From: Planosporangium mesophilum | GTDB lineage: Bacteria > Actinomycetota > Actinomycetes > Mycobacteriales > Micromonosporaceae | DNA: 64,000 bases | Assembly: GCF_016863255.1 (NCBI RefSeq) | Contig: NZ_BOON01000034.1 | Coordinates: 1 to 64,000, forward strand | Direction: 5' to 3' | Shown here: positions 1-64,000 of the stretch, piece by piece | Layout of the letters: each line of letters opens with the position of its first letter | How positions within the stretch are numbered: the stretch's first letter is position 1 | Position numbers and translations under genes: made by a program | Notes under the pieces: generated by a model | The model's database searches: none | What the model saw: the letters and a program-made list of their open reading frames with translations, nothing else | What the model was told of the DNA's origin: nothing

Positions 1-39
1 GGAGGGAATCCCCGTCCTTTAGGGCGGGGAGAACGTCAA
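1..39 (+). mobile_element. Right end of a TnpB-type (IS200/IS605 family) element, truncated by the window edge
   Basis: This stretch matches positions 57117-57155, the right end of the complete tnpB element, at 36 of 39 bases. It contains a hairpin (stem at 10-17 and 22-29, loop TTTA) and ends in GTCAA. In this family the right end usually ends in TCAA, and it encodes the 3' scaffold of the TnpB guide RNA, whose guide is read from the adjoining flank. Here that flank would start at position 40. The tnpB gene itself would lie before the window. The final TCAA also supplies the TGA stop (complement of 36-38) of the convergent gene 36-362. Confidence 0.8.
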
Positions 40-362
40 TGCTGGTCGATGCTCGTGTTGGTCGTGTTGACGAGTTCCGCCGCGGTCGCGAACGTCTCGT
101 CGTCGGGGTTCGCCACGCGCAGGTCGGCCGCGATCACCCGCAACTGGTCAGGCAGCCCCAGCAGATTCTCCAGGCGCGGTACGGTCCGGCGCGGCAACCG
201 CTCGGCGTCGGCCGCGAGATCGGCGAGGCGCTGGACCAACTCGTGCATCATGTCCGCCCGCGAGCCGGCCCCCGGCGCACCGGGCGCCGCCCAGCGGGGC
301 GGCGTCCAGTGCGACACGTGGTTGAGCAGCCTGTCGACCGCCCGGTCGAACTCAGCGGTCAC
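36..362 (-). CDS. Small hypothetical protein, translationally coupled to the Bax1-I gene
   Basis: This gene encodes about 108 residues with no domain I recognise. It looks soluble and helical, with many Arg, Leu and Ala residues and an Asn/Thr-rich C-terminus. I chose the GTG at 360-362 because it overlaps the stop codon of the upstream Bax1-I gene in a GTGA arrangement; the longer reading frame would run deep into that gene. The stop codon lies inside the TCAA terminus of the mobile-element right end at 1-39, so the insertion reaches exactly the end of this gene. Whether the last residues are original or were changed by the insertion cannot be told from this sequence. Confidence 0.65.
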   Translation of the reverse strand: MTAEFDRAVDRLLNHVSHWTPPRWAAPGAPGAGSRADMMHELVQRLADLAADAERLPRRTVPRLENLLGLPDQLRVIAADLRVANPDDETFATAAELVNTTNTSIDQH

Positions 363-1111
363 CGGCGCAGGTAGCCCAGGAGCCGCAGGATCTGCCAGTA
401 CAGGAAGATCAGGCCGACGAGCAGGCCGAAGGCGCAGTACCACGAGTACTTCACCGGCAGCCCGTAGCGGACGCTCTGCTCGATCTGGTCGAAGTCGAGG
501 ATGAACGTCAGCGCGCCGACGCCGATGCAGACCAGGCTGAAGACGATCGGCAGCCAGCCGACCTTGCCGTCCACGCCGTACTCGATCAGGCCGAGGTTGC
601 CGCCGAACATCGCCACGATCCAGTTGACCAGGCTGAGCACGACCACGCCGATCATGGCGCCGATGACGAACCGGGTGAACTTGGGCGTGGCGCGCAGCAC
701 CCGCATCTTGTACAGGACGGCCATGCCGGCGAACACGCCGAGCGTGCCGACGACGGCCTGGACCACGATGCCGCCGTACCTGATCTCGAAGGCCCTGCTG
801 ACCATGCCGAGCAGCACGCCCTCGACCACCGCGTAGGCGCCGATGACGAACGGGTTGGTGATGCGGGCGAACGAGATGACCAGCCCCAGCACCAGGCCGG
901 CCAGCATCGAGCCGAAGGCGGCCAGCATCGCGGTCGGGCCGGTGAACAAGTTCCAGCTCACGGCGGCGCTGGCGGCCGTGAGGAGGACCAACCCGACGGT
1001 ACGGACGACGACGTCGTCGAGGGACATGAAGCGGTCGGTGGCGTAGCCGGAGACGCGCTCCCGCGACGCCGCCTCACCGAGCCGGGTCAGAACCGGATTG
1101 GAACTCTCCAC
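359..1111 (-). CDS. Bax inhibitor-1/YccA family membrane protein
   Basis: This is a 250-residue integral membrane protein with about seven hydrophobic segments after a short N-terminus beginning MESSNPVLTRL. That is the usual layout of actinobacterial Bax1-I/YccA proteins. Members of the family in other organisms act as pH-sensitive calcium leak channels or bind membrane proteases; the role here is unknown. The GTG start at 1109-1111 is preceded by GGGAGG at good spacing. The longer upstream extension is Arg/Pro-rich, runs toward the tRNA gene and is unlikely to be translated. The gene is followed directly by the small gene at 36-362 with a 4-base overlap. Confidence 0.85.
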   Translation of the reverse strand: MESSNPVLTRLGEAASRERVSGYATDRFMSLDDVVVRTVGLVLLTAASAAVSWNLFTGPTAMLAAFGSMLAGLVLGLVISFARITNPFVIGAYAVVEGVLLGMVSRAFEIRYGGIVVQAVVGTLGVFAGMAVLYKMRVLRATPKFTRFVIGAMIGVVVLSLVNWIVAMFGGNLGLIEYGVDGKVGWLPIVFSLVCIGVGALTFILDFDQIEQSVRYGLPVKYSWYCAFGLLVGLIFLYWQILRLLGYLRR

Positions 1112-1186
1112 TGACGGCCTCCCAGGGCACGAACGATGACGTGTCAAGATTACCGTCGCCGCGCAAGAGCGGCTCGACGAAAAATA

Positions 1187-1270
1187 TGGTGCCCGGGGCG
1201 GGGGTCGAACCCGCACGCCTTGCGGCAGCCGCTTTTAAGGCGGCCGTGTCTGCCGTTCCACCACCCGGGC
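1187..1270 (-). tRNA. tRNA-Leu (anticodon TAA)
   Basis: The complement folds as a class II tRNA. It has a 7-bp acceptor stem (GCCCGGG with CCCGGGC), an anticodon stem with loop CTTAAAA giving anticodon TAA, a long variable arm, and a T arm with GGTTCGACCCC. The 3' CCA is encoded (complement of 1187-1189). The long variable arm together with the TAA anticodon identifies leucine. Confidence 0.95.
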
Positions 1271-1349
1271 CGGTAGGCGAATGGCTTCACGGTAACGGGT
1301 GCGGGACCGAGTGCACATTGGCTTACCGGTCCGGGTTACCGTCGTCCGG

Positions 1350-3194
1350 GTGACCACCCTGTCGCCACAGGCGGAGGATGCCGGGGGCGCTGACCAGGCG
1401 AGCGAAGCCACCGGTCGAGCGGAACCGGCCCAGGCCGTCCCCTCCGTACCGGCCCGCCGCCGAGGCCTTCTGGCCGATCTCGGGATCTGCGCAGCGTTCG
1501 TGCTCGCTGCGGTGTCTCTCACCTATGGCCTTCTCGCGCACCCAGAGAAGCGGGCATTGGCCCTCAATCCGGGCGACCAGGCGCTGGTCGAGTGGCTGCT
1601 GGCGCTCGGCGCCCGCTTCTGGACCGGCGACCTGCACCTGGTCACCCACCTGCTCAACGCACCGGACGGGATCAACCTGCTCAGCAACGCGTCGATGACC
1701 GTACTCGGCGCGCTGCTCGCGCCGATCACGTACGCGTTCGGCGCCCCGGTCAGCTTCGCCGTCGGGCTGGCCGGCAACCTCGCGGCCACCGGGATCGCCT
1801 GGTACCTGCTGCTCAGCCGCACCCTGCGACTGCACCGGGGGGCCGCCGCACTGGGCGGGGCGTTCTGCGCGTACACCCCGGGCATGATCTCCCAGGCCAA
1901 CGCCCACCTGCACATGACCTCGCAGTGGCTGGTACCGGTGATCGTCTGGACCGTGCTGCGGCTCGCCCGTACCCCCGGCGACCTGCCCGCCGGCCGATGG
2001 GCGCGCCGGGTGGGCGGCACCGGCCTGCTCCTCGCCGCGGTCGTGACCGTGCAGCTCTTCCTCGGCGAGGAGGTGCTGTTCCTCACGGCGGCGACGCTCG
2101 CGCTGTTCTGCCTGGCCTACGTGCTGATCGCGCCGAAGCGCGCCCGGCGTGCGGCCGGACCGCTGCTGGCCGGCCTCGCGGTCGCGGCGGGCGCCGCCCT
2201 GGTCGCCCTGGCCCACCCGCTGACGGTGCAGTTCGCCGGGGCGCAGCACGTACCCAACGGCCCGTTCTCCCCCGACTTCTTCGTGGCCGACCTGGCCGGC
2301 TTCTGGACGTTCTCGCCGCTGACGTGGTTCGGCTCACCCGAGGCGGAGCGGCTGGTCAGCGGCCCGGCCGAGTACAACACGTTCTTCGGCGTACCGCTGC
2401 TGCTGGTCACCGTCGCGGCCACGCTCTGGCTGTGGCGGCGGCCGGCGGTGCTCGCCAGCGCGGCGACGGGGCTGGTGATGGCCGCGCTCGCGCTCGGACC
2501 GTACGTCGCCGTCAACGGGGTGCGCACCGGGCAGGGCGGCCCGTACCGGCTGCTCCAGGGGGTGCCGGTGATCGACGGGGCGCTGCCGACCCGGTTCGCC
2601 CTGGTCCTGATTCCGGTCATGGCGATCGTGCTGGCAGGGGCGCTCGACCGGGCCCTGCGCGACGGCCGCCGGCAGGTGCGCCTCGCCGTACCGGCGGTGC
2701 TGGCCCTGGCCCTGCTGCCGGTCGTACCGAAGCCGCTGCCCACCGCCGAGCGCCCGCCGGTGCCCAGGTTCTTCACCGAGGGCCACTGGCGAGGCTGCGT
2801 ACGCCCCGGTGGCGTGCTCGTACCGGTACCGCTCCCCAACCCCGCGAAGCCGGACAAGATGCGCTGGCCGGCGGCGACCGACGTCGCCTTCGCCATCCCC
2901 GAGGGCTTCTTCATCGGGCCGTACGCGGCGGGCGGCCAGGCCTCCATCGGCATCTACTCGCGACCGACCTCGCAGCTGTTCAACGACGTCGAGAGCACCG
3001 GGACGGTACCGGAGATCACGGACAACGACCGGGCCGCGGCGCGCGACGACCTCGCGTACTGGAACGCGTCCTGCCTGGTCCTGGCCGACCGGGACCAGCC
3101 GCACGGGGCCGAACTACGCCAGACGCTGGAGGCCCTGTTCGGCCCGGGACAGCACGACGTCGACGTGACCGTCTGGCGGTTCGAGCCCCGGTAG
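1350..3194 (+). CDS. Large polytopic membrane protein, possibly GT-C type glycosyltransferase
   Basis: This 614-residue protein has a soluble Pro/Ala-rich N-terminus, about ten or eleven membrane helices up to roughly residue 440, and a C-terminal extracytoplasmic domain. The first loop carries an acidic motif (NPGDQALVEW) in the position where GT-C lipid-linked-sugar transferases often have a catalytic Asp. I do not recognise a specific family. The GTG at 1350 is preferred because TACCGT at 1337-1342 looks like a -10 box placed seven bases ahead, which would make the transcript leaderless. A start at 1299 is possible. The stop codon lies in a short palindrome shared with the convergent ndh gene. 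Confidence 0.6.
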   Translation: MTTLSPQAEDAGGADQASEATGRAEPAQAVPSVPARRRGLLADLGICAAFVLAAVSLTYGLLAHPEKRALALNPGDQALVEWLLALGARFWTGDLHLVTHLLNAPDGINLLSNASMTVLGALLAPITYAFGAPVSFAVGLAGNLAATGIAWYLLLSRTLRLHRGAAALGGAFCAYTPGMISQANAHLHMTSQWLVPVIVWTVLRLARTPGDLPAGRWARRVGGTGLLLAAVVTVQLFLGEEVLFLTAATLALFCLAYVLIAPKRARRAAGPLLAGLAVAAGAALVALAHPLTVQFAGAQHVPNGPFSPDFFVADLAGFWTFSPLTWFGSPEAERLVSGPAEYNTFFGVPLLLVTVAATLWLWRRPAVLASAATGLVMAALALGPYVAVNGVRTGQGGPYRLLQGVPVIDGALPTRFALVLIPVMAIVLAGALDRALRDGRRQVRLAVPAVLALALLPVVPKPLPTAERPPVPRFFTEGHWRGCVRPGGVLVPVPLPNPAKPDKMRWPAATDVAFAIPEGFFIGPYAAGGQASIGIYSRPTSQLFNDVESTGTVPEITDNDRAAARDDLAYWNASCLVLADRDQPHGAELRQTLEALFGPGQHDVDVTVWRFEPR

Positions 3195-3208
3195 GGGTCG
3201 GCCCCTAC
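3191..3208. terminator. Bidirectional hairpin containing both stop codons
   Basis: GTAGGGG and CCCCTAC form a 7-bp stem with a 4-base loop. The TAG of the rightward gene (3192-3194) and the TAG of the leftward gene (complement of 3205-3207) are parts of the two arms, so the convergent genes end inside one shared hairpin. Confidence 0.5.
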
Positions 3209-4557
3209 TTGACGGCCAGCGCGTCCTTGGGCTGCACCGGCGGGGTGACATCGGTGAACGGCTCCCGCGGCTGGTGCAGTTCGCCGAGCGAGACCACCTC
3301 CCGCTTGAGGAACAGGGCGAGGGTCCAGTCGACGACCACCCGTACCCGGCGGTTCACGCTCGGGATCCGGCTCATGTGGTACGCCCGGTGCATGAACCAC
3401 GCCGGGAAGCCGGTGAGCTTGACCCCGTACACCTGGGCGACGCCCTTGTGCAGGCCGAGGCTCGCCACCGAGCCGACGTGCCGGTGCCGGTACTCCTTGG
3501 GTTCACTGCCCCGGATGACGGCCAGGATGTTGTCGGCCATCCGGGTGGCCTGGCGTACCGCGTGCTGGGCGCTCGGCGAGCACAGCACGCCCGGCCGGTC
3601 GGCGGCGAGGTCGGGTACGGCCGAGCAGTCGCCGCCGCTCCAGGCCCCCGGCACGACCTCGCCCTCGGCGTCGACCACCTGCAGCGTCGGGAGGCAGGTG
3701 ACCCGCCGCCGGTCGTCGCGCGGCAGGTCGGTGCGGTCGAGCATCGGGTGCGGCTTGACGCCGGCGGTCCACACGATCGTGTCGGCCCTGAAGCTGTCGC
3801 CGTCGCTGAGCTTGACCATGCCGCCGACGCAGGACTCCAGCCGGGTGTCGAGCCGGATGTCGAGGCCGCGCTTTTGGAGCTGCTGGACGGTGTACGCGCC
3901 CATGTCCGGGTCGACCTCCGGCAGGATCCGGTGGATGGCCTCGACCAGCACCCAGCGCATGTCCGCCGCCTCGAGCTCCGGGTAGTAGCGCAGCGCGTCC
4001 CGGGCCATGTCCTCCATCTCGGCCAGGGCCTCGATGCCCGCGTACCCGCCACCGACGAACACGAACGTGAGCGCGCACGCGCGGGTGGCGGGGTCGGCGG
4101 TGGTCGCGGCGACGTCGAGCCGCTCCAGGACGTGGTTGCGAAGGAAGATCGCCTCGCCGATGGTCTTGAAGCCGACCGCGTGCTCCCGCAGACCCGGGAT
4201 GGGCAGGGTCCGTGACACGCTGCCGGGCGCGACGATCACGTGGTCGTAGGAGACCTGGCGCTCCGGCCCGATGATCGGCTGTACGGTCGCGACCTTGTCG
4301 GCGTGGTTGATCTCGGTGACCTCGCCGGCCATGATTCGGCAGTTCCTCTTCAGCGCGCGGCGCAGCGTCACCACCGCGTGCCGCGGCGAGATGTTGCCGG
4401 CCGCCGCCTCCGGCAGGAACGGCTGGTAGGTCATGTGGGGCTGGGGATCGACCACGATCACCTCGGCCTCACCGCGCTTGACCTTCTTCGACAGTCTCAG
4501 CGCGGCGTAGAGCCCGACATGCCCGGCGCCGACGACAAGGATCCGTTTGGCAGCCAC
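3205..4557 (-). CDS. ndh: Type II NADH dehydrogenase / NAD(P)-FAD-dependent oxidoreductase
   Basis: This 450-residue protein resembles NDH-2, the non-proton-pumping dehydrogenase that passes electrons from NADH to menaquinone at the inner face of the membrane. An FAD-binding Rossmann motif (VVGAGHVG) lies at residues 8-15. A second, NADH-binding glycine motif (VFVGGGYAGIE) lies near residue 170, and a late FAD-contact GGD motif (SGGDCSAVPD) near 305. The signature TYQPFLPEAA follows the first domain. I chose the GTG at 4555-4557 because GAGAGGATGG precedes it closely. The C-terminal region has amphipathic, Trp-containing segments as expected for membrane attachment. Confidence 0.85.
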   Translation of the reverse strand: MAAKRILVVGAGHVGLYAALRLSKKVKRGEAEVIVVDPQPHMTYQPFLPEAAAGNISPRHAVVTLRRALKRNCRIMAGEVTEINHADKVATVQPIIGPERQVSYDHVIVAPGSVSRTLPIPGLREHAVGFKTIGEAIFLRNHVLERLDVAATTADPATRACALTFVFVGGGYAGIEALAEMEDMARDALRYYPELEAADMRWVLVEAIHRILPEVDPDMGAYTVQQLQKRGLDIRLDTRLESCVGGMVKLSDGDSFRADTIVWTAGVKPHPMLDRTDLPRDDRRRVTCLPTLQVVDAEGEVVPGAWSGGDCSAVPDLAADRPGVLCSPSAQHAVRQATRMADNILAVIRGSEPKEYRHRHVGSVASLGLHKGVAQVYGVKLTGFPAWFMHRAYHMSRIPSVNRRVRVVVDWTLALFLKREVVSLGELHQPREPFTDVTPPVQPKDALAVK

Positions 4558-4654
4558 GTTCCCATCCTCTCGCCGTGGCGCGCGTACTGCCGCAGGAATT
4601 GTCACGCATCACGGGTGACGCGGGGCCTTGCGCCGGGACCCCGCCCACGTGGCG

Positions 4655-5569
4655 TCACGATGCCCGCCGACCCTCCGGGCGGGCCGGCGGCTGGCTCGTC
4701 GGCAGCGCGATGAGGTTGAAATTGGCCTTCAACCAGGGCACCAACGACCGGTACGTGGCGATCGTGTGCGGCTTGCCGGCCTCGTGGGACAGGATGATCC
4801 CGCCGCGCCGGGTTTCGCGCTGCACGACCGACGTGATGTGGCTGGTCATGGCGGGCCCGACGCCGTACCTGGCGGTCAGCCAGCACTGGTCGTCGACGCT
4901 CCAGTAGATCGACTTCATGCCGAACCGCTCGGCGAAGGCGACCAGCCGGGGCGTGAAGTTCCCGTACGGCGCCCGGAAGTACTCGATCCGGGCGCCGGGC
5001 GCCGCGGCGCGGATCGCGGCGTTGGTCGACTCCAGGTCCCACATCAGGTAGCTGTCGTCACGCTGAGCCAGGTTCTGCAGGTGCTGCCACGAGTGGTTGC
5101 ACAGGGTGTGCCCCTCCGCGGCGATCCGCCGGACCACCTCGGGATGGTCGCGCACCCGGAAGCCGACGACGCAGAACGTCGCCTTCACCCCCTGCTCCCG
5201 GAGCAGGTCCAGCAGGTCCATGGTGCTCTTCGGGTCCGGCCCGTCGTCGAAGGTCAGCGCGACGGCGTCCGAGCCCATGGTGGTCATCGATCCACCGGGC
5301 CCGTGCCCCTCGGCCCGATCCGGCACGGGTGCCGCGGCGCCGTGCGGGGGCGGGGCGGGCGCCTCCGGCGCCGCGGCGGCCTCCCCTCCCAGCCTGGCGG
5401 AGCGCGACCCGTGCGACCCGATCGACGGTGACGAGGTGGAGAACGGCGCCGCGCTCGCCGGCGTCAACGGGTGGGCGCCGGCCGCCCGCACGCCGGGGGA
5501 CCTGCCGCAGCCGGTCGCGACCAGGACAGCAGCGACCAGAAGCGAGAAGACGACCGAGGCTCGGCGCAC
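4655..5569 (-). CDS. Polysaccharide deacetylase family lipoprotein (CE4/NodB)
   Basis: This 304-residue exported protein has a lipoprotein signal with lipobox VATGC near residue 21, a Pro/Ala linker of about 75 residues, and then a NodB homology domain. The CE4 motifs are present: TFDDGPDP (catalytic and metal-binding Asp), HSWQH (metal-binding His pair), RAPYGNFTP, a tryptophan motif (YWSVDDQCW) and LSHEAG. The family removes N-acetyl groups from peptidoglycan or other surface glycans in a metal-dependent reaction. The start is a GTG at 5567-5569 with GGGAGG seven bases upstream. The substrate cannot be told from the sequence. Confidence 0.85.
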   Translation of the reverse strand: MRRASVVFSLLVAAVLVATGCGRSPGVRAAGAHPLTPASAAPFSTSSPSIGSHGSRSARLGGEAAAAPEAPAPPPHGAAAPVPDRAEGHGPGGSMTTMGSDAVALTFDDGPDPKSTMDLLDLLREQGVKATFCVVGFRVRDHPEVVRRIAAEGHTLCNHSWQHLQNLAQRDDSYLMWDLESTNAAIRAAAPGARIEYFRAPYGNFTPRLVAFAERFGMKSIYWSVDDQCWLTARYGVGPAMTSHITSVVQRETRRGGIILSHEAGKPHTIATYRSLVPWLKANFNLIALPTSQPPARPEGRRAS

Positions 5570-5675
5570 GAAGCACCTCCCGGGGGGACGGGCAAGGCAG
5601 GGGTCAACATACCGAAGGAGGCACCCGCCGCGCCGCCCCGTAACTGTCGCCAGTTACTCCCGTCCACTGTGGAGG

Positions 5676-6245
5676 TCAGCGCCGCCGCAGCATCGCCAGC
5701 AGCGCCGCCAGCGCCGCCACCAGCAGCACCCCCACGACCGCGGCGCCCAGATAGGCCCGGCCGCCGGCGGCCTGCACCCCCAGCACCGCCGCCACCGCGA
5801 AGCCGGCGCTCGCGGCCAGCACCACGACGGTACGGGTGAGCCACCGCAGCAGCACCGACGGCGCGACAATCGTGTCGTAGGGCAGCACCGCGGCCAGCGC
5901 CGTCGTGGTGTGCGTCAGGTAAAGCAGGCTCGACAGCGCCACCAACCGGGTCAGGGTCACCGGCTCTCCGTACGCCGTCGTGGCAGCCAGCCAGCCGACG
6001 ACCGCCAGCAGCAGCACGATCGTGGTGAGCCGGGTACGCGGCGCCAACGCCGCCCCCGCCGCGCCCGCGACCAGCACCACCGCCGCGGCGGGCATCACCA
6101 GTACCCCGGCGGGGACGGCGACCAGCAGGGCGGCGGCCGCGAACACGAACGCCCCACCGCGTACCAGCACCGTGCCGGGCGTGATGCGGCGGGTGCGCCG
6201 CCGCAACGAATCCAGCCGGTCCGCCACCCCCGGTCGGTGGTTCAT
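5676..6245 (-). CDS. Hydrophobic membrane protein of the MoxR-DUF58 cluster
   Basis: This is a 189-residue protein with about five or six hydrophobic segments rich in Ala, Val and Leu, and a basic N-terminus. I recognise no family. Its ATG overlaps the stop of the DUF58 gene by four bases (ATGA), which makes it the last member of the operon running leftward from 9965. By position it probably belongs to the membrane complex that the MoxR-type ATPase and its DUF58 partner assemble or remodel; that is inference from context. Confidence 0.7.
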   Translation of the reverse strand: MNHRPGVADRLDSLRRRTRRITPGTVLVRGGAFVFAAAALLVAVPAGVLVMPAAAVVLVAGAAGAALAPRTRLTTIVLLLAVVGWLAATTAYGEPVTLTRLVALSSLLYLTHTTTALAAVLPYDTIVAPSVLLRWLTRTVVVLAASAGFAVAAVLGVQAAGGRAYLGAAVVGVLLVAALAALLAMLRRR

Positions 6246-7543
6246 CGGAGGAACGCCTTCGGTCCGGTCGCCATCCGCGCGACGTCGCGCAGCACCTGGT
6301 CGAGGCTGCCGGCGCCGGCCCAGGCGACCACCGGGACGCCGTGCTCGCGCAGCAGCCCGACCACGTTCTCCCGGCTCATCCGCCACAGTCGGTACGCCAG
6401 CGGCCCCCAGCCGGTGTCGGTCGCCGGCCGCAGGTCGGGCGGCAGCGTGTCGACCGCCACGACGAAACGGCCGGAACGGGCCAGCCCCGCGATCATCGCG
6501 GCGGAGCGCTGGTCCAGCAGCGGGGTCAGCACGATGACGAGCGCGTTCGCGTTGAGCAGGTGGGCGCCGAACGCCCCGGCGTCCTGCTCGTACGCGCCGC
6601 TGGACGGCTTGGCGTCGAGCAGCCATTCGAGCACGGTCAGGTACTGGCGGCGGCCGGTCGCCGGGCGCAGCCGGCGCGGCCGGAACCCGTACTCCAGCAT
6701 CGCCACCCGGTCGCCGCGGTGCAGGTAGTGCTCGGCGATCCCGGCCGCGGCGCGGACGGTCGTGTCCATCACCGACGCCGCTCCCCCGGTACCGCCGGAC
6801 TCCCCCGCCTCATGCAGCACGTCCAGCAGCAGGACGACCTCGGCGTCGCGGTCGGAGAGCGTCGACACGACGTGGACCCGCCGGGTCCGCAGCGTCACCC
6901 GCCAGTCGATGCGGCGCAGCCGGTCGCCGGGCGCGAACTCCCGCACCCCGGCCAGCTCGCCGCCTTCGCCGGGCCGGCGGGAGTGGTGCTGCCCGATCAG
7001 GCCGGCGGCGCGCGGCATCGCCTCGTCGGCGCGGAACGGGTCGGTCATCGGGTAGGCCCTGATCGGCAGCGGCTCGCAATCCAGCCGCAGCGTCACGAGC
7101 AACCCGTCGCAGGCCACCCCGTGCACCGCGAGCGGGCCGAGGGCGTGCCGGCCCCAACGCAGGGCGGTGCCCTCGAGTTCGATCTCGGCGAGGCTGCCGG
7201 CGTCGGCCGGCGCCGCGTACGGGTGGTCGCCCCGGCGCACCCGCACCCAGCGGGGCAGCGACAGCCGGAACAGGATCAGGTCGAGCCCGACCGGGTCGGG
7301 GTTGGCCACACTCACCCGTACCGCGAAGTCGTCGCCCTCGACGATCCTCCCGTCGAACGTGGACAATTCGGGGGCCGGCAGCGAAGTCGGCCGCCGCCGC
7401 AACGACAGCGCGGTGCCCAGCGCGAACGGCGCGGCGAGGACGACCAGGTCGTACCGGCCGGTGAGCACGGCGACGAGCACCAGCAGCCCGGTCATCAGGA
7501 TCGCCCGGCCGAACGCGCGGGTGGGCACCCAGGCGTCGGTCAT
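6242..7543 (-). CDS. DUF58 domain-containing membrane protein
   Basis: This 433-residue protein has two N-terminal membrane helices (about residues 13-45), then an extracytoplasmic beta-rich region. The DUF58 core is recognisable by REFAPGDRLRRIDWRVTLR near residue 205. The region after it has a von Willebrand A-like beginning (VVLLLDV, near residue 238). DUF58 proteins are almost always encoded next to MoxR AAA ATPases, as here, and are thought to be their binding partners or substrates. The gene lies three bases after the MoxR gene and overlaps the next gene by four bases. Confidence 0.85.
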   Translation of the reverse strand: MTDAWVPTRAFGRAILMTGLLVLVAVLTGRYDLVVLAAPFALGTALSLRRRPTSLPAPELSTFDGRIVEGDDFAVRVSVANPDPVGLDLILFRLSLPRWVRVRRGDHPYAAPADAGSLAEIELEGTALRWGRHALGPLAVHGVACDGLLVTLRLDCEPLPIRAYPMTDPFRADEAMPRAAGLIGQHHSRRPGEGGELAGVREFAPGDRLRRIDWRVTLRTRRVHVVSTLSDRDAEVVLLLDVLHEAGESGGTGGAASVMDTTVRAAAGIAEHYLHRGDRVAMLEYGFRPRRLRPATGRRQYLTVLEWLLDAKPSSGAYEQDAGAFGAHLLNANALVIVLTPLLDQRSAAMIAGLARSGRFVVAVDTLPPDLRPATDTGWGPLAYRLWRMSRENVVGLLREHGVPVVAWAGAGSLDQVLRDVARMATGPKAFLR

Positions 7544-7546
7544 GGC

Positions 7547-8581
7547 TCAGCCTCTCGGCGTGTTGTACCGGTACCCGGTATCGCCGCCGGGCGCGGCACC
7601 GGCATAGGTCGGTACGGCGCCGCTGGCCGGCGCGGGCGTGGCGGCCACGACCTCGGCCACGATCGTCGCCGGGTCGATGCGGCGCAGCCACATCTCCGGT
7701 CGCAGCGTGATGCGGTGGGCCAGCGCCGGGACCGCCACGTACTTGACGTCCTCGGGGATCACGTAGTCGCGGCCGGCGAGAGCGGCCCGGGCCCGCGACA
7801 GCAGCAGCAGCGCGAGCGACCCGCGCGGCGACGCGCCCACCAGCACCTGGGGGTGGGCACGGGTCGCGGCGGCCAGGTCGACAACGTACCGGCCGATCGA
7901 GTCCTCCACCGCCACGTCCTCCAGCGCGGCCTGCATCGCCAGCAGCGTCCGCGCGTCCACCACGGGGCGCAGCACGGCCTCCTCGCGGCGCCGGTCGATG
8001 CGCCGGCGCAGTACCTCCCACTCCTCGTCGCGGTCGGGGTAGCCGAACGACACCCGCAGCAGGAACCGGTCGAGCTGCGCCTCCGGCAGCGGGTACGTGC
8101 CCTCGTACTCGATCGGGTTGGCCGTGGCCAGCACGTGGAACGGCGCCTCCAGGCGGTACGTGGTGCCCTCCACGGAGACCTGCTTCTCCTGCATCGCCTC
8201 CAGCAGCGCCGCCTGCGTCTTCGGCGGAGTGCGGTTGATCTCGTCGGCGAGCAGCATGTTGGTGAAGACCGGGCCGGGGCGGAACGAGAATTCGTGCGTG
8301 CGCTGGTCGTACAGGAACGAGCCGGTCACGTCGGCGGGCAGCAGGTCCGGGGTGAACTGCAGGCGCCGGAACTCGATGCCCAGCACCTGGGCGAACGACC
8401 GTGCGGCCAGGGTCTTTCCGAGCCCGGGCAGGTCCTCCAGCAGTACGTGACCCCCGGCGAGGACGCCGGCCAGCACCATCTCCAGCGGCTCCCGCTTGCC
8501 GACCACCACGGTGCCGACCGCGTCGAGCACGGCACGGCCCAGCCGGCCCACCTCCTGCGGGGGTAGTGCTGGGACGTTCAC
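7547..8581 (-). CDS. MoxR family AAA+ ATPase
   Basis: This 344-residue AAA+ protein of the MoxR/RavA type has a Walker A motif LPGLGKTLAA near residue 50 and a Walker B LLADEINR near 115. It also has a sensor 1-like ATANPIEYEGTYPLPEAQLDRF segment and the C-terminal lid domain. MoxR ATPases are chaperone-like motors that mature or insert metal cofactors in von Willebrand A-domain partners. The GTG at 8579-8581 is preceded by AGGAGG; the longer frame would start in a region without such a site. The cluster order is DUF4129, membrane protein, MoxR, DUF58, membrane protein. Confidence 0.9.
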   Translation of the reverse strand: MNVPALPPQEVGRLGRAVLDAVGTVVVGKREPLEMVLAGVLAGGHVLLEDLPGLGKTLAARSFAQVLGIEFRRLQFTPDLLPADVTGSFLYDQRTHEFSFRPGPVFTNMLLADEINRTPPKTQAALLEAMQEKQVSVEGTTYRLEAPFHVLATANPIEYEGTYPLPEAQLDRFLLRVSFGYPDRDEEWEVLRRRIDRRREEAVLRPVVDARTLLAMQAALEDVAVEDSIGRYVVDLAAATRAHPQVLVGASPRGSLALLLLSRARAALAGRDYVIPEDVKYVAVPALAHRITLRPEMWLRRIDPATIVAEVVAATPAPASGAVPTYAGAAPGGDTGYRYNTPRG

Positions 8582-8616
8582 TGGGCCTCCTTGTCGGCCG
8601 TACTCGCCGGCCCTGT

Positions 8617-9219
8617 TCACAACTTCTCCACGTCGTCCACCACGGCTGCCAGTTCCCGAGGGTTCGGGATGCGCGTGAGCGGCTCGAACAGGAACGTCCA
8701 TAGTCGCTCACCCAGCAACTGCCGCGCCCGCCGCGGATCGGTGTCCCTCGTGACACCGTGTCGCTGGCGCAGCCGCTCCTCGGCGATATCCGCCAGCCGG
8801 GGGCGTACCACCGACATGAACCGGTGCGGGTCGCGCTCGCTCCACCCCAGCCGGGTGTCCCAGCGCGCCAACGCCAACTCCATCCCGTCTGCCACCCGGG
8901 TCGGGTCGATCCGCGCCGGGTCGGACGACCCGGCCGGAGCACCGACGGTCAGCTTCGGGGCCTCGACCGTCCTGATCGCCCGGCGCAGCGCGAGCAGGGC
9001 GCAGAACAGCGAGAAGAGCAGAACGTACGGTACCTTGACGCCGGTCGCCGCCAGCACCACGTACGCCGCCCCGGCCGTGATCGCCGCGACCACTACCGTC
9101 CAGAACAGTCCGGACGCGAGGGTGCCGGCCGGTTCCGGCCGCGCCGGCCGTGGCGGGCCCTCCGGTTCGGGCTCTCCGCCGAGCAACTCGTCGATGCCGA
9201 CAACCCGCTCGCGCGCCAT
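8617..9219 (-). CDS. Hypothetical membrane protein of the MoxR cluster
   Basis: This 200-residue protein has an acidic, Pro-rich N-terminus, two adjacent hydrophobic helices near residues 34-78, and a charged helical C-terminal domain. I do not recognise a named family. Its ATG overlaps the stop of the DUF4129 gene by one base (TGATG), which argues for coupled translation. The position between DUF4129 and MoxR is the usual one for a small membrane subunit in such actinobacterial clusters. Confidence 0.75.
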   Translation of the reverse strand: MARERVVGIDELLGGEPEPEGPPRPARPEPAGTLASGLFWTVVVAAITAGAAYVVLAATGVKVPYVLLFSLFCALLALRRAIRTVEAPKLTVGAPAGSSDPARIDPTRVADGMELALARWDTRLGWSERDPHRFMSVVRPRLADIAEERLRQRHGVTRDTDPRRARQLLGERLWTFLFEPLTRIPNPRELAAVVDDVEKL

Positions 9220-9965
9220 CAGCCCACCTCCTGGTGCGCGGGCAGTTCGGCGGTCCCGTCAGCGGTCTGCTCGCTCCGGTCGGCGGTCAGCTCGTCGCGC
9301 AGCAGGCCCAGCGAACGTACCGCCGAGGCCCGCATCCGCTCGTCGACTCCGTGGGTGGCGTAGCGCGCCTCCCGGTACACGGCGGCGAACTCGTCGAGGG
9401 CCGGCCGGCTGACCCGGTGGGCGCCGAGCAGGCGGGCGACCAGCTCGGTGGAGGTGTCATCCGGGTGGCGGGGCGTACCGGCGGCGGCCGCCGCCTCCTC
9501 CAGCCGGACCCAGCAGGCGATGACCGCGCGGCGCGGGTCGGCGTCGGAGTCACTGAGCCGCTCCAGCCCCGCGTCCAGCGCCGCGACCACCTCCTCGGTA
9601 CCGGCTGCGGCCGCCTGCCGGGCCTCCACCAGCGGCGCGGAGCGCACCCGGACCCGGTCGCGGACCATGTACCAGACCAGCATGCCGACGACGGCGAGGG
9701 CGAACGCCAGGCAGAGCCCGGCCACGACCTGGGTGAGCCAGGCGGGAAGCTGATGGGTGGCTGCACCCGGAATCTCGTCGGACGCGACCGGCGCGGCCGT
9801 CGCGGCGGCCGCGGCCGTCGCCGCCTCCGGCGGCGGGGTGCGCTCGGCCGGCAGCGGGATCCGCGTCACCTGCGGTGACGACAGCGCTGCCGCCGTCACG
9901 CCAGCCACCAGCAGAGCGGCGACGGCGAGCAGCGGCATCCATCGTCCGAGCGCGCGGCGGTTCAT
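9219..9965 (-). CDS. DUF4129 domain-containing membrane protein
   Basis: This 248-residue protein has an N-terminal signal-like helix, an extracytoplasmic Ala/Pro-rich segment, a second helix near residues 83-105, and a cytoplasmic C-terminal DUF4129 region recognisable by RPALDEFAAVYREARYATH. DUF4129 regions often end transglutaminase-like proteins encoded in MoxR-DUF58 operons; the transglutaminase part is absent here. It is the first gene of the leftward cluster. Only 15 bases separate it from the uracil-DNA glycosylase gene upstream, so the transcript may begin further upstream. Confidence 0.8.
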   Translation of the reverse strand: MNRRALGRWMPLLAVAALLVAGVTAAALSSPQVTRIPLPAERTPPPEAATAAAAATAAPVASDEIPGAATHQLPAWLTQVVAGLCLAFALAVVGMLVWYMVRDRVRVRSAPLVEARQAAAAGTEEVVAALDAGLERLSDSDADPRRAVIACWVRLEEAAAAAGTPRHPDDTSTELVARLLGAHRVSRPALDEFAAVYREARYATHGVDERMRASAVRSLGLLRDELTADRSEQTADGTAELPAHQEVG

Positions 9966-9980
9966 CGGGTCCCCGAGTGG

Positions 9981-10718
9981 CTAGAGCCCGGCGAGGTCCT
10001 TCGCGCGGGCGAACACGTCGTCCAGCATCGCGGGCGTGAGCCGGCCCGTAAAGGTGTTCTGTTGGCTGACGTGGTAACAACCGAGAAGCGCGGGCACGCC
10101 CGCGGATCCACGCCAGAGCGTACCGTGGCCGAATGCGGGACGCGGCGTAGGCGGCCTCACCCCGTAGACGGAGTTCAGCGCCGGCCAGAACGCCGACCAG
10201 GCGAAGCCACCCAGCGCCACCACGACCCGCAGCGTCGGGCGTACCAGCTCCATCTCACGGTGCAGCCACGGCGCGCAGGTGTCGCGCTCGGCCGGCGTGG
10301 GCTTGTTGTCGGGCGGCGCGCAGCGGACCGCCGCGAACACCCGGGTGTGCGCCAGCGCCAGCCCGTCGTCGCGGCTGACGCTGGTGGGCTGGTTGGCCAG
10401 GCCGGCACGGTGCAGCGCCGCGAACAGCACGTCACCCGAGCGGTCCCCGGTGAAGATCCGGCCGGTACGGTTGCCGCCGTGCGCGGCCGGCGCGAGGCCG
10501 AGGATGCCGATCGACGCGTCCGGCGGCCCGAAGCCGGGGACCGGCCTGCCCCAGTACTCCTGGTCGCGGAAGGCGGCGCGCTTGGTGGCCGCGACCTCCT
10601 CCCGCCACGCCACCAGGCGGGGACAGGCCCGGCACCCGGAGATCGCGGCGTCAAGCCGGGCGAGGTCCGCGATGCCCGGAGCGAGCTCGGACGGACCGCC
10701 TACGCCTGTCTCAGCCAA
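9981..10718 (-). CDS. Family 5 (UDGb-type) uracil-DNA glycosylase
   Basis: This protein of about 245 residues has the signatures of family 5 uracil-DNA glycosylases, which remove uracil and some other deaminated bases at the start of base-excision repair. Motif A is [14 protein letters not shown] and the C-terminal motif is [13 protein letters not shown]. The cysteines at CRAC near the N-terminus and at two later sites (RCAPP and DTCAPW) fit the iron-sulfur cluster of the family. The start is uncertain. I use the TTG at 10716-10718, which overlaps the end of the dienelactone hydrolase gene by eight bases, because no ATG or GTG is available before the first conserved cysteines. Confidence 0.85.
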
Positions 10719-11394
10719 GCCGGCTGCGCAGGAACTCGAGCGTGCGGGCCCAGGCGAGCGCCGACGCCTCACGGTCGTAGACCTCGGGCCGGTCGTCGTT
10801 GAAGAACGCGTGGTGCGTACCCGGGTAGTCGTAGCAGACGACCTCGCCACCGGCCGTCTCGATCGCCCGTACGGCCTGCTGGATGCCGGGCGCCGCACAG
10901 GTGCCGTCCTCCTCGGAGGCGTGGATCATCGCGGCCTTGCCGGCGTAGTTGTCCCACTGCGGGCTCATCCGCTCCCACGGGACGGCCGGGTAGAAGCCGA
11001 CGGCCGCGCCCACGTGCTCGGACAGGGTCGCCGACCAGAGCGCGAGGCTGCCACCCATGCAGAAGCCGACGGCGGCGACCCGGCCGGTGACGTCGGGACG
11101 GCCGGCGAGGTACGCCGCGGCTCCAGCGATGTCCTTGGCCGCCTGGTCCATCGCCAGCCCCATCATCAGCTTGCCCGCCTCGTCGGGCTCGCTGGCCTGG
11201 AGGCCGTGGTAGAGGTCGGGCGCGAGAGCGACGAAGCCGGCCTCGGCGAACCGGTCGGCCAACTCCTTGATGTGGGTCACGAGCCCCCACCATTCCTGAA
11301 TGACGATCACCGCCGGCCCGCTGCCGCTGGAGGGCACGGCCAGGTAGCCCTCACTGGTCCCGCCGTTGCTGGGGTAGCTGACCATTTCGCCCAC
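10711..11394 (-). CDS. Dienelactone hydrolase family protein
   Basis: This is a 227-residue alpha/beta hydrolase of the dienelactone hydrolase family. The nucleophile is the Cys in GFCMGG near residue 117, the acid is probably the Asp in YDYPGT, and the His is in THHAF. An early QEWWG motif holds the conserved Glu that activates the cysteine. The natural substrate is unknown; family members hydrolyse cyclic esters and lactones. I chose the GTG at 11392-11394 because AGGAGG precedes it by seven bases. The ATG nine bases further in is possible. The downstream glycosylase gene overlaps its end. Confidence 0.85.
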
Positions 11395-11528
11395 CGGTCG
11401 GCCTCCTGTCAGTCAGTCTTCATTGGCTGTAGAGCCAGGGGGGTTGTGGTCGGTAGCCAACCATGGTGCCGGCGGGAACGAAAGCGGTGAGAGACGTGGG
11501 GCACACCCTAGTTTCCCGCAGCCGCGAG

Positions 11529-12026
11529 CTAAGGGCTGGGCCGCGAACCCAGGCACAGTACAAAGCCGCTGGTCCCATTGCGACTCTCCCAGTAGGACGC
11601 TTCGGCGTTGGGCCAGGCTGCGCACGCGTTCTCGGTGGCCTCCTGCCGGGTCCTGCCCTCCACCACCCCGACGACCGTCCATCGGACGTCGGCGTGGCCA
11701 CAGGGGACCCGCTTGAGATCACTGTCACTCTCGCCGGACAGGCAGTCGCCCGGCTTGGCCCGTAGTGATGTCCCGGAGTGGTTGCCCACCGCGACGTTGA
11801 CCCCGGCGAAGACCACTGCGGCCACGACGACCACCGCCACGGTCCAGCCGAGTACCGGGAGCGCGCGCCGCCAGCGCGGCGGGCGCTGCCCGATCTCCGG
11901 CGCGTGCGGGTCGGGCTGGGCCGACGGGTCGGGCTGGGCCGGCGGGTCGGGCTGGGCCGGCGGGTCGGGCTGGGCCGGCGGCCCCGCCTCCGCGCGCGGC
12001 TTCGGCAGCATCACCTCATCGGCCAC
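11529..12026 (-). CDS. LppU-like single-pass membrane protein with a PAQPDP repeat
   Basis: This 165-residue protein has a cytoplasmic Pro-rich N-terminus containing four repeats of a six-residue unit like PAQPDP, one membrane helix near residues 57-78, and an exported C-terminal domain. That domain carries GDCLSG, VPCGHAD, CAAWP and FVLCL. The four cysteines and their spacing resemble the LppU/SCO3897 family of small actinobacterial cell-surface proteins, whose function is unknown. The repeat is encoded by a perfect 18-base tandem unit, described separately. Confidence 0.7.
   Translation of the reverse strand: MADEVMLPKPRAEAGPPAQPDPPAQPDPPAQPDPSAQPDPHAPEIGQRPPRWRRALPVLGWTVAVVVVAAVVFAGVNVAVGNHSGTSLRAKPGDCLSGESDSDLKRVPCGHADVRWTVVGVVEGRTRQEATENACAAWPNAEASYWESRNGTSGFVLCLGSRPSP
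11908..11979 (-). repeat. 18-base tandem repeat, four copies, inside the LppU-like gene
   Basis: Four consecutive 18-base units (plus-strand GGGTCGGGCTGGGCCGNC) differ only at one position. They encode the PAQPDP-like repeat of the N-terminal tail. Such a near-identical array could vary in copy number between strains. Confidence 0.85.
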
Positions 12027-12221
12027 GGCAAATCCTCCAGACCCGGTACACGTCGACCGCAGCGCACGCTATCTGGTGTCAGCACCGCGCGCCATCCGCC
12101 TCAACCCCGCCCCACTGGGCGCGGCCGGCGTCGTTGAGCGCGCAGTACCTGCGATGCGGCCCTCTTCGCTGGGGACCACGCAGGCGACACCCGTCCCCTC
12201 AGGAGGGACGGTGTGCCCGCC

Positions 12222-13142
12222 TCACCGGAGGCTGAACGCGATCCCGTCCAGGATGTCGTGCTCGCTGGCGACGACCGCGTCCACACCGGCTCGCTGCATG
12301 ATGACCTTGAGGATGAGCGCCCCGGCGCCGATGACGTCGGCGCGGCCCGGGTGCATCACCGGGATGGCCAGCCGCTCGTCCCGGGTGGCCGCGAGCAGGG
12401 CGGCGGAGATCTTCGCAACGTCGGCATACCCGACGCGGGCGTGGTGGATGCGCTCCGGGTCGTACTCGGTCAGCCCCAGCGCGATCGCGGCCACCGTGGT
12501 CACGGAGCCGGCGAGCCCGACGAGCGTACGCGTGTCGCGTCCCCGTACCGCCTCCAGCGCGCGGTCGACGGCGGCGGTGATGTCGGCCTCGGCGCCCGCG
12601 ATCTGCTCCGGCGTGGGCGGGTCGCCGTGCAGGTGCCGCTCGGTCATCCGGACGCACCCGATGTCCACGCTGAGCGCTCCGTCGACGCTTCCGTCTCCCT
12701 GCCCCGTCACGAACTCGGTGGAGCCGCCGCCGATGTCCACCACCAGGTACGGCGCCGGGAGATCCGCCGGCAGGCCGCGTACGGCGCCGGTGAACGACAG
12801 CCGCGCCTCCTCGTCGCCGCTGACCACCTCGGGCGCGACGCCCAGCGTCTCGACCACCATGGCCCGGAAGTCACCGGCGTTGGCGGCGTCCCGGGTCGCG
12901 CTGGTGGCGACCATGCGGACCCGCTCCGCGCCGAGCTGCTCGATCTGGGCGGCGTAGTCGGCGAGCGCGACCCGGGTGCGCTCGATCGCCTCCGGGGCCA
13001 GCCGGCCGGTACGGTCGACGCCCTGGCCCAGCCGGACGATCTCCATTCGCCGTACGACGTCGGTCAGCCCGTCGCCGCCCAGGTCCGCCACCAGTAGCCG
13101 GATGGAGTTCGTCCCACAGTCGATCGCGGCAACCCTCGTCAC
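12222..13142 (-). CDS. ppx: Ppx/GppA family phosphatase (exopolyphosphatase)
   Basis: This 306-residue protein of the actin/Hsp70/sugar-kinase fold releases phosphate from polyphosphate or from guanosine pentaphosphate. The N-terminal phosphate-1 motif AIDCGTNSIRLLVAD and the second-domain motif VVDIGGGSTEFV are both present, and SATRDAAN lies between them. The length fits the short single-unit actinobacterial Ppx that lacks the C-terminal HD-like part. I chose the GTG at 13140-13142, preceded by AGGGTGGGCGGC; a second GTG nine bases earlier is possible. It is the last gene of the enolase-FtsB-DUF501 neighbourhood, a common actinobacterial arrangement. Confidence 0.88.
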   Translation of the reverse strand: MTRVAAIDCGTNSIRLLVADLGGDGLTDVVRRMEIVRLGQGVDRTGRLAPEAIERTRVALADYAAQIEQLGAERVRMVATSATRDAANAGDFRAMVVETLGVAPEVVSGDEEARLSFTGAVRGLPADLPAPYLVVDIGGGSTEFVTGQGDGSVDGALSVDIGCVRMTERHLHGDPPTPEQIAGAEADITAAVDRALEAVRGRDTRTLVGLAGSVTTVAAIALGLTEYDPERIHHARVGYADVAKISAALLAATRDERLAIPVMHPGRADVIGAGALILKVIMQRAGVDAVVASEHDILDGIAFSLR

Positions 13143-13163
13143 GCCGCCCACCCTACCTGTGCC

Positions 13164-13254
13164 CGCCGCGCGCTTTGCTCTGCTGCCGGATAGGCAGCAG
13201 GCGTAGCGCCGCTACAGGTGGTGCCGGAGCGGGAGCAGAGCAAAGCGCGCGCGG
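13164..13254. repeat. Long nested inverted repeat between the acetyltransferase and ppx genes
   Basis: Outer arms of 18 bases (13167-13184 and 13234-13251, CGCGCGCTTTGCTCTGCT and its complement) are perfect. Inside lie two smaller perfect hairpins: an 8-bp stem at 13180-13187 with 13193-13200, and a 5-bp stem around 13205-13215. The first inner hairpin shares bases with the outer left arm, so the two folds exclude each other. It may be a terminator of the upstream gene or a mobile repeat; I see only one copy here. Confidence 0.7.
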
Positions 13255-13288
13255 AACAGGCGTACGGCGCCCGGCGCCCGGCGCCCAC

Positions 13289-13795
13289 CTATCGAAGGTG
13301 CAGCAGCATCCGCGTGTTGCCGAGCGTGTTCGGCTTGACCCGCTCCAGGTCCAGGAACTCGGCCACGCCCTCGTCGTACGAGCGCAGCAGCTCCTCGTAC
13401 ACCGCCGGCGACACCGGCGTGCCGTCGATCGGCCGGAAGCCGAACGAGCCGAAGAACTCGGTCTGGAACGTCAGCACGAACACCCTCGCCACGCCCAGCT
13501 CCCGCGCGACCGTGAGCAGCTCCGACACGATCCGGCCGCCGATCTTCTGGCCCCGGCAGGTCGGGTCGACGGCGACCGTGCGCACCTCGGCGAGGTCCTC
13601 CCACATCACGTGCAGGGCGCCGCAGCCGACCACCGCCCCGTCGGACGTACGCTCGGCCACCCAGAACTCGGGTACGTCCTCGTACAGCGCGACGGCCGCC
13701 TTGGTCAGCAGGATCCGGTCGTCGGAGTACGTCTCGATCAGGCGCTGGATCCCCCGTACGTCACGGGTACGCGCCCGCCGGATGATGACCTCCAC
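13289..13795 (-). CDS. GNAT amino-acid N-acetyltransferase (ArgA-like)
   Basis: This 168-residue GNAT-fold protein resembles the short N-acetylglutamate synthase of actinobacteria, which performs the first step of arginine synthesis. The acetyl-CoA loop is visible as CRGQKIGGRIV near residue 80, and the substrate-side motif FVLTFQTEFFGSFGFRPID follows. The Met start begins MEVIIRRARTRDV, as in that family. The assignment to ArgA rests on resemblance alone, because no other arginine gene lies nearby. The gene ends before the long inverted repeat and begins 11 bases after the DUF501 gene. Confidence 0.75.
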   Translation of the reverse strand: MEVIIRRARTRDVRGIQRLIETYSDDRILLTKAAVALYEDVPEFWVAERTSDGAVVGCGALHVMWEDLAEVRTVAVDPTCRGQKIGGRIVSELLTVARELGVARVFVLTFQTEFFGSFGFRPIDGTPVSPAVYEELLRSYDEGVAEFLDLERVKPNTLGNTRMLLHLR

Positions 13796-13805
13796 CTACC
13801 GAACC

Positions 13806-14330
13806 CTAGCTCTCGACACAGGGGCCGCCGGCCCACCACTCCGCGGCGAGGGCGAGGGTCTCGTCACCGATGGGGTTGATCCCCGGCCCGACCGCCAGCC
13901 GGTGCGCGAGGTGGACGTGCAGGCACTTGACCCGGCCGGGCATGCCGCCCGCGGATACGCCCTCGATCTCCGGTACGTGTCCGACGGACTCGCGCCGGGT
14001 CAGGTAGTCCTCGTGCGACGCGCGGTACCGCTCGGCCAGCTCCGGGTCGTCGGCCAGGCGCTGGGTCATCTCCTTCATCACCCCGGCCGACTCCAGCCGG
14101 CTGCACTCGGCGACCGCGCGGGGGCAGGTGAGGTAGAACAGCGTCGGGAACGGGGTGCCGTCGGGCAGGCGCGGCGTCGTCTCGACCACGTCCGGCCGGC
14201 CGCACGGGCAGCGGTGCGCCACGTACCGGGTACCCCTCGGGACGCGACCCAGCTGAGCCGCGACGACGGCGAGGTCGGCATCGGTGACCGGCTCCCGGGT
14301 CGGGGGGCCGACGGTGCTCGGGTCGACCAC
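13806..14330 (-). CDS. DUF501 domain-containing protein
   Basis: This 174-residue protein of the DUF501 family is recognisable by HRCPCGRPDVVETTPRLPDG, PTLFYLTCPRAV and the His-containing VKCLHVHLAHRLAVGPGINPIG. The conserved Cys and His residues suggest metal or redox chemistry, but the function is unknown. The gene is nearly always between FtsB/DivIC and Ppx in actinobacteria, as here. The GTG start overlaps the FtsB stop by one base (TAGTG), which indicates coupled translation. Confidence 0.85.
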   Translation of the reverse strand: MVDPSTVGPPTREPVTDADLAVVAAQLGRVPRGTRYVAHRCPCGRPDVVETTPRLPDGTPFPTLFYLTCPRAVAECSRLESAGVMKEMTQRLADDPELAERYRASHEDYLTRRESVGHVPEIEGVSAGGMPGRVKCLHVHLAHRLAVGPGINPIGDETLALAAEWWAGGPCVES

Positions 14331-14971
14331 TAGCTCGCTCCCCGGTCCGCCGCGCGGATGCTGGACCAGAGCTTGCCGTACCAGGGGTCGGCGTTGCCGG
14401 CGCCGGGGGCGGGCATGTTGCCCACCGAGTCCGCCTTCGGCCGGTCCTTGTCGATCACCACGAGATTGTTGTCACCCGGCATCCGCATCAGCAGCCGCCC
14501 GCGCGCCTGCGCCTTGACGTACTCGTCGTCGTTCCACTTGTCCAGCTCACCGCTGAGGTACTCGATCCGGGCGCGCTGCGCGGCCTGCCTGTTCTCCAAC
14601 TGGTCGATCTCGTTCTGCTGCGAGAGATAAACCCGCACCGGGTACGCGTACGCCAGCAGCAGCCCGATCAGCAGCATGCACAGCACCGCCGCCCGGCCGG
14701 TCAACCGGCGGGGCTGGGGTGCCCGGGTGCGCTTGGCCGCCCCCGCCACCGCGGGGCGCCGGACCGCCGAGGGGCGGTTGCCGGCGCGCGGGGAGTCAGC
14801 CGTACCCGCGGCGCGCGAGGCGCCACCCCGGACCGAGCCACGGGCGCCGCCGAACCGCGCGGGCTCAGTACGGCCGCCCGCCCTGGCACCGGTCCGCCGT
14901 CCGGCGCTGCGAACGTCCCTGCCACCGCGTGCGCCGGGGCCCTGTCCCCCGGGCGTACGCCGCTGCGGCAT
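14330..14971 (-). CDS. Septum formation initiator family protein (FtsB/DivIC)
   Basis: This 213-residue bitopic protein has a long Arg/Gly/Pro-rich cytoplasmic tail of about 95 residues, one membrane helix (AVLCMLLIGLLLAYAYPV), and then an extracytoplasmic coiled coil (NEIDQLENRQAAQRARIEYL). The sequence KWNDDEYVKAQARGRLLM is typical of DivIC/FtsB. It acts in the divisome with FtsL and FtsQ. The basic disordered tail is longer than in E. coli FtsB, as is usual in actinomycetes. The gene follows enolase with a strong hairpin between them. Confidence 0.88.
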   Translation of the reverse strand: MPQRRTPGGQGPGARGGRDVRSAGRRTGARAGGRTEPARFGGARGSVRGGASRAAGTADSPRAGNRPSAVRRPAVAGAAKRTRAPQPRRLTGRAAVLCMLLIGLLLAYAYPVRVYLSQQNEIDQLENRQAAQRARIEYLSGELDKWNDDEYVKAQARGRLLMRMPGDNNLVVIDKDRPKADSVGNMPAPGAGNADPWYGKLWSSIRAADRGAS

Positions 14972-14991
14972 GCGCTGCCTCCTCAGTTACG

Positions 14992-15032
14992 CGATCTGGG
15001 ACACCTGTGACTTGCACAGGTGTCCAAGATCG
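14992..15032 (-). terminator. Long-stem hairpin after enolase
   Basis: An 11-bp perfect stem (GGACACCTGTG with CACAGGTGTCC, 5-base loop) is extended by six more pairs (CGATCT with AGATCG). It starts ten bases after the eno stop and has no clear T-run. The core resembles the hairpin at 61005-61046. Confidence 0.6.
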
Positions 15033-15041
15033 TGAATGCCC

Positions 15042-16457
<1,416 letters not shown>

Positions 16458-16556
16458 TCACACCGGATGTGCCGTCGGTCACACTCTCCCGTCAACCCAC
16501 AACCAAACCGGGACGGGGTTTGCGTTAACTCGCGGTGACCGGCCACGCTATGGGCC

Positions 16557-17279
16557 ATGCCATGCGCGCGTCCCCGGATACCTCTCCGGCACCTCCGTCG
16601 ACGTGCCGCCACCGCGCTGGTGGCGGTCGCCTTCGGCGCCACCCTCGCCGGCTGCGGTGACGCCCAGCAGGCGATCGGCCGGGCCCACCTGGTCAACGAG
16701 ATGGCAAGCCGGCTCGACCACGCCAGCGAGCTGACCTACACCGCCGACTACCAACTGGCCGACGGTCAGCGCGCCACGATCGCGCAGGCACAGGATCCCA
16801 GGCGTGCGGCGTACACGTACCCCGGCGGCAAGTTCGCCACCACCCGCGACTCGACCGCCGACTGCCGGCTCGAGGCCGGGGGCACGACGTGCACCCTGAC
16901 CGCGCCGCCCTCCCCCAGTACCGAAACGACGTTCTCCCTGCTCAGCGCGGTGCGCGAGCGCGGCCTGGTGCCGCCCACGCTCGTCGTCGGGCTGCTCACG
17001 TCCGCGTCGCTCTCGCCGAACACGGTGATCGAGCAGCACGACACGACGCTCGCCGGGGAGCACGCCACCTGCATCAGCGTCTCGGGCGTGGAGAACTCCG
17101 CCGCCTCGCAGTTCGACGCCTGCATCACGTCGGGCGGGGTGCTCGGGTCGTTCAAGGGCCTGGTCGACGGCAAGACGTTGGAGGTCTCGCTGATCCGGTA
17201 CGTCGCGTCGGTCACCGACGACGCGTTCGACCTGCCGGCCCGGGCCCGGGTCGTCGATCAGCGCCCCAAGGCTCCCTAG
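16557..17279 (+). CDS. Putative lipoprotein
   Basis: This 240-residue secreted protein begins with an Arg-rich n-region and a hydrophobic core, and has a lipobox LAGC near residue 32. The mature part resembles LppX/LprAFG-sized lipoproteins: a run of predicted beta strands, two pairs of Cys (DCRLEAGGTTC and ATCISV with DACITS) that could form disulfides, and no catalytic motif I recognise. It is transcribed divergently from eno and converges on the DUF885 gene, leaving three bases between the stops. The function is unknown. Confidence 0.75.
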   Translation: MPCARPRIPLRHLRRRAATALVAVAFGATLAGCGDAQQAIGRAHLVNEMASRLDHASELTYTADYQLADGQRATIAQAQDPRRAAYTYPGGKFATTRDSTADCRLEAGGTTCTLTAPPSPSTETTFSLLSAVRERGLVPPTLVVGLLTSASLSPNTVIEQHDTTLAGEHATCISVSGVENSAASQFDACITSGGVLGSFKGLVDGKTLEVSLIRYVASVTDDAFDLPARARVVDQRPKAP

Positions 17280-17282
17280 CGG

Positions 17283-18893
17283 CTAAAGGCCCAGCAGCGT
17301 ACGGAGGTGGCGCGGCGCGGGTGAGCCGTGGGCCAGCATCCGGTCGTGCCAGTCCCGCACCGGCACGTCCGCCGGCCGGGCCCGGCCGAGCGCCGATACC
17401 TCGGTGTACCCGACGAAGTACGTCGACAGCTGGGTCGAGGTCAGCAGCGCCCGGCGCCACTTGCCGGCCGCCTCGCCCTCCTCCTGGAAGCCCTCGTCGA
17501 GCATCATCGTCATCGCCTCGGCCTCGGTCATGCCCTCGCAGTGCACGAGCTGGTCGAGGATCGCGTTGATGCTCATGCGCAGCTGCATCTTGAGCTGCTG
17601 GGCGCGGACCTGCGGGCCGCCGAAGCCGCGGGAGACCATGACCTCCTCGGCGTACACCGCCCAGCCCTCCACGAACGGGCCGGAGAAGCCCAGCGCCCGC
17701 GCCCGGGTGGAGCCGCGGAACCGGCGCGAGTGGGCGAGCTGGAGGAAGTGCCCCGGCATCGCCTCGTGCACGCTGAGGTTGCGGATCATGTGGTTGTTGT
17801 ACTCGCGGTAGAACGACTCCACCCGCTCCGCCGGCCAGCCGGCCGGCGTCGGCGCGATGCAGTAGAACGTCGGCAGGTCACCGGTCTCCAGCGGCCCCGG
17901 CGGGTCGCAGTACGCGACCGCGATCCCCCGGGCGAACTCCGGCATCTCCATGATCACGCACGGGTCGTCGATGAGCGTGACCAGCTCGTGCTGGCCGACG
18001 AACTCGGTCGCCTCGGCGAGGGTGACCTTGGCCAGGTCGACGATCGTCGTGTTGTCGGGGTGGTCGGCGGCGAGCCGGTCGAGCGCCGCCCGGATGTCGG
18101 GCGAGCCGGTCAGCTCGGTCGCGACCTCGCGCAGCTCGGCGGTGGCCCGCTCCAGGTTGGCCCGCGCGCGGGAGAGGATCTCGGACGCCGGCAGCTCGGT
18201 GTCGAGCGCGTGCCACAGCCGCGCCTCCCACAGCCGCCGGCCGAGCCGCGGATCCCGTCCGCCGTCGCCGGCCTCCTCGGCGCGGTCACACAGCCAGGTC
18301 ACGAACTCGCCGAGGGCGGCGATCGCGCGCTGCCGCAGCGGTTCGATCGCCTCGGACAACGCCGGGGCCTGCGCCATCAGGTTCGGCAGCTCACCCTGGA
18401 TCAGCGCGGTGGTACCGGAGAACTGCCCGACGGCCGTCTCCAGGTGGATGCGCGGGCAGTCGGTGAGCACCTCGCGGGCGGTCGCGAGGGCGTCCGGGAT
18501 CGCCAACAGCCGGCCCGCGATCGAGGTCAGCCGCTCCTCGGCCGGCGCGAACGGGCGGGCGATCAACCCGTACAGCAGGTGGCCCGGGTTGTGCACGAGC
18601 GGGTTCCACTCGTGCTCGCGTACCTCGCTCAGCTCGAACAGCGACCGCTCGACCCTGCCGAGCAGCGCCGCGTGGTCGACCTGCTCCTGCGGGCCCAGGG
18701 CGTCGATGTCGACCTGCGACAGCGCCGCCGAGGCGTCCCGCAGCATGTCGACGTCGCCCGCGACCCCCTCGCGCGAGTAGTCGGGCAGCCGGTCGTCGAA
18801 GCGGTGGTCGCCGGCGAAGGCAGCCAGCGACGGACTGGTCTCGAGGAGGGCGTCGACGATGTGCTCGGCGAGCGGTACGAAGTCCTGGGACAT
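17283..18893 (-). CDS. DUF885 family protein (putative metallopeptidase-like)
   Basis: This 536-residue protein of the DUF885 family is recognised by VHEAMPGHFLQLAHSRRFRG near residue 380, which contains the HExxxGH metal site, and by the downstream FVEGWAVYAEEVM segment. The fold is related to zinc carboxypeptidase-like gluzincins, and some members cleave peptides. No signal peptide is seen, so it is probably cytoplasmic. I use the ATG at 18891-18893 (MSQDFVPLAEHIV) rather than the TTG nine bases earlier. The gene has its own hairpin upstream, shared with the mazG end. Confidence 0.82.
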   Translation of the reverse strand: MSQDFVPLAEHIVDALLETSPSLAAFAGDHRFDDRLPDYSREGVAGDVDMLRDASAALSQVDIDALGPQEQVDHAALLGRVERSLFELSEVREHEWNPLVHNPGHLLYGLIARPFAPAEERLTSIAGRLLAIPDALATAREVLTDCPRIHLETAVGQFSGTTALIQGELPNLMAQAPALSEAIEPLRQRAIAALGEFVTWLCDRAEEAGDGGRDPRLGRRLWEARLWHALDTELPASEILSRARANLERATAELREVATELTGSPDIRAALDRLAADHPDNTTIVDLAKVTLAEATEFVGQHELVTLIDDPCVIMEMPEFARGIAVAYCDPPGPLETGDLPTFYCIAPTPAGWPAERVESFYREYNNHMIRNLSVHEAMPGHFLQLAHSRRFRGSTRARALGFSGPFVEGWAVYAEEVMVSRGFGGPQVRAQQLKMQLRMSINAILDQLVHCEGMTEAEAMTMMLDEGFQEEGEAAGKWRRALLTSTQLSTYFVGYTEVSALGRARPADVPVRDWHDRMLAHGSPAPRHLRTLLGL

Positions 18894-18937
18894 GCCGAGC
18901 AACCTACCCGTGATGCCGGCCGGCTGCCCACCTATCC

Positions 18938-18989
18938 ATGATCACGGAGCGTTGGCGTCGCTATGACGACACGGAGCCTCCGTGATCAT
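18938..18989. terminator. Hairpin at the 3' end of mazG
   Basis: Twelve-base arms ATGATCACGGAG (18938-18949) and CTCCGTGATCAT (18978-18989) pair perfectly around a 28-base loop. The mazG stop (complement of 18961-18963) lies in the loop and its final codons lie in the right arm. It separates mazG from the DUF885 gene. Confidence 0.6.
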
Positions 18990-19923
18990 CGGGAGGACCT
19001 TCGGCCCTCCGGACCGCGTCGGCGTAGTCCAATGCGGCCTGGCGCAGCGCACCCTCGGCGTCCAGCCCCTCGGCGCGCGCCCGCGCCACGAACGCGAGCA
19101 GTTCCGCACCGAGATCGCCGCTGGGCAGCGGGACCTCGACGCCGGCGCGCCCGGCCCGGCCGAGCACCTTCGCGGCCAGCGACAGCGCCGGCTGGGCGAG
19201 CGCGATGCCGTCCATCGCCGAGCCGCGCTCCTTCTCGGCCTTCTTGATGCGTTCCCAGTTCTCGGTGATCTCGTCGAGGCTGTGCACCGCGGTGTCGGCG
19301 AAGACGTGCGGGTTGCGGCGGATCAGCTTCTCGACCAGGTCAGCGGCGACGTCGTCGATGGTGAACGGTTCGTCGGCGTCCTCGCCCAGCCGCGCGTGCA
19401 GGATGACCTGGAGCAGGACGTCGCCCATCTCCTCGCGGATGTGGGCCGGCTCGCCGGCGACGATCGCGTCGTACGCCTCGTACGCCTCCTCCAGCAGGTA
19501 CGGGGCGAGGCTCGCGTGGGTCTGTGCCCGCTTCCACGGATCGCCGCCCGGGGACAGCAGCCGGTCCATCACCGCGACGGCGTCGAGCACCTTGGCGCCC
19601 TGCGGATCCCAGGAGCCGTACATCAGCTCCAGCTCCGCCAGGCCCGGCTCGCGGGCGAGCCGCATCCCCAGCTCACGGGCGAGGCGCTGGTCGCCGGCCG
19701 GCCCGGCGAGCCACACCACGTCGGGGTCGGCGGCGCCGAGCACCTCGTCGGCGGCCGGCGCCACGATCCGGACCGGTACGCCCGCCGCCCGCAGCGCGTC
19801 GGTCTGCTCGCTCTCCTCGCCGGCCAGCACCGGAAGGGAACGGACGATGTCCCACGCCTCAGCGGTCATCAACCCGGCGGGCAGCCGGGGCGACGTGACC
19901 AGCAGGACGATGCGGCCCGTCAT
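18961..19923 (-). CDS. mazG: Nucleoside triphosphate pyrophosphohydrolase MazG
   Basis: This 320-residue protein hydrolyses NTPs to NMP and pyrophosphate, cleaning abnormal nucleotides. The all-alpha MazG core lies at about residues 125-240: the Mg-binding motif LLEEAYEAYDAI is followed by REEMGDVLLQVILHARL, then RRNPHVF and ENWERIKKAEK. The N-terminal 110 residues look like an added Rossmann-like domain seen in actinobacterial MazG. It lies between mfd and the DUF885 gene with a SurA-like lipoprotein, a usual actinobacterial order. The start codon is an ATG at 19921-19923. Confidence 0.9.
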   Translation of the reverse strand: MTGRIVLLVTSPRLPAGLMTAEAWDIVRSLPVLAGEESEQTDALRAAGVPVRIVAPAADEVLGAADPDVVWLAGPAGDQRLARELGMRLAREPGLAELELMYGSWDPQGAKVLDAVAVMDRLLSPGGDPWKRAQTHASLAPYLLEEAYEAYDAIVAGEPAHIREEMGDVLLQVILHARLGEDADEPFTIDDVAADLVEKLIRRNPHVFADTAVHSLDEITENWERIKKAEKERGSAMDGIALAQPALSLAAKVLGRAGRAGVEVPLPSGDLGAELLAFVARARAEGLDAEGALRQAALDYADAVRRAEGPPDDHGGSVSS

Positions 19924-19934
19924 GGGATCGACCG

Positions 19935-20696
19935 TCAGCCGTTGCCCGGTACCTGGGGCTGCTCGACGGGGGCCGGGACCACAGCCGGCTTACCGGGGCG
20001 GGTGTTCAGCGGGACCACGACGAGTGGGTGGTTCTGCTGGTCGTGCAGCAGAACCAGCTCGGCCGGCGCGTACTTGGGGTTGATCGTGATGTTCGCCTTC
20101 TTGACCGCTTCGCTGTACAGGTTGCGCAGGCCCACGTTGGCCCGGAACAGCTGGTCGTTCTGGGGGCCGAGGCCCTCCTTGCGGTAGGTCGCGGCGTCCA
20201 TGCCCGCCGGTACCAGTCCGGCCGCCTTGGCCCGCTCGTACAGGTCGGCGTAGTCGGCGTCGGTCGGCTTCGCCAACGCGACGTTCTGCTGTACGAGACC
20301 CTTGTACCCCTCGTACTCCGCGTATACCCGGATCAACGGCCGGACGGCCTCGACGTCCTGCTGGCTACCGCCGTTGCCACCGGCCCGCAGCGCGTCCTCG
20401 ATCTGCGCGGTCGCGCCCGCCTCGTCGATCTCCGGCGCCGGCCAGTGCTTTTCGGCCGCCATCCGCTTGCCCAGGTCGCGTACCACCAGCCACTGGGCGA
20501 TGTTCTTGCGCCCCTCACCGCGGGTGAATCCGGGCACCTTCGCCAGCTGCTCGGACAGCCCGTCGACGTACTTCTCGCTGTACGTCGTGGAGCCGATGTA
20601 GACCGCGGCGCCGGGCTGCGACCGGCAGCCGGTGAGCGCAAGGGTTCCCACGAGGGCCAGGGCGGCGAGGGACGCCAGTCGACGAGCACGCTGCAT
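19935..20696 (-). CDS. SurA-N-like lipoprotein between mfd and mazG
   Basis: This 253-residue protein has a lipoprotein signal with lipobox LTGC near residue 22. It is followed by a helical region like the SurA N-terminal chaperone domain: QPGAAVYIGSTTYSEKYVDGL, with the pattern in which a residue resembling the substrate-binding start precedes long helices. No parvulin PPIase domain is seen, so it is probably a chaperone-like or structural lipoprotein. The ATG at 20694-20696 is preferred because it begins the signal peptide; the longer frame runs through a hairpin. Confidence 0.72.
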   Translation of the reverse strand: MQRARRLASLAALALVGTLALTGCRSQPGAAVYIGSTTYSEKYVDGLSEQLAKVPGFTRGEGRKNIAQWLVVRDLGKRMAAEKHWPAPEIDEAGATAQIEDALRAGGNGGSQQDVEAVRPLIRVYAEYEGYKGLVQQNVALAKPTDADYADLYERAKAAGLVPAGMDAATYRKEGLGPQNDQLFRANVGLRNLYSEAVKKANITINPKYAPAELVLLHDQQNHPLVVVPLNTRPGKPAVVPAPVEQPQVPGNG

Positions 20697-20751
20697 GGTC
20701 CACACTCTCTCACGCCGGCCGTGACGGCTTTCACCCAACTCCCCACCCATT

Positions 20752-20810
20752 CCCGCGATCGCGGGGACCTTTCCGCGCCAGGACACGGGAGGGTCTCCGC
20801 GATCACGGGG
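20752..20810. terminator. Hairpin downstream of mfd
   Basis: Arms of about 18 bases (CCCGCGATCGCGGGGACC at 20752-20769, and its near complement ending at 20810) pair with two imperfect positions. It lies between mfd and the SurA-like lipoprotein gene and has no T-run. Confidence 0.55.
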
Positions 20811-20828
20811 GAAGCGCGTCACAGCGCG

Positions 20829-24482
<3,654 letters not shown>

Positions 24483-24581
24483 GAGTGGTCCTAGGGCGAG
24501 GAGGCACGACGAAAACCCCACAACCTGCGCGAGGGTGGGGGGACCTCACCAGCCTAGCTCCCCCGACCGACACCCCTTCCG

Positions 24582-24631
24582 TGATCACCGAGAGTTCCGG
24601 GCGCCGTAACACCCACAACTCTCGGTGATCA
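24582..24631. terminator. 15-bp perfect-stem hairpin upstream of mfd
   Basis: TGATCACCGAGAGTT (24582-24596) and AACTCTCGGTGATCA (24617-24631) are exact complements with a 20-base loop. On the minus strand it lies after the small gene 24640-24786 and before mfd, so it most likely ends the small gene's transcript. Confidence 0.65.
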
Positions 24632-24639
24632 TGAGGAGG

Positions 24640-24786
24640 TCAGTCCGGCGGCTCACTGCCGGCGCCCTCGACCGGCGCCTCGGTGGCGTCGGTCTTCTTC
24701 AGCGGGTTACGCCCCAGCTCCTGGTGGTCACGGTCGATCTCGTCCTGCTTCTCGGCGCCGCGCGCCGGCTCGTCGCCGGTATTCAT
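24640..24786 (-). CDS. Small acidic hypothetical protein (48 residues)
   Basis: This short frame starts at the ATG complementary to 24784-24786. It encodes a hydrophilic, charged protein beginning MNTGDEPARGAEK and ending EPPD, with a central DHQELGRNPLKKTD. There is no membrane segment or signal. Its ends are well placed: it stops nine bases before a strong hairpin, and it fills a gap that otherwise has no gene. I do not recognise a family. Confidence 0.5.
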   Translation of the reverse strand: MNTGDEPARGAEKQDEIDRDHQELGRNPLKKTDATEAPVEGAGSEPPD

Positions 24787-24815
24787 GCCCTTCGGGTACC
24801 CAGGATCGGGACGGG

Positions 24816-24910
24816 TCAACCGGCGATCGGCCGCTTCCGGGTGAGCCGGAGGTGGTGGCCGTCGGGGTCGCGCGGGAACGCCATCCCGACTTCACCGGGT
24901 GCGCCACCGG
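24816..24910 (-). pseudogene. 3' remnant of a glyoxalase/VOC-like gene
   Basis: The minus strand reads EVGMAFPRDPDGHHLRLTRK before a TGA at 24816-24818. The sequence DPDGHHLRLT is like the last beta strand of VOC (glyoxalase/bleomycin-resistance) proteins. The frame has a stop a few codons upstream and no start, so only the tail remains. It abuts the truncated DUF397 start at 24892-24930. Confidence 0.5.
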
Positions 24911-24930
24911 ACGCCGGTCAGGTCAGTCAT
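24892..24930 (-). pseudogene. Truncated DUF397 gene start (12 codons)
   Basis: The ATG at 24928-24930 overlaps the stop of the DUF5753 regulator gene (ATGACTGA) and starts MTDLTGVRWRTR, then stops. DUF397 proteins that follow XRE-DUF5753 regulators commonly begin with exactly this kind of sequence (MTDLTGxRWRxSS). The rest, with its Cys and Val-Glu-Val core, is missing and VOC-like sequence follows. I infer a deletion joining the two genes. Confidence 0.55.
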
Positions 24931-25801
24931 CCCCGGTCTCCTTGATGATCGTCCCTATCAGGTCTTCTGATTCCCTGGTATCGAGCGCCAGGGAATCGAG
25001 CGCCTGCCACACCTCTTCGAACGCCGCCACCTCCCCCGGCTTGTCAAGGTAATGGGAGCCGGTCAGGTTCTCGCTGTAGACGGTGGTCGGCTCGGGCGGA
25101 CGATTTCCCACCCGCGGAAACTCCAGGATGGTGAAGTCCGCGGCGGCCGAGGCGGGGTGCGGCCCCACCTCCAACGGCAACACTCTGACGCTGATCCCCG
25201 GCTTCTGTGAGACGTCGACGAGGTGGGCCAACTGCCTCTGCATGGCCGCGCGGTCGGCAATCGGCCGGCGCAACACCGCCTCGTCGACGATGGTCCGCAA
25301 TTCCGGCGCCTTCGGCCGGCGCCGGGCGAGGAGCCTCTGGCGCTCCGAACGGACCGCAACCCTCTGGGCGACCTCCTCCTCGGTGGTACCAAGCCGGGTG
25401 CGGAAGACGGCCTCCGCGTACTCCTGGGTCTGGAGCAGGCCGGGGACCAGAACCGCTTGGTACTGCCGCATCCGGCTCGCGGCCGCTTCCAGGCCGAAGT
25501 ACAGGTGGAGATGCGCGGGCACGGCGTCGCCGCGGGCGTGCCACCAGCCCTTGGCCTTGGACTCCTTGGCCAGGCCGACCAGTACCTCGGTCATCTCGTT
25601 CGACACGCCGTACAGCGCGCACATCGCGACGACGTCGTGGCTGCGCACGGCGGTCTGGCCGCCCTCGATGCGGTACATCCGCGCCCGCGACCACTCCAGC
25701 TCGTTCGCGGCGGCCTCCAGGGCGACCCCCGCCTCCTCCCGCACCTTCTTCAGGTACCGGCCGAGCTGACGACGGGGAACGGAGGACCCACCGTCGACCA
25801 C
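24923..25801 (-). CDS. XRE helix-turn-helix regulator with DUF5753 domain
   Basis: This 292-residue DNA-binding protein has an N-terminal helix-turn-helix at residues 9-70 (RRQLGRYLKKVREEAGVALE, then ARMYRIEGG). A DUF5753 domain of about 180 residues follows, recognisable by HLYFGLEAAASRMRQYQAVL, VPGLLQTQEYAEAV and the late FTILEFPRVG. In Streptomyces and relatives such regulators normally pair with a small DUF397 protein and control development or a local toxin-antitoxin-like pair. Here the partner is reduced to 12 codons, so this regulator may have lost its local partner. The GTG at 25799-25801 has GGGGGCC upstream. Confidence 0.85.
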   Translation of the reverse strand: MVDGGSSVPRRQLGRYLKKVREEAGVALEAAANELEWSRARMYRIEGGQTAVRSHDVVAMCALYGVSNEMTEVLVGLAKESKAKGWWHARGDAVPAHLHLYFGLEAAASRMRQYQAVLVPGLLQTQEYAEAVFRTRLGTTEEEVAQRVAVRSERQRLLARRRPKAPELRTIVDEAVLRRPIADRAAMQRQLAHLVDVSQKPGISVRVLPLEVGPHPASAAADFTILEFPRVGNRPPEPTTVYSENLTGSHYLDKPGEVAAFEEVWQALDSLALDTRESEDLIGTIIKETGDD

Positions 25802-25811
25802 CGCTGGCCCC

Positions 25812-25852
25812 CTGTCTCAGATTTCGCCGCACGAACGGTCCATTTGAGACAG
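25812..25852. promoter_or_regulatory. Inverted repeat in the promoter region of the DUF5753 regulator
   Basis: CTGTCTCA (25812-25819) and TGAGACAG (25845-25852) are exact complements 25 bases apart, just upstream of the regulator start. A widely spaced repeat in this place could be an autoregulatory operator. Confidence 0.35.
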
Positions 25853-25867
25853 TCCTAGTGCATGGCA

Positions 25868-26233
25868 TGTAACGGCGTCAATATTCTTGCGCAAATCTCG
25901 CTGCGATTCGTTGCATGGAGCGGCAACGGCGAAACACGCTGCCCCGATGGAGCCGTTCGATACGCTCCGCAGCACCGGCCGGTCCGGCGCCTGATCACCA
26001 CGGCCAAGGGTTAATGTGACCTGGGCGACTGCTACAGCCGATCGGCGGAGCCGGTCACGGCCGGTGACCGCACCGACCAGGAGGAGCGGCAGCCGGCTCC
26101 GGGCAGAAATCCGGACCCCGGAGCACAATTGGGCGCGTAATGCCCGACCGGAGTTAGCGATCATGCGACGCGATAACATTTTCTTGAGTCCTGGACAGCG
26201 CTGTCCCCGCGTTCCCCTAGCGAAGGAGCCAGC
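25868..26233. other. Intergenic region between the DUF5753 regulator and ppc
   Basis: This region of about 370 bases between divergent genes has no credible open reading frame. It presumably carries the ppc promoter and leader. AAGGAG at 26222-26227 is the ribosome-binding site of ppc. I see no convincing -35/-10 pair, hairpin or riboswitch. Confidence 0.5.
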
Positions 26234-29041
26234 GTGAGCACCGAGCTCGACCGGGACCTGCCGGCCACAGCACCCGAGGGTGGGGACACCCCCCACACCG
26301 ACGAGGCCGATGCGGCACTGCGCGCCGACATCCGGCGCCTGGGCACCCTGCTGGGCCAGAGCCTCGCCCGCCAGGACGGCCAGGACCTTCTAGATCTTGT
26401 CGAAGAGGTACGCGCCCTGGTGCGCTCCGACCCGGCCGCCGCCGCCGAGCGGCTCGCCGGCCTCGACCTGGCCACCGGTACCCAGCTCGCCCGTGCCTTC
26501 TCCACCTACTTCCACCTCGCCAACATCACCGAGCAGGTGCACCGGGCCCGCGAACTGCGGCGCATCCGGGTACGCGAGGGCGGCTGGCTGGACCGGGCCG
26601 CCAAGCTGATCGCCGACCGGGGCGTCGGCGCGCGCGAGGTCGGCAGCATCGCCGGGCGGCTGGCGGTACGGCCCGTGTTCACCGCGCACCCGACCGAGGC
26701 GGCCCGGCGATCGATCCTGACCAAGCTGCGGAAGGTCGCCAACGAGCTGGACGCCGAGGCCACGGCGGCCGCCATCGACGGGTGGCGGGACCCCGCCCTG
26801 GTCAACCGGACCGACCGGCGGCTGGCGGAGCTGCTCGACGCGCTGTGGCAGACCGACGAGCTGCGCCTCGAGCGGCCGGAGCCGACCGACGAGGCGCGCA
26901 ACGCGATCTACTACCTGGCCGAGCTGGCCGCCGACGGGGCGCCCCAGGTCCTCGACGAGCTGTCCGAGATCCTGCGCGACCTGGGGGTGAAGCTGCCGCC
27001 GGCGTCGCGGCCGCTCACGTTCGGATCGTGGATCGGCGGCGACCGGGACGGCAACCCGTTCGTCACCCCGGCCGTCACCCGCGACGTGCTGCTCATCCAG
27101 CACGAGTACGGCATCCGCGCGGCCGAGCGCGTGGTCGACAACCTGATCGACGGGCTGTCGGTCTCCAAGCGGCTGCGCGGGACCTCGCTGGACCTCGCGG
27201 CCAGCCTCGCCGCCGACAACGACGCGCTGCCCGAACTGCCGGCCCGGTTCAAGCGGGTCAACGCCGAGGAGCCGTACCGGCTCAAGCTGCGGTACATCCG
27301 GCTCAAACTGGCCAACACGAGGACGCGGCTGATGAGCGACGCGCCGCACGTACCCGGCCGGGACTATCTCGGTACCGATGAGCTCGTCACCGACCTGGAG
27401 CTGATCCGGGCGTCCCTGGCCCGCAACGGCGGCCAGCTCGTGGCGGCCGGACAGGTCGCGTCGTCGATCCGGACGATCTCGGCGTTCGGGCTGCAGCTGG
27501 CGACCCTGGACGTGCGCGAGCACGCCGACGCCCACCACGCGGTGCTGGCAGAGCTGTACGCGCGGGTCGGTGAGATCGAGTACTCCTCGCTCGACCGCGG
27601 CGAGCGGACCGCGCTGCTGGTGGCTGAGATGACCTCGCGCCGTCCGCTCTCCGGCGTACAGACGCCGCTGTCGGACCCGGCGCGCAAGACGTTCGGGGTG
27701 TTCACCGCGATCCGCCAGGCGCAGGACCGGTTCGGGCCGGGCGTCGTCGAGTCGTACATCGTCTCCATGACCAAGGGCATCGACGACCTGCTCGCGCCGG
27801 TGATCCTGGCCCGCGAGGCCGGCCTGGTGGACCTGACCGACGACCCGGTCCGGGCCCGGATCGGGTTCGTACCGCTGCTGGAGACGACCGGGGAGCTGGA
27901 CGCCGCCGGTCCGCTGCTGGACGCGCTGCTGTCGCTACCCACGTACCGTTCCGTGGTCCGCGCCCGAGGCGACGTGCAGGAGGTCATGCTCGGCTACTCG
28001 GACTCCAACAAGGAGGCCGGGATCACCACCTCGCAGTGGTCGATCCACCGGGCCCAGCGCGCCCTGCGCGACGTCGCGGCCAGACACGGGGTACGGCTGC
28101 GGCTCTTCCACGGCCGGGGCGGCACCGTCGGCCGCGGCGGCGGCCCCACCCACGAGGCGATCCTGGCCCAGCCGTACGGCACGCTCGACGGCGCGATCAA
28201 GGTGACCGAGCAGGGCGAGGTCATCTCGGACAAGTACACGCTGCCGGCGCTGGCCCGGGAGAACCTGGAGCTGACCCTGGCCGCGGTGCTGCAGAGCGCG
28301 CTGCTGCACACCGAGCCCCGCCAGCCCGCCGAGGCGCTCGCGAAGTGGGACTCGACGATGACGACCGTCTCGGACGCGGCGTTCACGGCGTACCGGCGCC
28401 TCGTGGAGCAGCCCGACCTGCCGGCGTACTTCTGGGCCTCCACCCCGAGCGAGCTGCTGGGCGCGCTGAACATCGGCTCGCGCCCGTCCAAGCGCCCCGA
28501 CTCCGGTGCGGGCCTGGAGGGGCTGCGGGCGATCCCGTGGGTCTTCGGCTGGACCCAGTCGCGCCAGATCGTGCCCGGCTGGTACGGCGTCGGCACCGGC
28601 CTGGCCGCCGCGCGCGAGGCGGGCCTGTCCGACGTGATCGCCGACATGCACGCCAACTGGCACTTCTTCCGCACGTTCCTGTCCAACGTGGAGATGATGC
28701 TCGCCAAGACGGACCTGGAGATCGCGTCGCGGTACGTGGACTCGCTGGTACCGGAGCCGCTGCGGGGAATCTTCGACCAGATCCGCGAGGAGTACGACCG
28801 GACCGTCGCCGAGGTGCTCGCCGTGACGGGCGAGTCGGAGCTGCTGGAGAAGCAGTCGGTACTGGGGCGCACGCTGGGGGTACGCGAGACCTACCTGCAG
28901 CCGCTGCACCACCTCCAGGTGTCGCTGCTGGCCCGGCACCGGGCCGCCGGGGCCCGCCGGGAGCCGACCGATCAGGCGCTCCAGCGCGCACTGTTGACGA
29001 CGGTCAACGGCATCGCCGCCGGGATGCGCAACACGGGCTGA
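26234..29041 (+). CDS. ppc: Phosphoenolpyruvate carboxylase
   Basis: This 935-residue enzyme adds bicarbonate to phosphoenolpyruvate to make oxaloacetate, refilling the TCA cycle. The conserved active-site blocks are present: [14 protein letters not shown] near residue 155 (catalytic His), [12 protein letters not shown] near 265, [18 protein letters not shown] near 580, and [19 protein letters not shown] near 620. The C-terminus RNTG is the usual PEPC ending. The GTG start at 26234 is preceded by AAGGAG. The gene stands alone and points toward the APS kinase gene, with about 120 bases between them. Confidence 0.96.
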
Positions 29042-29160
29042 GGCGGCACAGCAGGAGCGGGGCAAAACGGGCAGCACTCCGGGCGCCCTCGACCACGGGC
29101 CAGCAGGCTGACAGACTGTGGCTTGGTTTTTCCGCGCGAGCACAGGGCGTGTGAGGTGAC

Positions 29161-30687
29161 ATGAACAACGGGTGGGTGCTGCCCGACGGAGTGCTGCGTG
29201 ACGCACCCGCGTACACGCCACGCATGCACGAGCTGGCCGACCTCGAGCTGCTGCTCACCGAGGTGTACACGCCGCTCACCGGCTTTCTCGGCCGGGCCGA
29301 CCTGATCAGCGTGGCCCGTACCGGGCGACTCACGGACGGCAGGGCCTGGCCGGTGCCGATCACGCTCGACGTCCCGACCGACCTGCTGCGCGACATCGAC
29401 ATCACCAACCCGCTGCGCCGGGTCCTGATGCTCACCGACACCGAGGGCGCCCCGGTCGCCGCGGTCGACGTCACCGAGGTCTGGGCGACCCGGGACGGCA
29501 TGTGCGGCGTCGCCGGCACGGTGCGCCGCATCGGCGACGGCGGCCACGGCCCGTTCCGGCGGCTGCGCCGCACCCCGGCGGACGTACGGGAGCTCGTGCC
29601 GCCCGGCCGGGTGCTCGGCGTGATCGCCGACCGGCCGCTGCACCGTCCCCAGCTCGCCCAGATCGCGCACGCCGCGCGTACCCTCAACGGCCACCTGCTC
29701 GTCCTGGTGCCGGTCGCCGCGCCCGGCCCCGACGGGCTCGCCCCCGAGCCGCTGATGCGCTGCATCCTGGCCGCGCGGGACCGGATGCCCCCGGTCACGA
29801 TCGTCGCCGTCCCGCTGGTGCCGCACGGCGACGAGGTCCGCGACGCGCTGCTGCGGGCGCGGGTGGCGGCCGCGTACGGCGTCACCCACCTGCTCGCCAC
29901 CGGTACCTCGATGATGTCCGGCGGCCTGCGCGTACTCGTGCCGCGCGAACTGGCCTACGACGGGCGTGACGGGCAGTGGCGCTCGCGCGACGACATCCCG
30001 CCGCGCCACCAACGGCCGCAGCTGACCGCGGCGGAGATCGACGACCTGCTCGACCGGGGTGTCGCCCTGCCCGAGTGGCACACCCCACCGGCGGTCGCCA
30101 AGGAACTCGCCCGGGCCCGCCCGGCGCGCCGCCACCGCGGGCTCGTCGTGTTCTTCACGGGCCTGTCCGGCTCGGGCAAGTCGACCATCGCCCGGGGCGT
30201 CGCGGACGTCCTGAAGGAGACCGGCGAGCGTACGGTCACGCTGCTCGACGGCGACGTGGTACGCCGGCACCTGTCCAAGGGTCTGGGCTTCTCCGCCGCC
30301 GACCGCGACACCAACGTGCGCCGCATCGGTTGGGTGGCCGCCGAGGCCGCCCGGCACGGCGGGGTCGCCCTGTGCTGCCCGATCGCGCCGTACGCGGTGT
30401 CCCGGGCGGCCGCGCGCCGGTTCGCCACCGAGGCCGGGGCCGACTTCGTCCTGGTCCACGTCGCCACCTCGCTGGAGGAGTGCGAGCGGCGCGACCGCAA
30501 GGGCCTGTACGCCAAGGCGCGGGCCGGCGAGATCACCGGGATGACCGGCATCGACGACCCGTACGAGCCGCCGACCGACGCGGACATCGTCATCGACACC
30601 ACGGGCATGAAGATCGGCGAGGCGGTCACCGTCGTGCTGCGCCACCTCGGCGCGAACGGCTGGATCGACCCCCGCCAGCCCGTCTGA
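29161..30687 (+). CDS. APS kinase with an N-terminal degenerate ATP-sulfurylase-like domain
   Basis: This 508-residue two-domain protein has a C-terminal adenylyl-sulfate kinase domain (residues 325-508). It contains P-loop GLSGSGKST, LDGDVVRRHLSKGLGFSAADRD, and KGLYAKARAGEITGMTGIDDPYE, so it should make PAPS from APS. The N-terminal part aligns by layout with ATP sulfurylase (PUA-like start, then a catalytic-like domain). The two nucleotide-binding motifs are not intact: the usual QTRNP is IADRP (LGVIADRPLHRP), and the GRDHAG site reads ATGTSMMSGG. I infer that the sulfurylase activity is lost or changed. The position before the polysaccharide genes suggests PAPS supply for the sulfotransferases. 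Confidence 0.85.
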   Translation: MNNGWVLPDGVLRDAPAYTPRMHELADLELLLTEVYTPLTGFLGRADLISVARTGRLTDGRAWPVPITLDVPTDLLRDIDITNPLRRVLMLTDTEGAPVAAVDVTEVWATRDGMCGVAGTVRRIGDGGHGPFRRLRRTPADVRELVPPGRVLGVIADRPLHRPQLAQIAHAARTLNGHLLVLVPVAAPGPDGLAPEPLMRCILAARDRMPPVTIVAVPLVPHGDEVRDALLRARVAAAYGVTHLLATGTSMMSGGLRVLVPRELAYDGRDGQWRSRDDIPPRHQRPQLTAAEIDDLLDRGVALPEWHTPPAVAKELARARPARRHRGLVVFFTGLSGSGKSTIARGVADVLKETGERTVTLLDGDVVRRHLSKGLGFSAADRDTNVRRIGWVAAEAARHGGVALCCPIAPYAVSRAAARRFATEAGADFVLVHVATSLEECERRDRKGLYAKARAGEITGMTGIDDPYEPPTDADIVIDTTGMKIGEAVTVVLRHLGANGWIDPRQPV

Positions 30688-30692
30688 CCTCC

Positions 30693-30745
30693 CCCGATCC
30701 GGTAGCTCCGACACCGAGTGTGATCTCGGAGCTACTCGAATCGGG
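30693..30745 (+). terminator. Hairpin after the APS kinase gene
   Basis: The arms CCCGAT and GTAGCTCCGA (30693-30710) pair with TCGGAGCTAC and ATCGGG (30727-30745), with a small internal loop. It starts a few bases after the stop codon and separates the kinase gene from the wzz-like gene, so the two may be transcribed separately. Confidence 0.5.
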
Positions 30746-30840
30746 CTGCGCGGAGTTACGTACAGCGGACACGCACGTTAGCCCTACCGGGGGCGCGCGC
30801 CCCGCCGCCGTACAACTCACGCCGAGGGAGCCCCCGCCCG

Positions 30841-32658
30841 ATGGATCAGACGCAGCCGGTTGCAGCCGATTTGTCAGATTTCATGGGTCGGGTGTGGCGC
30901 CACTCATGGGTCGCGGCGCTGACCGTGCTCGCCGGGGTGGGCGCGGCGTACGGGTACACCCAGACCCAGCCCAGGACCTACGAGTCGGCGACCTCGGTCC
31001 TGGTCGAGCCGATCACCGGCCAGGACACCACGGTCGCCGGCGGCCGCACCAGGAGCGACATCAACCTCGACACCGAGGCCCAACTGGTCAGCTCGACGCC
31101 GGTCGCCGCCAACGCGGCGAAGCTGATGAAGAGCACGACCCCGCCCGACCAGCTCGCGGGCGCTGTGAGCGTCACGGTCCCGGCGAACACGTCGGTACTG
31201 GTCATCACGTACTCGGCGAGCACCCCAAGCCAGGCGCAGGCCGCCTCCCACGCCTTCGGGCAGGCGTACCTGGCCACCCGGCAGGAGAGCGCAACCGCCG
31301 AACTGACCAACCAGATGAACAGCGTCAACGGCAAGCTGCGGGAGCTGGGCGGCCAGCTCGCCCGGGTGAACGGGCAGCTCGTCGGGCTGCGCGCGGACAA
31401 CCCGAACCGACCCAACCTGGTCAGCGAGCGGGACACCCTGATCAGCCAGGTCAACGGACTCAACAACCGGCTCAACCAGCTGTCGACGACGACCGTCAAC
31501 CCCGGCCGGATCATCCGCGACGCCAACCTGCCGACGCGGCCGAGCAAGCCGAACGTGCTCGTGAACCTGGCCAGCGGCGCCGCCGTCGGGCTGCTGCTCA
31601 GCGTCGGGTTCGCGCTGCTGCGCGAGCGCCTGGACCGCCGGGTACGCCGCGCCGCCGACCTGGGCCGCCGCACCGACGTGCAGGTACTGGCGACCCTGCC
31701 CAGCGGCGTCAAGCCGGACTTCGACGACGTGTTCGCGCCGTTCGGCGTCGGGGGCCGCGTCTTCCAGCGGCTGCGCAACGAGGTCCTGGCCAGCCTGCCG
31801 GCGCAGGGGACCCGGACGATCGTGGTGACCGGCGCCAGCCGGGGCGCCGCCGCCACCCTGGTCGCGGCGAACCTGGCGGCCGCGTTCGCCCGTACCGGCG
31901 GCGAGACCGTACTGATCAGCGCCCAGCTACCCGACAGCGTCGGCGAGTCCGTACCGGTCACCGGGCTGTTCGACGTGGCGCCGGTACCCGGCCTGTCGGA
32001 CCTGCTGACCCACCGCGCCTCGCTGGCCGAGGCCGCCCAGCGCACGCCGCGCACCCCGGCGCTGCGGGTGATCACCACCGGGAGCACCGCGAGCGCCAAC
32101 GGGCTGCTCCAGTCGCAGTCCCTGCGGGACGCGCTGTCCACGCTGCGCCAGCAGGCGGAGTACGTGGTGATCGAGGCGCCGTCGACCGCGTCCAGCGCCG
32201 ACGCGCAGAGCCTGGCGAGCCTGGCCGACGCGGCGATCCTCGCCGTGGAGCTACGCCGCACCCGGCACGCCCAGGTCGTCGACGCGACCGAGCAGTTGCG
32301 GCGGGTGGGTACGCCGGTGCTCGGCGCCGTGGTCCTGCCGTACCTGGGCCGGCCGGAGCCGGCGACGGCACCGGAGCCCCCGGTCGTCGCGTCGCCCGCG
32401 CCGCTGCCGCCCGCGGCGACCGGCGAGAGCGCACCGCGGGAGGCGGGCGACGACGCGAAGACCCAGGTCCTGGACTCCCCCACCGTCATCTTCCGCCGGA
32501 TCGAGGTGGACGAGGACGACGACGGCGACGTGTTCGCCGACCTCACCGGCGCGGCCGAGCCCCGCAAGGAAGAAACCGTCGGCTCGGCCCGGAAGACCAC
32601 CGCGACCGGCGTGCTGGCCGCCTTCACCGAGGACGGCCCGCTGGACGGCGGACGGTGA
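30841..32658 (+). CDS. Wzz-like chain-length protein with degenerate BY-kinase domain
   Basis: This 605-residue protein has a Wzz N-terminal domain, with membrane helices at about residues 19-38 and 238-258 flanking a periplasmic coiled-coil region. A cytoplasmic domain related to bacterial tyrosine kinases follows (about 280-510), then an acidic tail. Its motifs are decayed. The Walker A reads TGASRGAAATL, lacking the Lys-Ser/Thr. Walker A' is VLISAQL rather than VLLIDADL. Walker B is YVVIEAP rather than YVIIDTP. It is probably not an active kinase but could still set polymer length. The ATG is preceded by GAGGGAG. It is the first gene of the overlapping chain to 39543. Confidence 0.85.
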   Translation: MDQTQPVAADLSDFMGRVWRHSWVAALTVLAGVGAAYGYTQTQPRTYESATSVLVEPITGQDTTVAGGRTRSDINLDTEAQLVSSTPVAANAAKLMKSTTPPDQLAGAVSVTVPANTSVLVITYSASTPSQAQAASHAFGQAYLATRQESATAELTNQMNSVNGKLRELGGQLARVNGQLVGLRADNPNRPNLVSERDTLISQVNGLNNRLNQLSTTTVNPGRIIRDANLPTRPSKPNVLVNLASGAAVGLLLSVGFALLRERLDRRVRRAADLGRRTDVQVLATLPSGVKPDFDDVFAPFGVGGRVFQRLRNEVLASLPAQGTRTIVVTGASRGAAATLVAANLAAAFARTGGETVLISAQLPDSVGESVPVTGLFDVAPVPGLSDLLTHRASLAEAAQRTPRTPALRVITTGSTASANGLLQSQSLRDALSTLRQQAEYVVIEAPSTASSADAQSLASLADAAILAVELRRTRHAQVVDATEQLRRVGTPVLGAVVLPYLGRPEPATAPEPPVVASPAPLPPAATGESAPREAGDDAKTQVLDSPTVIFRRIEVDEDDDGDVFADLTGAAEPRKEETVGSARKTTATGVLAAFTEDGPLDGGR

Positions 32659-34064
32659 CCGTCGTCCACGACCGACCCCTTGATCGTCACGACGCGCCCG
32701 ACGTCGTGGCCTCCGGGGACACGCGGGACCACGACTTCGGCGACGCTGTGCCGACCAGGGCAACGGCGCTGCCGAGCTGGCCGGTGACGGCGCTGCTCGC
32801 GGCGTACCCGATCTGGTGGGCCCTCGGGCTCGGAGTACTGATCTTCCCGCTGCTCGCCGTACCCATGGTGTACCTGCTGGTGCGGCAGCGGCGGCGGGTG
32901 ACGTTGCCACCCGGCTTCGGGCTCTGGCTGCTGTTCCTCGCGATCGTGGTGATCAGCACCGCCGCGCTCGGGGCGAACCCGGCGGGCACCGTGCCGGGTA
33001 CGGTCGGCGGCCGCCTGGTCGGCGTCGGGTACCGGTTCGTCAGCTACCTCGCCCTGACCGTGCTGCTGGTGTACCTCGGCAACGTCGACCGGGCCCGGCT
33101 CCCCCAGCACAGGCTGGTCCGGCTGCTCGCCTGGCTGTTCGTGGTGACGGTCGCCGGTGGCCTGCTCGGCGTGTTCGCCGGACGGTTCGAGTTCAACTCG
33201 GCGATCGAACTGCTGCTGCCGCACCACTGGCGGGAGAACTCGTTCGTACGCTCGCTGGTGCACCCCGCGTCGGCCCAGGTCATGGACCTGCTCGGCGCCG
33301 AGAGGCCGCGCCCCGCCGCGCCGTGGGGGTACACCAACACCTGGGGCAACAACGTCTGCCTGCTCGTGGTCTGGTTCGTGGTCTGGGCTCTGGCCGGCCG
33401 CAGGAGCCGGCGACTGTTCGGGCTGGCCTGCCTGGCGGTCGCGGTCGTGCCGGTCGTCCACTCCCTCAACCGGGGGCTGTGGATCGGGCTCGGCGTGATC
33501 GTCGGGTACGTGGCGCTGCGGCTGGCCCGCCACGGCCGCGTCGCGGCGCTCTGCGCGGTCGGGGTGGCCGCGACGCTGCTGGCCGGCGCGCTGGTGTTCA
33601 CCCCGCTCGGCGGCATCGTCGACCAGCGGCTGAACAACGGCAGGTCCAACGGGGTACGGATGTACCTCACCGACCGGTCGCTCCAGGGGCTGTCGGAGTC
33701 CCCGCTGATCGGGTTCGGCTCCACCCGCAGCACCCAGGGCGGCCGCAACTCGATCACGGTCGGCGAGAGCGCGAACTGCAAGCGCTGCGGCAACTTCACC
33801 GTCGGCGGCAACGGGCAGCTGTGGCAGTTGCTCTTCGCACACGGCCTGCTCGGCACCGCGGCCTACCTGGGCTTCCTGCTCTACGGCCTGTGGCGGTTCC
33901 GGACGGACACCTCCCCGATCGGCCTGGCCGCCGGCGCCGCGATCGTCAGCACGTTCGCCGCGATGCTCTGGTACAACGCGCTGGTCACCCCGCTGGCGTT
34001 CACGTTCTGCGCGTTCGCCCTGCTGTGGCGCAACGCCGAGGTACGGCAGGTGGCCGCCCGATGA
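32655..34064 (+). CDS. O-antigen ligase/Wzy polymerase-like membrane protein
   Basis: This 469-residue polytopic protein has about ten to twelve hydrophobic helices after a 35-residue soluble start. A large extracytoplasmic loop near residues 335-390 contains two close cysteines (NCKRCGNF). The segment NRGLWIGLGVI resembles the conserved Arg region of the O-antigen ligase/polymerase (Wzy_C) family. Such proteins join lipid-linked repeat units into long polysaccharide outside the membrane. The GTG start overlaps the end of the wzz-like gene by four bases (GTGA), and the ATG of the next gene overlaps its own stop (ATGA). Confidence 0.8.
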   Translation: MTVVHDRPLDRHDAPDVVASGDTRDHDFGDAVPTRATALPSWPVTALLAAYPIWWALGLGVLIFPLLAVPMVYLLVRQRRRVTLPPGFGLWLLFLAIVVISTAALGANPAGTVPGTVGGRLVGVGYRFVSYLALTVLLVYLGNVDRARLPQHRLVRLLAWLFVVTVAGGLLGVFAGRFEFNSAIELLLPHHWRENSFVRSLVHPASAQVMDLLGAERPRPAAPWGYTNTWGNNVCLLVVWFVVWALAGRRSRRLFGLACLAVAVVPVVHSLNRGLWIGLGVIVGYVALRLARHGRVAALCAVGVAATLLAGALVFTPLGGIVDQRLNNGRSNGVRMYLTDRSLQGLSESPLIGFGSTRSTQGGRNSITVGESANCKRCGNFTVGGNGQLWQLLFAHGLLGTAAYLGFLLYGLWRFRTDTSPIGLAAGAAIVSTFAAMLWYNALVTPLAFTFCAFALLWRNAEVRQVAAR

Positions 34065-35269
34065 GCCCGATGCACACCGCCCCGGCCGCGCTGACCGGCG
34101 ACGACGAGCAACTGCGGGCGCAGTACCTGGCCGAGGTGCTGTCGGTGCTCTATCCGGACAGCGGTCCGGCGGCCGTCGAGTACCTGGTGGTGCCGAACGC
34201 CCGCAAGCCCCGACTGCTGGTACCGGCGGACAGCCGGCGGGTCGCCGCCGCGGCCGTACGCCGGTACGCGGAGCCGACCACAAGAACGGGCCGCCTGGGG
34301 CGTACCGCAATCGTGGCGGCGCTGCGGACCGGCGCGTCGGCGCTGCTGCTGCGCGACCGGGTACGGGTCCAGGCCGGCACCGACAGCTTCCCGGCCCATC
34401 TCGCCGGGGTCCTCGGCGACGGCCTGGCCCTGTCGGTCCACATCGGACCGGCCCGGGCCAACCGCAAGCCGGTGCTCCAGGTCTTCGACGCCCGGGGCCA
34501 CACCGTCGCGTTCGTCAAGCTCGGCACGAACCCGCTGACCCGCGGCCTGGTACGGGCCGAGGCCGCCGCCCTCACCACGCTCGGCCACGCCGGGCTGCGG
34601 TCGATCACCGTACCGAAGGTGCTGCACACCGGGCAGTGGCACGACCACGAGGTCCTCGTCCTGGAGGCGCTGCCGACATGGCGCAAGCGGGTGCCGCTGA
34701 CCGCGCCCCGGCTGGTGACCGCGATGACGGAGCTGGCCGGCTGCTGCGGTACCCGGCGCAGCGGGCTGCGCGGCAGCGGGTACGCGAGCCGGCTGCGGAC
34801 CCGGCTGGAGGCGGTCGCCGACTCCCCCGACGGCCGGCAGTTGGCCGGCGCCGCCGAGCGGGTCCTCGACGCGGCCGGAGAACTGCGGCTGGACTTCGGC
34901 GCCTGGCACGGCGACTGGGCGCCGTGGAACATGGCCACCCTCGACGACACGCTGCTGGTCTGGGACTGGGAGCGGTTCACTCCGGGCGTACCGGCGGGCT
35001 TCGACGCCCTGCACCACGACCTGCAGCGACGGCTGGCCGCCGGCACGGACGCCCGCGCCGCGGTCGACGCGATGCTCGGACGCGCCGGCGAGCTGTTGCG
35101 GCCGTTCGGCGTCCGGGAGGAGCCCGCCGCCGAGGCGATCGCCCTGCTGTACCTGATCGACCTGGCCACCCGGTACGTCGCCGACCGGCAGGCCGAGTCC
35201 GGAGCCCGGCTCGGCGTGCTCGGCAGATGGCTGCTGCCCGCCCTTCTCACCCGCGTGGAGGAACTATGA
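34061..35269 (+). CDS. Aminoglycoside phosphotransferase-fold kinase
   Basis: This 402-residue protein contains a protein-kinase-like phosphotransferase domain. The catalytic motif FGAWHGDWAPWNM near residue 285 matches the HGDxxxxN loop of the APH family, and VWDWERF is the following metal-binding Asp region. An N-terminal nucleotide-binding lobe precedes it (AFVKLG with the Lys). Family members phosphorylate small molecules, including sugars. In a Wzx/Wzy-type cluster it may phosphorylate a sugar of the polymer or its precursor; that is inference. Its start and end overlap the neighbours by four bases each. Confidence 0.75.
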   Translation: MSPMHTAPAALTGDDEQLRAQYLAEVLSVLYPDSGPAAVEYLVVPNARKPRLLVPADSRRVAAAAVRRYAEPTTRTGRLGRTAIVAALRTGASALLLRDRVRVQAGTDSFPAHLAGVLGDGLALSVHIGPARANRKPVLQVFDARGHTVAFVKLGTNPLTRGLVRAEAAALTTLGHAGLRSITVPKVLHTGQWHDHEVLVLEALPTWRKRVPLTAPRLVTAMTELAGCCGTRRSGLRGSGYASRLRTRLEAVADSPDGRQLAGAAERVLDAAGELRLDFGAWHGDWAPWNMATLDDTLLVWDWERFTPGVPAGFDALHHDLQRRLAAGTDARAAVDAMLGRAGELLRPFGVREEPAAEAIALLYLIDLATRYVADRQAESGARLGVLGRWLLPALLTRVEEL

Positions 35270-36189
35270 AGTCCGGAAACCTGTCCCTTCAGCGGGGCCG
35301 GCAGGCCGCGAGACCGAAGACGTCGTGGCGGTCGAACGTTCCCGCCCCGGTCAAGCGGATCGTCCACATCGGATCACGTACCTACGGGCGGCTCACCGCG
35401 GAGCGGCGGGTGCTCCCGTCGTTCCTGCTGAGCGGCGGGCAGCGGTGCGGTACGACCTCGCTGTACCGGGCGCTCTCGCAGCACCCGGCCGTGTGCAAGC
35501 CGGTGCTGCACAAGGGCGTGCACTACTTCGACGTCAACTACGACCGGGGTCCGCACTGGTACCGGGCGCACTTCCCGTCGTACCGCCAGGTCGACCGGGT
35601 CTTCGAGGAGGTCGGCGTGCCGGCGCAGGCCTTCGAGTCCAGCCCGTACTACCTGTACCACCCGCACGCCGCCGCCCGGATCGCCGCCGACCTGCCGGGC
35701 GCCAAGCTGATCGTCCTGGTCCGCGACCCGGTCGAGCGGGCGGCCTCCCAGCACGCCCACGAGGTGGCGCGCGGGTTCGAATGGGAGCCGTCGTTCGAGC
35801 GGGCGCTGCTGCTGGAGGCGTCGCGGCTGCAGGGGGTACCGGAGCGGATGCTGTCCGACCCGTACCACTACAGCTTCGCCCACCAGCACCACGCGTACCT
35901 CGACCGCGGTGCGTACGCCGACCACCTGGACCGGCTGGCGGCCGAAGTCGGGCGGGAACGCATCCTCGTGGTGGACAGCGAGCGGTTCTTCGCCGACCCG
36001 GAGCCGGTGTTCGACGAGGTGATCGACTTCCTCGGCCTGCCGAGGATGGGGTACCCGCTCTTCGACCGCCACAACGCCCGGAGCCGGCAGCCGATGGACC
36101 CCGAGCTGCGGGAGCGGCTGACTGCGCACTTCGCGCCGTACGACGCGCGGCTGCGCCAGTGGCTGGGGCGCGATCCGTCGTGGCGCTAG
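35266..36189 (+). CDS. Sulfotransferase (first of two)
   Basis: This 307-residue protein has the two PAPS-binding motifs of cytosolic-type and heparan N-sulfotransferase-like enzymes. The 5'-phosphosulfate loop is SGGQRCGTTSLYRAL near residue 55, and the 3'-phosphate motif is LIVLVRDPVERAASQHAHE near residue 150. A conserved Lys-His segment (KPVLHKGVHYFD) lies between. No signal peptide is seen, so it should act on a cytoplasmic or lipid-linked acceptor. The ATG overlaps the end of the preceding kinase gene (ATGA). Sulfation of the polymer repeat unit is inferred from the operon. Confidence 0.88.
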   Translation: MKSGNLSLQRGRQAARPKTSWRSNVPAPVKRIVHIGSRTYGRLTAERRVLPSFLLSGGQRCGTTSLYRALSQHPAVCKPVLHKGVHYFDVNYDRGPHWYRAHFPSYRQVDRVFEEVGVPAQAFESSPYYLYHPHAAARIAADLPGAKLIVLVRDPVERAASQHAHEVARGFEWEPSFERALLLEASRLQGVPERMLSDPYHYSFAHQHHAYLDRGAYADHLDRLAAEVGRERILVVDSERFFADPEPVFDEVIDFLGLPRMGYPLFDRHNARSRQPMDPELRERLTAHFAPYDARLRQWLGRDPSWR

Positions 36190-37697
36190 TGGTCACCGCG
36201 CCGGCCACGCAGGCGGGGGCCCGACCGGTGCGCGGCGTCGCGCCCGGTGGGCCCATGCGTGGCGTGGCGCGCGGCGGGCTGGCCAACCTCGCCGGCAGCG
36301 CCTTCACCGGCGCCGCCGGGCTCGGTACGACCTGGCTGGTCGCGCACGGCCTCGGCGCGCACGGCGCCGGCGGCTTCTTCACCGCCACGGCAGTGTTCGT
36401 CGTCGCGACCGGTGTCGCGAAGCTCGGCACCCAGACCAGTCTCGTGTACTGGCCGGCGCGGCTGCGCGCGCTCGGTACGCCCGAACTGGTCGGCCGCTGC
36501 CTGCGGATCGGGCTGGTACCGGTCGCGGTCGCCTCGGTGCTCACCGGCGCCGCGCTGTGGCAGGCCGGCGGCCTGGTCGCCGTGCTCGCGCCGGTGCTGC
36601 CGGCGGCGGCGCTGTCCGACGCGGTGCTCGCCGCGACCCGCGGGTACCGGTCGATGCGCCCCACCGTCGGGTACGACCGCATCCTGCGGCCGGCCCTACA
36701 ACTCGCCGGCCTGGGCACGCTGTGGCTGGTCCACGGATCGCCGGAGGCGTTCGCGCTGGCGTGGGCGCTGCCCTACGTACCGACGCTGGCCCTGGGGGTC
36801 CGGGCGCTGCGGGCGCTCGCCGGCCACTCCGCCGCGGCGCCGGCGGATCCCGGCGGGTTCACCGCGCGCGCGTTCTGGGAGTTCAGCGCGCCCCGGGCGC
36901 TGGCCGGCGTGGCCCAACTGGCGCTGCAGCGCGTCGACGTCGTGCTCGTCGCCGCGCTCGCCGGGCTGCCGGCGGCGGCGCTGTACACCGTCGCCGGCCG
37001 GTTCGTCATCGCCGGCCAGTTCGTCAACCAGGCGATCTCGCAGGCGGTACAGCCCCGGCTGGCCGAGAGCCTGGCGACCGGGGACGCCGAGGTGGCGCGG
37101 ACGCTCTACCAGCGGGCGACGTGCTGGCTGGTGCTCGCCACCTGGCCGCTGTACCTGCTGGTCGCCGGGTACGCGCCGGTCTACCTCGCGCTGTTCGGCG
37201 GGCACTACGCCGGCGCCGCGACGATCACCGCCGTCCTGGCGGCCACGATGCTCGTCGCCACCGCCTGCGGCATGGTCGACATGGTCCTCGCCATGGCCGG
37301 CCGGACCCGCTGGAACCTGGGCAACGTCGTCGCAGCGCTGGCCGTGACGGTCGTCGCGGACGTCACGCTCATCCCCCGGTACGGCGCGCTGGGCGCGGCG
37401 CTCGGGCTCGCCGCCGCCGTGCTCACCAACAACCTGCTGCCGCTGGCCCAGATCGGGTACGCGCTGCGCCTGCACCCGTTCGGCGCCGGTACCCGGGTGG
37501 CCGGCCTGCTCGCGGTCGCCTGCTTCGGCGTACCCGCGCTTGTGACCCGCATCGTGGTGGGTGACCGGCCGACGGTCCTCGCCGCGGCCGGCGCCGCCGT
37601 CACGGTGGCCGGCGCGGTCGGCTACGTCGGCGCGGCGTACCCGCTGCGCCGCCCGCTCGGGCTGTTGTTCCCGGGCCCCGGAAAGGAGAAATCGTGA
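36180..37697 (+). CDS. Wzx-like polysaccharide flippase
   Basis: This protein of about 505 residues has roughly twelve to fourteen hydrophobic helices in the pattern of the MATE/MVF flippase superfamily. Clusters of Ala, Leu and Val are separated by short basic loops, and the C-terminal half carries GRFVIAGQFVNQAISQAVQPRL, a typical Wzx stretch. It is expected to move a lipid-linked repeat unit across the membrane for polymerisation. Two GTG starts are possible, at 36180 and 36189, overlapping the sulfotransferase gene by 10 or 1 bases; I give the first because GGGGCG precedes it. The stop overlaps the methyltransferase start (GTGA). Confidence 0.82.
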   Translation: MALVVTAPATQAGARPVRGVAPGGPMRGVARGGLANLAGSAFTGAAGLGTTWLVAHGLGAHGAGGFFTATAVFVVATGVAKLGTQTSLVYWPARLRALGTPELVGRCLRIGLVPVAVASVLTGAALWQAGGLVAVLAPVLPAAALSDAVLAATRGYRSMRPTVGYDRILRPALQLAGLGTLWLVHGSPEAFALAWALPYVPTLALGVRALRALAGHSAAAPADPGGFTARAFWEFSAPRALAGVAQLALQRVDVVLVAALAGLPAAALYTVAGRFVIAGQFVNQAISQAVQPRLAESLATGDAEVARTLYQRATCWLVLATWPLYLLVAGYAPVYLALFGGHYAGAATITAVLAATMLVATACGMVDMVLAMAGRTRWNLGNVVAALAVTVVADVTLIPRYGALGAALGLAAAVLTNNLLPLAQIGYALRLHPFGAGTRVAGLLAVACFGVPALVTRIVVGDRPTVLAAAGAAVTVAGAVGYVGAAYPLRRPLGLLFPGPGKEKS

Positions 37698-38497
37698 GGA
37701 CCGACTACGCCGAAGTCTTTCTCGACGACGCCGCCGTCGAGCGGTACGAGGAGGTCATGTACGCGCCCGACACGTACTCCTCGGCGGTCAGCGCCCGGCA
37801 GCGGACGTACCTGCGTGACCTCGCCCGCCGGGGGTTCCCGCACCGGCGGGCGGTGCAGCACGACTTCGCCTGCGGCACCGGCCGGGCGATCAAGCTGCTG
37901 CAGGGGGCGGTACGGGCGGCGCACGGCTACGACACGTCACCGGCGATGCTGGCCCGTGCCCGCGAGGCCGGCCTGTACGCCAGGCTGCACGCCATCGAGG
38001 CCGACGGCCCGCTGCCGCGCCCCGCGACGACCGGCGCCCCCGCCCTGGTGACGGTGTTCCGGCTGCTGCTCAACGTGCCGGACGAGGTTCGCGACCGGGC
38101 GGTCGAGTTCGCCGCCTCGGTGCTGCCGGATCCGTCGTCCGGCCTGCTCGTCATCGAGAACCACGGCAACCGGCGTTCGCTGCGGCACCTCGGCGCCGGC
38201 CGGCACGCCGGCGACCCGTGGTTCGCCGAGCTGTCCCACGACCAGGTGCGGACGCTGCTGGCCCGGCACGGCTTCGAGATCGTCGAACGGCGCGGCTTCG
38301 CGATCTTCCCGCCGGGGGCGTACCGCGGTCGCCGGCTGCGCCGCCTCGCCCGGTGGGTGGACGACCTGGCCGCGCGGTCACCGCTGCTGGCCGGGGTCTG
38401 CACCGACGTCCTGTACGTGGCCCGCCGCATGCCCCGCCGGTACGCCCCCGACGCGGCGCTCACGCAACTGGACGCGATCTGCGAGGAGGACCGGTGA
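37694..38497 (+). CDS. Class I SAM-dependent methyltransferase
   Basis: This 267-residue cytoplasmic protein has a SAM-binding motif I (HDFACGTGRAIKLLQGAV, near residue 57), followed by the acidic residue region GYDTSPAML and a motif IV-like RLLLNVPDE. It resembles methyltransferases that act on small molecules or sugars in glycan clusters. The acceptor is unknown; an O-methylated sugar is plausible. It is joined to its neighbours by 4-base overlaps on both sides. Confidence 0.75.
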   Translation: MRTDYAEVFLDDAAVERYEEVMYAPDTYSSAVSARQRTYLRDLARRGFPHRRAVQHDFACGTGRAIKLLQGAVRAAHGYDTSPAMLARAREAGLYARLHAIEADGPLPRPATTGAPALVTVFRLLLNVPDEVRDRAVEFAASVLPDPSSGLLVIENHGNRRSLRHLGAGRHAGDPWFAELSHDQVRTLLARHGFEIVERRGFAIFPPGAYRGRRLRRLARWVDDLAARSPLLAGVCTDVLYVARRMPRRYAPDAALTQLDAICEEDR

Positions 38498-39543
38498 CGC
38501 TCAGACGCTTCGGGGTGGTCGGCTGGACGCTGGTCCTCGCCTTCACCGCGCTGATGGTCCTGACCACCTGCGGCCGGCCCACGCCGCAGCAACCGGTACC
38601 ACCGGCGCCGCCGCCGCTGCCTGACAGCCCGACCGGCAGCCCGGCGGCGATCGCGACGGCCACCGGCCCGTTCGAGTCGGGGCCGGTCACGGCGCCGGCC
38701 TCCGGTGCGTACCTGGGCGCGTGGGTACGCCCGGCACAGTTGACCCAGCCGGAGCGGGTGGCGGCGGTGTCCACGCTGGAGCGGCAGCTCGGGCGGAAGC
38801 TGGACATCGTCAACACGTACCGCCGCTTCGACCAGGACCTGCTCACCTCCTCCGACCTCACGTTCACCGAGCGCGGGTCGACCATGATGATCAGTTGGGC
38901 CGGCGGCGACACCCGGGCCATCACCGCGGGCCAGTACGACCAGGTCATCCGTACCGGCGCGCGGGCCGTGAAGGCGTACGGCAAGCCGCTGCTGCTGCGC
39001 TTCCGGTGGGAGATGGACCGGCCGAACATGGCCGCGGCGATGTGGTCGCCGGCCGACTACATCGCCGCGTGGAAGCACGTGCGCTCGATCTTCACGGCCG
39101 AGGGCGCCGCCAACGTGTCCTGGGTGTGGTGCCCCACCAACGAGGGGTTCGTCGGTGGGTACGCGCAGCCGTTCTACCCCGGCGACGACCAGGTCGACTG
39201 GGTCTGCGTCGACGTGTACGCCGGGACCAGGTTCGCGCCCCTCGGTGAGCTGCTCACGCCCTTTCTGCGCTGGTCGGCGCAGCACCCGACCAAGCCGATC
39301 ATGATTGGTGAGTTCGGGGTCGCGCGAGCCTGGGGCCCGGCCCAGCGGGCCGCCTGGCTGCGCGACGCCGCCGAAGTGTTCAAGGCGAACCCGCAGATCC
39401 GGGCCGCGCTCTACTTCGAGTCCGATCCGGACAACGGCAACGGCACGCCCACCAACGAGTTCCGGGTCTCCGACGACCCGCCCGCGCTGGCCGCCTTCAC
39501 CGAGCTGGCCCGCGAGCCGTACTTCAACCCGCCGCGTCGCTGA
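38494..39543 (+). CDS. GH26-like glycosidase, putative lipoprotein
   Basis: This 349-residue exported protein starts with a signal peptide (hydrophobic core VVGWTLVLAFTALMVL, then LTTC as a possible lipobox near residue 27) and a Pro-rich linker. A TIM-barrel-like domain follows. RFRWEMDRPN carries the Glu in the position of the acid/base of family 26 mannanases, and PIMIGEFGVA carries the second Glu in the nucleophile position. I infer an endoglycanase that trims, releases or edits the polymer. The start overlaps the methyltransferase stop (GTGA) and the gene ends the operon, six bases before the convergent gene. Confidence 0.7.
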   Translation: MTLRRFGVVGWTLVLAFTALMVLTTCGRPTPQQPVPPAPPPLPDSPTGSPAAIATATGPFESGPVTAPASGAYLGAWVRPAQLTQPERVAAVSTLERQLGRKLDIVNTYRRFDQDLLTSSDLTFTERGSTMMISWAGGDTRAITAGQYDQVIRTGARAVKAYGKPLLLRFRWEMDRPNMAAAMWSPADYIAAWKHVRSIFTAEGAANVSWVWCPTNEGFVGGYAQPFYPGDDQVDWVCVDVYAGTRFAPLGELLTPFLRWSAQHPTKPIMIGEFGVARAWGPAQRAAWLRDAAEVFKANPQIRAALYFESDPDNGNGTPTNEFRVSDDPPALAAFTELAREPYFNPPRR

Positions 39544-39549
39544 CCCGGT

Positions 39550-40326
39550 TCATTTCGAGCGCTCGGTCCTCATCGGTGACGTCGCGATCTGGCCGTGCTG
39601 GCAGACGTCGTCCACACTCGCCTTGACGGTGAGCTGCGTCGTCTCGTCCGGCGGCGTCACGACCAGGCCGACCGCCGCCGGCTGGCACGGAAAGGCCTCG
39701 TCGTCGGCGGGGACATGGGCGTAGTGGATCGTCGCCCACGCGGTCTGGCCAGGCGCCAGCGTGATGAGCGTGGGCTCGGCCTGGTCGCGACTGACCTTGG
39801 TGGGCAGCCACTTGCCGGACGAGTCCACGAGCGCCATGCCCGGGAAGCCGTAGATCCGGCACGGGTGGGACGCGCGGTTGGTCAGGCCGAGGTCGAGGTA
39901 GACCGAGCCGGCGGCCACCCCGCCCGCGGACTCGTCGAGCTGTCCCGCCAGATCACCGGTGTGGCACCGCCGCGGCTGCCCGGAGCCGGTGTCCTCCGCC
40001 CTCGCCGCCGGGGCCCCCGGGGTGGCCGGGGTGCCCGACCCGGCTTCGGCCGGGGCCGGCGCGGCCACCGTCGACGGATCCGACGCCGTGTTGCCGGCGC
40101 CGACGGAGGCGGGCGGCGGGCCGCCGGACCCGGCGAGCCGCACGCCGAGCCAGGTACCACCCACCGCGAGCAGCGCGATCGTGAAGACTCCCGCCGCCGC
40201 GGCGCGCACCCGTCGCCGATGGCGTACCGTCCCGCGCACCGCCTCGGCACCGGCGGGTGCGGCCGAGGCCGAGGCCTCCTCCTCCACCTCGTGGAACAGT
40301 CGGCCCAGTTCATCGTCCTGATTCAC
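39550..40326 (-). CDS. Single-pass membrane protein with DUF4232 domain, partner of the sigma factor
   Basis: This 258-residue protein has a short cytoplasmic N-terminus of about 46 residues (acidic, MNQDDELGRLFHEVEE), one membrane helix (near residues 47-66), a Pro/Ala/Gly linker, and an exported DUF4232 domain with CRIYGFPGMALVD and four Cys. This layout is like membrane anti-sigma factors, and the gene overlaps the sigma factor gene by four bases (GTGA). A role in controlling the sigma factor is inferred from that. The extracytoplasmic ligand is unknown. Confidence 0.72.
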   Translation of the reverse strand: MNQDDELGRLFHEVEEEASASAAPAGAEAVRGTVRHRRRVRAAAAGVFTIALLAVGGTWLGVRLAGSGGPPPASVGAGNTASDPSTVAAPAPAEAGSGTPATPGAPAARAEDTGSGQPRRCHTGDLAGQLDESAGGVAAGSVYLDLGLTNRASHPCRIYGFPGMALVDSSGKWLPTKVSRDQAEPTLITLAPGQTAWATIHYAHVPADDEAFPCQPAAVGLVVTPPDETTQLTVKASVDDVCQHGQIATSPMRTERSK

Positions 40327-40799
40327 CGTGACACCTCCTCTGCTAGCTGCGTCATCAACGTGGTACGACCGCGGTGCAGCCACGACCGCACGGTGCTCTC
40401 CGCGGCGCCGCACTCCTGCGCCAACTCCGCCGTGGTCAGTCCGGCGAGGTAGTGCAGGATCAAGGCCCGCCGCTGCGCGACCGGTAACCGGGCCAGCGCC
40501 GCGACCAGCGCGACCCGGTCGACGCTCGGTCCCTCGGCGTACTCGGGCCGCTGGCCGGCGAGGAATCTGGCCGCCGTCCGCATCCGGCGCCACCGGCTCA
40601 TCGCCAGGTTCCACGACACCCGTCGCACCCAGGCCAGCGGGTCTTCATACTCGGCTAGCCGCGGCCAGCGCGACCACGCGCGGCAGAACGCCTCCTGCAC
40701 GATGTCCTGCGCCTCGGCCAGGTCGCCGGTCGAGGCGTACAACTGCGCGGTGAGCGCGCGGACGTGCGCGGCGTAGAACCCGTCGAAGTCCTCGGTCAT
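40323..40799 (-). CDS. ECF sigma factor (SigE family)
   Basis: This 158-residue sigma factor has region 2 (YAAHVRALTAQLYASTGDLAEAQDIVQEAFCRAWSRW split over residues 8-45) and region 4 (ALARLPVAQRRALILHYLAG, then a helix-turn-helix TTAELAQECGAAESTVRSWL). Its size and motifs match the actinobacterial SigE50-like group. The coupled DUF4232 gene probably encodes its membrane partner. The ATG at 40797-40799 is chosen because it begins region 2 at the usual distance. Its targets cannot be known here, but its location between the polysaccharide genes suggests one. Confidence 0.88.
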   Translation of the reverse strand: MTEDFDGFYAAHVRALTAQLYASTGDLAEAQDIVQEAFCRAWSRWPRLAEYEDPLAWVRRVSWNLAMSRWRRMRTAARFLAGQRPEYAEGPSVDRVALVAALARLPVAQRRALILHYLAGLTTAELAQECGAAESTVRSWLHRGRTTLMTQLAEEVSR

Positions 40800-40911
40800 G
40801 GCTGCCTCCCCCGCCGTCCTCCCCGAGAAGAACACGCGTGGGCGGGTCTGTTCGTCGCACCGGGCCGATGCCCGATTTCGCGGTATACGCGACAGATGGA
40901 CGGAGGACGAT

Positions 40912-40952
40912 CGCCGGTAGCGCCACCGGCGGACTTCCTGGCGCTACCGGCG
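40912..40952. terminator. Hairpin at the end of the WecG/TagA gene
   Basis: CGCCGGTAGCGCCA (40912-40925) and TGGCGCTACCGGCG (40939-40952) pair perfectly with a 13-base loop. The TAG of the glycosyltransferase gene (complement of 40944-40946) is inside the right arm. Confidence 0.65.
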
Positions 40953-41717
40953 GCGGACCGCCGCGCGGACGAGCAGGCCCATCGCGTACGGGGCGTCGTG
41001 GCGCAGGTACCGCTCCGCCAGCCGGCGGGGCTCGCGGGACAGCCGGTGTGCCCACTCCAGACCGGAGCGCTGCATCCACTCCGGAGCGCGGGCCCGGTCA
41101 CCGGCCAGGAAGTCGATCGCGCCGCCGCAGCCGAGCAGCCACGCGCCGGGCAGGTCGCCGCGCAGCCGGTCGGCCAGCCGTTCCTGCCTGGGACAGCCCA
41201 GTCCGATGTAGACCACGTCCGGCTTGGCCTCGACCAGCTCGCGGCAGACGGCGTCGAGCGTGGCGGGGTCCCGGTCGAACCCGTACCGGGGGCTGGCGTG
41301 GCCGGCGATGCGCAGCCCCGGGTACGCCCGGACGAGCGCCTTGGCCGCCCGGTGCGAGCCCTCCAGCCGGCCGAAGAAGGACGGCGCCCCGCCGAGCAGG
41401 TACAGCGACCGGCCGTCGGCCGCAAGGCCCGCGGCGATCGACCAGACCAGGCTCGCCCCGGCCACCCGCTCCGGTACCGGCGCGCGGGCCAGCCGGGACG
41501 CCCAGACCAGGGGCGCCCCGTCGGCGACCACCAGCTCGGCGGTGGCGAGCTGGCGGCGCAGGTCCTCGTCGCGCCGGGCCAGCCGCAGGATGTCGACGTT
41601 CGGCGTGGCGATCAGCCCGCCGCTGCCCCGATCGAGGCTGTCGCGCACGTACGCGACGACCTCGGCCTCGGTACGGCGGTCGATCCCGACGCCGTCGAGT
41701 ACGACCCGTTGGTCCAT
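40944..41717 (-). CDS. WecG/TagA/CpsF family glycosyltransferase
   Basis: This 257-residue GT26 glycosyltransferase has the conserved TPNVDIL near residue 38, ADGAPLVWASRL near 67 and YIGLGCPRQE near 165. Members move a sugar such as N-acetylmannosaminuronic acid or N-acetylmannosamine onto a lipid-linked sugar in enterobacterial common antigen and teichoic acid synthesis. The final segment GLLVRAAVRRR is basic. The ATG at 41715-41717 is chosen because it begins MDQRVVLDGVGIDRRTEAE, a family-typical start. It is divergent from the second sulfotransferase gene. Confidence 0.85.
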   Translation of the reverse strand: MDQRVVLDGVGIDRRTEAEVVAYVRDSLDRGSGGLIATPNVDILRLARRDEDLRRQLATAELVVADGAPLVWASRLARAPVPERVAGASLVWSIAAGLAADGRSLYLLGGAPSFFGRLEGSHRAAKALVRAYPGLRIAGHASPRYGFDRDPATLDAVCRELVEAKPDVVYIGLGCPRQERLADRLRGDLPGAWLLGCGGAIDFLAGDRARAPEWMQRSGLEWAHRLSREPRRLAERYLRHDAPYAMGLLVRAAVRRR

Positions 41718-41774
41718 CTCGTCTCCACCCCGCGTACCCGTCGTTATACCTACAGAACGAGATAAGGGGTGCAA
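41718..41774. promoter_or_regulatory. Divergent promoter region of the WecG/TagA gene and the second sulfotransferase
   Basis: Fifty-seven bases separate the two start codons. AAGGGG at 41763-41769 is the ribosome-binding site of the rightward gene. TATACC at 41746-41751 is AT-rich and may be a -10 box, but no clear -35 is visible. Confidence 0.3.
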
Positions 41775-42701
41775 GTGGTACGCGTTCTTTTCCTGGGTGG
41801 CCTCGGTCGTAGCGGCACCACGCTGCTCGAACGCCTGCTGGGTGAGCTTCCCGGCGTCTGTCCGCTCGGCGAGGTCGTACACCTCTGGGACCGCGACATC
41901 CGCGACGGCGAGCGGTGTGGCTGCGACAAGCCGTTCCACGACTGCACCTTCTGGCGCGGCGTCGGCGAGGAGGCGTTCGGCGGCTGGCACAACGTGGACG
42001 TCGACCGGATCCTCGCGCTGCGCCGATCGGTCGAGCGCACCCGGCACGTCCCGCGACTGGCGGCCGGCGCCGTCACCTGCGACCTCGTCGAGTACGCCAA
42101 CTACTACGCGCGCCTGTACCGCGCCGCCGCCGAGATGTCCGGCGCCCGGGTGCTCGTCGACTCCTCCAAGCACGCCGCGCTCGCGTACTGCCTGCGCCAG
42201 GCGGCCGGCATCGACCTGCGCGTGGTGCACATGGTGCGGGACAGCCGGGGCGTGGCGTACTCCTGGACCAAGCGGGTGAGCCGGCCCGAGGCGGACGGGG
42301 CGTGCGAGATGACGCGCTACCGGCCGGGCCGCTCCGCCCTGCTCTGGAACGCCCACAACACCGCCTTCGGCCTGCTGGGCCGCTGCGGGGTACCGGTGCG
42401 GCGGGTCCGGTACGAGGAGCTGCTGGCCGACCCGCGCGGCACGGTCCGGGCGGTCGCTTCGTACGCGGGACTCGACGCCGAGGCCCTCGATCTGTCGTTC
42501 CTGCGCAGCGATCCGGACGGTACCGAGCACGCGGACCTGCGCTCCCGGCACAGCGCCGCCGGCAACCCGATGCGCTTCACCGTCGGCGCCGTACCGCTGC
42601 GGCACGATGAGGCGTGGCGCAACGAACTGCGCCCCCGCCAGCGCCGGCTGGTCGGGGCGCTGACCGCGCCGCTGCTGGGCGCGTACGGGTACCGGTCGTG
42701 A
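41775..42701 (+). CDS. Sulfotransferase (second of two)
   Basis: This 308-residue sulfotransferase has a PAPS-binding loop LGRSGTTLLERLLG near residue 10 and a 3'-phosphate motif VVHMVRDSRGVAYSW near residue 155. It is not closely similar to the first sulfotransferase: the motif context and length differ, so two different acceptor sites are likely. Eight Cys, four of them in GERCGCDKPFHDC, may bind metal. I chose the GTG at 41775 because AAGGGG lies five bases ahead. The gene overlaps the GT2 gene by four bases (GTGA). Confidence 0.87.
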   Translation: MVRVLFLGGLGRSGTTLLERLLGELPGVCPLGEVVHLWDRDIRDGERCGCDKPFHDCTFWRGVGEEAFGGWHNVDVDRILALRRSVERTRHVPRLAAGAVTCDLVEYANYYARLYRAAAEMSGARVLVDSSKHAALAYCLRQAAGIDLRVVHMVRDSRGVAYSWTKRVSRPEADGACEMTRYRPGRSALLWNAHNTAFGLLGRCGVPVRRVRYEELLADPRGTVRAVASYAGLDAEALDLSFLRSDPDGTEHADLRSRHSAAGNPMRFTVGAVPLRHDEAWRNELRPRQRRLVGALTAPLLGAYGYRS

Positions 42702-43609
42702 CCGGTGACTGGCCGTCGGTCGGCGTAGTGATTCCGACCCGCGACCGGCTCCAGCTCCTGCGGCGCGCCGTCGACGCGGTGCTCGCCCAGGACTACCCCG
42801 GCCCGCTGCGCGTCGTGGTCGTGTTCGACCAGTCCCCCGTTTCCGAGTTGGACCGGGCGGTCGAGGTGGTGGCGAACTCCCGTACCCCCGGCCTCGCCGG
42901 CGCCCGCAACACCGGCATCGCGGCGCTCGACACCGACCTGGTCGCCTTCTGCGACGACGACGACGTGTGGGCGCCGGGCAAGCTGACCCGGCAGGTCGAG
43001 GCCCTCACCGCCCGGCCCGGCGCCGAGTTCGCCACCTGCGCGATCGAGGTCGAGTACGGCGGCCGGGTCACCCCCCGACTGGCCGGCGCGTCCCTGGTGG
43101 GCGTGGACGACCTGGCGCGCTCGCGGATGGCGATGCTGCACGCGTCGACGTTCCTGGCCCGCCGGCGGTCGCTCGTGGACGTACCCGACGGGATCGGGCC
43201 GGTGGCCGAGGACGCGCCGGGCTCCCAGAACGAGGACTGGGACCTGCTGCTGCGGGCTGCCCGGCGGGCGCCGGTCGTGCACGTGGACGAGCCGCTGGTA
43301 CGGGTGCTGTGGGGTCGGACGTCGCAGTTCGCGTACGAGTACGCCACGAAGGTCTCGTCGCTGCGCTGGATGCTGGACCGCCACCCGGAGATCCGGGCCT
43401 GCCGGGCCGGCGCCGCCCGGGTGTACGGGCAGCTGGCCTGCTGGTCCGCCGCGACCGGGAACCGGCGCGACGCCTGGCACTGGACGCGTGCGGCGCTGCG
43501 CTCCAACTGGCGCGAACCGCGCGCCGCCATCGCCCTCGCCGCCGTCACCGGCGCGGTACGCGTCGAGCACGTCCTGGGTGTGCTGCACCAGCGCGGCCGG
43601 GGAATCTGA
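42698..43609 (+). CDS. Family 2 glycosyltransferase
   Basis: This 303-residue GT-A glycosyltransferase begins PSVGVVIPTRDRLQLLRRAV. The GT2 acidic metal site is FCDDDDVWAPGKL near residue 90, and the later ED (AEDAPGSQNEDWDLLLRAA) is like the catalytic region. It presumably transfers a sugar onto the lipid-linked repeat unit, acting in the cytoplasm. It is coupled to the second sulfotransferase gene, and two hairpins follow it before icd. Confidence 0.87.
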   Translation: MTGDWPSVGVVIPTRDRLQLLRRAVDAVLAQDYPGPLRVVVVFDQSPVSELDRAVEVVANSRTPGLAGARNTGIAALDTDLVAFCDDDDVWAPGKLTRQVEALTARPGAEFATCAIEVEYGGRVTPRLAGASLVGVDDLARSRMAMLHASTFLARRRSLVDVPDGIGPVAEDAPGSQNEDWDLLLRAARRAPVVHVDEPLVRVLWGRTSQFAYEYATKVSSLRWMLDRHPEIRACRAGAARVYGQLACWSAATGNRRDAWHWTRAALRSNWREPRAAIALAAVTGAVRVEHVLGVLHQRGRGI

Positions 43610-43713
43610 CGCCGAGGTTCGCGGGCGCCCTCCGCGGCCGGCTCCCCGCGTCCGGCTTCTCGCGCCGCCGCGGCCAGGAACGCCGTCCGGCGGACACGGT
43701 CCGGGACAATGGG

Positions 43714-43740
43714 GCGGGGCCCGGTTCAACCGGGCCCCGC
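43714..43740 (+). terminator. Perfect hairpin downstream of the GT2 gene
   Basis: GCGGGGCCCGGTT and its exact complement AACCGGGCCCCGC are separated by a single base. It has no T-run, but its strength and position after the last polysaccharide gene suggest a terminator. Confidence 0.6.
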
Positions 43741-43915
43741 CTGGAAGGGACGGCAGGCGATCACCAGAGCGGAGCGACCCGGACACACCGTGGCGCGAAC
43801 GCCGTGGCGGGGACCTGCCCGAGTCATCCGTATCGGCCGCGATTTGCATCGCGCCCACGTTGATTTAAACGACGTATCCGGCTATGCGGTGACGCGACCG
43901 TTCGCCCGATAAACG

Positions 43916-43954
43916 TCGGCCGATCTGCCGGGGAGTCCTCAGCAGATCGGCCGA
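43916..43954 (+). terminator. Second hairpin after the polysaccharide locus
   Basis: TCGGCCGATCTGC (43916-43928) and GCAGATCGGCCGA (43942-43954) pair perfectly with a 13-base loop. Confidence 0.55.
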
Positions 43955-43981
43955 TGTATATACCGCTCAAAAAGCGACGAA

Positions 43982-44013
43982 GCGCCTAGAAGGCACCAGC
44001 CGTCGCTAGGCGC
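43982..44013 (-). terminator. Terminator of icd
   Basis: The icd stop codon is inside the hairpin: GCGCCTAG (43982-43989) pairs with CTAGGCGC (44006-44013). On the minus strand a T-rich stretch CTTTTTGA follows about ten bases later, so this could be an intrinsic terminator. Confidence 0.65.
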
Positions 44014-45223
44014 CGAGCCTGCGCGCCAGGTTCTCGTCGAGCGCGTTCATGAACTCGTCGGTGGTCAGCCACGGCGCGTCACGCGAGATGAGCAGCGCCA
44101 GGTCCTTGGTCATCTGGCCGCCCTCGACGGTGTCGACGATGACCTGCTCCAGGGTGTCGGCGAACTCGGTGACCGCCGGGGTGCCGTCCAGCTTGCCGCG
44201 GTGCGCGAGACCCCGGGTCCAGGCGTAGATCGACGCGATCGGGTTGGTCGAGGTCTTCTCGCCCTTCTGCCACTGCCGGTAGTGCCGGGTGACCGTGCCG
44301 TGCGCCGCCTCGGCCTCGACGGTGCGGCCGTCGGGGGTCATGAGGACCGAGGTCATCAGGCCCAGCGAGCCGAAGCCCTGCGCGACGGTGTCGGACTGCA
44401 CGTCACCGTCGTAGTTCTTGGCGGCCCAGACGAAGCCACCCTCCCACTTCAGGGCGGCGGCGACCATGTCGTCGATGAGCCGGTGCTCGTACGTGATGCC
44501 GGCGGCCTTGAACTCCTCGGCGAACTCCGCCTCGAACACCTCGGCGAACAGGTCCTTGAAGCGACCGTCGTAGGCCTTGAGGATCGTGTTCTTCGTCGAC
44601 AGGTAGACCGGGTACTTGCGGGCCAGTCCGTACCGGAACGACGCCCGCGCGAAGTCGCGGATCGAGTCGTCGTAGTTGTACATCGCCATGCCGACGCCGC
44701 CGCCGGGGAACTTGGCGACCTCGAACTCCATGGGGGCGCTGCCGTCGTCCGGGGTGAAGGTGACGGTCATCGTGCCGGGGCCGGGCGCCACGAAGTCGGT
44801 TGCCTTGTACTGGTCACCGTGCGCGTGCCGGCCGATGATGATCGGCTTGGTCCAGCCGGGGACGAGCCGCGGCACGTTGGACATGATGATCGGCTCGCGG
44901 AACACGACGCCGCCGAGGATGTTACGGATCGTGCCGTTGGGCGACCGCCACATCTTCTTGAGGCCGAACTCCTCCACGCGCGCCTCGTCCGGCGTGATGG
45001 TGGCGCACTTGACGCCGACGCCGTGGCGCTTGATCGCGTTGGCCGCGTCGATCGTGACCTGGTCATCGGTCTGGTCGCGGTACTGGATCGACAGGTCGTA
45101 GTACTCGAGGTTGACGTCGAGGTACGGCAGGATCAGCTGGTCGCGGATCTGCTTCCAGATGATCCGGGTCATCTCGTCGCCGTCGAGCTCGACGACCGGG
45201 TTCTCAACCTTGATCTTCGCCAT
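44006..45223 (-). CDS. icd: Isocitrate dehydrogenase, NADP-dependent (homodimeric type)
   Basis: This 405-residue enzyme of the TCA cycle oxidises isocitrate to 2-oxoglutarate. Recognisable stretches are [13 protein letters not shown] near the N-terminus, [43 protein letters not shown] (substrate Ser-Asn-Arg region), [15 protein letters not shown] (catalytic Asp and metal ligand), YDGDVQSD and [14 protein letters not shown] (NADP site). It is the eukaryote-like dimeric form common in this phylum. The start is an ATG at 45221-45223. Confidence 0.95.
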
Positions 45224-45311
45224 CGGCTGGGGCGCTCCTCTCCGGAAAGCTAGCAGTACGAGCGTACTGGATTCATTGGGCGTCGACGCCCCGGGCGGTC
45301 CCATCTCACAG

Positions 45312-45353
45312 CCGACGGCCCCGGACGTGATGTCCAACGTCCGGGACCGTCGG
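45312..45353. repeat. Long hairpin in the divergent icd/serine hydrolase region
   Basis: CCGACGGCCCCGGACGT (45312-45328) pairs with ACGTCCGGGACCGTCGG (45337-45353) with one mismatch and an 8-base loop. It lies upstream of both genes, so neither gene's termination explains it. Confidence 0.6.
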
Positions 45354-45474
45354 TACGATCCGGCTCACAGGTTGACGACGTCCCCCGAGGCCACGACTTC
45401 GGGAAAATTGTGATGATCATGTCCAACCGCAGGGCCTGTGGCGGGTGCGCTCAACCGGTAGCGTGCCATCCGTC

Positions 45475-46428
45475 ATGCGTACCCGTCTCTGCGTTCTCGC
45501 CATCGCCACGCTGCTCGTGCTCGCGGCCTGCGGTCGTGGCGGGATGACGAGCACGCCCACCGGTGACTGGTCGCCGGCGCCGGAGGCCAGCCCGCTGGCC
45601 GCCTCGGTCCCGACCGCCCCGGCGGGCGCGGCCGATGCGGCCCCGAGCCCGTCCGCGGCCGCCTGCGGCGACGGCTGGGACTGCGCGCAGCGGGCCCGGT
45701 TCGAGGCCACCGCGGCGCACGTCCGCAACCGCGCCGGCCGGATGGGCGTCGTGATGCGTGACCGACAGACCGGCGCCGTCTGGCGTACCGGCGCGACGGG
45801 CGACCCGATGTGGACCGGCTCGACCATCAAGCTGGCGATCGCGACGACGCTGCTCGAACGCCATCGCGCCGGCAAGATCCAGCTGACCGACGCCGACCGT
45901 CAGGCAATGGCGGACATGCTCAAGAAGTCGTCCAACGACGCGACCGACAGCCTCTGGAACCGGTACGACGGGCCACAGATGCTCGACCGGTTCCGCACCG
46001 GGTACGGCATGACCTCGCTGGCCGTGGTGGCCGGGCGGGAGACGTACTGGCGCAACCTGCGCTGCACCGCCGACGACCTGGACCACCTGATGACGTACGT
46101 GCTGGGCAACCGCCTGCACGCCGACGACCGCGCGTACCTGGTCAACACGCTGCGCGGGGTGGCCGACAACCAGCACTGGGGCGTGTGGGCGGCGGGACCC
46201 CAGCTACGGCCGGGTAACAAGGACGGCTGGGCGGTCAAGCCGGATCCGGGCGGCGAGCACTGGATCACGCACACGGCGGGCTTCGCCGGACCGGCCGAAC
46301 GGTACGTGGTCGTGGTGACCTACAGTCTGCCGCCCGGCCGCACCCTCGAGGAGGGGGTACAGGCGGTCAGCGACGCCGTGGCGCTGCTGTTCGGCGGCCG
46401 TACCCCGGCGAAGGTCTCCCTCCCCTAG
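45475..46428 (+). CDS. Serine beta-lactamase-like hydrolase, lipoprotein
   Basis: This 317-residue exported protein has a lipoprotein signal with lipobox LAAC near residue 19, an Ala/Pro/Ser-rich linker, and a serine beta-lactamase/PBP-like catalytic domain. The motifs are STIK (SxxK, near residue 120), SSNDA (SxN-like, near 155) and NKDGW (KTG-like, near 245). The third motif is changed at one position (KDG), so the substrate may not be a classic beta-lactam. The family includes DD-peptidases and esterases. The ATG at 45475 begins the signal peptide. It converges on purH. Confidence 0.78.
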   Translation: MRTRLCVLAIATLLVLAACGRGGMTSTPTGDWSPAPEASPLAASVPTAPAGAADAAPSPSAAACGDGWDCAQRARFEATAAHVRNRAGRMGVVMRDRQTGAVWRTGATGDPMWTGSTIKLAIATTLLERHRAGKIQLTDADRQAMADMLKKSSNDATDSLWNRYDGPQMLDRFRTGYGMTSLAVVAGRETYWRNLRCTADDLDHLMTYVLGNRLHADDRAYLVNTLRGVADNQHWGVWAAGPQLRPGNKDGWAVKPDPGGEHWITHTAGFAGPAERYVVVVTYSLPPGRTLEEGVQAVSDAVALLFGGRTPAKVSLP

Positions 46429-46437
46429 CCGCCCGCC

Positions 46438-46479
46438 CGTGGACCGTTGTGCGGGCCACAGGTCGCACAACGGTCCACG
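46438..46479. terminator. 16-bp hairpin between the serine hydrolase and purH
   Basis: CGTGGACCGTTGTGCG (46438-46453) and CGCACAACGGTCCACG (46464-46479) pair perfectly with a 10-base loop. It lies ten bases after one stop and 14 before the other, so it can serve both convergent genes. Confidence 0.75.
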
Positions 46480-46492
46480 GTCGGGCGAGAAC

Positions 46493-48055
46493 CTAGTGGA
46501 AGAAGTGGCGGGTACCGGTCAGGTACATCGTCACGCCGGCCGCCTTCGCGGCGGCGATGACCTCCTCGTCCCGGATCGAGCCGCCGGGCTGCACGATCGC
46601 GCGCACGCCGGCCTCGATGAGGATCTGCGGGCCGTCTGCGAACGGGAAGAACGCGTCGCTCGCGGCGACCGAACCGGCCGCACGCTCCCCCGCCCGCGCC
46701 ACCGCCAGCCGCGCCGAGTCGACCCGGTTGACCTGGCCCATGCCGACCCCGACCGCGGCCCGGTCGGACGCGAGCAGGATCGCGTTGGACTTCACCGAAC
46801 GGACCGCTCGCCAGGCGAACACGAGGTCGGCCATGGTCGCATCGCCGGCGGCCTCCCCCGAGACCAGCCGCCAGTTGGCCGGGTCGTCGCCGGGCGCGTC
46901 GACGCGGTCCGCCATCTGTACCAGCAGTCCGCCGCTGACCTGGCGGAACTCGGCCGGCCAGGGCGCCCATTCCGGTGCACGGAGGATCCGCAGGTTCTTC
47001 TTGGCGCTGAGCACCTCGACCGCGCCGTCCTCATAGGAGGGCGCGACGATCACCTCGGTGAAGATCTCGGCTACCTGCTCCGCCATGGCCACGCTCACCG
47101 GCACGTTGGTGGCGATCACGCCGCCGAACGCGGAGACCGGGTCGCAGGCGTGCGCCTTGCGGTGCGCCTCGGCGACGTCGGCGCCGACCGCGATCCCACA
47201 CGGATTGGTGTGCTTGATGATCGCCACGCACGGGTCGGTGAAGTCGTGCACGGCCCGCCAGGCGGCGTCGCCGTCGACGTAGTTGTTGTAGGACATCTCC
47301 TTGCCGTGCAACTGCTCGGCCTGGGCCAGGCCGGGCGGCGAGTCGGGGTCGCTGTAGAGCGCGGCCGGCTGGTGCGGGTTCTCGCCGTACCGCAGGACGG
47401 CCGAGCGGCGCAACGCCATCCCGGTGAAGGCCGGCCAGCCATCACCGTCGTCCGGGTCCAGCACCGCCGAGGTCCACTGGGCGACCGCCACGTCGTACTC
47501 GGCGATGTCGGCGAACGCGCGGGCCGCGAGCCGCCGGCGCTGCGGCAGGGTGAAGCCGCCGGTACCCAGCGCCTCGACGACCGCCGGGTACGCCAGCGGG
47601 GTCGTCACCACCGCGACGCTCGCGTGGTTCTTGGCCGCCGCCCGGACCATCGCCGGGCCGCCGATGTCGATCTGCTCGATGCACTCGTCGACGGAGGCGC
47701 CGGACGCCACGGTCTCCCGGAACGGGTACAGGTTGCTCACCAGCAGGTCGAACGGCTCGATCCCGAGCTCGGCGAGCTGGGCGACGTGCGCGGGCAGTCG
47801 CAGGTCGGCCAGCAGCCCGGCGTGTACCCGCGGGTGCAGGGTCTTCACCCGCCCGTCGAGGCACTCCGGAAAACCGGTCAGCTCCTCGACGCGGGTCACC
47901 CGTACGCCGGCCTTCTCGATCTGGGAGGCCGTCGAGCCGGTCGACACGATCTCGACTCCCGCGTCCGACAGCGCGCGGGCCAACTCGTCCAGACCGGTCT
48001 TGTCGTAGACGCTGACCAGCGCCCGGCGGATGGGGCGGCGCGACTCTTCACTCAC
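46493..48055 (-). CDS. purH: Bifunctional AICAR transformylase/IMP cyclohydrolase
   Basis: This 520-residue enzyme performs the last two steps of purine synthesis, formylating AICAR and closing the ring to IMP. The N-terminal MGS-like domain has [16 protein letters not shown] and STGSTA. The AICAR-transformylase part includes [13 protein letters not shown] and [13 protein letters not shown] chose the GTG at 48053-48055 since it begins [15 protein letters not shown] and overlaps the purN stop by four bases (GTGA). Confidence 0.95.
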
Positions 48056-48675
48056 GGGATCGTGACCTTTCTTTCGTTGACCGTCCAACCTTCACGAACC
48101 ATACGGCCCACACATGTGACCAACTGCCGCCGCTCGGCCTCTTTAATCCGCTCGGTGAGGGACTCCTCGGTGTCGTCGTCGAGTACCGGCACCGCGACCT
48201 GGGCGATGATCGGCCCGGTGTCGACCCCGGCGTCGACGAAGTGCAGCGTGGCGCCGGCGACCTTCACGCCGTACTCGAGCGCGTCGCGTGGCCCGTGGAT
48301 GCCCGGGAAGGCCGGTAGCAGCGCGTTGTGCGTGTTCACGTACCGCCCGCCGAACTCGGCGAGGAACATCGGCCCGACCAGCTTCAGGAATCCGGCGGAG
48401 ACGACGAGGTCGGGGGCGTACCGCGCGGACGCCTCGGTCAGGGCGGCGTCCCACTGCTCCCGGGTGTCGAAGTCCTTGACGCTGGTGACGAACGTCGGAA
48501 TGCCCCGCTCGGCGGCGAAGGCGAGGCCGGCGGCGCTGTCCCGGTCGGCACCGACGGCCACCACCTCGGCGCCGTACGCCGGGTCCGCGCAGGCCTCCAG
48601 GAGCTCCCGCAGATTGGTACCCGAGCCGGAAATGAGGACGAGCAGGCGAGCCAACCGGGTGGGCTGTTCGGTCAC
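48052..48675 (-). CDS. purN: Phosphoribosylglycinamide formyltransferase
   Basis: This 207-residue folate-dependent enzyme of purine synthesis has a phosphate loop [12 protein letters not shown] near residue 15. The His and Asp of the active site lie in [14 protein letters not shown] and [10 protein letters not shown]. The GTG at 48673-48675 is preferred over the ATG 15 bases earlier because GGGAGC precedes it. It is co-transcribed with purH through the 4-base overlap. Confidence 0.94.
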
Positions 48676-48969
48676 AACTGCTCCCATTCTTCGCCGGGGC
48701 TCCAACCGCTGCTGGATCGGGCAGCGTTTCCGCCCGCGACGCGACGATTCGACCCGAAACCTCTTCCCGGCGGCATACCCTAATCGCCGCGATCACGCCC
48801 CTGGACGGCGGGCCGAGGACGTTTGGGCCCCGATACGACGAATATCCGTTTGTACGCCTCAACCGGAGTGTCCAGTAGCCGATATGCCCCGGGCAGCGCT
48901 GCACAAGGTTGTCCTCGGCCAGTACGCTGCCGATCATTCTCGACCATCTCGATTTACCTGGAGCGAAAT

Positions 48970-49275
48970 ATGCAGCCGGGCTACCCCCCGCAGGGTCCGC
49001 CGCAGCCACCGCACATCGACAACAACATGACGATGTCGATCGTGTCGATCTTCCTCTTCTGGCCGCTGGCGATCCCCGCGATCATCAACGCTTCCAAGGT
49101 CAACACGCTTCTCCAGCAGGGTGACTACGCCGGTGCGCAGAACGCGGCCGCGGAGTCCAAGAAGTGGTCCAAACTGGCGATCATCATCGGGATCGTCTGG
49201 TATGCCCTGGTCCTCATCTGCTGCGTCGCGGGCATCGTTCTCGGCGCGTTCAGCTCGAGCAACACCACCTACTAG
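48970..49275 (+). CDS. CD225/dispanin-like small membrane protein
   Basis: This 101-residue protein has a Pro/Gln-rich start (MQPGYPPQGPPQPP), then two membrane helices with an intracellular loop (IPAIINASKVNTLLQQGDYAGAQNAAAESKKWSKLAI). That loop and the first helix are characteristic of the CD225/dispanin family. The function in bacteria is unknown. GGAGCG precedes the ATG. It is the first of three adjacent small membrane-protein genes on this strand. Confidence 0.8.
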   Translation: MQPGYPPQGPPQPPHIDNNMTMSIVSIFLFWPLAIPAIINASKVNTLLQQGDYAGAQNAAAESKKWSKLAIIIGIVWYALVLICCVAGIVLGAFSSSNTTY

Positions 49276-49324
49276 ACCGCTTCCGGGGGCGCCACGCGGG
49301 TATGAGCCCTCGCGGCGTCCCCGA
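49276..49324 (+). terminator. Imperfect hairpin after the CD225-like gene
   Basis: GGGGGCGCCACGCGGG and CCCTCGCGGCGTCCCC pair with a few mismatches, just after the stop. It may attenuate transcription into the next gene rather than stop it. Confidence 0.35.
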
Positions 49325-49356
49325 CCACGAACCGCGTCACTCTAGGAGCGATCGTC

Positions 49357-49893
49357 ATGCAACCTGGCTATCCCGGATCCGGCCAGGACCCGAACGAGCA
49401 GCAGCCACCGCAGCAGCCGCAGCAGCCGCAGCAGCCGCAGCAGCCGGACCCGTACGCCCAGCCGCAGTACCCGCCGCCGGGCACCGACCCGTACGGCCAG
49501 GCGCAGTACCCGCCACCGCCGCAGCCGGACCCGTACGGGCAGCCGACCTCCGGCGGCGCCTACCCCGGTTACGCGCCCGGGCAGTACCCGAGCTACGGCG
49601 GGCCGATGGGGGCGCCGCAGCAGCAGAACAACACCATGGGCCTGCTCGCCATGATCTTCGGGATCGTCTCGCTCCCGGCCGTCCTGTGCTGCGGGATTCT
49701 CAGCCTGGCGGCCGGGATCGCCGCCGTCGTGCTCGGCATCATCGGCCTTCGGAAGGCGAACGCGGGCGAGGCGGGCAACCGCGGACAGGCCCTCGCGGGG
49801 GTCATCTGCGGCGCCGTCGGCATCGTGCTCTCGATCCTGTCCGTCATCGCGGTCTTCGCCTTCAATCTCTACCAGTTCCCGACCTCCCCCTGA
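49357..49893 (+). CDS. DUF4190-type small membrane protein with a PQQ repeat
   Basis: This 178-residue protein has an N-terminal half that is low-complexity (Pro, Gln, Tyr, Gly, with a repeated PQQ unit). A two-helix DUF4190-like domain follows (NNTMGLLAMIFGIVSLP, then GNRGQALAGVICGAVGIVL). The function is unknown. It shares the MQPGYP start with the preceding gene, which suggests a common ancestor or a shared tail. Confidence 0.78.
   Translation: MQPGYPGSGQDPNEQQPPQQPQQPQQPQQPDPYAQPQYPPPGTDPYGQAQYPPPPQPDPYGQPTSGGAYPGYAPGQYPSYGGPMGAPQQQNNTMGLLAMIFGIVSLPAVLCCGILSLAAGIAAVVLGIIGLRKANAGEAGNRGQALAGVICGAVGIVLSILSVIAVFAFNLYQFPTSP
49411..49446 (+). repeat. 9-base tandem repeat (CAGCAGCCG), four copies
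   Basis: Four exact copies encode the PQQ run. Being coding and identical, the array is prone to slippage. Confidence 0.85.
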
Positions 49894-49909
49894 ATTGCGG
49901 CGACGATCA

Positions 49910-49943
49910 GGTACCGGTCACGTCAACATGCTTGACCGGTACC
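49910..49943 (+). terminator. 11-bp perfect hairpin after the DUF4190-like gene
   Basis: GGTACCGGTCA (49910-49920) pairs exactly with TGACCGGTACC (49933-49943) with a 12-base loop. It separates this gene from the next small membrane-protein gene. Confidence 0.6.
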
Positions 49944-50013
49944 CGATCGACGGCCACGATCATCGAGGTCGCGCAGCACCCGGAGTTGCGCGGGTATCTT
50001 TCAGGAGGACACA

Positions 50014-50268
50014 TTGACGGCTCCCATGCCGCCCGCGGCCGCGCCCGCTGGTAACGACAAGACCACCCTGTGGGGCGTTCTCGCCATCATCTTCGACTTC
50101 TGCTGCGTGCCGCTCGGCATCGTCTTCGCCGTCCTGTCGCTGCTGGAGGCGAAGAAGGCCGGCAAGCAGCCGACGCTGGCCTACGTCGCCTTCGGTATCG
50201 CGGCGCTCGGCGTGATCGTGAACATCATCCTGTTCGCCACCGGCAACAGTCCGTTCATGCGGAAGTAG
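50014..50268 (+). CDS. Small two-helix membrane protein, TTG start
   Basis: This 84-residue protein has two predicted membrane helices (LWGVLAIIFDFCCVPLGIVF and PTLAYVAFGIAALGVIVNII), related in layout to DUF4190. I chose the TTG at 50014 because AGGAGG lies six bases upstream and the next ATG is only four codons later; that spacing decides the start. The function is unknown. Confidence 0.72.
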   Translation: MTAPMPPAAAPAGNDKTTLWGVLAIIFDFCCVPLGIVFAVLSLLEAKKAGKQPTLAYVAFGIAALGVIVNIILFATGNSPFMRK

Positions 50269-50283
50269 CAAGCGGCAGCACGT

Positions 50284-50315
50284 CGGATGGGGCGCCCGGT
50301 CGGGCGCCCCATCCG
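50284..50315. terminator. Bidirectional terminator between the small membrane gene and the PerM gene
   Basis: CGGATGGGGCGCCCG and its complement CGGGCGCCCCATCCG are separated by two bases. The hairpin is followed by CGTTT on the plus strand and lies between convergent stops. Confidence 0.7.
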
Positions 50316-50319
50316 CGTT

Positions 50320-51690
50320 TCAGGCGCCCTTTCGGCGTACCCCGATCAGCATCTTCGTCGCCGACGCGGCGGCCACCGAGCCCGCGGCGACCAGGCCGGC
50401 GGCGACCCCCGCCATCGGCCACGCATCCGGGCCGATCTCGGCCAGGTGGCCGCCGCCGAGCGGCCCGGACGACGCGCGCGCGGCGACGGCGAGCGCGATC
50501 CCGGCCACCGGCCCGGCCAGCGCCGCCCCCGCCAGCAGCGACGCCCAGCCGACCGCCGGCCGCTCCGGCTCTTCCGTTCCGGCCGCGCCACCGGCGCCCC
50601 GGTCACCCGTCACGGCACCCTTCGGGCGCAGCCGCCGCCGGGCCAGCAGCCAACCCGCCGCCATGCCGGCGGCCAGCGGCACCGCGAGCAGCAGACCCGC
50701 CCAGCCCGACGCGGGCGTGGTGGGCACGGCGGCGAGCACCGGCAGCGCGGGCACGGTACCCAGCGAGACCCGGGCCGCGCTCACCACCGTTCCGGTGCCG
50801 AGCGCGAAGCCCGGCCCGATCAGGTAGCTCGCGGCCCACACCGCGAGGTTGGGGCCGTACAGGACGCAGAGCAGGGTGAGGCCCAACTGTCCGGCGACGC
50901 CGGTGTGGTACGCGGCGAGGACCCTGCTGGCCGCGCCACCGGACACCGCCAGCGACATGCCGCCCGCCGCGGCGCCCGCCCCGAGTACCAGCAGCGCCGC
51001 GACCAGGCCCGTGCGCATCGCGTCGCGTACCGGCATCGGGGTGCGCCGGAGCAGTCGGGCGCGCGCCCCGCTCTCGACGGCGGCGCCGACCGCTGCTGCC
51101 ACGAACCCGAAGACGCCCAGCGTCAACCCGGCCGATGCCGCCGGTACGTCCAGGCCGGGCATGTCTGCCAGGGTGGCCATGAGGGCGCCGATCAGCCCGT
51201 ACACGACCCCCACCGCCACCGCGGCGGACGCCGCCAGGCGCGGCGAGCCGCGGTGGCGGCCGCCGATCGCGCGGGTGGTGTGCACTCCCGCGCGGGCCAC
51301 CCGCCACACCGCCAGCACGGTGACGGCCAGCGGCGCCAGCCCCACCGGACCGGCACCGGTATGCAGGACGACACCGTGGGCCAGCAGCCAGCCGGCGAGC
51401 CCGACCTTCAGCACCTGACCGAACGACCCGCCCCCACCCGACACCAGATGTGCCAGCGAGGCCACGATGAGGACGGGCCCCAGCGAAACCAGCGCCGCCC
51501 ATCCCGTCGTGACCGAGGCCGCCAGCGCCAGCGGGGCGCGCCTGGCGGGACGGCCGCGCACGGGTCCCCGGGGCGCCGCACCCGTCGGCGCGCCCCGCGG
51601 CGCCGAGGCTGCCGGCGCACCGCGGACGCCGTCGACCGGCGGGGCGGTCCCCGCCGGCGCGTCGGTCGCTTCCTCAGGGGTGGTAGGCAT
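50320..51690 (-). CDS. PerM/DUF6350-like polytopic membrane protein
   Basis: This 456-residue protein has about ten hydrophobic helices with small, glycine- and alanine-rich loops, after a Pro/Ala/Gly-rich cytoplasmic start. It resembles the actinobacterial cell-division protein PerM (DUF6350). The ATG at 51688-51690 is preferred over the TTG 18 bases upstream. The neighbourhood, immediately downstream of sucCD, is a common actinobacterial order. The division role is known from mycobacteria and is inferred here. Confidence 0.7.
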   Translation of the reverse strand: MPTTPEEATDAPAGTAPPVDGVRGAPAASAPRGAPTGAAPRGPVRGRPARRAPLALAASVTTGWAALVSLGPVLIVASLAHLVSGGGGSFGQVLKVGLAGWLLAHGVVLHTGAGPVGLAPLAVTVLAVWRVARAGVHTTRAIGGRHRGSPRLAASAAVAVGVVYGLIGALMATLADMPGLDVPAASAGLTLGVFGFVAAAVGAAVESGARARLLRRTPMPVRDAMRTGLVAALLVLGAGAAAGGMSLAVSGGAASRVLAAYHTGVAGQLGLTLLCVLYGPNLAVWAASYLIGPGFALGTGTVVSAARVSLGTVPALPVLAAVPTTPASGWAGLLLAVPLAAGMAAGWLLARRRLRPKGAVTGDRGAGGAAGTEEPERPAVGWASLLAGAALAGPVAGIALAVAARASSGPLGGGHLAEIGPDAWPMAGVAAGLVAAGSVAAASATKMLIGVRRKGA

Positions 51691-51714
51691 CGGGGTCCAC
51701 TCTCCCAAAAACGT

Positions 51715-51743
51715 GAGCGGCCGGTCATCCCGACCGGCCGCTC
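51715..51743 (-). terminator. Intrinsic terminator of sucD
   Basis: GAGCGGCCGGTC (51715-51726) and GACCGGCCGCTC (51732-51743) form a 12-bp stem with a 5-base loop. On the minus strand the stem is followed by ACGTTTTTGG, a good T-run. Confidence 0.85.
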
Positions 51744-51771
51744 AACACTTTCGTGATGTCGCGAGAGCGCC

Positions 51772-52659
51772 TCAGCGCCCGCTCATCACCTCACGCATCA
51801 GGCGCGCGGTCTCGCTCGGGGTCTTCCCGACGCGGACGCCGGCGGCCTCCAGGGCCACCTTCTTGGCGTCGGCCGTACCCGACGAGCCGGAGATGATCGC
51901 GCCGGCGTGCCCCATCGTCTTTCCGGGCGGGGCGGTGAAGCCGGCGATGTACCCGACGACCGGCTTGGTCACGTTGGCCTTGATGAACTCCGCGGCCCGC
52001 TCCTCGGCGTCGCCGCCGATCTCGCCGATCATCACGATCGCCTCGGTCTCCGGGTCGTCCTGGAAGGCCGCGAGCGCGTCGATGTGCGTGGTGCCGATGA
52101 CCGGGTCGCCACCGATGCCCACACCGGTGGAGAAGCCGAAGTCACGCAGCTCGTACATCATCTGGTAGGTCAGCGTGCCGGACTTGCTGACCAGGCCGAT
52201 CCGGCCGGGGCCGGTGATGTCGGCCGGGATGATGCCGGCGTTGGACTGACCGGGGCTGATGATGCCGGGGCAGTTCGGGCCGATGATGCGGGTCCGGTTG
52301 CCGGTGGCGCAGGCGTGCGCCCAGACCTCGGCGGTGTCGTGCACCGGGACGCCCTCGGTGATGACGACGGCGAGCCCGATACCGGCGTCGATGGCCTCGA
52401 GCGCCGCACCCTTGGTGCCGGCCGGCGGCACGAACAGCACGGACACGTCCGCGCCGGTCTCGGCCATGGCCTCGGCCACGTTCGCGAAGACCGGAACCTT
52501 GGCGCCGTCGAAGTCGACCTGCGTACCGGCCTTGCGCGGGTTGGTACCGCCGACGATGTTGGTGCCCGCGGCGAGCATGCGCCGGGTGTGCTTGGAGCCC
52601 TCGGAGCCGGTCATGCCCTGAACGATGACCTTGGAGTCCTTGGTGAGCCAGATAGCCAT
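51772..52659 (-). CDS. sucD: Succinyl-CoA synthetase alpha subunit
   Basis: This 295-residue subunit binds CoA and carries the phosphorylated His. [16 protein letters not shown] is the CoA-binding start, and the active His is in [13 protein letters not shown] near residue 245. The [10 protein letters not shown] stretch is typical. It pairs with sucC, eight bases upstream, to interconvert succinyl-CoA and succinate with ATP or GTP formation. Confidence 0.96.
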
Positions 52660-52666
52660 GTTCAGG

Positions 52667-53845
52667 TCACTTCCCCGCCGCGGCCAGTTCGGCCGCTCGC
52701 TTTGCCGCGCCGTCCATCGTGTCGACCCGCTCGATGAGCGGGTTGTTCGCCGAGTCGAGGATGCGTCGACCCTCCTCGGCGTTGTTGCCGTCCAACCGTA
52801 CGACCAGCGGCTTCGTCACCTGCTCGCCGCGCTCGCCCAGCAGCGCCAGCGCCTGCACGATGCCGTTGGCGACCGCGTCGCAGGCGGTGATGCCGCCGAA
52901 GACGTTGACGAAGACGCTCTTCACGGCCGGGTCGGACAGCACGATCTCCAGGCCGTTCGCCATCACCTGGGCGCTCGCGCCACCGCCGATGTCGAGGAAG
53001 TTGGCCGGGCGGACCCCGCCGAACTCCTCACCGGCGTACGCGACGACGTCGAGGGTCGACATGACCAGACCGGCACCGTTACCGATGATGCCGACCTGCC
53101 CCTCGAGCTTGACGTAGTTGAGGTTCTTGGCCTTGGCCGCCTGCTCCAGCGGGTCGACCGCGGACTTGTCCTCGTACTCGGCGTGCTCGGGGTGCCGGAA
53201 GCCGGCGTTCTCGTCGAGCGTCACCTTCGCGTCGAGCAGCAGCACCTTGCCGCCGGAGACCTTCGCCAGGGGGTTGACCTCCACCAGCGTGGCGTCCTCG
53301 GCGACGAACGCCTGCCACAGCTTGACCGCGATCTCGGTGACCTGGTCGGCGACGTCGGCCGGGAAGCCGGCCTTCGTCACGATCTCGCGGGCGGTCGCGG
53401 AGTCGACGCCCTTGACAGCGTCGATCGGCATCTTGACGACCTTCTCCGGGTCCGTCTCGGCGACCTGCTCGATCTCCATGCCGCCGGCGGTGCTGGCGAT
53501 GCACAGAAAGGTCCGGTTGGCGCGGTCGAGCAGGTACGAGAAGTAGTACTCCTCCTCGATCGCCGCCGTGGTGGTCACCATGACCTTGTGGACCGTGTGT
53601 CCCTTGATGTCCATGCCGAGGATGCGCTCGGCGTGCCCGCGCAGCTCCTCGGCGTTCTCGGCGAGCTTGACACCGCCCGCCTTACCCCGGCCACCGACCT
53701 TGACCTGGGCCTTCACAACCGCGCGCACACCGAGTCGCTCGGCGATGGCTGCGGCCTCATCCGGAGTGGTAGCGACGTCGCCGTCCAGCACCGGCAGCCC
53801 ATGCCGGGCGAACAGCTCGCGCCCCTGGTACTCGTACAGGTCCAC
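52667..53845 (-). CDS. sucC: Succinyl-CoA synthetase beta subunit
   Basis: This 392-residue subunit has an N-terminal ATP-grasp domain ([34 protein letters not shown]) and a C-terminal CoA-ligase domain with FLDIGGGAS and [12 protein letters not shown]. It forms the nucleotide site of the TCA-cycle enzyme with sucD. The length and motifs are normal. It starts with an ATG at 53843-53845, and the promoter should be in the region that follows to 54230. Confidence 0.96.
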
Positions 53846-54229
53846 AACTACCTCTTCTGGTGATCTCTTCGACTGTTCTGGCTCGGCGCGTCTGACGCCA
53901 CGCCGCGACCCAGATCAGTCGCCGGCCGGGTGAGGCCGCCTTCGGCGCAGCCTAGCGAGCGCGGTGCAGTCGTCGTCGCGGTGGGTACGCCCTGTGCTCG
54001 ATCGCACACCGCCGCGGTGGTCGGCGACCTGCGGATCACTTGCCCCCGAATGCGCCGAATCGCGCCGAGTGACGGCGCGCGAAAAACACCGCGACCCGGC
54101 GTAACCGTCCGGCCGGCACTTCGTTGAGTGTGATGTCGGCGCACTAATCGGGCAAATTACCCGAGCAGCGGCGGCGAAGACGGCCGATGCCCTGTCGGTC
54201 AAGGGGTGGCGGCGGGGTGTCGTGCATGA
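53846..54229. other. Intergenic region upstream of sucC
   Basis: About 380 bases lie between sucC and the hairpin after the B12-binding gene. No plausible gene is seen; a frame on the minus strand (53915-54202) has no family resemblance and covers sequence without codon bias of a real gene. The sucC promoter and leader are expected here. A small GC/AT contrast near 54145 (GGGCAAATTACCC) is the only notable motif. Confidence 0.5.
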
Positions 54230-54262
54230 GGGGCCGGGCGTCTGAGGGGTACGCCCGGCCCC
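54230..54262 (-). terminator. Hairpin after the B12-binding gene
   Basis: GGGGCCGGGCGT (54230-54241) pairs exactly with ACGCCCGGCCCC (54251-54262), leaving a 9-base loop. It follows the stop codon by about 15 bases. Confidence 0.7.
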
Positions 54263-54277
54263 TCCTTTATTTCCGGT

Positions 54278-54682
54278 CTACGCGACCGCCGTGGCCACGT
54301 TCGCGCGTACCCAGTCCACGATGGACCGGGTGGTGGCGCCCGGCGTGAAGATCTTCGCGACGCCCAGCTTCTCCAGCTCGGGGATGTCGGCCTCGGGGAT
54401 GATCCCGCCGCCGAAGACCACGATGTCGTCCGCACCGCGCTCACCAAGCAACTCGATCAACTTGCGGAACAGCGTCATGTGCGCACCGGAGAGCACCGAC
54501 AGCCCGACGGCGTCGGCGTCCTCCTGGATCGCGGTCTCGACGATCTGCTCCGGGGTCTGGTGCAGGCCGGTGTAGATGACCTCCATACCGGCGTCACGCA
54601 GCGCCCGGGCGACGACCTTCGCCCCACGGTCGTGGCCATCGAGGCCCGGTTTGGCAACAACAACCCGAATGCGTGAGCTCAT
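54278..54682 (-). CDS. Stand-alone cobalamin (B12)-binding domain protein
   Basis: This 134-residue protein consists only of the B12-binding Rossmann domain. The base-off motif is [10 protein letters not shown] (DxHxxG, with the lower-ligand His), followed by GLSVLSGAH (SxL) and the GG of [10 protein letters not shown]. It matches the small subunits of two-piece acyl-CoA mutases, such as the IcmB and McmA small chains, which rearrange methylmalonyl-CoA or isobutyryl-CoA. No large subunit is encoded nearby. The product succinyl-CoA would feed the adjacent sucCD enzymes, which may explain the location. Confidence 0.85.
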
Positions 54683-55003
54683 CGTGGGCGCGTCCTTCCG
54701 GTTTCAGTCGCACTGCGTGGCCCCGCGCGCGACGGGGCGCCAATGCCCCGGGCGAAACGTACCGCGAGCGGGGTGCCGACCGGAATGCGGCACGGATCAC
54801 GTCGGCCCCGATGAGAGCCACACCACACCAGCGGTGATTTCTGTTGACACGCCTTGCGCGCGTCGGCTTGTACAGCCGTACCCGGTTGGTTACGTTGGCG
54901 CGAGTTCTCATCCGTTTGGCCCGTTGACAACCACCGGATCGGGCAGCCGTGCGGCACGCGACGGCAAGGCCCGGTCCCGCTTCTGCGACGCCGGAGGATG
55001 TAC
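54683..55003. other. Intergenic region upstream of the M23 peptidase
   Basis: About 320 bases upstream of a rightward gene. TTGACA at 54844-54849 could be a -35, but the spacing to a -10 is poor. Nothing resembling the c-di-AMP (ydaO) riboswitch that precedes some actinobacterial cell-wall peptidases is apparent by eye. Confidence 0.4.
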
Positions 55004-55741
55004 GTGGATCACCAGAACTCGGGTGGGCGCTACCGCGGCCGCCGACGCGTGCCACCGCCACCATTGGGCAGATACACCGCCGCAGTCACCACGGTCGTCG
55101 TCGGCGCCGGCGTGGTGGCGTTGGGCACCGGCCCCACCGTGCCGACGCTGAAGGCCCAGAACGCGCGCGACGCGTACGACGCCACCAACCCGCCGGGCAC
55201 CGCCGGCCTCGTCGCGCCGCCGCCCTCGCACCCGGCCACCGAGCGGGCCGGCCGCCACAACAACCGGGTGACGTCGACCGCCGTCAGCCAGCAACCGGGC
55301 CAGGACCTCTGGGAGCTACCGGTACGGGGCAACTACGTGCTCTCGTCGCTGTTCGGGCCCCGGTGGGGTGTCCTGCACCCGGGCGTCGACCTGGCCGTAC
55401 CGCCGGGCACACCGATCTACGCGGCGAACGCGGGCGTCGTCGTCCTGAGCCGTTGGAACGGCGGCTACGGCAACAACGTGATGATCCGCCACGACGACGG
55501 CGTCGTCTCCGTGTACGGCCACGCCTCCCGGCTGATGTGCGCCGAGGGCGCCCGGGTCAGGGCCGGCGACGTCATCGCGCTCAGCGGCAACACCGGCTAC
55601 TCGACCGGCCCGCACCTGCACTTCGAACTGCGTCGTGACGACAAGCCCTTCGACGCCGTACCGTTCATGCGCCAGCACGGCGTCGACCTGGCCGAGCACG
55701 TCGAGGTGGTCAACGGCGGCGTCATCGGCCCGCTGGGCTGA
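55004..55741 (+). CDS. M23 family peptidase (LytM-like), exported
   Basis: This protein of about 245 residues has a basic N-terminus, one hydrophobic helix that could anchor it, a Pro/Ala-rich linker, and a C-terminal M23 domain. The zinc ligands are the His in LHPGVDLAVPPGTPIYAA (HxxxD) and the HxH in GPHLHFELR. Such enzymes cut peptidoglycan cross-bridges. I chose the GTG at 55004 because GGAGG lies six bases upstream, while the ATG six bases before abuts that site directly. It is followed by the tnpB element. Confidence 0.85.
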   Translation: MDHQNSGGRYRGRRRVPPPPLGRYTAAVTTVVVGAGVVALGTGPTVPTLKAQNARDAYDATNPPGTAGLVAPPPSHPATERAGRHNNRVTSTAVSQQPGQDLWELPVRGNYVLSSLFGPRWGVLHPGVDLAVPPGTPIYAANAGVVVLSRWNGGYGNNVMIRHDDGVVSVYGHASRLMCAEGARVRAGDVIALSGNTGYSTGPHLHFELRRDDKPFDAVPFMRQHGVDLAEHVEVVNGGVIGPLG

Positions 55742-55905
55742 CGGCTACCGGGATCGTCCGTAGTGCTCCGGCCTTCAGGCCGGGGGTGAAGCGGACTGTC
55801 CTGCGTAGCGGGACAGGGAAAGCCGATCCGCCGCCAAGGCGGATGGGCGTCGGGACTTCCGGGTGCGTGAGTGTCTTGTCGTACGCCTGTGGCACGGTTT
55901 GCGGT

Positions 55906-57138
55906 GTGCGGTTGCGTTACAACTTCCGCGTCTACCCGACGCCGGGCCAGCAGCAGGCGCTGGCGCGGGCGTTCGGGTGTGCCCGGGTAGTGTTCAACGA
56001 CGGGCTGCGCGCGAGACAGACCGCGCGGGACAACGGCCTGCCGTACGTGCCGGACGCCGAACTGTCCAGGCAGGTCATCACGGCGGCGAAGGCGACGCCG
56101 CAGCGGGCGTGGCTGGGCGAGGTCTCCTCGGTCGTCTTACAGCAGGCATTGGCCGACCTCAACGTGGCGTACCGCAACTTCTTCGCCTCGATCACCGGCA
56201 AACGCAAGGGCCGCAGGGTCGCCCCGCCCCGGTTCCGGTCGCGCAAGGACAACCGGCAGACCATCCGGTTCACCAGGAACAGCCGGTTCGTGGCGCTCGA
56301 CAACGGCCGGCTGCGCCTGCCGAAGATCGGCGACGTGGAGGTGCGCTGGTCCCGGCAACTCCCCTCGGACCCGTCGTCGGTGACGATCATCCGGGACGCG
56401 GCCGGGCGGTACTTCGCCTCGTTCGTCGTGCAGACCACCGACGAACCGCTACCCGAGACCGACTCCGAGGTTGGTATCGACCTGGGGCTGACCCATTTCG
56501 CTGTCCTCTCGGACGGCACGAAGGTCGCGGCGCCGAAGTTCCTGCGGCGCGCCGCCCGCAAACTGCGCCGGTTGCAGCAAGACTTGGCCCGCAAGCAGCG
56601 GGGTAGCAACAACCGCAAGAAGGCCGTCGTGAAGGTCGCCCGCGCGCATGCGAAGGTGGCCGACACCCGACGGGACTGGCAGCACAAGCTCTCGACGGCG
56701 ATCATCCGCGACAACCAAGCGGTGTATGTCGAGGACCTGTGCGTGGCTGGTCTGGGCCGCACCCGGCTCGCCAAGTCCGTGCACGACGCCGGTTGGGCGT
56801 CGTTTGTCGGGATGTTGGAGTACAAGGCCGCCCGGTACGGGCGCACCTTCGCAAAGATCGACCGGTTCACGCCCACGTCACAGACGTGCTCGGCGTGCGG
56901 CCGCCTCGACGGACCCAAGCCGCTGAACGTCCGGTCGTGGACCTGCCCCTGCGGGACCGAGCACGACCGAGACGTCAACGCGGCCATCAACGTGTTGGCC
57001 CAGGGACGCTGGGACAACTCAAACGACCGTGGAGCGCACGTAAGACCGGCACTCGTGCCGGCGGCGCGCAGGGAAGCGGTAATCCACCCGGGCGCCGCGC
57101 GTTCCGCACGCAGCGCGGAGAGAATCTCCGTCCTTTAG
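55906..57138 (+). CDS. tnpB: RNA-guided nuclease TnpB
   Basis: This 410-residue protein starts (GTG at 55906) MRLRYNFRVYPTPGQQ, the typical TnpB N-terminus. The split RuvC active site is complete: Asp in VGIDLGLTHFAV, Glu in VYVEDLCVAGL and Asp in HDRDVNAAINVL. The zinc finger has CSACGR and CPCG. All three acidic residues are present, so it is probably active. TnpB proteins use a right-end RNA to cut DNA next to a target-adjacent motif, which helps the element persist. The stop lies within the right-end hairpin, so the gene and the guide-RNA scaffold overlap. Confidence 0.9.
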   Translation: MRLRYNFRVYPTPGQQQALARAFGCARVVFNDGLRARQTARDNGLPYVPDAELSRQVITAAKATPQRAWLGEVSSVVLQQALADLNVAYRNFFASITGKRKGRRVAPPRFRSRKDNRQTIRFTRNSRFVALDNGRLRLPKIGDVEVRWSRQLPSDPSSVTIIRDAAGRYFASFVVQTTDEPLPETDSEVGIDLGLTHFAVLSDGTKVAAPKFLRRAARKLRRLQQDLARKQRGSNNRKKAVVKVARAHAKVADTRRDWQHKLSTAIIRDNQAVYVEDLCVAGLGRTRLAKSVHDAGWASFVGMLEYKAARYGRTFAKIDRFTPTSQTCSACGRLDGPKPLNVRSWTCPCGTEHDRDVNAAINVLAQGRWDNSNDRGAHVRPALVPAARREAVIHPGAARSARSAERISVL

Positions 57139-57155
57139 GGCGGAGAGAACGTCAA
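57117..57155 (+). ncRNA. Right-end guide-RNA scaffold (omega RNA 3' part) of the TnpB element
   Basis: This hairpin with loop TTTA ends in TCAA at 57155 and matches 1-39 at 36 of 39 positions. By analogy with IS200/IS605 elements the scaffold RNA would extend upstream into tnpB, and the guide would be the first bases after 57155, which are the final codons of pcrA on the other strand. The upstream limit is not determined here. Confidence 0.6.
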
Positions 57156-59554
57156 AGCTTCTCGATCGGGGCGTGCCGCAGCACGATCCACATCACCTGG
57201 TCGCCGAAGTCCACCTGGGCCTGTGCCCGCGCCCCGTAGCCCTCGACCGCGGTCACCCGGCCCATGCCGTACCGCTGGTGGTTGATCCGGTCGCCGGCCA
57301 CGAGCGCGGGCACGTCCGCCTTCGCCAGCTCGCTGGCGGTCGACAGCTTCGAGGCGTCCAGGCCCAGCTTTTGCGCCAACTGGGCGGCCTTGGGGGTACC
57401 GCCCACGAAGTGGCTGTTGCGCTCGCGGGTGGGCGCGGACGCCCGGCCGCCGACGCCGCCGCCGCCCGACCAGCTCGTGTACGACGCGTCGGTGCGCTCC
57501 CAGCGCACCAGGTCCTCGGGCAGCTCCTCCAGGAAGCGCGACGCCGGGTTGTACTGCGGCTGGCCCCACGCCGAGCGGGTGACCGCGCGGGACAGGTAGA
57601 GCCGCTTGCGGGCGCGGGTGATGCCCACGTACGCCAACCGCCGCTCCTCCTCCAGCTCCTTCTTGTCACCGAGCGAGCGCAGGTGCGGGAAGACGCCGTC
57701 CTCCAGGCCGGTGAGGAAGACGACCGGGAACTCCAGCCCCTTGGCGGTGTGGAGGGTCATCAGGGTCACGACGCCCTGGTGGTCGGGGTCGTCGGACGGG
57801 ATCTGGTCAGCGTCCGCGACGAGGGCCACCTGCTCCAGGAAGCCCGCGAGGGTCGGGCGTGCCTCCTCGTCCTCCGCGTCCGCGGCGGCAGCCGCGGTCT
57901 CAACCCGCTCGGTGTACTCCCGGGCCACGCTGACCAGCTCCTGAAGGTTCTCCACCCGGCCGGCGTCCTGCGGGTCGAGGCTCTCCTCCAGCTCGGTGAG
58001 GTATCCGCTGCGCTGCAGCAGCGCCTCGAGGACCTCCTCGGGCGGCGCGGTCGCGGCGAGCTCACGCGCGGAGTCGAGCAGCGCGACGAAGTCCTTGATG
58101 GAGTTGGCCGCCCGCGTGGAGACGCCGATCGCCTCGTCGACGCGGGCCAGCGCGGCGCCGAACGAGATCCGCTCACGGGACGCCAGGGCCTCCACGCACG
58201 CCTCGGCCCGCTCGCCGATGCCGCGGCGCGGCGTGTTGAGGATGCGCCTGATGTTCACCGTGTCGTCGGGGTTGGCCACCGCCCGCAGGTACGCCAGCGC
58301 GTCGCGGACCTCCTTGCGCTCGTAGAAGCGCACCCCGCCGACCACCTTGTAGGGCAGCCCGAACCGGATGAACACCTCTTCGAAGACGCGGGACTGGGCG
58401 TTGGTGCGGTAGAAGACCGCCACGTCGGCGGGGCGGAACCCGTGGTCGTCGCAGAGCCGGTCGACCTCGCGCGCCACCCAGTCGGCCTCGGCGTGCTCGG
58501 TGTCGGCGACGTACCCGACGATCTGCTCGCCCGCGCCCTCCTCGCTCCACAACCGCTTCGGCTTGCGCTCGGTGTTGCGGTCGATGACCGCGTTGGCCGC
58601 GGACAGGATGGTCTGGGTGGAGCGGTAGTTCTGCTCCAGCAGGATGGTCCGCGCGTCGGGGTAGTCGCGCTCGAACTCCAGGATGTTGCGGATGGTCGCG
58701 CCGCGGAACGCGTAGATCGACTGGTCGGCGTCACCGACGACGCACAGCTCGCCGGTCTCCCCCACAAGCTCTTTGATCAGTACGTACTGCGCATGGTTGG
58801 TGTCCTGGTACTCGTCGACGAGGACGTGCCGGAAGCGCCGCCGGTAGGCGTCGGCCACCAGCGGGTGCTTCTTGAGCAGGTCGACGGTCCGCATGATCAG
58901 GTCGTCGAAGTCGAGCGCCTGCGCCTCACCCAGCCGCTGCTGGTACAGCGCGTACGCCTCGGCCACGGTGCGCTGCTGCGGGCCGGCGGCCTGAGCCGCC
59001 GCCGTCTCCGGGTCGATCAGCTCGTTCTTGAGGTTGGACACCTGCGCGGCCAGGCCGCGGGCGGGGAACCGCTTCGGGTCCAGGTCGAGCTCGCGGGCGA
59101 CCAGCGTCATCAGACGGCGGGAGTCGTCGGCGTCGTAGATGGAGAACGTGCTCTTCAGACCGGCGTGCTCGTGCTCGGCGCGCAGGATCCGGACGCAGGC
59201 GGAGTGGAACGTCGACACCCACATCAGGCGGGCGCGGCCGCCGACCAGCGCGGCGACCCGCTCCTTCATCTCGCCGGCGGCCTTGTTGGTGAACGTGATC
59301 GCGAGAATCTCACCGGGATGCACGTCGCCGTCCGCGAGCAGGTACGCGATCCGGTTGGTGAGCACCCTCGTCTTGCCCGACCCGGCACCGGCGACGATGA
59401 GCAGGGGCGCGCCCCGATGGGTGACGGCAGCCCGCTGCGGCTCATTGAGCCCGTCGAGCAGGTGCTTCGGATCACGGCTGGGGCTCCGGTGGGCGCCGCG
59501 CGCGGGGACGTCGGGCTGGGCCGGAACCTGGGGGTACTCAAAGAGGGCATGCAT
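57152..59554 (-). CDS. pcrA: UvrD/PcrA-type DNA helicase
   Basis: This 800-residue superfamily 1A helicase acts in excision repair and replication. Its motifs run in order: Walker A AGAGSGKTRVLTNRI near residue 60, TFHSACVRILR, VDEYQDTNHAQY (Walker B), GDADQSIYAFRGA, LEQNYRST, TLHTAKGLEFPVVF and VGITRARKRLYL. The C-terminal tail has the tudor-like end (YGMGRVTAVEG). The start is an ATG at 59552-59554. Its TGA stop is provided by the terminal TCAA of the TnpB element, so the insertion reaches the last codon of the gene; the protein end ...HAPIEKL looks natural. Confidence 0.95.
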   Translation of the reverse strand: MHALFEYPQVPAQPDVPARGAHRSPSRDPKHLLDGLNEPQRAAVTHRGAPLLIVAGAGSGKTRVLTNRIAYLLADGDVHPGEILAITFTNKAAGEMKERVAALVGGRARLMWVSTFHSACVRILRAEHEHAGLKSTFSIYDADDSRRLMTLVARELDLDPKRFPARGLAAQVSNLKNELIDPETAAAQAAGPQQRTVAEAYALYQQRLGEAQALDFDDLIMRTVDLLKKHPLVADAYRRRFRHVLVDEYQDTNHAQYVLIKELVGETGELCVVGDADQSIYAFRGATIRNILEFERDYPDARTILLEQNYRSTQTILSAANAVIDRNTERKPKRLWSEEGAGEQIVGYVADTEHAEADWVAREVDRLCDDHGFRPADVAVFYRTNAQSRVFEEVFIRFGLPYKVVGGVRFYERKEVRDALAYLRAVANPDDTVNIRRILNTPRRGIGERAEACVEALASRERISFGAALARVDEAIGVSTRAANSIKDFVALLDSARELAATAPPEEVLEALLQRSGYLTELEESLDPQDAGRVENLQELVSVAREYTERVETAAAAADAEDEEARPTLAGFLEQVALVADADQIPSDDPDHQGVVTLMTLHTAKGLEFPVVFLTGLEDGVFPHLRSLGDKKELEEERRLAYVGITRARKRLYLSRAVTRSAWGQPQYNPASRFLEELPEDLVRWERTDASYTSWSGGGGVGGRASAPTRERNSHFVGGTPKAAQLAQKLGLDASKLSTASELAKADVPALVAGDRINHQRYGMGRVTAVEGYGARAQAQVDFGDQVMWIVLRHAPIEKL

Positions 59555-59688
59555 CGCCAGGCGAGTCTATGCCGGGGATGCGACGAAGCCGACGCGACAG
59601 GCTCCTGTCGGGTGACCGAATGCCCGAACCTTCCGGATCATGGGAAGGGGGCTGCCTGCCCCGATATGGCCGTGGCATACTCGGCATC

Positions 59689-59757
59689 GTGAGTTTGCAG
59701 GCGCGGTACTACTTTTTTTACGGCTCCGGGAATCCGGCAGCCGTAGGTCGCGCCTGA
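59689..59757 (+). CDS. Leader peptide rich in Tyr and Phe (22 residues)
   Basis: GTG at 59689 begins a short frame with a run of five aromatic codons (YYFFY, at 59707-59721) and a TGA at 59755-59757. A candidate -10 box (CATACT, 59676-59681) is seven bases upstream, so it may be leaderless. It precedes a strong terminator and the chorismate mutase gene. This layout is that of an attenuation leader in which slow translation of Tyr/Phe codons allows readthrough. Confidence 0.75.
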   Translation: MSLQARYYFFYGSGNPAAVGRA

Positions 59758-59802
59758 GCAAGACCTACCGACGCCCCGGGTTCCGAAGCCCGGGGCGTTT
59801 TT
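59722..59802 (+). promoter_or_regulatory. Transcription attenuator before the chorismate mutase gene
   Basis: After the aromatic codons come a GC-rich hairpin at 59722-59742 (GGCT-CCGG with CCGG-AGCC), then a 7-bp stem 59743-59749 with 59762-59768 (GTAGGTC with GACCTAC) whose loop holds the leader stop codon. Last is the intrinsic terminator 59771-59798 (ACGCCCCGGG with CCCGGGGCGT) followed by TTTTT. An antiterminator fold could not be defined by eye. Confidence 0.75.
59771..59802 (+). terminator. Intrinsic terminator of the attenuator
   Basis: A 10-bp perfect stem (59771-59780 and 59789-59798) with an 8-base loop is followed by a five-T run. It ends 37 bases before the chorismate mutase start. 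Confidence 0.85.
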
Positions 59803-59839
59803 CGTTCCGGGACGGGCACGGAGCCCATACCGAGAATGG

Positions 59840-60151
59840 ATGACAGAGATGGCAGCGATCACCGTGGACGCAACGAACGACAGCGCCGACGCGCCCGAGA
59901 CCGAGTCGCCCGACACGCACATCGCGTCCCTGCGTACCCGCATCGACGAGATCGACGAGGCGATCATCCAGCTGTGGCAGGAGCGCGCCGCCCTGTCGCA
60001 GGAGGTCGGCAAGACCCGCGTCGCCTCCGGGGGTACCCGCCTCGTCCTCGCCCGCGAGCGGCAGATCCTCGATCGCTTCCGCTCGGTCCTCGGTGAGGAC
60101 GGCGTCCAGCTCGCCCTGCTCATCCTCCGCGCCGGCCGGGGACCGCTGTAG
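59840..60151 (+). CDS. Chorismate mutase (AroQ type)
   Basis: This 103-residue protein converts chorismate to prephenate, the branch step to phenylalanine and tyrosine. The helical AroQ motifs are visible: LRTRIDEIDEAIIQLWQERA near residue 30, LSQEVGKTR, RLVLARERQILDRF. An acidic N-terminal tail of about 28 residues precedes the domain. The ATG at 59840 is used; ATG 59849 is also possible. The attenuator upstream suggests control by Tyr and Phe availability, which fits the reaction. Confidence 0.88.
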   Translation: MTEMAAITVDATNDSADAPETESPDTHIASLRTRIDEIDEAIIQLWQERAALSQEVGKTRVASGGTRLVLARERQILDRFRSVLGEDGVQLALLILRAGRGPL

Positions 60152-60251
60152 CGGTTGCGCAGCACCGAACGACACTTGAGCTACCTGGCGTGATCGTTGT
60201 GGCCGCCCGCCGGACACGGCGGGGGCCGCGCCCGACGTAGCATCGGTTGCC

Positions 60252-60992
60252 GTGACCTTTCCCCCATCGGCCCGGCCGCTGCCCGACGTCGAACGCGTGC
60301 TGTGTGTTCTCGCCCACCCCGACGACGTCGACTTCGGCTCCGCCGGCACCGTGGCCCGCTGGGTAGAAGAGGGCCTGGACGTGGCGTACCTGCTGGTCAC
60401 CCGCGGTGACGCCGGCGGCTTCGACGACACGCCGCGGGAGAAGATGCCGGTACTGCGCGAGGCCGAGCAGCGCGCCGCCGCGGCCGCCGTCGGGGTCAAG
60501 CAGGTGGAGTTCCTGGACGGGTACGCGGACGGCACGGTCACCCCGTCGCTGCAACTGCGCCGCGACATCACGGCGGCGATCCGCCGGTACCGGCCCGACC
60601 GGATCCTGACCAGCTCGCCGCTGCGCCGTTGGGAGCGGCTCGCCGGGCCGAGCCACCCGGACCACCTGGCGGTCGGCGAGGCCACCACCTGCGCCGTGTA
60701 CCCGGACTCGCGCAACCCGTTCGCCTTCGAAGAGCTGCTGCGCGATCAGAACCTGCAGGCCTGGACGGTGCGCGAGGTGTGGTACTCGGGCGGCCCCGAC
60801 CCGGACCACGCCGTCGACATCACCGACGTGTTCGACCGCAAGGTGGCCGCCCTGCGGGCGCACGCCTCGCAGGTCAGCCACCTCGACGGGTTCGAGGCCA
60901 TGCTGCGGGACCGCCACGCCACCATGGCGCGGTCGCTCGGCCTGCCCGAGGGCCGCTACGCCGAGGCGTTCACCATCATCCGTACCGAGTAG
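60252..60992 (+). CDS. PIG-L/LmbE family N-deacetylase
   Basis: This 246-residue metal-dependent N-deacetylase has the family motif AHPDDVDF near residue 22 (first two metal ligands), and HPDH near residue 138 for the third. The family includes MshB and Mca (mycothiol pathway) and other N-acetylglucosamine deacetylases; which substrate applies here is unclear. It starts at a GTG with a -10-like TAGCAT eight bases ahead, so the transcript may be leaderless. A hairpin follows before the response regulator. Confidence 0.85.
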   Translation: MTFPPSARPLPDVERVLCVLAHPDDVDFGSAGTVARWVEEGLDVAYLLVTRGDAGGFDDTPREKMPVLREAEQRAAAAAVGVKQVEFLDGYADGTVTPSLQLRRDITAAIRRYRPDRILTSSPLRRWERLAGPSHPDHLAVGEATTCAVYPDSRNPFAFEELLRDQNLQAWTVREVWYSGGPDPDHAVDITDVFDRKVAALRAHASQVSHLDGFEAMLRDRHATMARSLGLPEGRYAEAFTIIRTE

Positions 60993-61004
60993 GACCTCGT
61001 AGAT

Positions 61005-61046
61005 CCTGGACACCCGGCGGGGCCATGACACCGCCAGGTGTCCAGG
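61005..61046. terminator. Bidirectional hairpin between the PIG-L and response regulator genes
   Basis: CCTGGACACC (61005-61014) and GGTGTCCAGG (61037-61046) pair perfectly, and the inner CGGCGG (61015-61020) pairs with CCGCC (61031-61035). It lies between convergent stops, so it may terminate both genes. Confidence 0.7.
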
Positions 61047-61052
61047 GTCCCG

Positions 61053-61709
61053 TTACACCAGGCGACGGTCGGCCGCCCAGCGCGACAGCTCGTACCGGTT
61101 GGACATCTGGAGCTTGCGCAGCACGTTCGACACGTGCGTCTCGACCGTCTTGATCGAGATGTACAGCTCCTTGGCGATCTCCTTGTACGCGTACCCGCGC
61201 GCCAGCAGCCGCAACACCTCGCGCTCCCGGTTCGTGAGCTGATCCAGCTCCGGGTCGGTGAGCTGCGCCTCGGGGCGGGCCGAGAAGGCGTCCAGCACGA
61301 ACCCGGCCAGCCGGGGGCTGAACACCGCGTCGCCGTCGGCCACCCGGCGCACCGCCGCGGCCAACTCCTCCGGCGAGATCGTCTTCGTCACGTACCCGCG
61401 CGCGCCGGCCCGGATCAGCCCTATCACGTCCTCGGCGGCGTCGGAGACGGACAGTGCGAGGAACCGGATCTGCGGGTGGGTACGCCGCATCGCCTCCAGC
61501 ACCGCCCGGCCGCCGCCGTCGGGCATGTGCACGTCGAGCAGGACCACGTCCGGCTCGGCCTGCACGATCCGGGTGACGGCCTCGGCGACCGTACCGGCCT
61601 CCCCGACCACGTCGACGTGGACGCCGAGCTCCGCCCGGACCCCGGCCCGGAACATCGCGTGGTCGTCGACCAGGAAGACCTTCAGGCGCGCCTGCTCCTG
61701 CTCGTTCAT
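61053..61709 (-). CDS. NarL/FixJ-type response regulator
   Basis: This 218-residue two-domain regulator has a receiver domain with KVFLVDDHAMFRAG (acidic pocket) and the phosphorylated Asp in VVLLDVHMPDGGG near residue 59. A LuxR helix-turn-helix follows (LTNREREVLRLLARG, then IAKELYISIKTVETHVSNV). The ATG at 61707-61709 overlaps the stop of the histidine kinase gene by four bases (ATGA). The pair most likely responds to envelope stress together with the PspC domains nearby. Confidence 0.92.
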   Translation of the reverse strand: MNEQEQARLKVFLVDDHAMFRAGVRAELGVHVDVVGEAGTVAEAVTRIVQAEPDVVLLDVHMPDGGGRAVLEAMRRTHPQIRFLALSVSDAAEDVIGLIRAGARGYVTKTISPEELAAAVRRVADGDAVFSPRLAGFVLDAFSARPEAQLTDPELDQLTNREREVLRLLARGYAYKEIAKELYISIKTVETHVSNVLRKLQMSNRYELSRWAADRRLV

Positions 61710-62950
61710 GAAACCTTGTCCTTCTCCTCGGCCGGGCTCCATCCGGGAGTCGGCATGAACAGGCGTACCTCGGTGCCGCTGCCCGGCTCGCTGCGAATCT
61801 CGGCCCGGCCGCCGTGCCGCTTCATCCGCCCGATGATCGATCCGCGTACGCCGTGCCGGTCTTCATCGACGCCACCGGGGTCGAAGCCGACCCCGCGGTC
61901 GCGGACGAACACACTGGCCTGCTCCGGCTCCACCTCGGCGTACAACGACACCGAGGACACCTTGGCATGCCTGCCGGCGTTCACCATCGCCTCGCGGCCC
62001 GCGGCGACCAGCGCGCGGATCCGGTCGTCCACGTCCCGGTCGCCCACGACGACCACCTCGACCGCGATCGAGTACGTGTCCTCGACCTCCGCCGCGGCCT
62101 CCTCCAGCGCGGCGCCGAAGCGCTCGGCCGGCGAGGCGGTCGACTTGTACAGCCAGCCGCGCAGCGTCCGCTCCTGCGCCCGCGCCAGCCGCAGCACGCT
62201 CTTGGGGTCTTCGGCCCCGCGCTGGATCAGCGCGAGCGTGTGCAGCACCTGGTCGTGGATCATCGCGGCGACCTCGGCGCGCTCCTGTTCCCGGATGCGG
62301 GCCTCGCGCTCGGTCCGCAGCTGGCCGAACATCCGCCACAGCAGCGGCGCCAGCGCGAGCCCGGCACCGGCCAGCGCCAGCATCGCGAACAGCAGGCCGT
62401 TGCCGAGGGCCGACAGCTCCGCGCCGGAGACGACGGCGACGGTACCGACGATGCCGGCGACCACCAGCGCGCCGCCACCGATCAGCCGCAGCAGGAAGCC
62501 GCGCCGGTCGCCCTCCTCCAGGACCACCCCGAGCCAGGGTGCCTGCGGCACGGTCGCGGTCCAGCGCTCCCGCCGCTTGGGGTCGGACTGCTGCCAGATG
62601 ATGCCGACGCCGACCGCCACGATCGCGACCAGCCAGCCGATCACCGATTTCACGCCGTTCATCCCGGACAGCGCCTGTACCAGCAGGATGCCCAGCCCGA
62701 GCGCGATGAACGGGATCGCCTGGCGGCGGTCGCGCCGGCTCAGCTGCTGACCGGGCTGAGGCGGCAGCACCGCCCAGAAGGCCGCGTAGAGCAGGGCGCC
62801 GAGGCCGCTGAAGCTGGCAAGGACGACGAACGCGACGCGCACCAGGGTCACGGACGCGTTGAGGTGCGCAGCGATACCGGCGGCGACCCCGGCGGCGACC
62901 CGGCGGTCGGTGACCCGGTACAGGCGACGGGCCGCGACGGGCGTGGGCAT
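61706..62950 (-). CDS. Sensor histidine kinase with N-terminal PspC domain
   Basis: This 414-residue membrane sensor has a PspC domain (residues 9-62, RRLYRVTDRRVAAGVAAGIAAHL), several more helices to about residue 200, and a HisKA_3 phosphoacceptor (AAMIHDQVLHTLALIQRGA, with the His near 237). A C-terminal HATPase follows (EAMVNAGRHAKVSSV, GVGFDPGGVDEDRHGVRGSIIGRM). It partners with the response regulator 61053-61709. The ATG at 62948-62950 is chosen because GAGG precedes it; an ATG nine bases earlier is possible. Confidence 0.9.
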   Translation of the reverse strand: MPTPVAARRLYRVTDRRVAAGVAAGIAAHLNASVTLVRVAFVVLASFSGLGALLYAAFWAVLPPQPGQQLSRRDRRQAIPFIALGLGILLVQALSGMNGVKSVIGWLVAIVAVGVGIIWQQSDPKRRERWTATVPQAPWLGVVLEEGDRRGFLLRLIGGGALVVAGIVGTVAVVSGAELSALGNGLLFAMLALAGAGLALAPLLWRMFGQLRTEREARIREQERAEVAAMIHDQVLHTLALIQRGAEDPKSVLRLARAQERTLRGWLYKSTASPAERFGAALEEAAAEVEDTYSIAVEVVVVGDRDVDDRIRALVAAGREAMVNAGRHAKVSSVSLYAEVEPEQASVFVRDRGVGFDPGGVDEDRHGVRGSIIGRMKRHGGRAEIRSEPGSGTEVRLFMPTPGWSPAEEKDKVS

Positions 62951-63104
62951 CGGCGACATCCTCAATGAACGGGGTGGGGCTTGTCGATCGTCACACGCCG
63001 TGGCCTCCGCTGACCACCGGATCAATCCCTGGCCTGTGAACTCAGGGTCAGGTCAGGGTCGATTCCTGAGGTGACTAAGCCGGTGCCGGCGGCACGATCG
63101 TGGC
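62951..63104. promoter_or_regulatory. Divergent promoter region of the PspC kinase and the PspC protein gene
   Basis: This gap of about 150 bases separates the two start codons. No strong -35/-10 pair is apparent. CACGAT at 63094-63099, just ahead of the rightward ATG, resembles a -10 box for a leaderless transcript. Confidence 0.3.
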
Positions 63105-64000
63105 ATGACCGAGAAGCCTGCCGGGAACGGGCCAACCGATCCGACCCCCGACGAGACGCCGCAGCACGCCGAAGAGCAGCCGCCGCGGGACGATACGGTA
63201 CGACTGCCCGACGACACGATGCCGCTGCCCCAGGACACCGCCGAGAGCGCGGCAGGAACGGCCGGGACCGGTGCGGCCGGGAGCGACGATGCCGGCACCG
63301 CCCGGAGCGCGGAGCCCGAGCGGCCCGAAAGCGTGCCGCCAGCTGGCAGCGTGCCACCGCCGGGGAGTGTGCCGCCCCCCGGCGGCTTCCCGCCGCCGTC
63401 GGGGAGCTTCTTCCCCCCGCCGCAGCCGACCGGTGGAGCCTTCGCGACCAAGTACGGCCTGATCCGCCCGCGGCAGGGCCGCTGGTTCGCCGGCGTGGCC
63501 GCCGGGATCGGCCGCGCCACCAACACCGACCCGGTGCTGTGGCGGGTGCTGCTCGGCGTGATGACGCTCTTCGGCGGCATCGGCCTCCTGGTGTACCTGC
63601 TCGGCTGGCTGCTCATCCCGGCCGAGGGTGACACCGCCTCGGCGGCGGAGGCGCTGATCGGCCGCGGTCAGTCCAGCACCTCGGCGGCCGTGACCCTGGG
63701 CCTCGCGGTACTCGCCGTGATCATGTTCCTCGTCGCCTTCTCGGACAACGTCCGCACCTCCCTGCTGGGCGCGGCAGTCATCCTCGGCGTGGCGGTACTC
63801 GTGTCGCGCGGCAGCAACCTCTTCGGCCGCCCGGCGAACACGCCACCGCCGCCGGCGGGTCCGCCGTCACCGGGGCCCGGCGGACCGCTCCCGCCGTTTG
63901 CCGCGCCGTCGACCGGCGGCCCGTCGGCCGCGCCGACGACGGTGTTCCCCACGACGTCGTTCCCGGCCGGCGACGCCCCCACCGCGCCGTTCGCCCGTAC
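63105..64000 (+). CDS. PspC domain membrane protein (partial, runs off the window)
   Basis: An open frame without a stop runs from ATG 63105 to the window end (at least 298 residues). The N-terminus is Pro/Ala/acidic (MTEKPAGNGPTDPTPDE). A PspC domain follows (about 118-175, ATKYGLIRPRQGRWFAGVAAGIGR with a hydrophobic helix), then two further hydrophobic helices and a Pro-rich tail. It is divergent from the PspC histidine kinase and probably belongs to the same stress-response unit. Confidence 0.85.
   Translation, partial: MTEKPAGNGPTDPTPDETPQHAEEQPPRDDTVRLPDDTMPLPQDTAESAAGTAGTGAAGSDDAGTARSAEPERPESVPPAGSVPPPGSVPPPGGFPPPSGSFFPPPQPTGGAFATKYGLIRPRQGRWFAGVAAGIGRATNTDPVLWRVLLGVMTLFGGIGLLVYLLGWLLIPAEGDTASAAEALIGRGQSSTSAAVTLGLAVLAVIMFLVAFSDNVRTSLLGAAVILGVAVLVSRGSNLFGRPANTPPPPAGPPSPGPGGPLPPFAAPSTGGPSAAPTTVFPTTSFPAGDAPTAPFAR

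Follow-up and report, generated by a model that had tools for sequence, protein, structure and literature searches.

The window, a stretch of 64,000 nucleotides from Planosporangium mesophilum, holds a compact set of genes between positions 29161 and 43609 that had been proposed to make a sulfated cell-surface polysaccharide of the Wzx/Wzy type. With open reading frame calls, Pfam and NCBIfam we recovered all the genes named in the preliminary description, close to where it had placed them. They are given below with their counterparts in the wps-1 cluster of Actinoplanes missouriensis.

29161..30687, + strand: degenerate sulfurylase-like domain fused to APS kinase (Pfam APS_kinase 2.1e-56, PUA_2, ATP-sulfurylase 2e-11); counterpart of AMIS_7390
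30841..32658, + strand: Wzz/polysaccharide co-polymerase with a cytoplasmic kinase-like domain, P-loop degenerate (Pfam Wzz 9.9e-8); counterpart of WpsK
32655..34064, + strand: Wzy-like polymerase (Pfam Wzy_C 3.7e-5, under cut-off); counterpart of WpsJ
34061..35269, + strand: small-molecule kinase of the APH/fructosamine-kinase fold (Pfam APH 8.6e-5, slightly under cut-off); counterpart of WpsI
35266..36189, + strand: sulfotransferase 1 (ST1), heparan-sulfate-sulfotransferase type (Pfam Sulfotransfer_1 1.2e-14); counterpart of WpsH
36189..37697 (start possibly 36180-36255), + strand: predicted Wzx flippase (AlphaFold2 model); counterpart of WpsG
37694..38497, + strand: SAM methyltransferase (Pfam Methyltransf_25 1e-6); counterpart of WpsF
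38494..39543, + strand: GH26-like lipoprotein (Pfam Glyco_hydro_26 7.8e-4, slightly under cut-off); counterpart of WpsE
39550..40835, - strand: ECF sigma factor and DUF4232 protein (Pfam); outside the conserved locus
40944..41717, - strand: WecG/TagA/CpsF glycosyltransferase (Pfam 6e-51); counterpart of WpsC
41775..42701, + strand: sulfotransferase 2 (ST2) (Pfam Sulfotransfer_3 6.4e-14); counterpart of WpsB
42698..43609, + strand: GT2 glycosyltransferase (Pfam 1.1e-19); counterpart of WpsA

The genes from wzz to the GH26 gene had been described as overlapping one another throughout. Overlaps of 4 bp were found in the ORF calls at five of these junctions (wzz/wzy, wzy/kinase, kinase/ST1, wzx/methyltransferase and methyltransferase/GH26), whereas the ST1/wzx junction varies with the chosen start codon (36180, 36189 or later). 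ST2 and the GT2 gene also overlap by 4 bp. The first gene, previously called an APS kinase, does encode the kinase, but as a fusion with a sulfurylase-like domain. Because the Pfam scores of Wzy (PF04932, 24.0 bits against a cut-off of 31.7), the APH-fold kinase (22.8 against 23.2) and the GH26 lipoprotein (19.3 against 20.2) fall just under the cut-offs, these names rest also on context; position and conservation fit Wzy. The HGD...N and DWE motif residues of the APH-fold kinase are invariant or nearly so in 29 aligned rows, and its model (pLDDT 88) gave FN3K and APH as top PDB folds. Wzz matched the NCBIfam model eps_fam at 1.3e-24, under the cut-off of that model, and the P-loop motif region of its kinase-like domain is degenerate. 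For Wzx there was no Pfam match at E 0.01; its AlphaFold2 model (pLDDT 90) matched MurJ and WzxE, and by this modeled fold it is a predicted MOP-type flippase. Family matches and conserved PAPS-binding motifs identify ST1 and ST2 as predicted PAPS-dependent carbohydrate sulfotransferases. The PAPS loop of ST1 is conserved, and its PDB relatives include heparan sulfate 3-O-sulfotransferases.

Relation to wps-1 and conservation of the locus

A cluster of this kind is already in print, and the locus in the window is a further member. In June 2026 wps-1 of A. missouriensis (AMIS_7280-AMIS_7380, plus AMIS_7390) was published as a cluster that is required for the formation of sporangia and probably makes a sulfated exopolysaccharide (PMC13390465). 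It has the same predicted functions in reversed order (GT2, sulfotransferase, WecG, GH26, methyltransferase, Wzx, sulfotransferase, kinase, Wzy, Wzz, sulfurylase/APS kinase), and the locus in the window is collinear with it, a match based on the genes and their arrangement as given in the paper. The published sporangium phenotype is that of A. missouriensis and not of the organism of the window. Outside cyanobacteria, another sulfated bacterial polysaccharide for which a gene cluster is reported is the capsule of Vibrio sp. KMM 8419 (PMC11641403), a Gram-negative organism, unlike that of the window; the likeness drawn here is one of product type.

Where wps-1 has wpsD (DUF4262), the window has the ECF sigma/DUF4232 pair, which the preliminary description had counted as a component. 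With tblastn both genes were absent from all 28 main loci of other genera, and among three congeners ECF was found in one and DUF4232 in two. The pair is not conserved alongside the cluster, which rules it out as the regulator of the locus. A sulfated Wzx/Wzy polymer was still the best reading of the remaining genes and matches wps-1.

Homologs of wzy were found in 94 of 121 genomes of the family (E 1e-20), with the main type in 76 of them and in 29 of the 44 sampled genera. In 75 of the 76 genomes ST1 shared the strand of the main-type wzy and was within 6 kb of it, and the same held for 13/13 loci of the second wzy type and 22/23 of the third. This part of the co-conservation expected earlier stood. 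The part that concerned the APS kinase did not fully hold, with this gene within 10 kb of wzy in just 54 of the 76 genomes and within 30 kb in 60; in the other 16 it was located farther away on the same contig (nine genomes) or on another contig (seven). In these counts the secondary pieces of split matches were omitted (APS kinase pieces in 6 genomes, and second wzy pieces in G043 and G086).

The linkage of ST1 also bears on whether the polymer might be made but left unsulfated, with the sulfotransferases modifying another molecule, such as a lipid or a small molecule. In A. missouriensis the deletion of the ST2 counterpart was mild, with normal-looking sporangia and about ten-fold fewer spores released, as such a role would allow, but without the ST1 counterpart the sporangia were squashed, just as they were when wzx or wzy was deleted (PMC13390465). 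Considering also how closely ST1 accompanies all three wzy types and its resemblance to heparan-sulfate sulfotransferases, we find an unsulfated polymer very unlikely.

Full-length 20-kb loci from 26 other genera, a single locus for each and chosen by wzy alone, all had wzz-wzy-kinase-ST1-wzx in the very order and strand of the window, a conservation that exceeds chance. Around this core, wecG was present in 25 of the 26 loci, ST2 in 24, the GT2 gene in 23, the methyltransferase in 22 and a GH26 ortholog (at least 45%) in 14, and all five lie within the cluster of the window. Transferases of the WecG/TagA family and APH-fold kinases may be linked to wall anchoring. The retention of wecG, and of the APH-fold kinase throughout the core, would suit a product that is a wall-anchored sulfated glycopolymer and not a free exopolysaccharide; Wzz and Wzy genes, however, typically belong to exopolysaccharide and capsule systems, and we regard a wall-anchored product as rather doubtful.

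Within the genus of the window the co-conservation also failed in part. In three sampled congeners wzy and ST1 were absent at the cut-offs used and, in a comparison of matches longer than 120 bp, the wzz-GH26 and ST2-GT2 stretches were absent from this site, whereas the APS kinase and wecG were kept in all three. Because each of them still has wecG and the ends of the missing stretches fall close to the borders of genes, loss of the polymer genes is favored over acquisition, although the tree itself does not tell gain from loss.

The main cluster was present in 26 of 32 genomes with flagellin (PF00669) and 51 of 89 without it (p 0.018 by genome), where one genome (G063) was counted as positive on ST1 alone, giving 77 positive genomes and not 76. 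By genus the figures were 8/10 and 21/34 (p 0.45), and for any wzy cluster 27/32 and 68/89 genomes (p 0.45). As the cluster also occurs in those 51 flagellin-negative genomes, a zoospore-specific role is unlikely, and an exclusive one was rejected. The cluster core has relatives in at least 11 other families as well, many lacking flagellin genes.

The first gene and its probable part in the supply of PAPS

The first gene is the only full-length APS kinase (PF01583) match in the genome, and the PDB entry that matches it best is 3cr8, a two-domain APS kinase. The sulfurylase motifs QTRN and HRAH of 1m8p read IADR and HRPQ in the protein of the window; HRPQ is invariant in 29 of 29 aligned rows, and the P-loop residues of the kinase are retained. 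The NCBIfam equivalog NF004040 scored 408 bits against a cut-off of 669. On the altered motifs we reject a working sulfurylase, and with it a bifunctional PAPS synthase, and by its sequence the protein is predicted to be of the 3cr8 type, with an intact APS kinase and an inactive sulfurylase-like domain. According to the literature this domain is inactive in 3cr8, and the two-domain enzymes of Thiobacillus denitrificans (3cr8) and Entamoeba histolytica combine it with an active APS kinase. Unlike these, the predicted enzyme of the window adjoins a polysaccharide cluster and belongs to a type found in 120 of the 121 genomes of one actinomycete family. This number includes 18 genomes without wzy and ST1 at the cut-offs used, so the APS kinase cannot serve the cluster alone.

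The genome also contains cysD and cysN, and its CysH carries the four-cysteine CC...C..C signature of APS reductases (aligned with 7lhr), which assigns it to the iron-sulfur APS reductase type. Because the sulfurylase half is degenerate, the gene is the sole full-length APS kinase and CysH appears to reduce APS, the first gene is probably the PAPS source. This would explain why deletion of the sulfurylase/APS-kinase gene damaged the sporangia of A. missouriensis, a result that was called "unexpected" (PMC13390465). A similar branch point is described for mycobacteria, where, according to PMC4373884, APS is either reduced by CysH or converted to PAPS for sulfation; in their CysD/CysNC system the APS kinase is fused to CysN, whereas in the window it is fused to the apparently dead sulfurylase domain and located at another site.

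The wording of the wps-1 authors implies a different role, that of a housekeeping enzyme of sulfate assimilation that merely adjoins the cluster. The near-universal presence of the APS kinase in the family would agree with this, as would its distance of more than 30 kb, or its place on another contig, in 16 cluster-positive genomes and the finding that induction of the cluster on day 3 did not extend to the A. missouriensis transcript of this gene (PMC13390465). However, with a separate CysDN, a CysH of the APS-reductase type and a degenerate sulfurylase half, cysteine should not need the first gene, and the deletion in A. missouriensis harmed the sporangia with no visible difference on agar by eye. 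We therefore consider a purely housekeeping role improbable; a general PAPS supply that also serves the cluster fits both sides of the question.

A priming candidate and the proposed pathway

No priming transferase was found within the locus. The preliminary description had concluded that it must be elsewhere, correctly in our view, as a strong WbaP-like candidate is located on contig C6 beside cysQ-cysD-cysN. The protein belongs to PF02397, and its nearest solved relative by sequence is WbaP (3e-50), which makes it a strong candidate for a priming glycosyl-1-phosphate transferase. It has the PF02397 domain in common with the WbaP-type undecaprenyl-phosphate hexose-1-phosphate transferases and differs from these in the position of its gene with cysQ-cysD-cysN. 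While cysD is present in 115 of the 121 family genomes, we compared 41 cysD neighborhoods, representing 39 of the 44 genera (g3, g6, g38, g41 and g43 were omitted, mainly due to short contigs). The candidate was upstream of cysD (usually as cysQ-cysD-cysN) on the same strand in 26 of 27 genomes with the main cluster and in 0 of 14 without it (Fisher 4e-10 for these 41 genomes). After correction for relatedness, 2 to 3 well-supported independent pairs were left and the association was not significant (p 0.5 with 2 starred pairs; p 0.25 with 3, in a test that took in 21 of the 41 genomes, the APS kinase lying within the fetched locus).

These pair tests would also be expected if the gene primes a different polymer and co-occurs with the cluster because the same clades lost both. 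Three further strong PF02397 genes in the genome fit that explanation, and so does a cluster-positive genome (G030) that lacks a priming gene at cysD. Against it, the well-supported pairs all went in the same direction or showed no difference, with none opposite, and the gene is physically joined to the cluster elsewhere. Three genera from the family of the window have it next to the cluster, a further family (f18) has a contiguous pHPT-cysQ-cysD-cysN-ST2-GT2-wecG next to wzx-ST1-kinase-wzy-wzz and the APS kinase, and in Modestobacter sp. DSM 44400 the priming gene lies beside GT2/ST2. We thus see little chance that the candidate serves another polymer.

From gene content and order, conservation, degenerate and intact motifs, linkage and co-occurrence we infer enzyme activities, sulfation and a biological role, and hold with good confidence that the locus and the second genomic site form one pathway for a sulfated Wzx/Wzy-type heteropolysaccharide. 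APS would be made by CysD-CysN at the second site and converted to PAPS by the two-domain APS kinase of the window, with its sulfurylase half catalytically dead. The WbaP-like hexose-1-phosphate transferase would start the repeat unit on undecaprenyl phosphate, the WecG-type and GT2 transferases would extend it, and the two sulfotransferases, the methyltransferase and the APH-fold kinase would decorate it in the cytoplasm, while CysQ would remove PAP, the by-product of the sulfotransferases. Wzx would then flip the unit, Wzy polymerize it and Wzz set the length, and the GH26 lipoprotein may trim or anchor the polymer. By analogy with A. missouriensis, a matrix of the spore or sporangium, or some other surface polymer, is the probable product.

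Two puzzles of the published work are why deletion of the sulfurylase/APS-kinase gene ruins the sporangia and how the repeat unit starts, which is undiscussed there; the main text contains neither "priming" nor "PAPS" (PMC13390465). As testable answers we propose that the first gene supplies PAPS and that the WbaP-like gene next to cysD encodes the initiating enzyme. New in the present analysis are these two proposals and the family-wide counts of wzy/ST1 linkage.

Given the spread of the cluster over 29 of 44 genera, and of relatives of its core over at least 11 other families, actinomycetes may commonly make sulfated polymers, and zoospore formers may not be the only ones to do so. We lean slightly towards the view that an ancient, modular system for sulfated glycans, equipped with a sulfate economy of its own, is common to at least 12 actinomycete families. 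One operon would provide a sulfotransferase together with the priming transferase, the PAP phosphatase and ATP sulfurylase, and the operon facing it would provide polymerization, a second sulfotransferase of the heparan-sulfate type and the dedicated two-domain APS kinase; in the family of the window the system would be split over two or three sites and lost or kept as a unit. If this is true, genes of cysteine biosynthesis would also serve in a pathway for a developmental polysaccharide.

Composition of the locus and its published counterpart

The window (G+C 72%) is contig C34 of the P. mesophilum genome (6.62 Mb in 103 contigs) and carries the locus between ppc and icd.

Genes of the locus and its flanks
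26234-29041, ppc, left flank
29161-30687, +, sulfurylase-like/APS kinase fusion
30841-32658, +, wzz
32655-34064, +, wzy
34061-35269, +, APH-type kinase
35266-36189, +, sulfotransferase 1 (ST1)
36189-37697, +, wzx
37694-38497, +, methyltransferase
38494-39543, +, GH26-like lipoprotein
39550-40835, -, DUF4232 protein and ECF sigma factor pair
40944-41717, -, wecG
41775-42701, +, sulfotransferase 2 (ST2)
42698-43609, +, GT2
44006-45217, icd, right flank

Wzx gave no match in the Pfam search; its AlphaFold2 model (pLDDT 90.3) matched MurJ best (E 1.4e-7) and also the flippase WzxE (TM-score 0.77 by target length). The kinase model (pLDDT 88.3) resembled fructosamine-3-kinase and aminoglycoside phosphotransferases, at modest TM-scores, and the HGD..N and DWE motifs were retained across 29 aligned rows. 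Wzz (30841-32658) has a BY-kinase-like cytoplasmic domain with a P-loop that is missing the lysine usual in this motif.

By gene content and order, rather than by sequence alignment, the locus was equated with the wps-1 cluster of Actinoplanes missouriensis reported by Tezuka and Ohnishi on 11 June 2026 (PMC13390465). There, wps-1 comprises GT2, sulfotransferase, WecG, DUF4262, GH26, methyltransferase, Wzx, sulfotransferase, kinase, Wzy and Wzz (wpsA-K), followed by the sulfurylase/APS-kinase gene AMIS_7390. The order is that of the window reversed, except that wps-1 has the DUF4262 gene between WecG and GH26, where the window has the ECF sigma/DUF4232 pair. Sporangia were squashed after deletion of wpsA, wpsC or any of wpsG to wpsK. 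Defects were partial or of another kind without wpsE or wpsF, the wpsB mutant was normal in appearance with about ten-fold lower spore release, wpsD was dispensable and loss of AMIS_7390 was 'unexpectedly' severe (PMC13390465). A sulfated polysaccharide is the authors' prediction, by their account awaiting verification, and they tie AMIS_7390 to sulfur amino acid synthesis (PMC13390465).

Conservation within and beyond the family

Among 121 genomes from 44 genera of the window's family, presumably Micromonosporaceae, the fusion was matched in 120, ST1 in 101 (E 1e-25) and Wzy in 94 (E 1e-20). By identity, wzy was divided into a main type (at least 48%; 76 genomes, 29 genera), a second type (38-47%; 13 genomes) and a third type (<38%; 23 matches in 22 genomes). 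The preliminary description asked whether the sulfotransferases, the APS kinase and wzx/wzy are co-conserved. ST1 lay within 6 kb of wzy on the same strand for 75/76 main-type, 13/13 second-type and 22/23 third-type genes, the sole main-type exception being a draft genome in which ST1 had no match. Linkage of the APS kinase was partial: its distance to main-type wzy was at most 10 kb in 54/76 genomes and at most 30 kb in 60, and in the other 16 it lay farther along the same contig (9) or on another contig (7).

When 28 loci from other genera were fetched by wzy position, 26 were full 20-kb pieces, and all 26 had the complete core wzz-wzy-kinase-ST1-wzx in the same order and strand. These also carried wecG (25), ST2 (24), GT2 (23), methyltransferase (22), APS kinase (20) and a GH26 ortholog (14; a more distant GH26-like gene in 22). 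The ECF sigma factor and its membrane partner, earlier counted as part of the locus, are not part of the conserved locus, as neither the ECF nor the DUF4232 gene occurred in any of the 28 loci. The pair (39550-40835) was seen at this site only in the window's genus.

In three sampled congeners the order ppc-APS kinase-wecG-icd is preserved, and nothing longer than 120 bp matches the window at 30.7-39.6 kb or at 41.8-43.7 kb. We favour loss of these stretches, because wecG is part of the conserved cluster elsewhere; gain is the less likely reading. Another genome without wzy or ST1 (G021, locus L068) has ST2 and GT2 directly after the APS kinase, a remnant unlike the congeners' wecG.

Besides the main type, the family has two paralogous types of Wzy-sulfotransferase cluster, the second (L069, L070, L071, L080, L081) and the third (L072-L079, L082). 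G101 (L078) carries an ST1 59% like the window's, with a third-type ST1 about 9 kb away. In genus g34, six genomes (G034, G060, G079, G092, G104, G120; L064, L065) have an ST1-like gene (53-55%) no more than about 2 kb from the APS kinase and no wzy nearby. Single in-frame stops within some homologous genes of G050, G016, G038, G009, G031 and G044 reflect pseudogenes or assembly errors.

ST1 was found in 51/296 genomes of the class; 48 of these belong to 11 families other than the window's. Wzy, ST1 and wzx occurred together in 31 of 40 neighbourhoods fetched from 37 genomes.

A candidate priming transferase at cysD

The priming transferase had been predicted to lie elsewhere, and a WbaP-like candidate was located on contig C6, where a PF02397 protein, closest among solved structures to WbaP (3e-50), directly precedes an inositol-phosphatase-family gene, cysD and cysN. 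By position and family, the second gene is probably CysQ-like. Besides this protein, PF02397 matched three others strongly and one weakly in the genome. A PF02397 sugar transferase at C6:71408-71932, which lies some 15 kb away from the priming gene, possibly marks a further polysaccharide cluster.

In the cysD neighbourhoods of 41 genomes (the window's genome and 40 others; 39 genera), a priming gene upstream of cysD on the same strand was present in 26/27 genomes with the main cluster versus 0/14 without (Fisher 4e-10), G030 being the exception; CysQ was there in 26/27 and 12/14, respectively. After correction for relatedness, 2 of 11 independent pairs were starred on the CysN+CysD tree and 3 of 6 on the CysN+CysD+APS-kinase tree (21 genomes), neither significant. 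Tree-corrected support is thus thin, and no pair on either tree opposed the association. Physical linkage supports it independently of co-occurrence: 16 genomes from 7 genera have a wzy no farther than 60 kb from cysD, versus about 2 expected by rough calculation, and in three genomes (G012, G035, G062) the priming gene-cysQ-cysD-cysN block stands beside GT2-ST2-wecG.

Outside the family, f18 supplied 17 of the 40 ST1 loci, with cysD in 10 and the priming gene in 6. In four f18 loci (L163, L165, L166, L170) the run priming gene-cysQ-cysD-cysN-ST2-GT2-wecG lies on one strand and faces wzz-wzy-kinase-ST1-wzx, where L163 gave no wzx match; a two-domain APS kinase stands at the far end. The cluster is present in Modestobacter sp. 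DSM 44400 (L087), where the priming gene follows GT2 and an APS kinase lies close by. Priming-gene homologues were also present in 5/14 fetched second- and third-type family loci (L069, L073, L074, L077, L081).

A probable PAPS source

Apart from the fusion, the genome gave no full-length APS kinase match, a second match covering 42/152 positions (22.8 bits). Among solved structures the fusion is best matched by 3cr8 of T. denitrificans, a two-domain APS kinase reported to be without sulfurylase activity (as cited in PMC13213808). Aligned with 1m8p, QTRN is replaced by IADR and HRAH by HRPQ; HRPQ is invariant in 29 aligned rows and the kinase P-loop residues are retained. CysH, aligned with the mycobacterial enzyme 7lhr, has the paired cysteines typical of iron-sulfur APS reductases, and PF01507 matched CysH and CysD only. 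In mycobacteria, part of the APS is reduced by CysH and part is phosphorylated to PAPS, which is used for sulfation (PMC4373884). With a CysH of the APS-reductase type and APS as the branch point, cysteine synthesis should be independent of PAPS, and sulfation is the most likely use of the fusion. The protein is not dedicated to this locus alone, because 18 genomes carry it without wzy or ST1 at the cut-offs used.

Neither the priming and sulfate-activation half nor the PAPS reading was found in searches of the open-licence literature, which omits most subscription papers. The window holds a genuine, conserved, predicted sulfated-polysaccharide locus of a kind published in 2026, and these two points are additions to the published picture.
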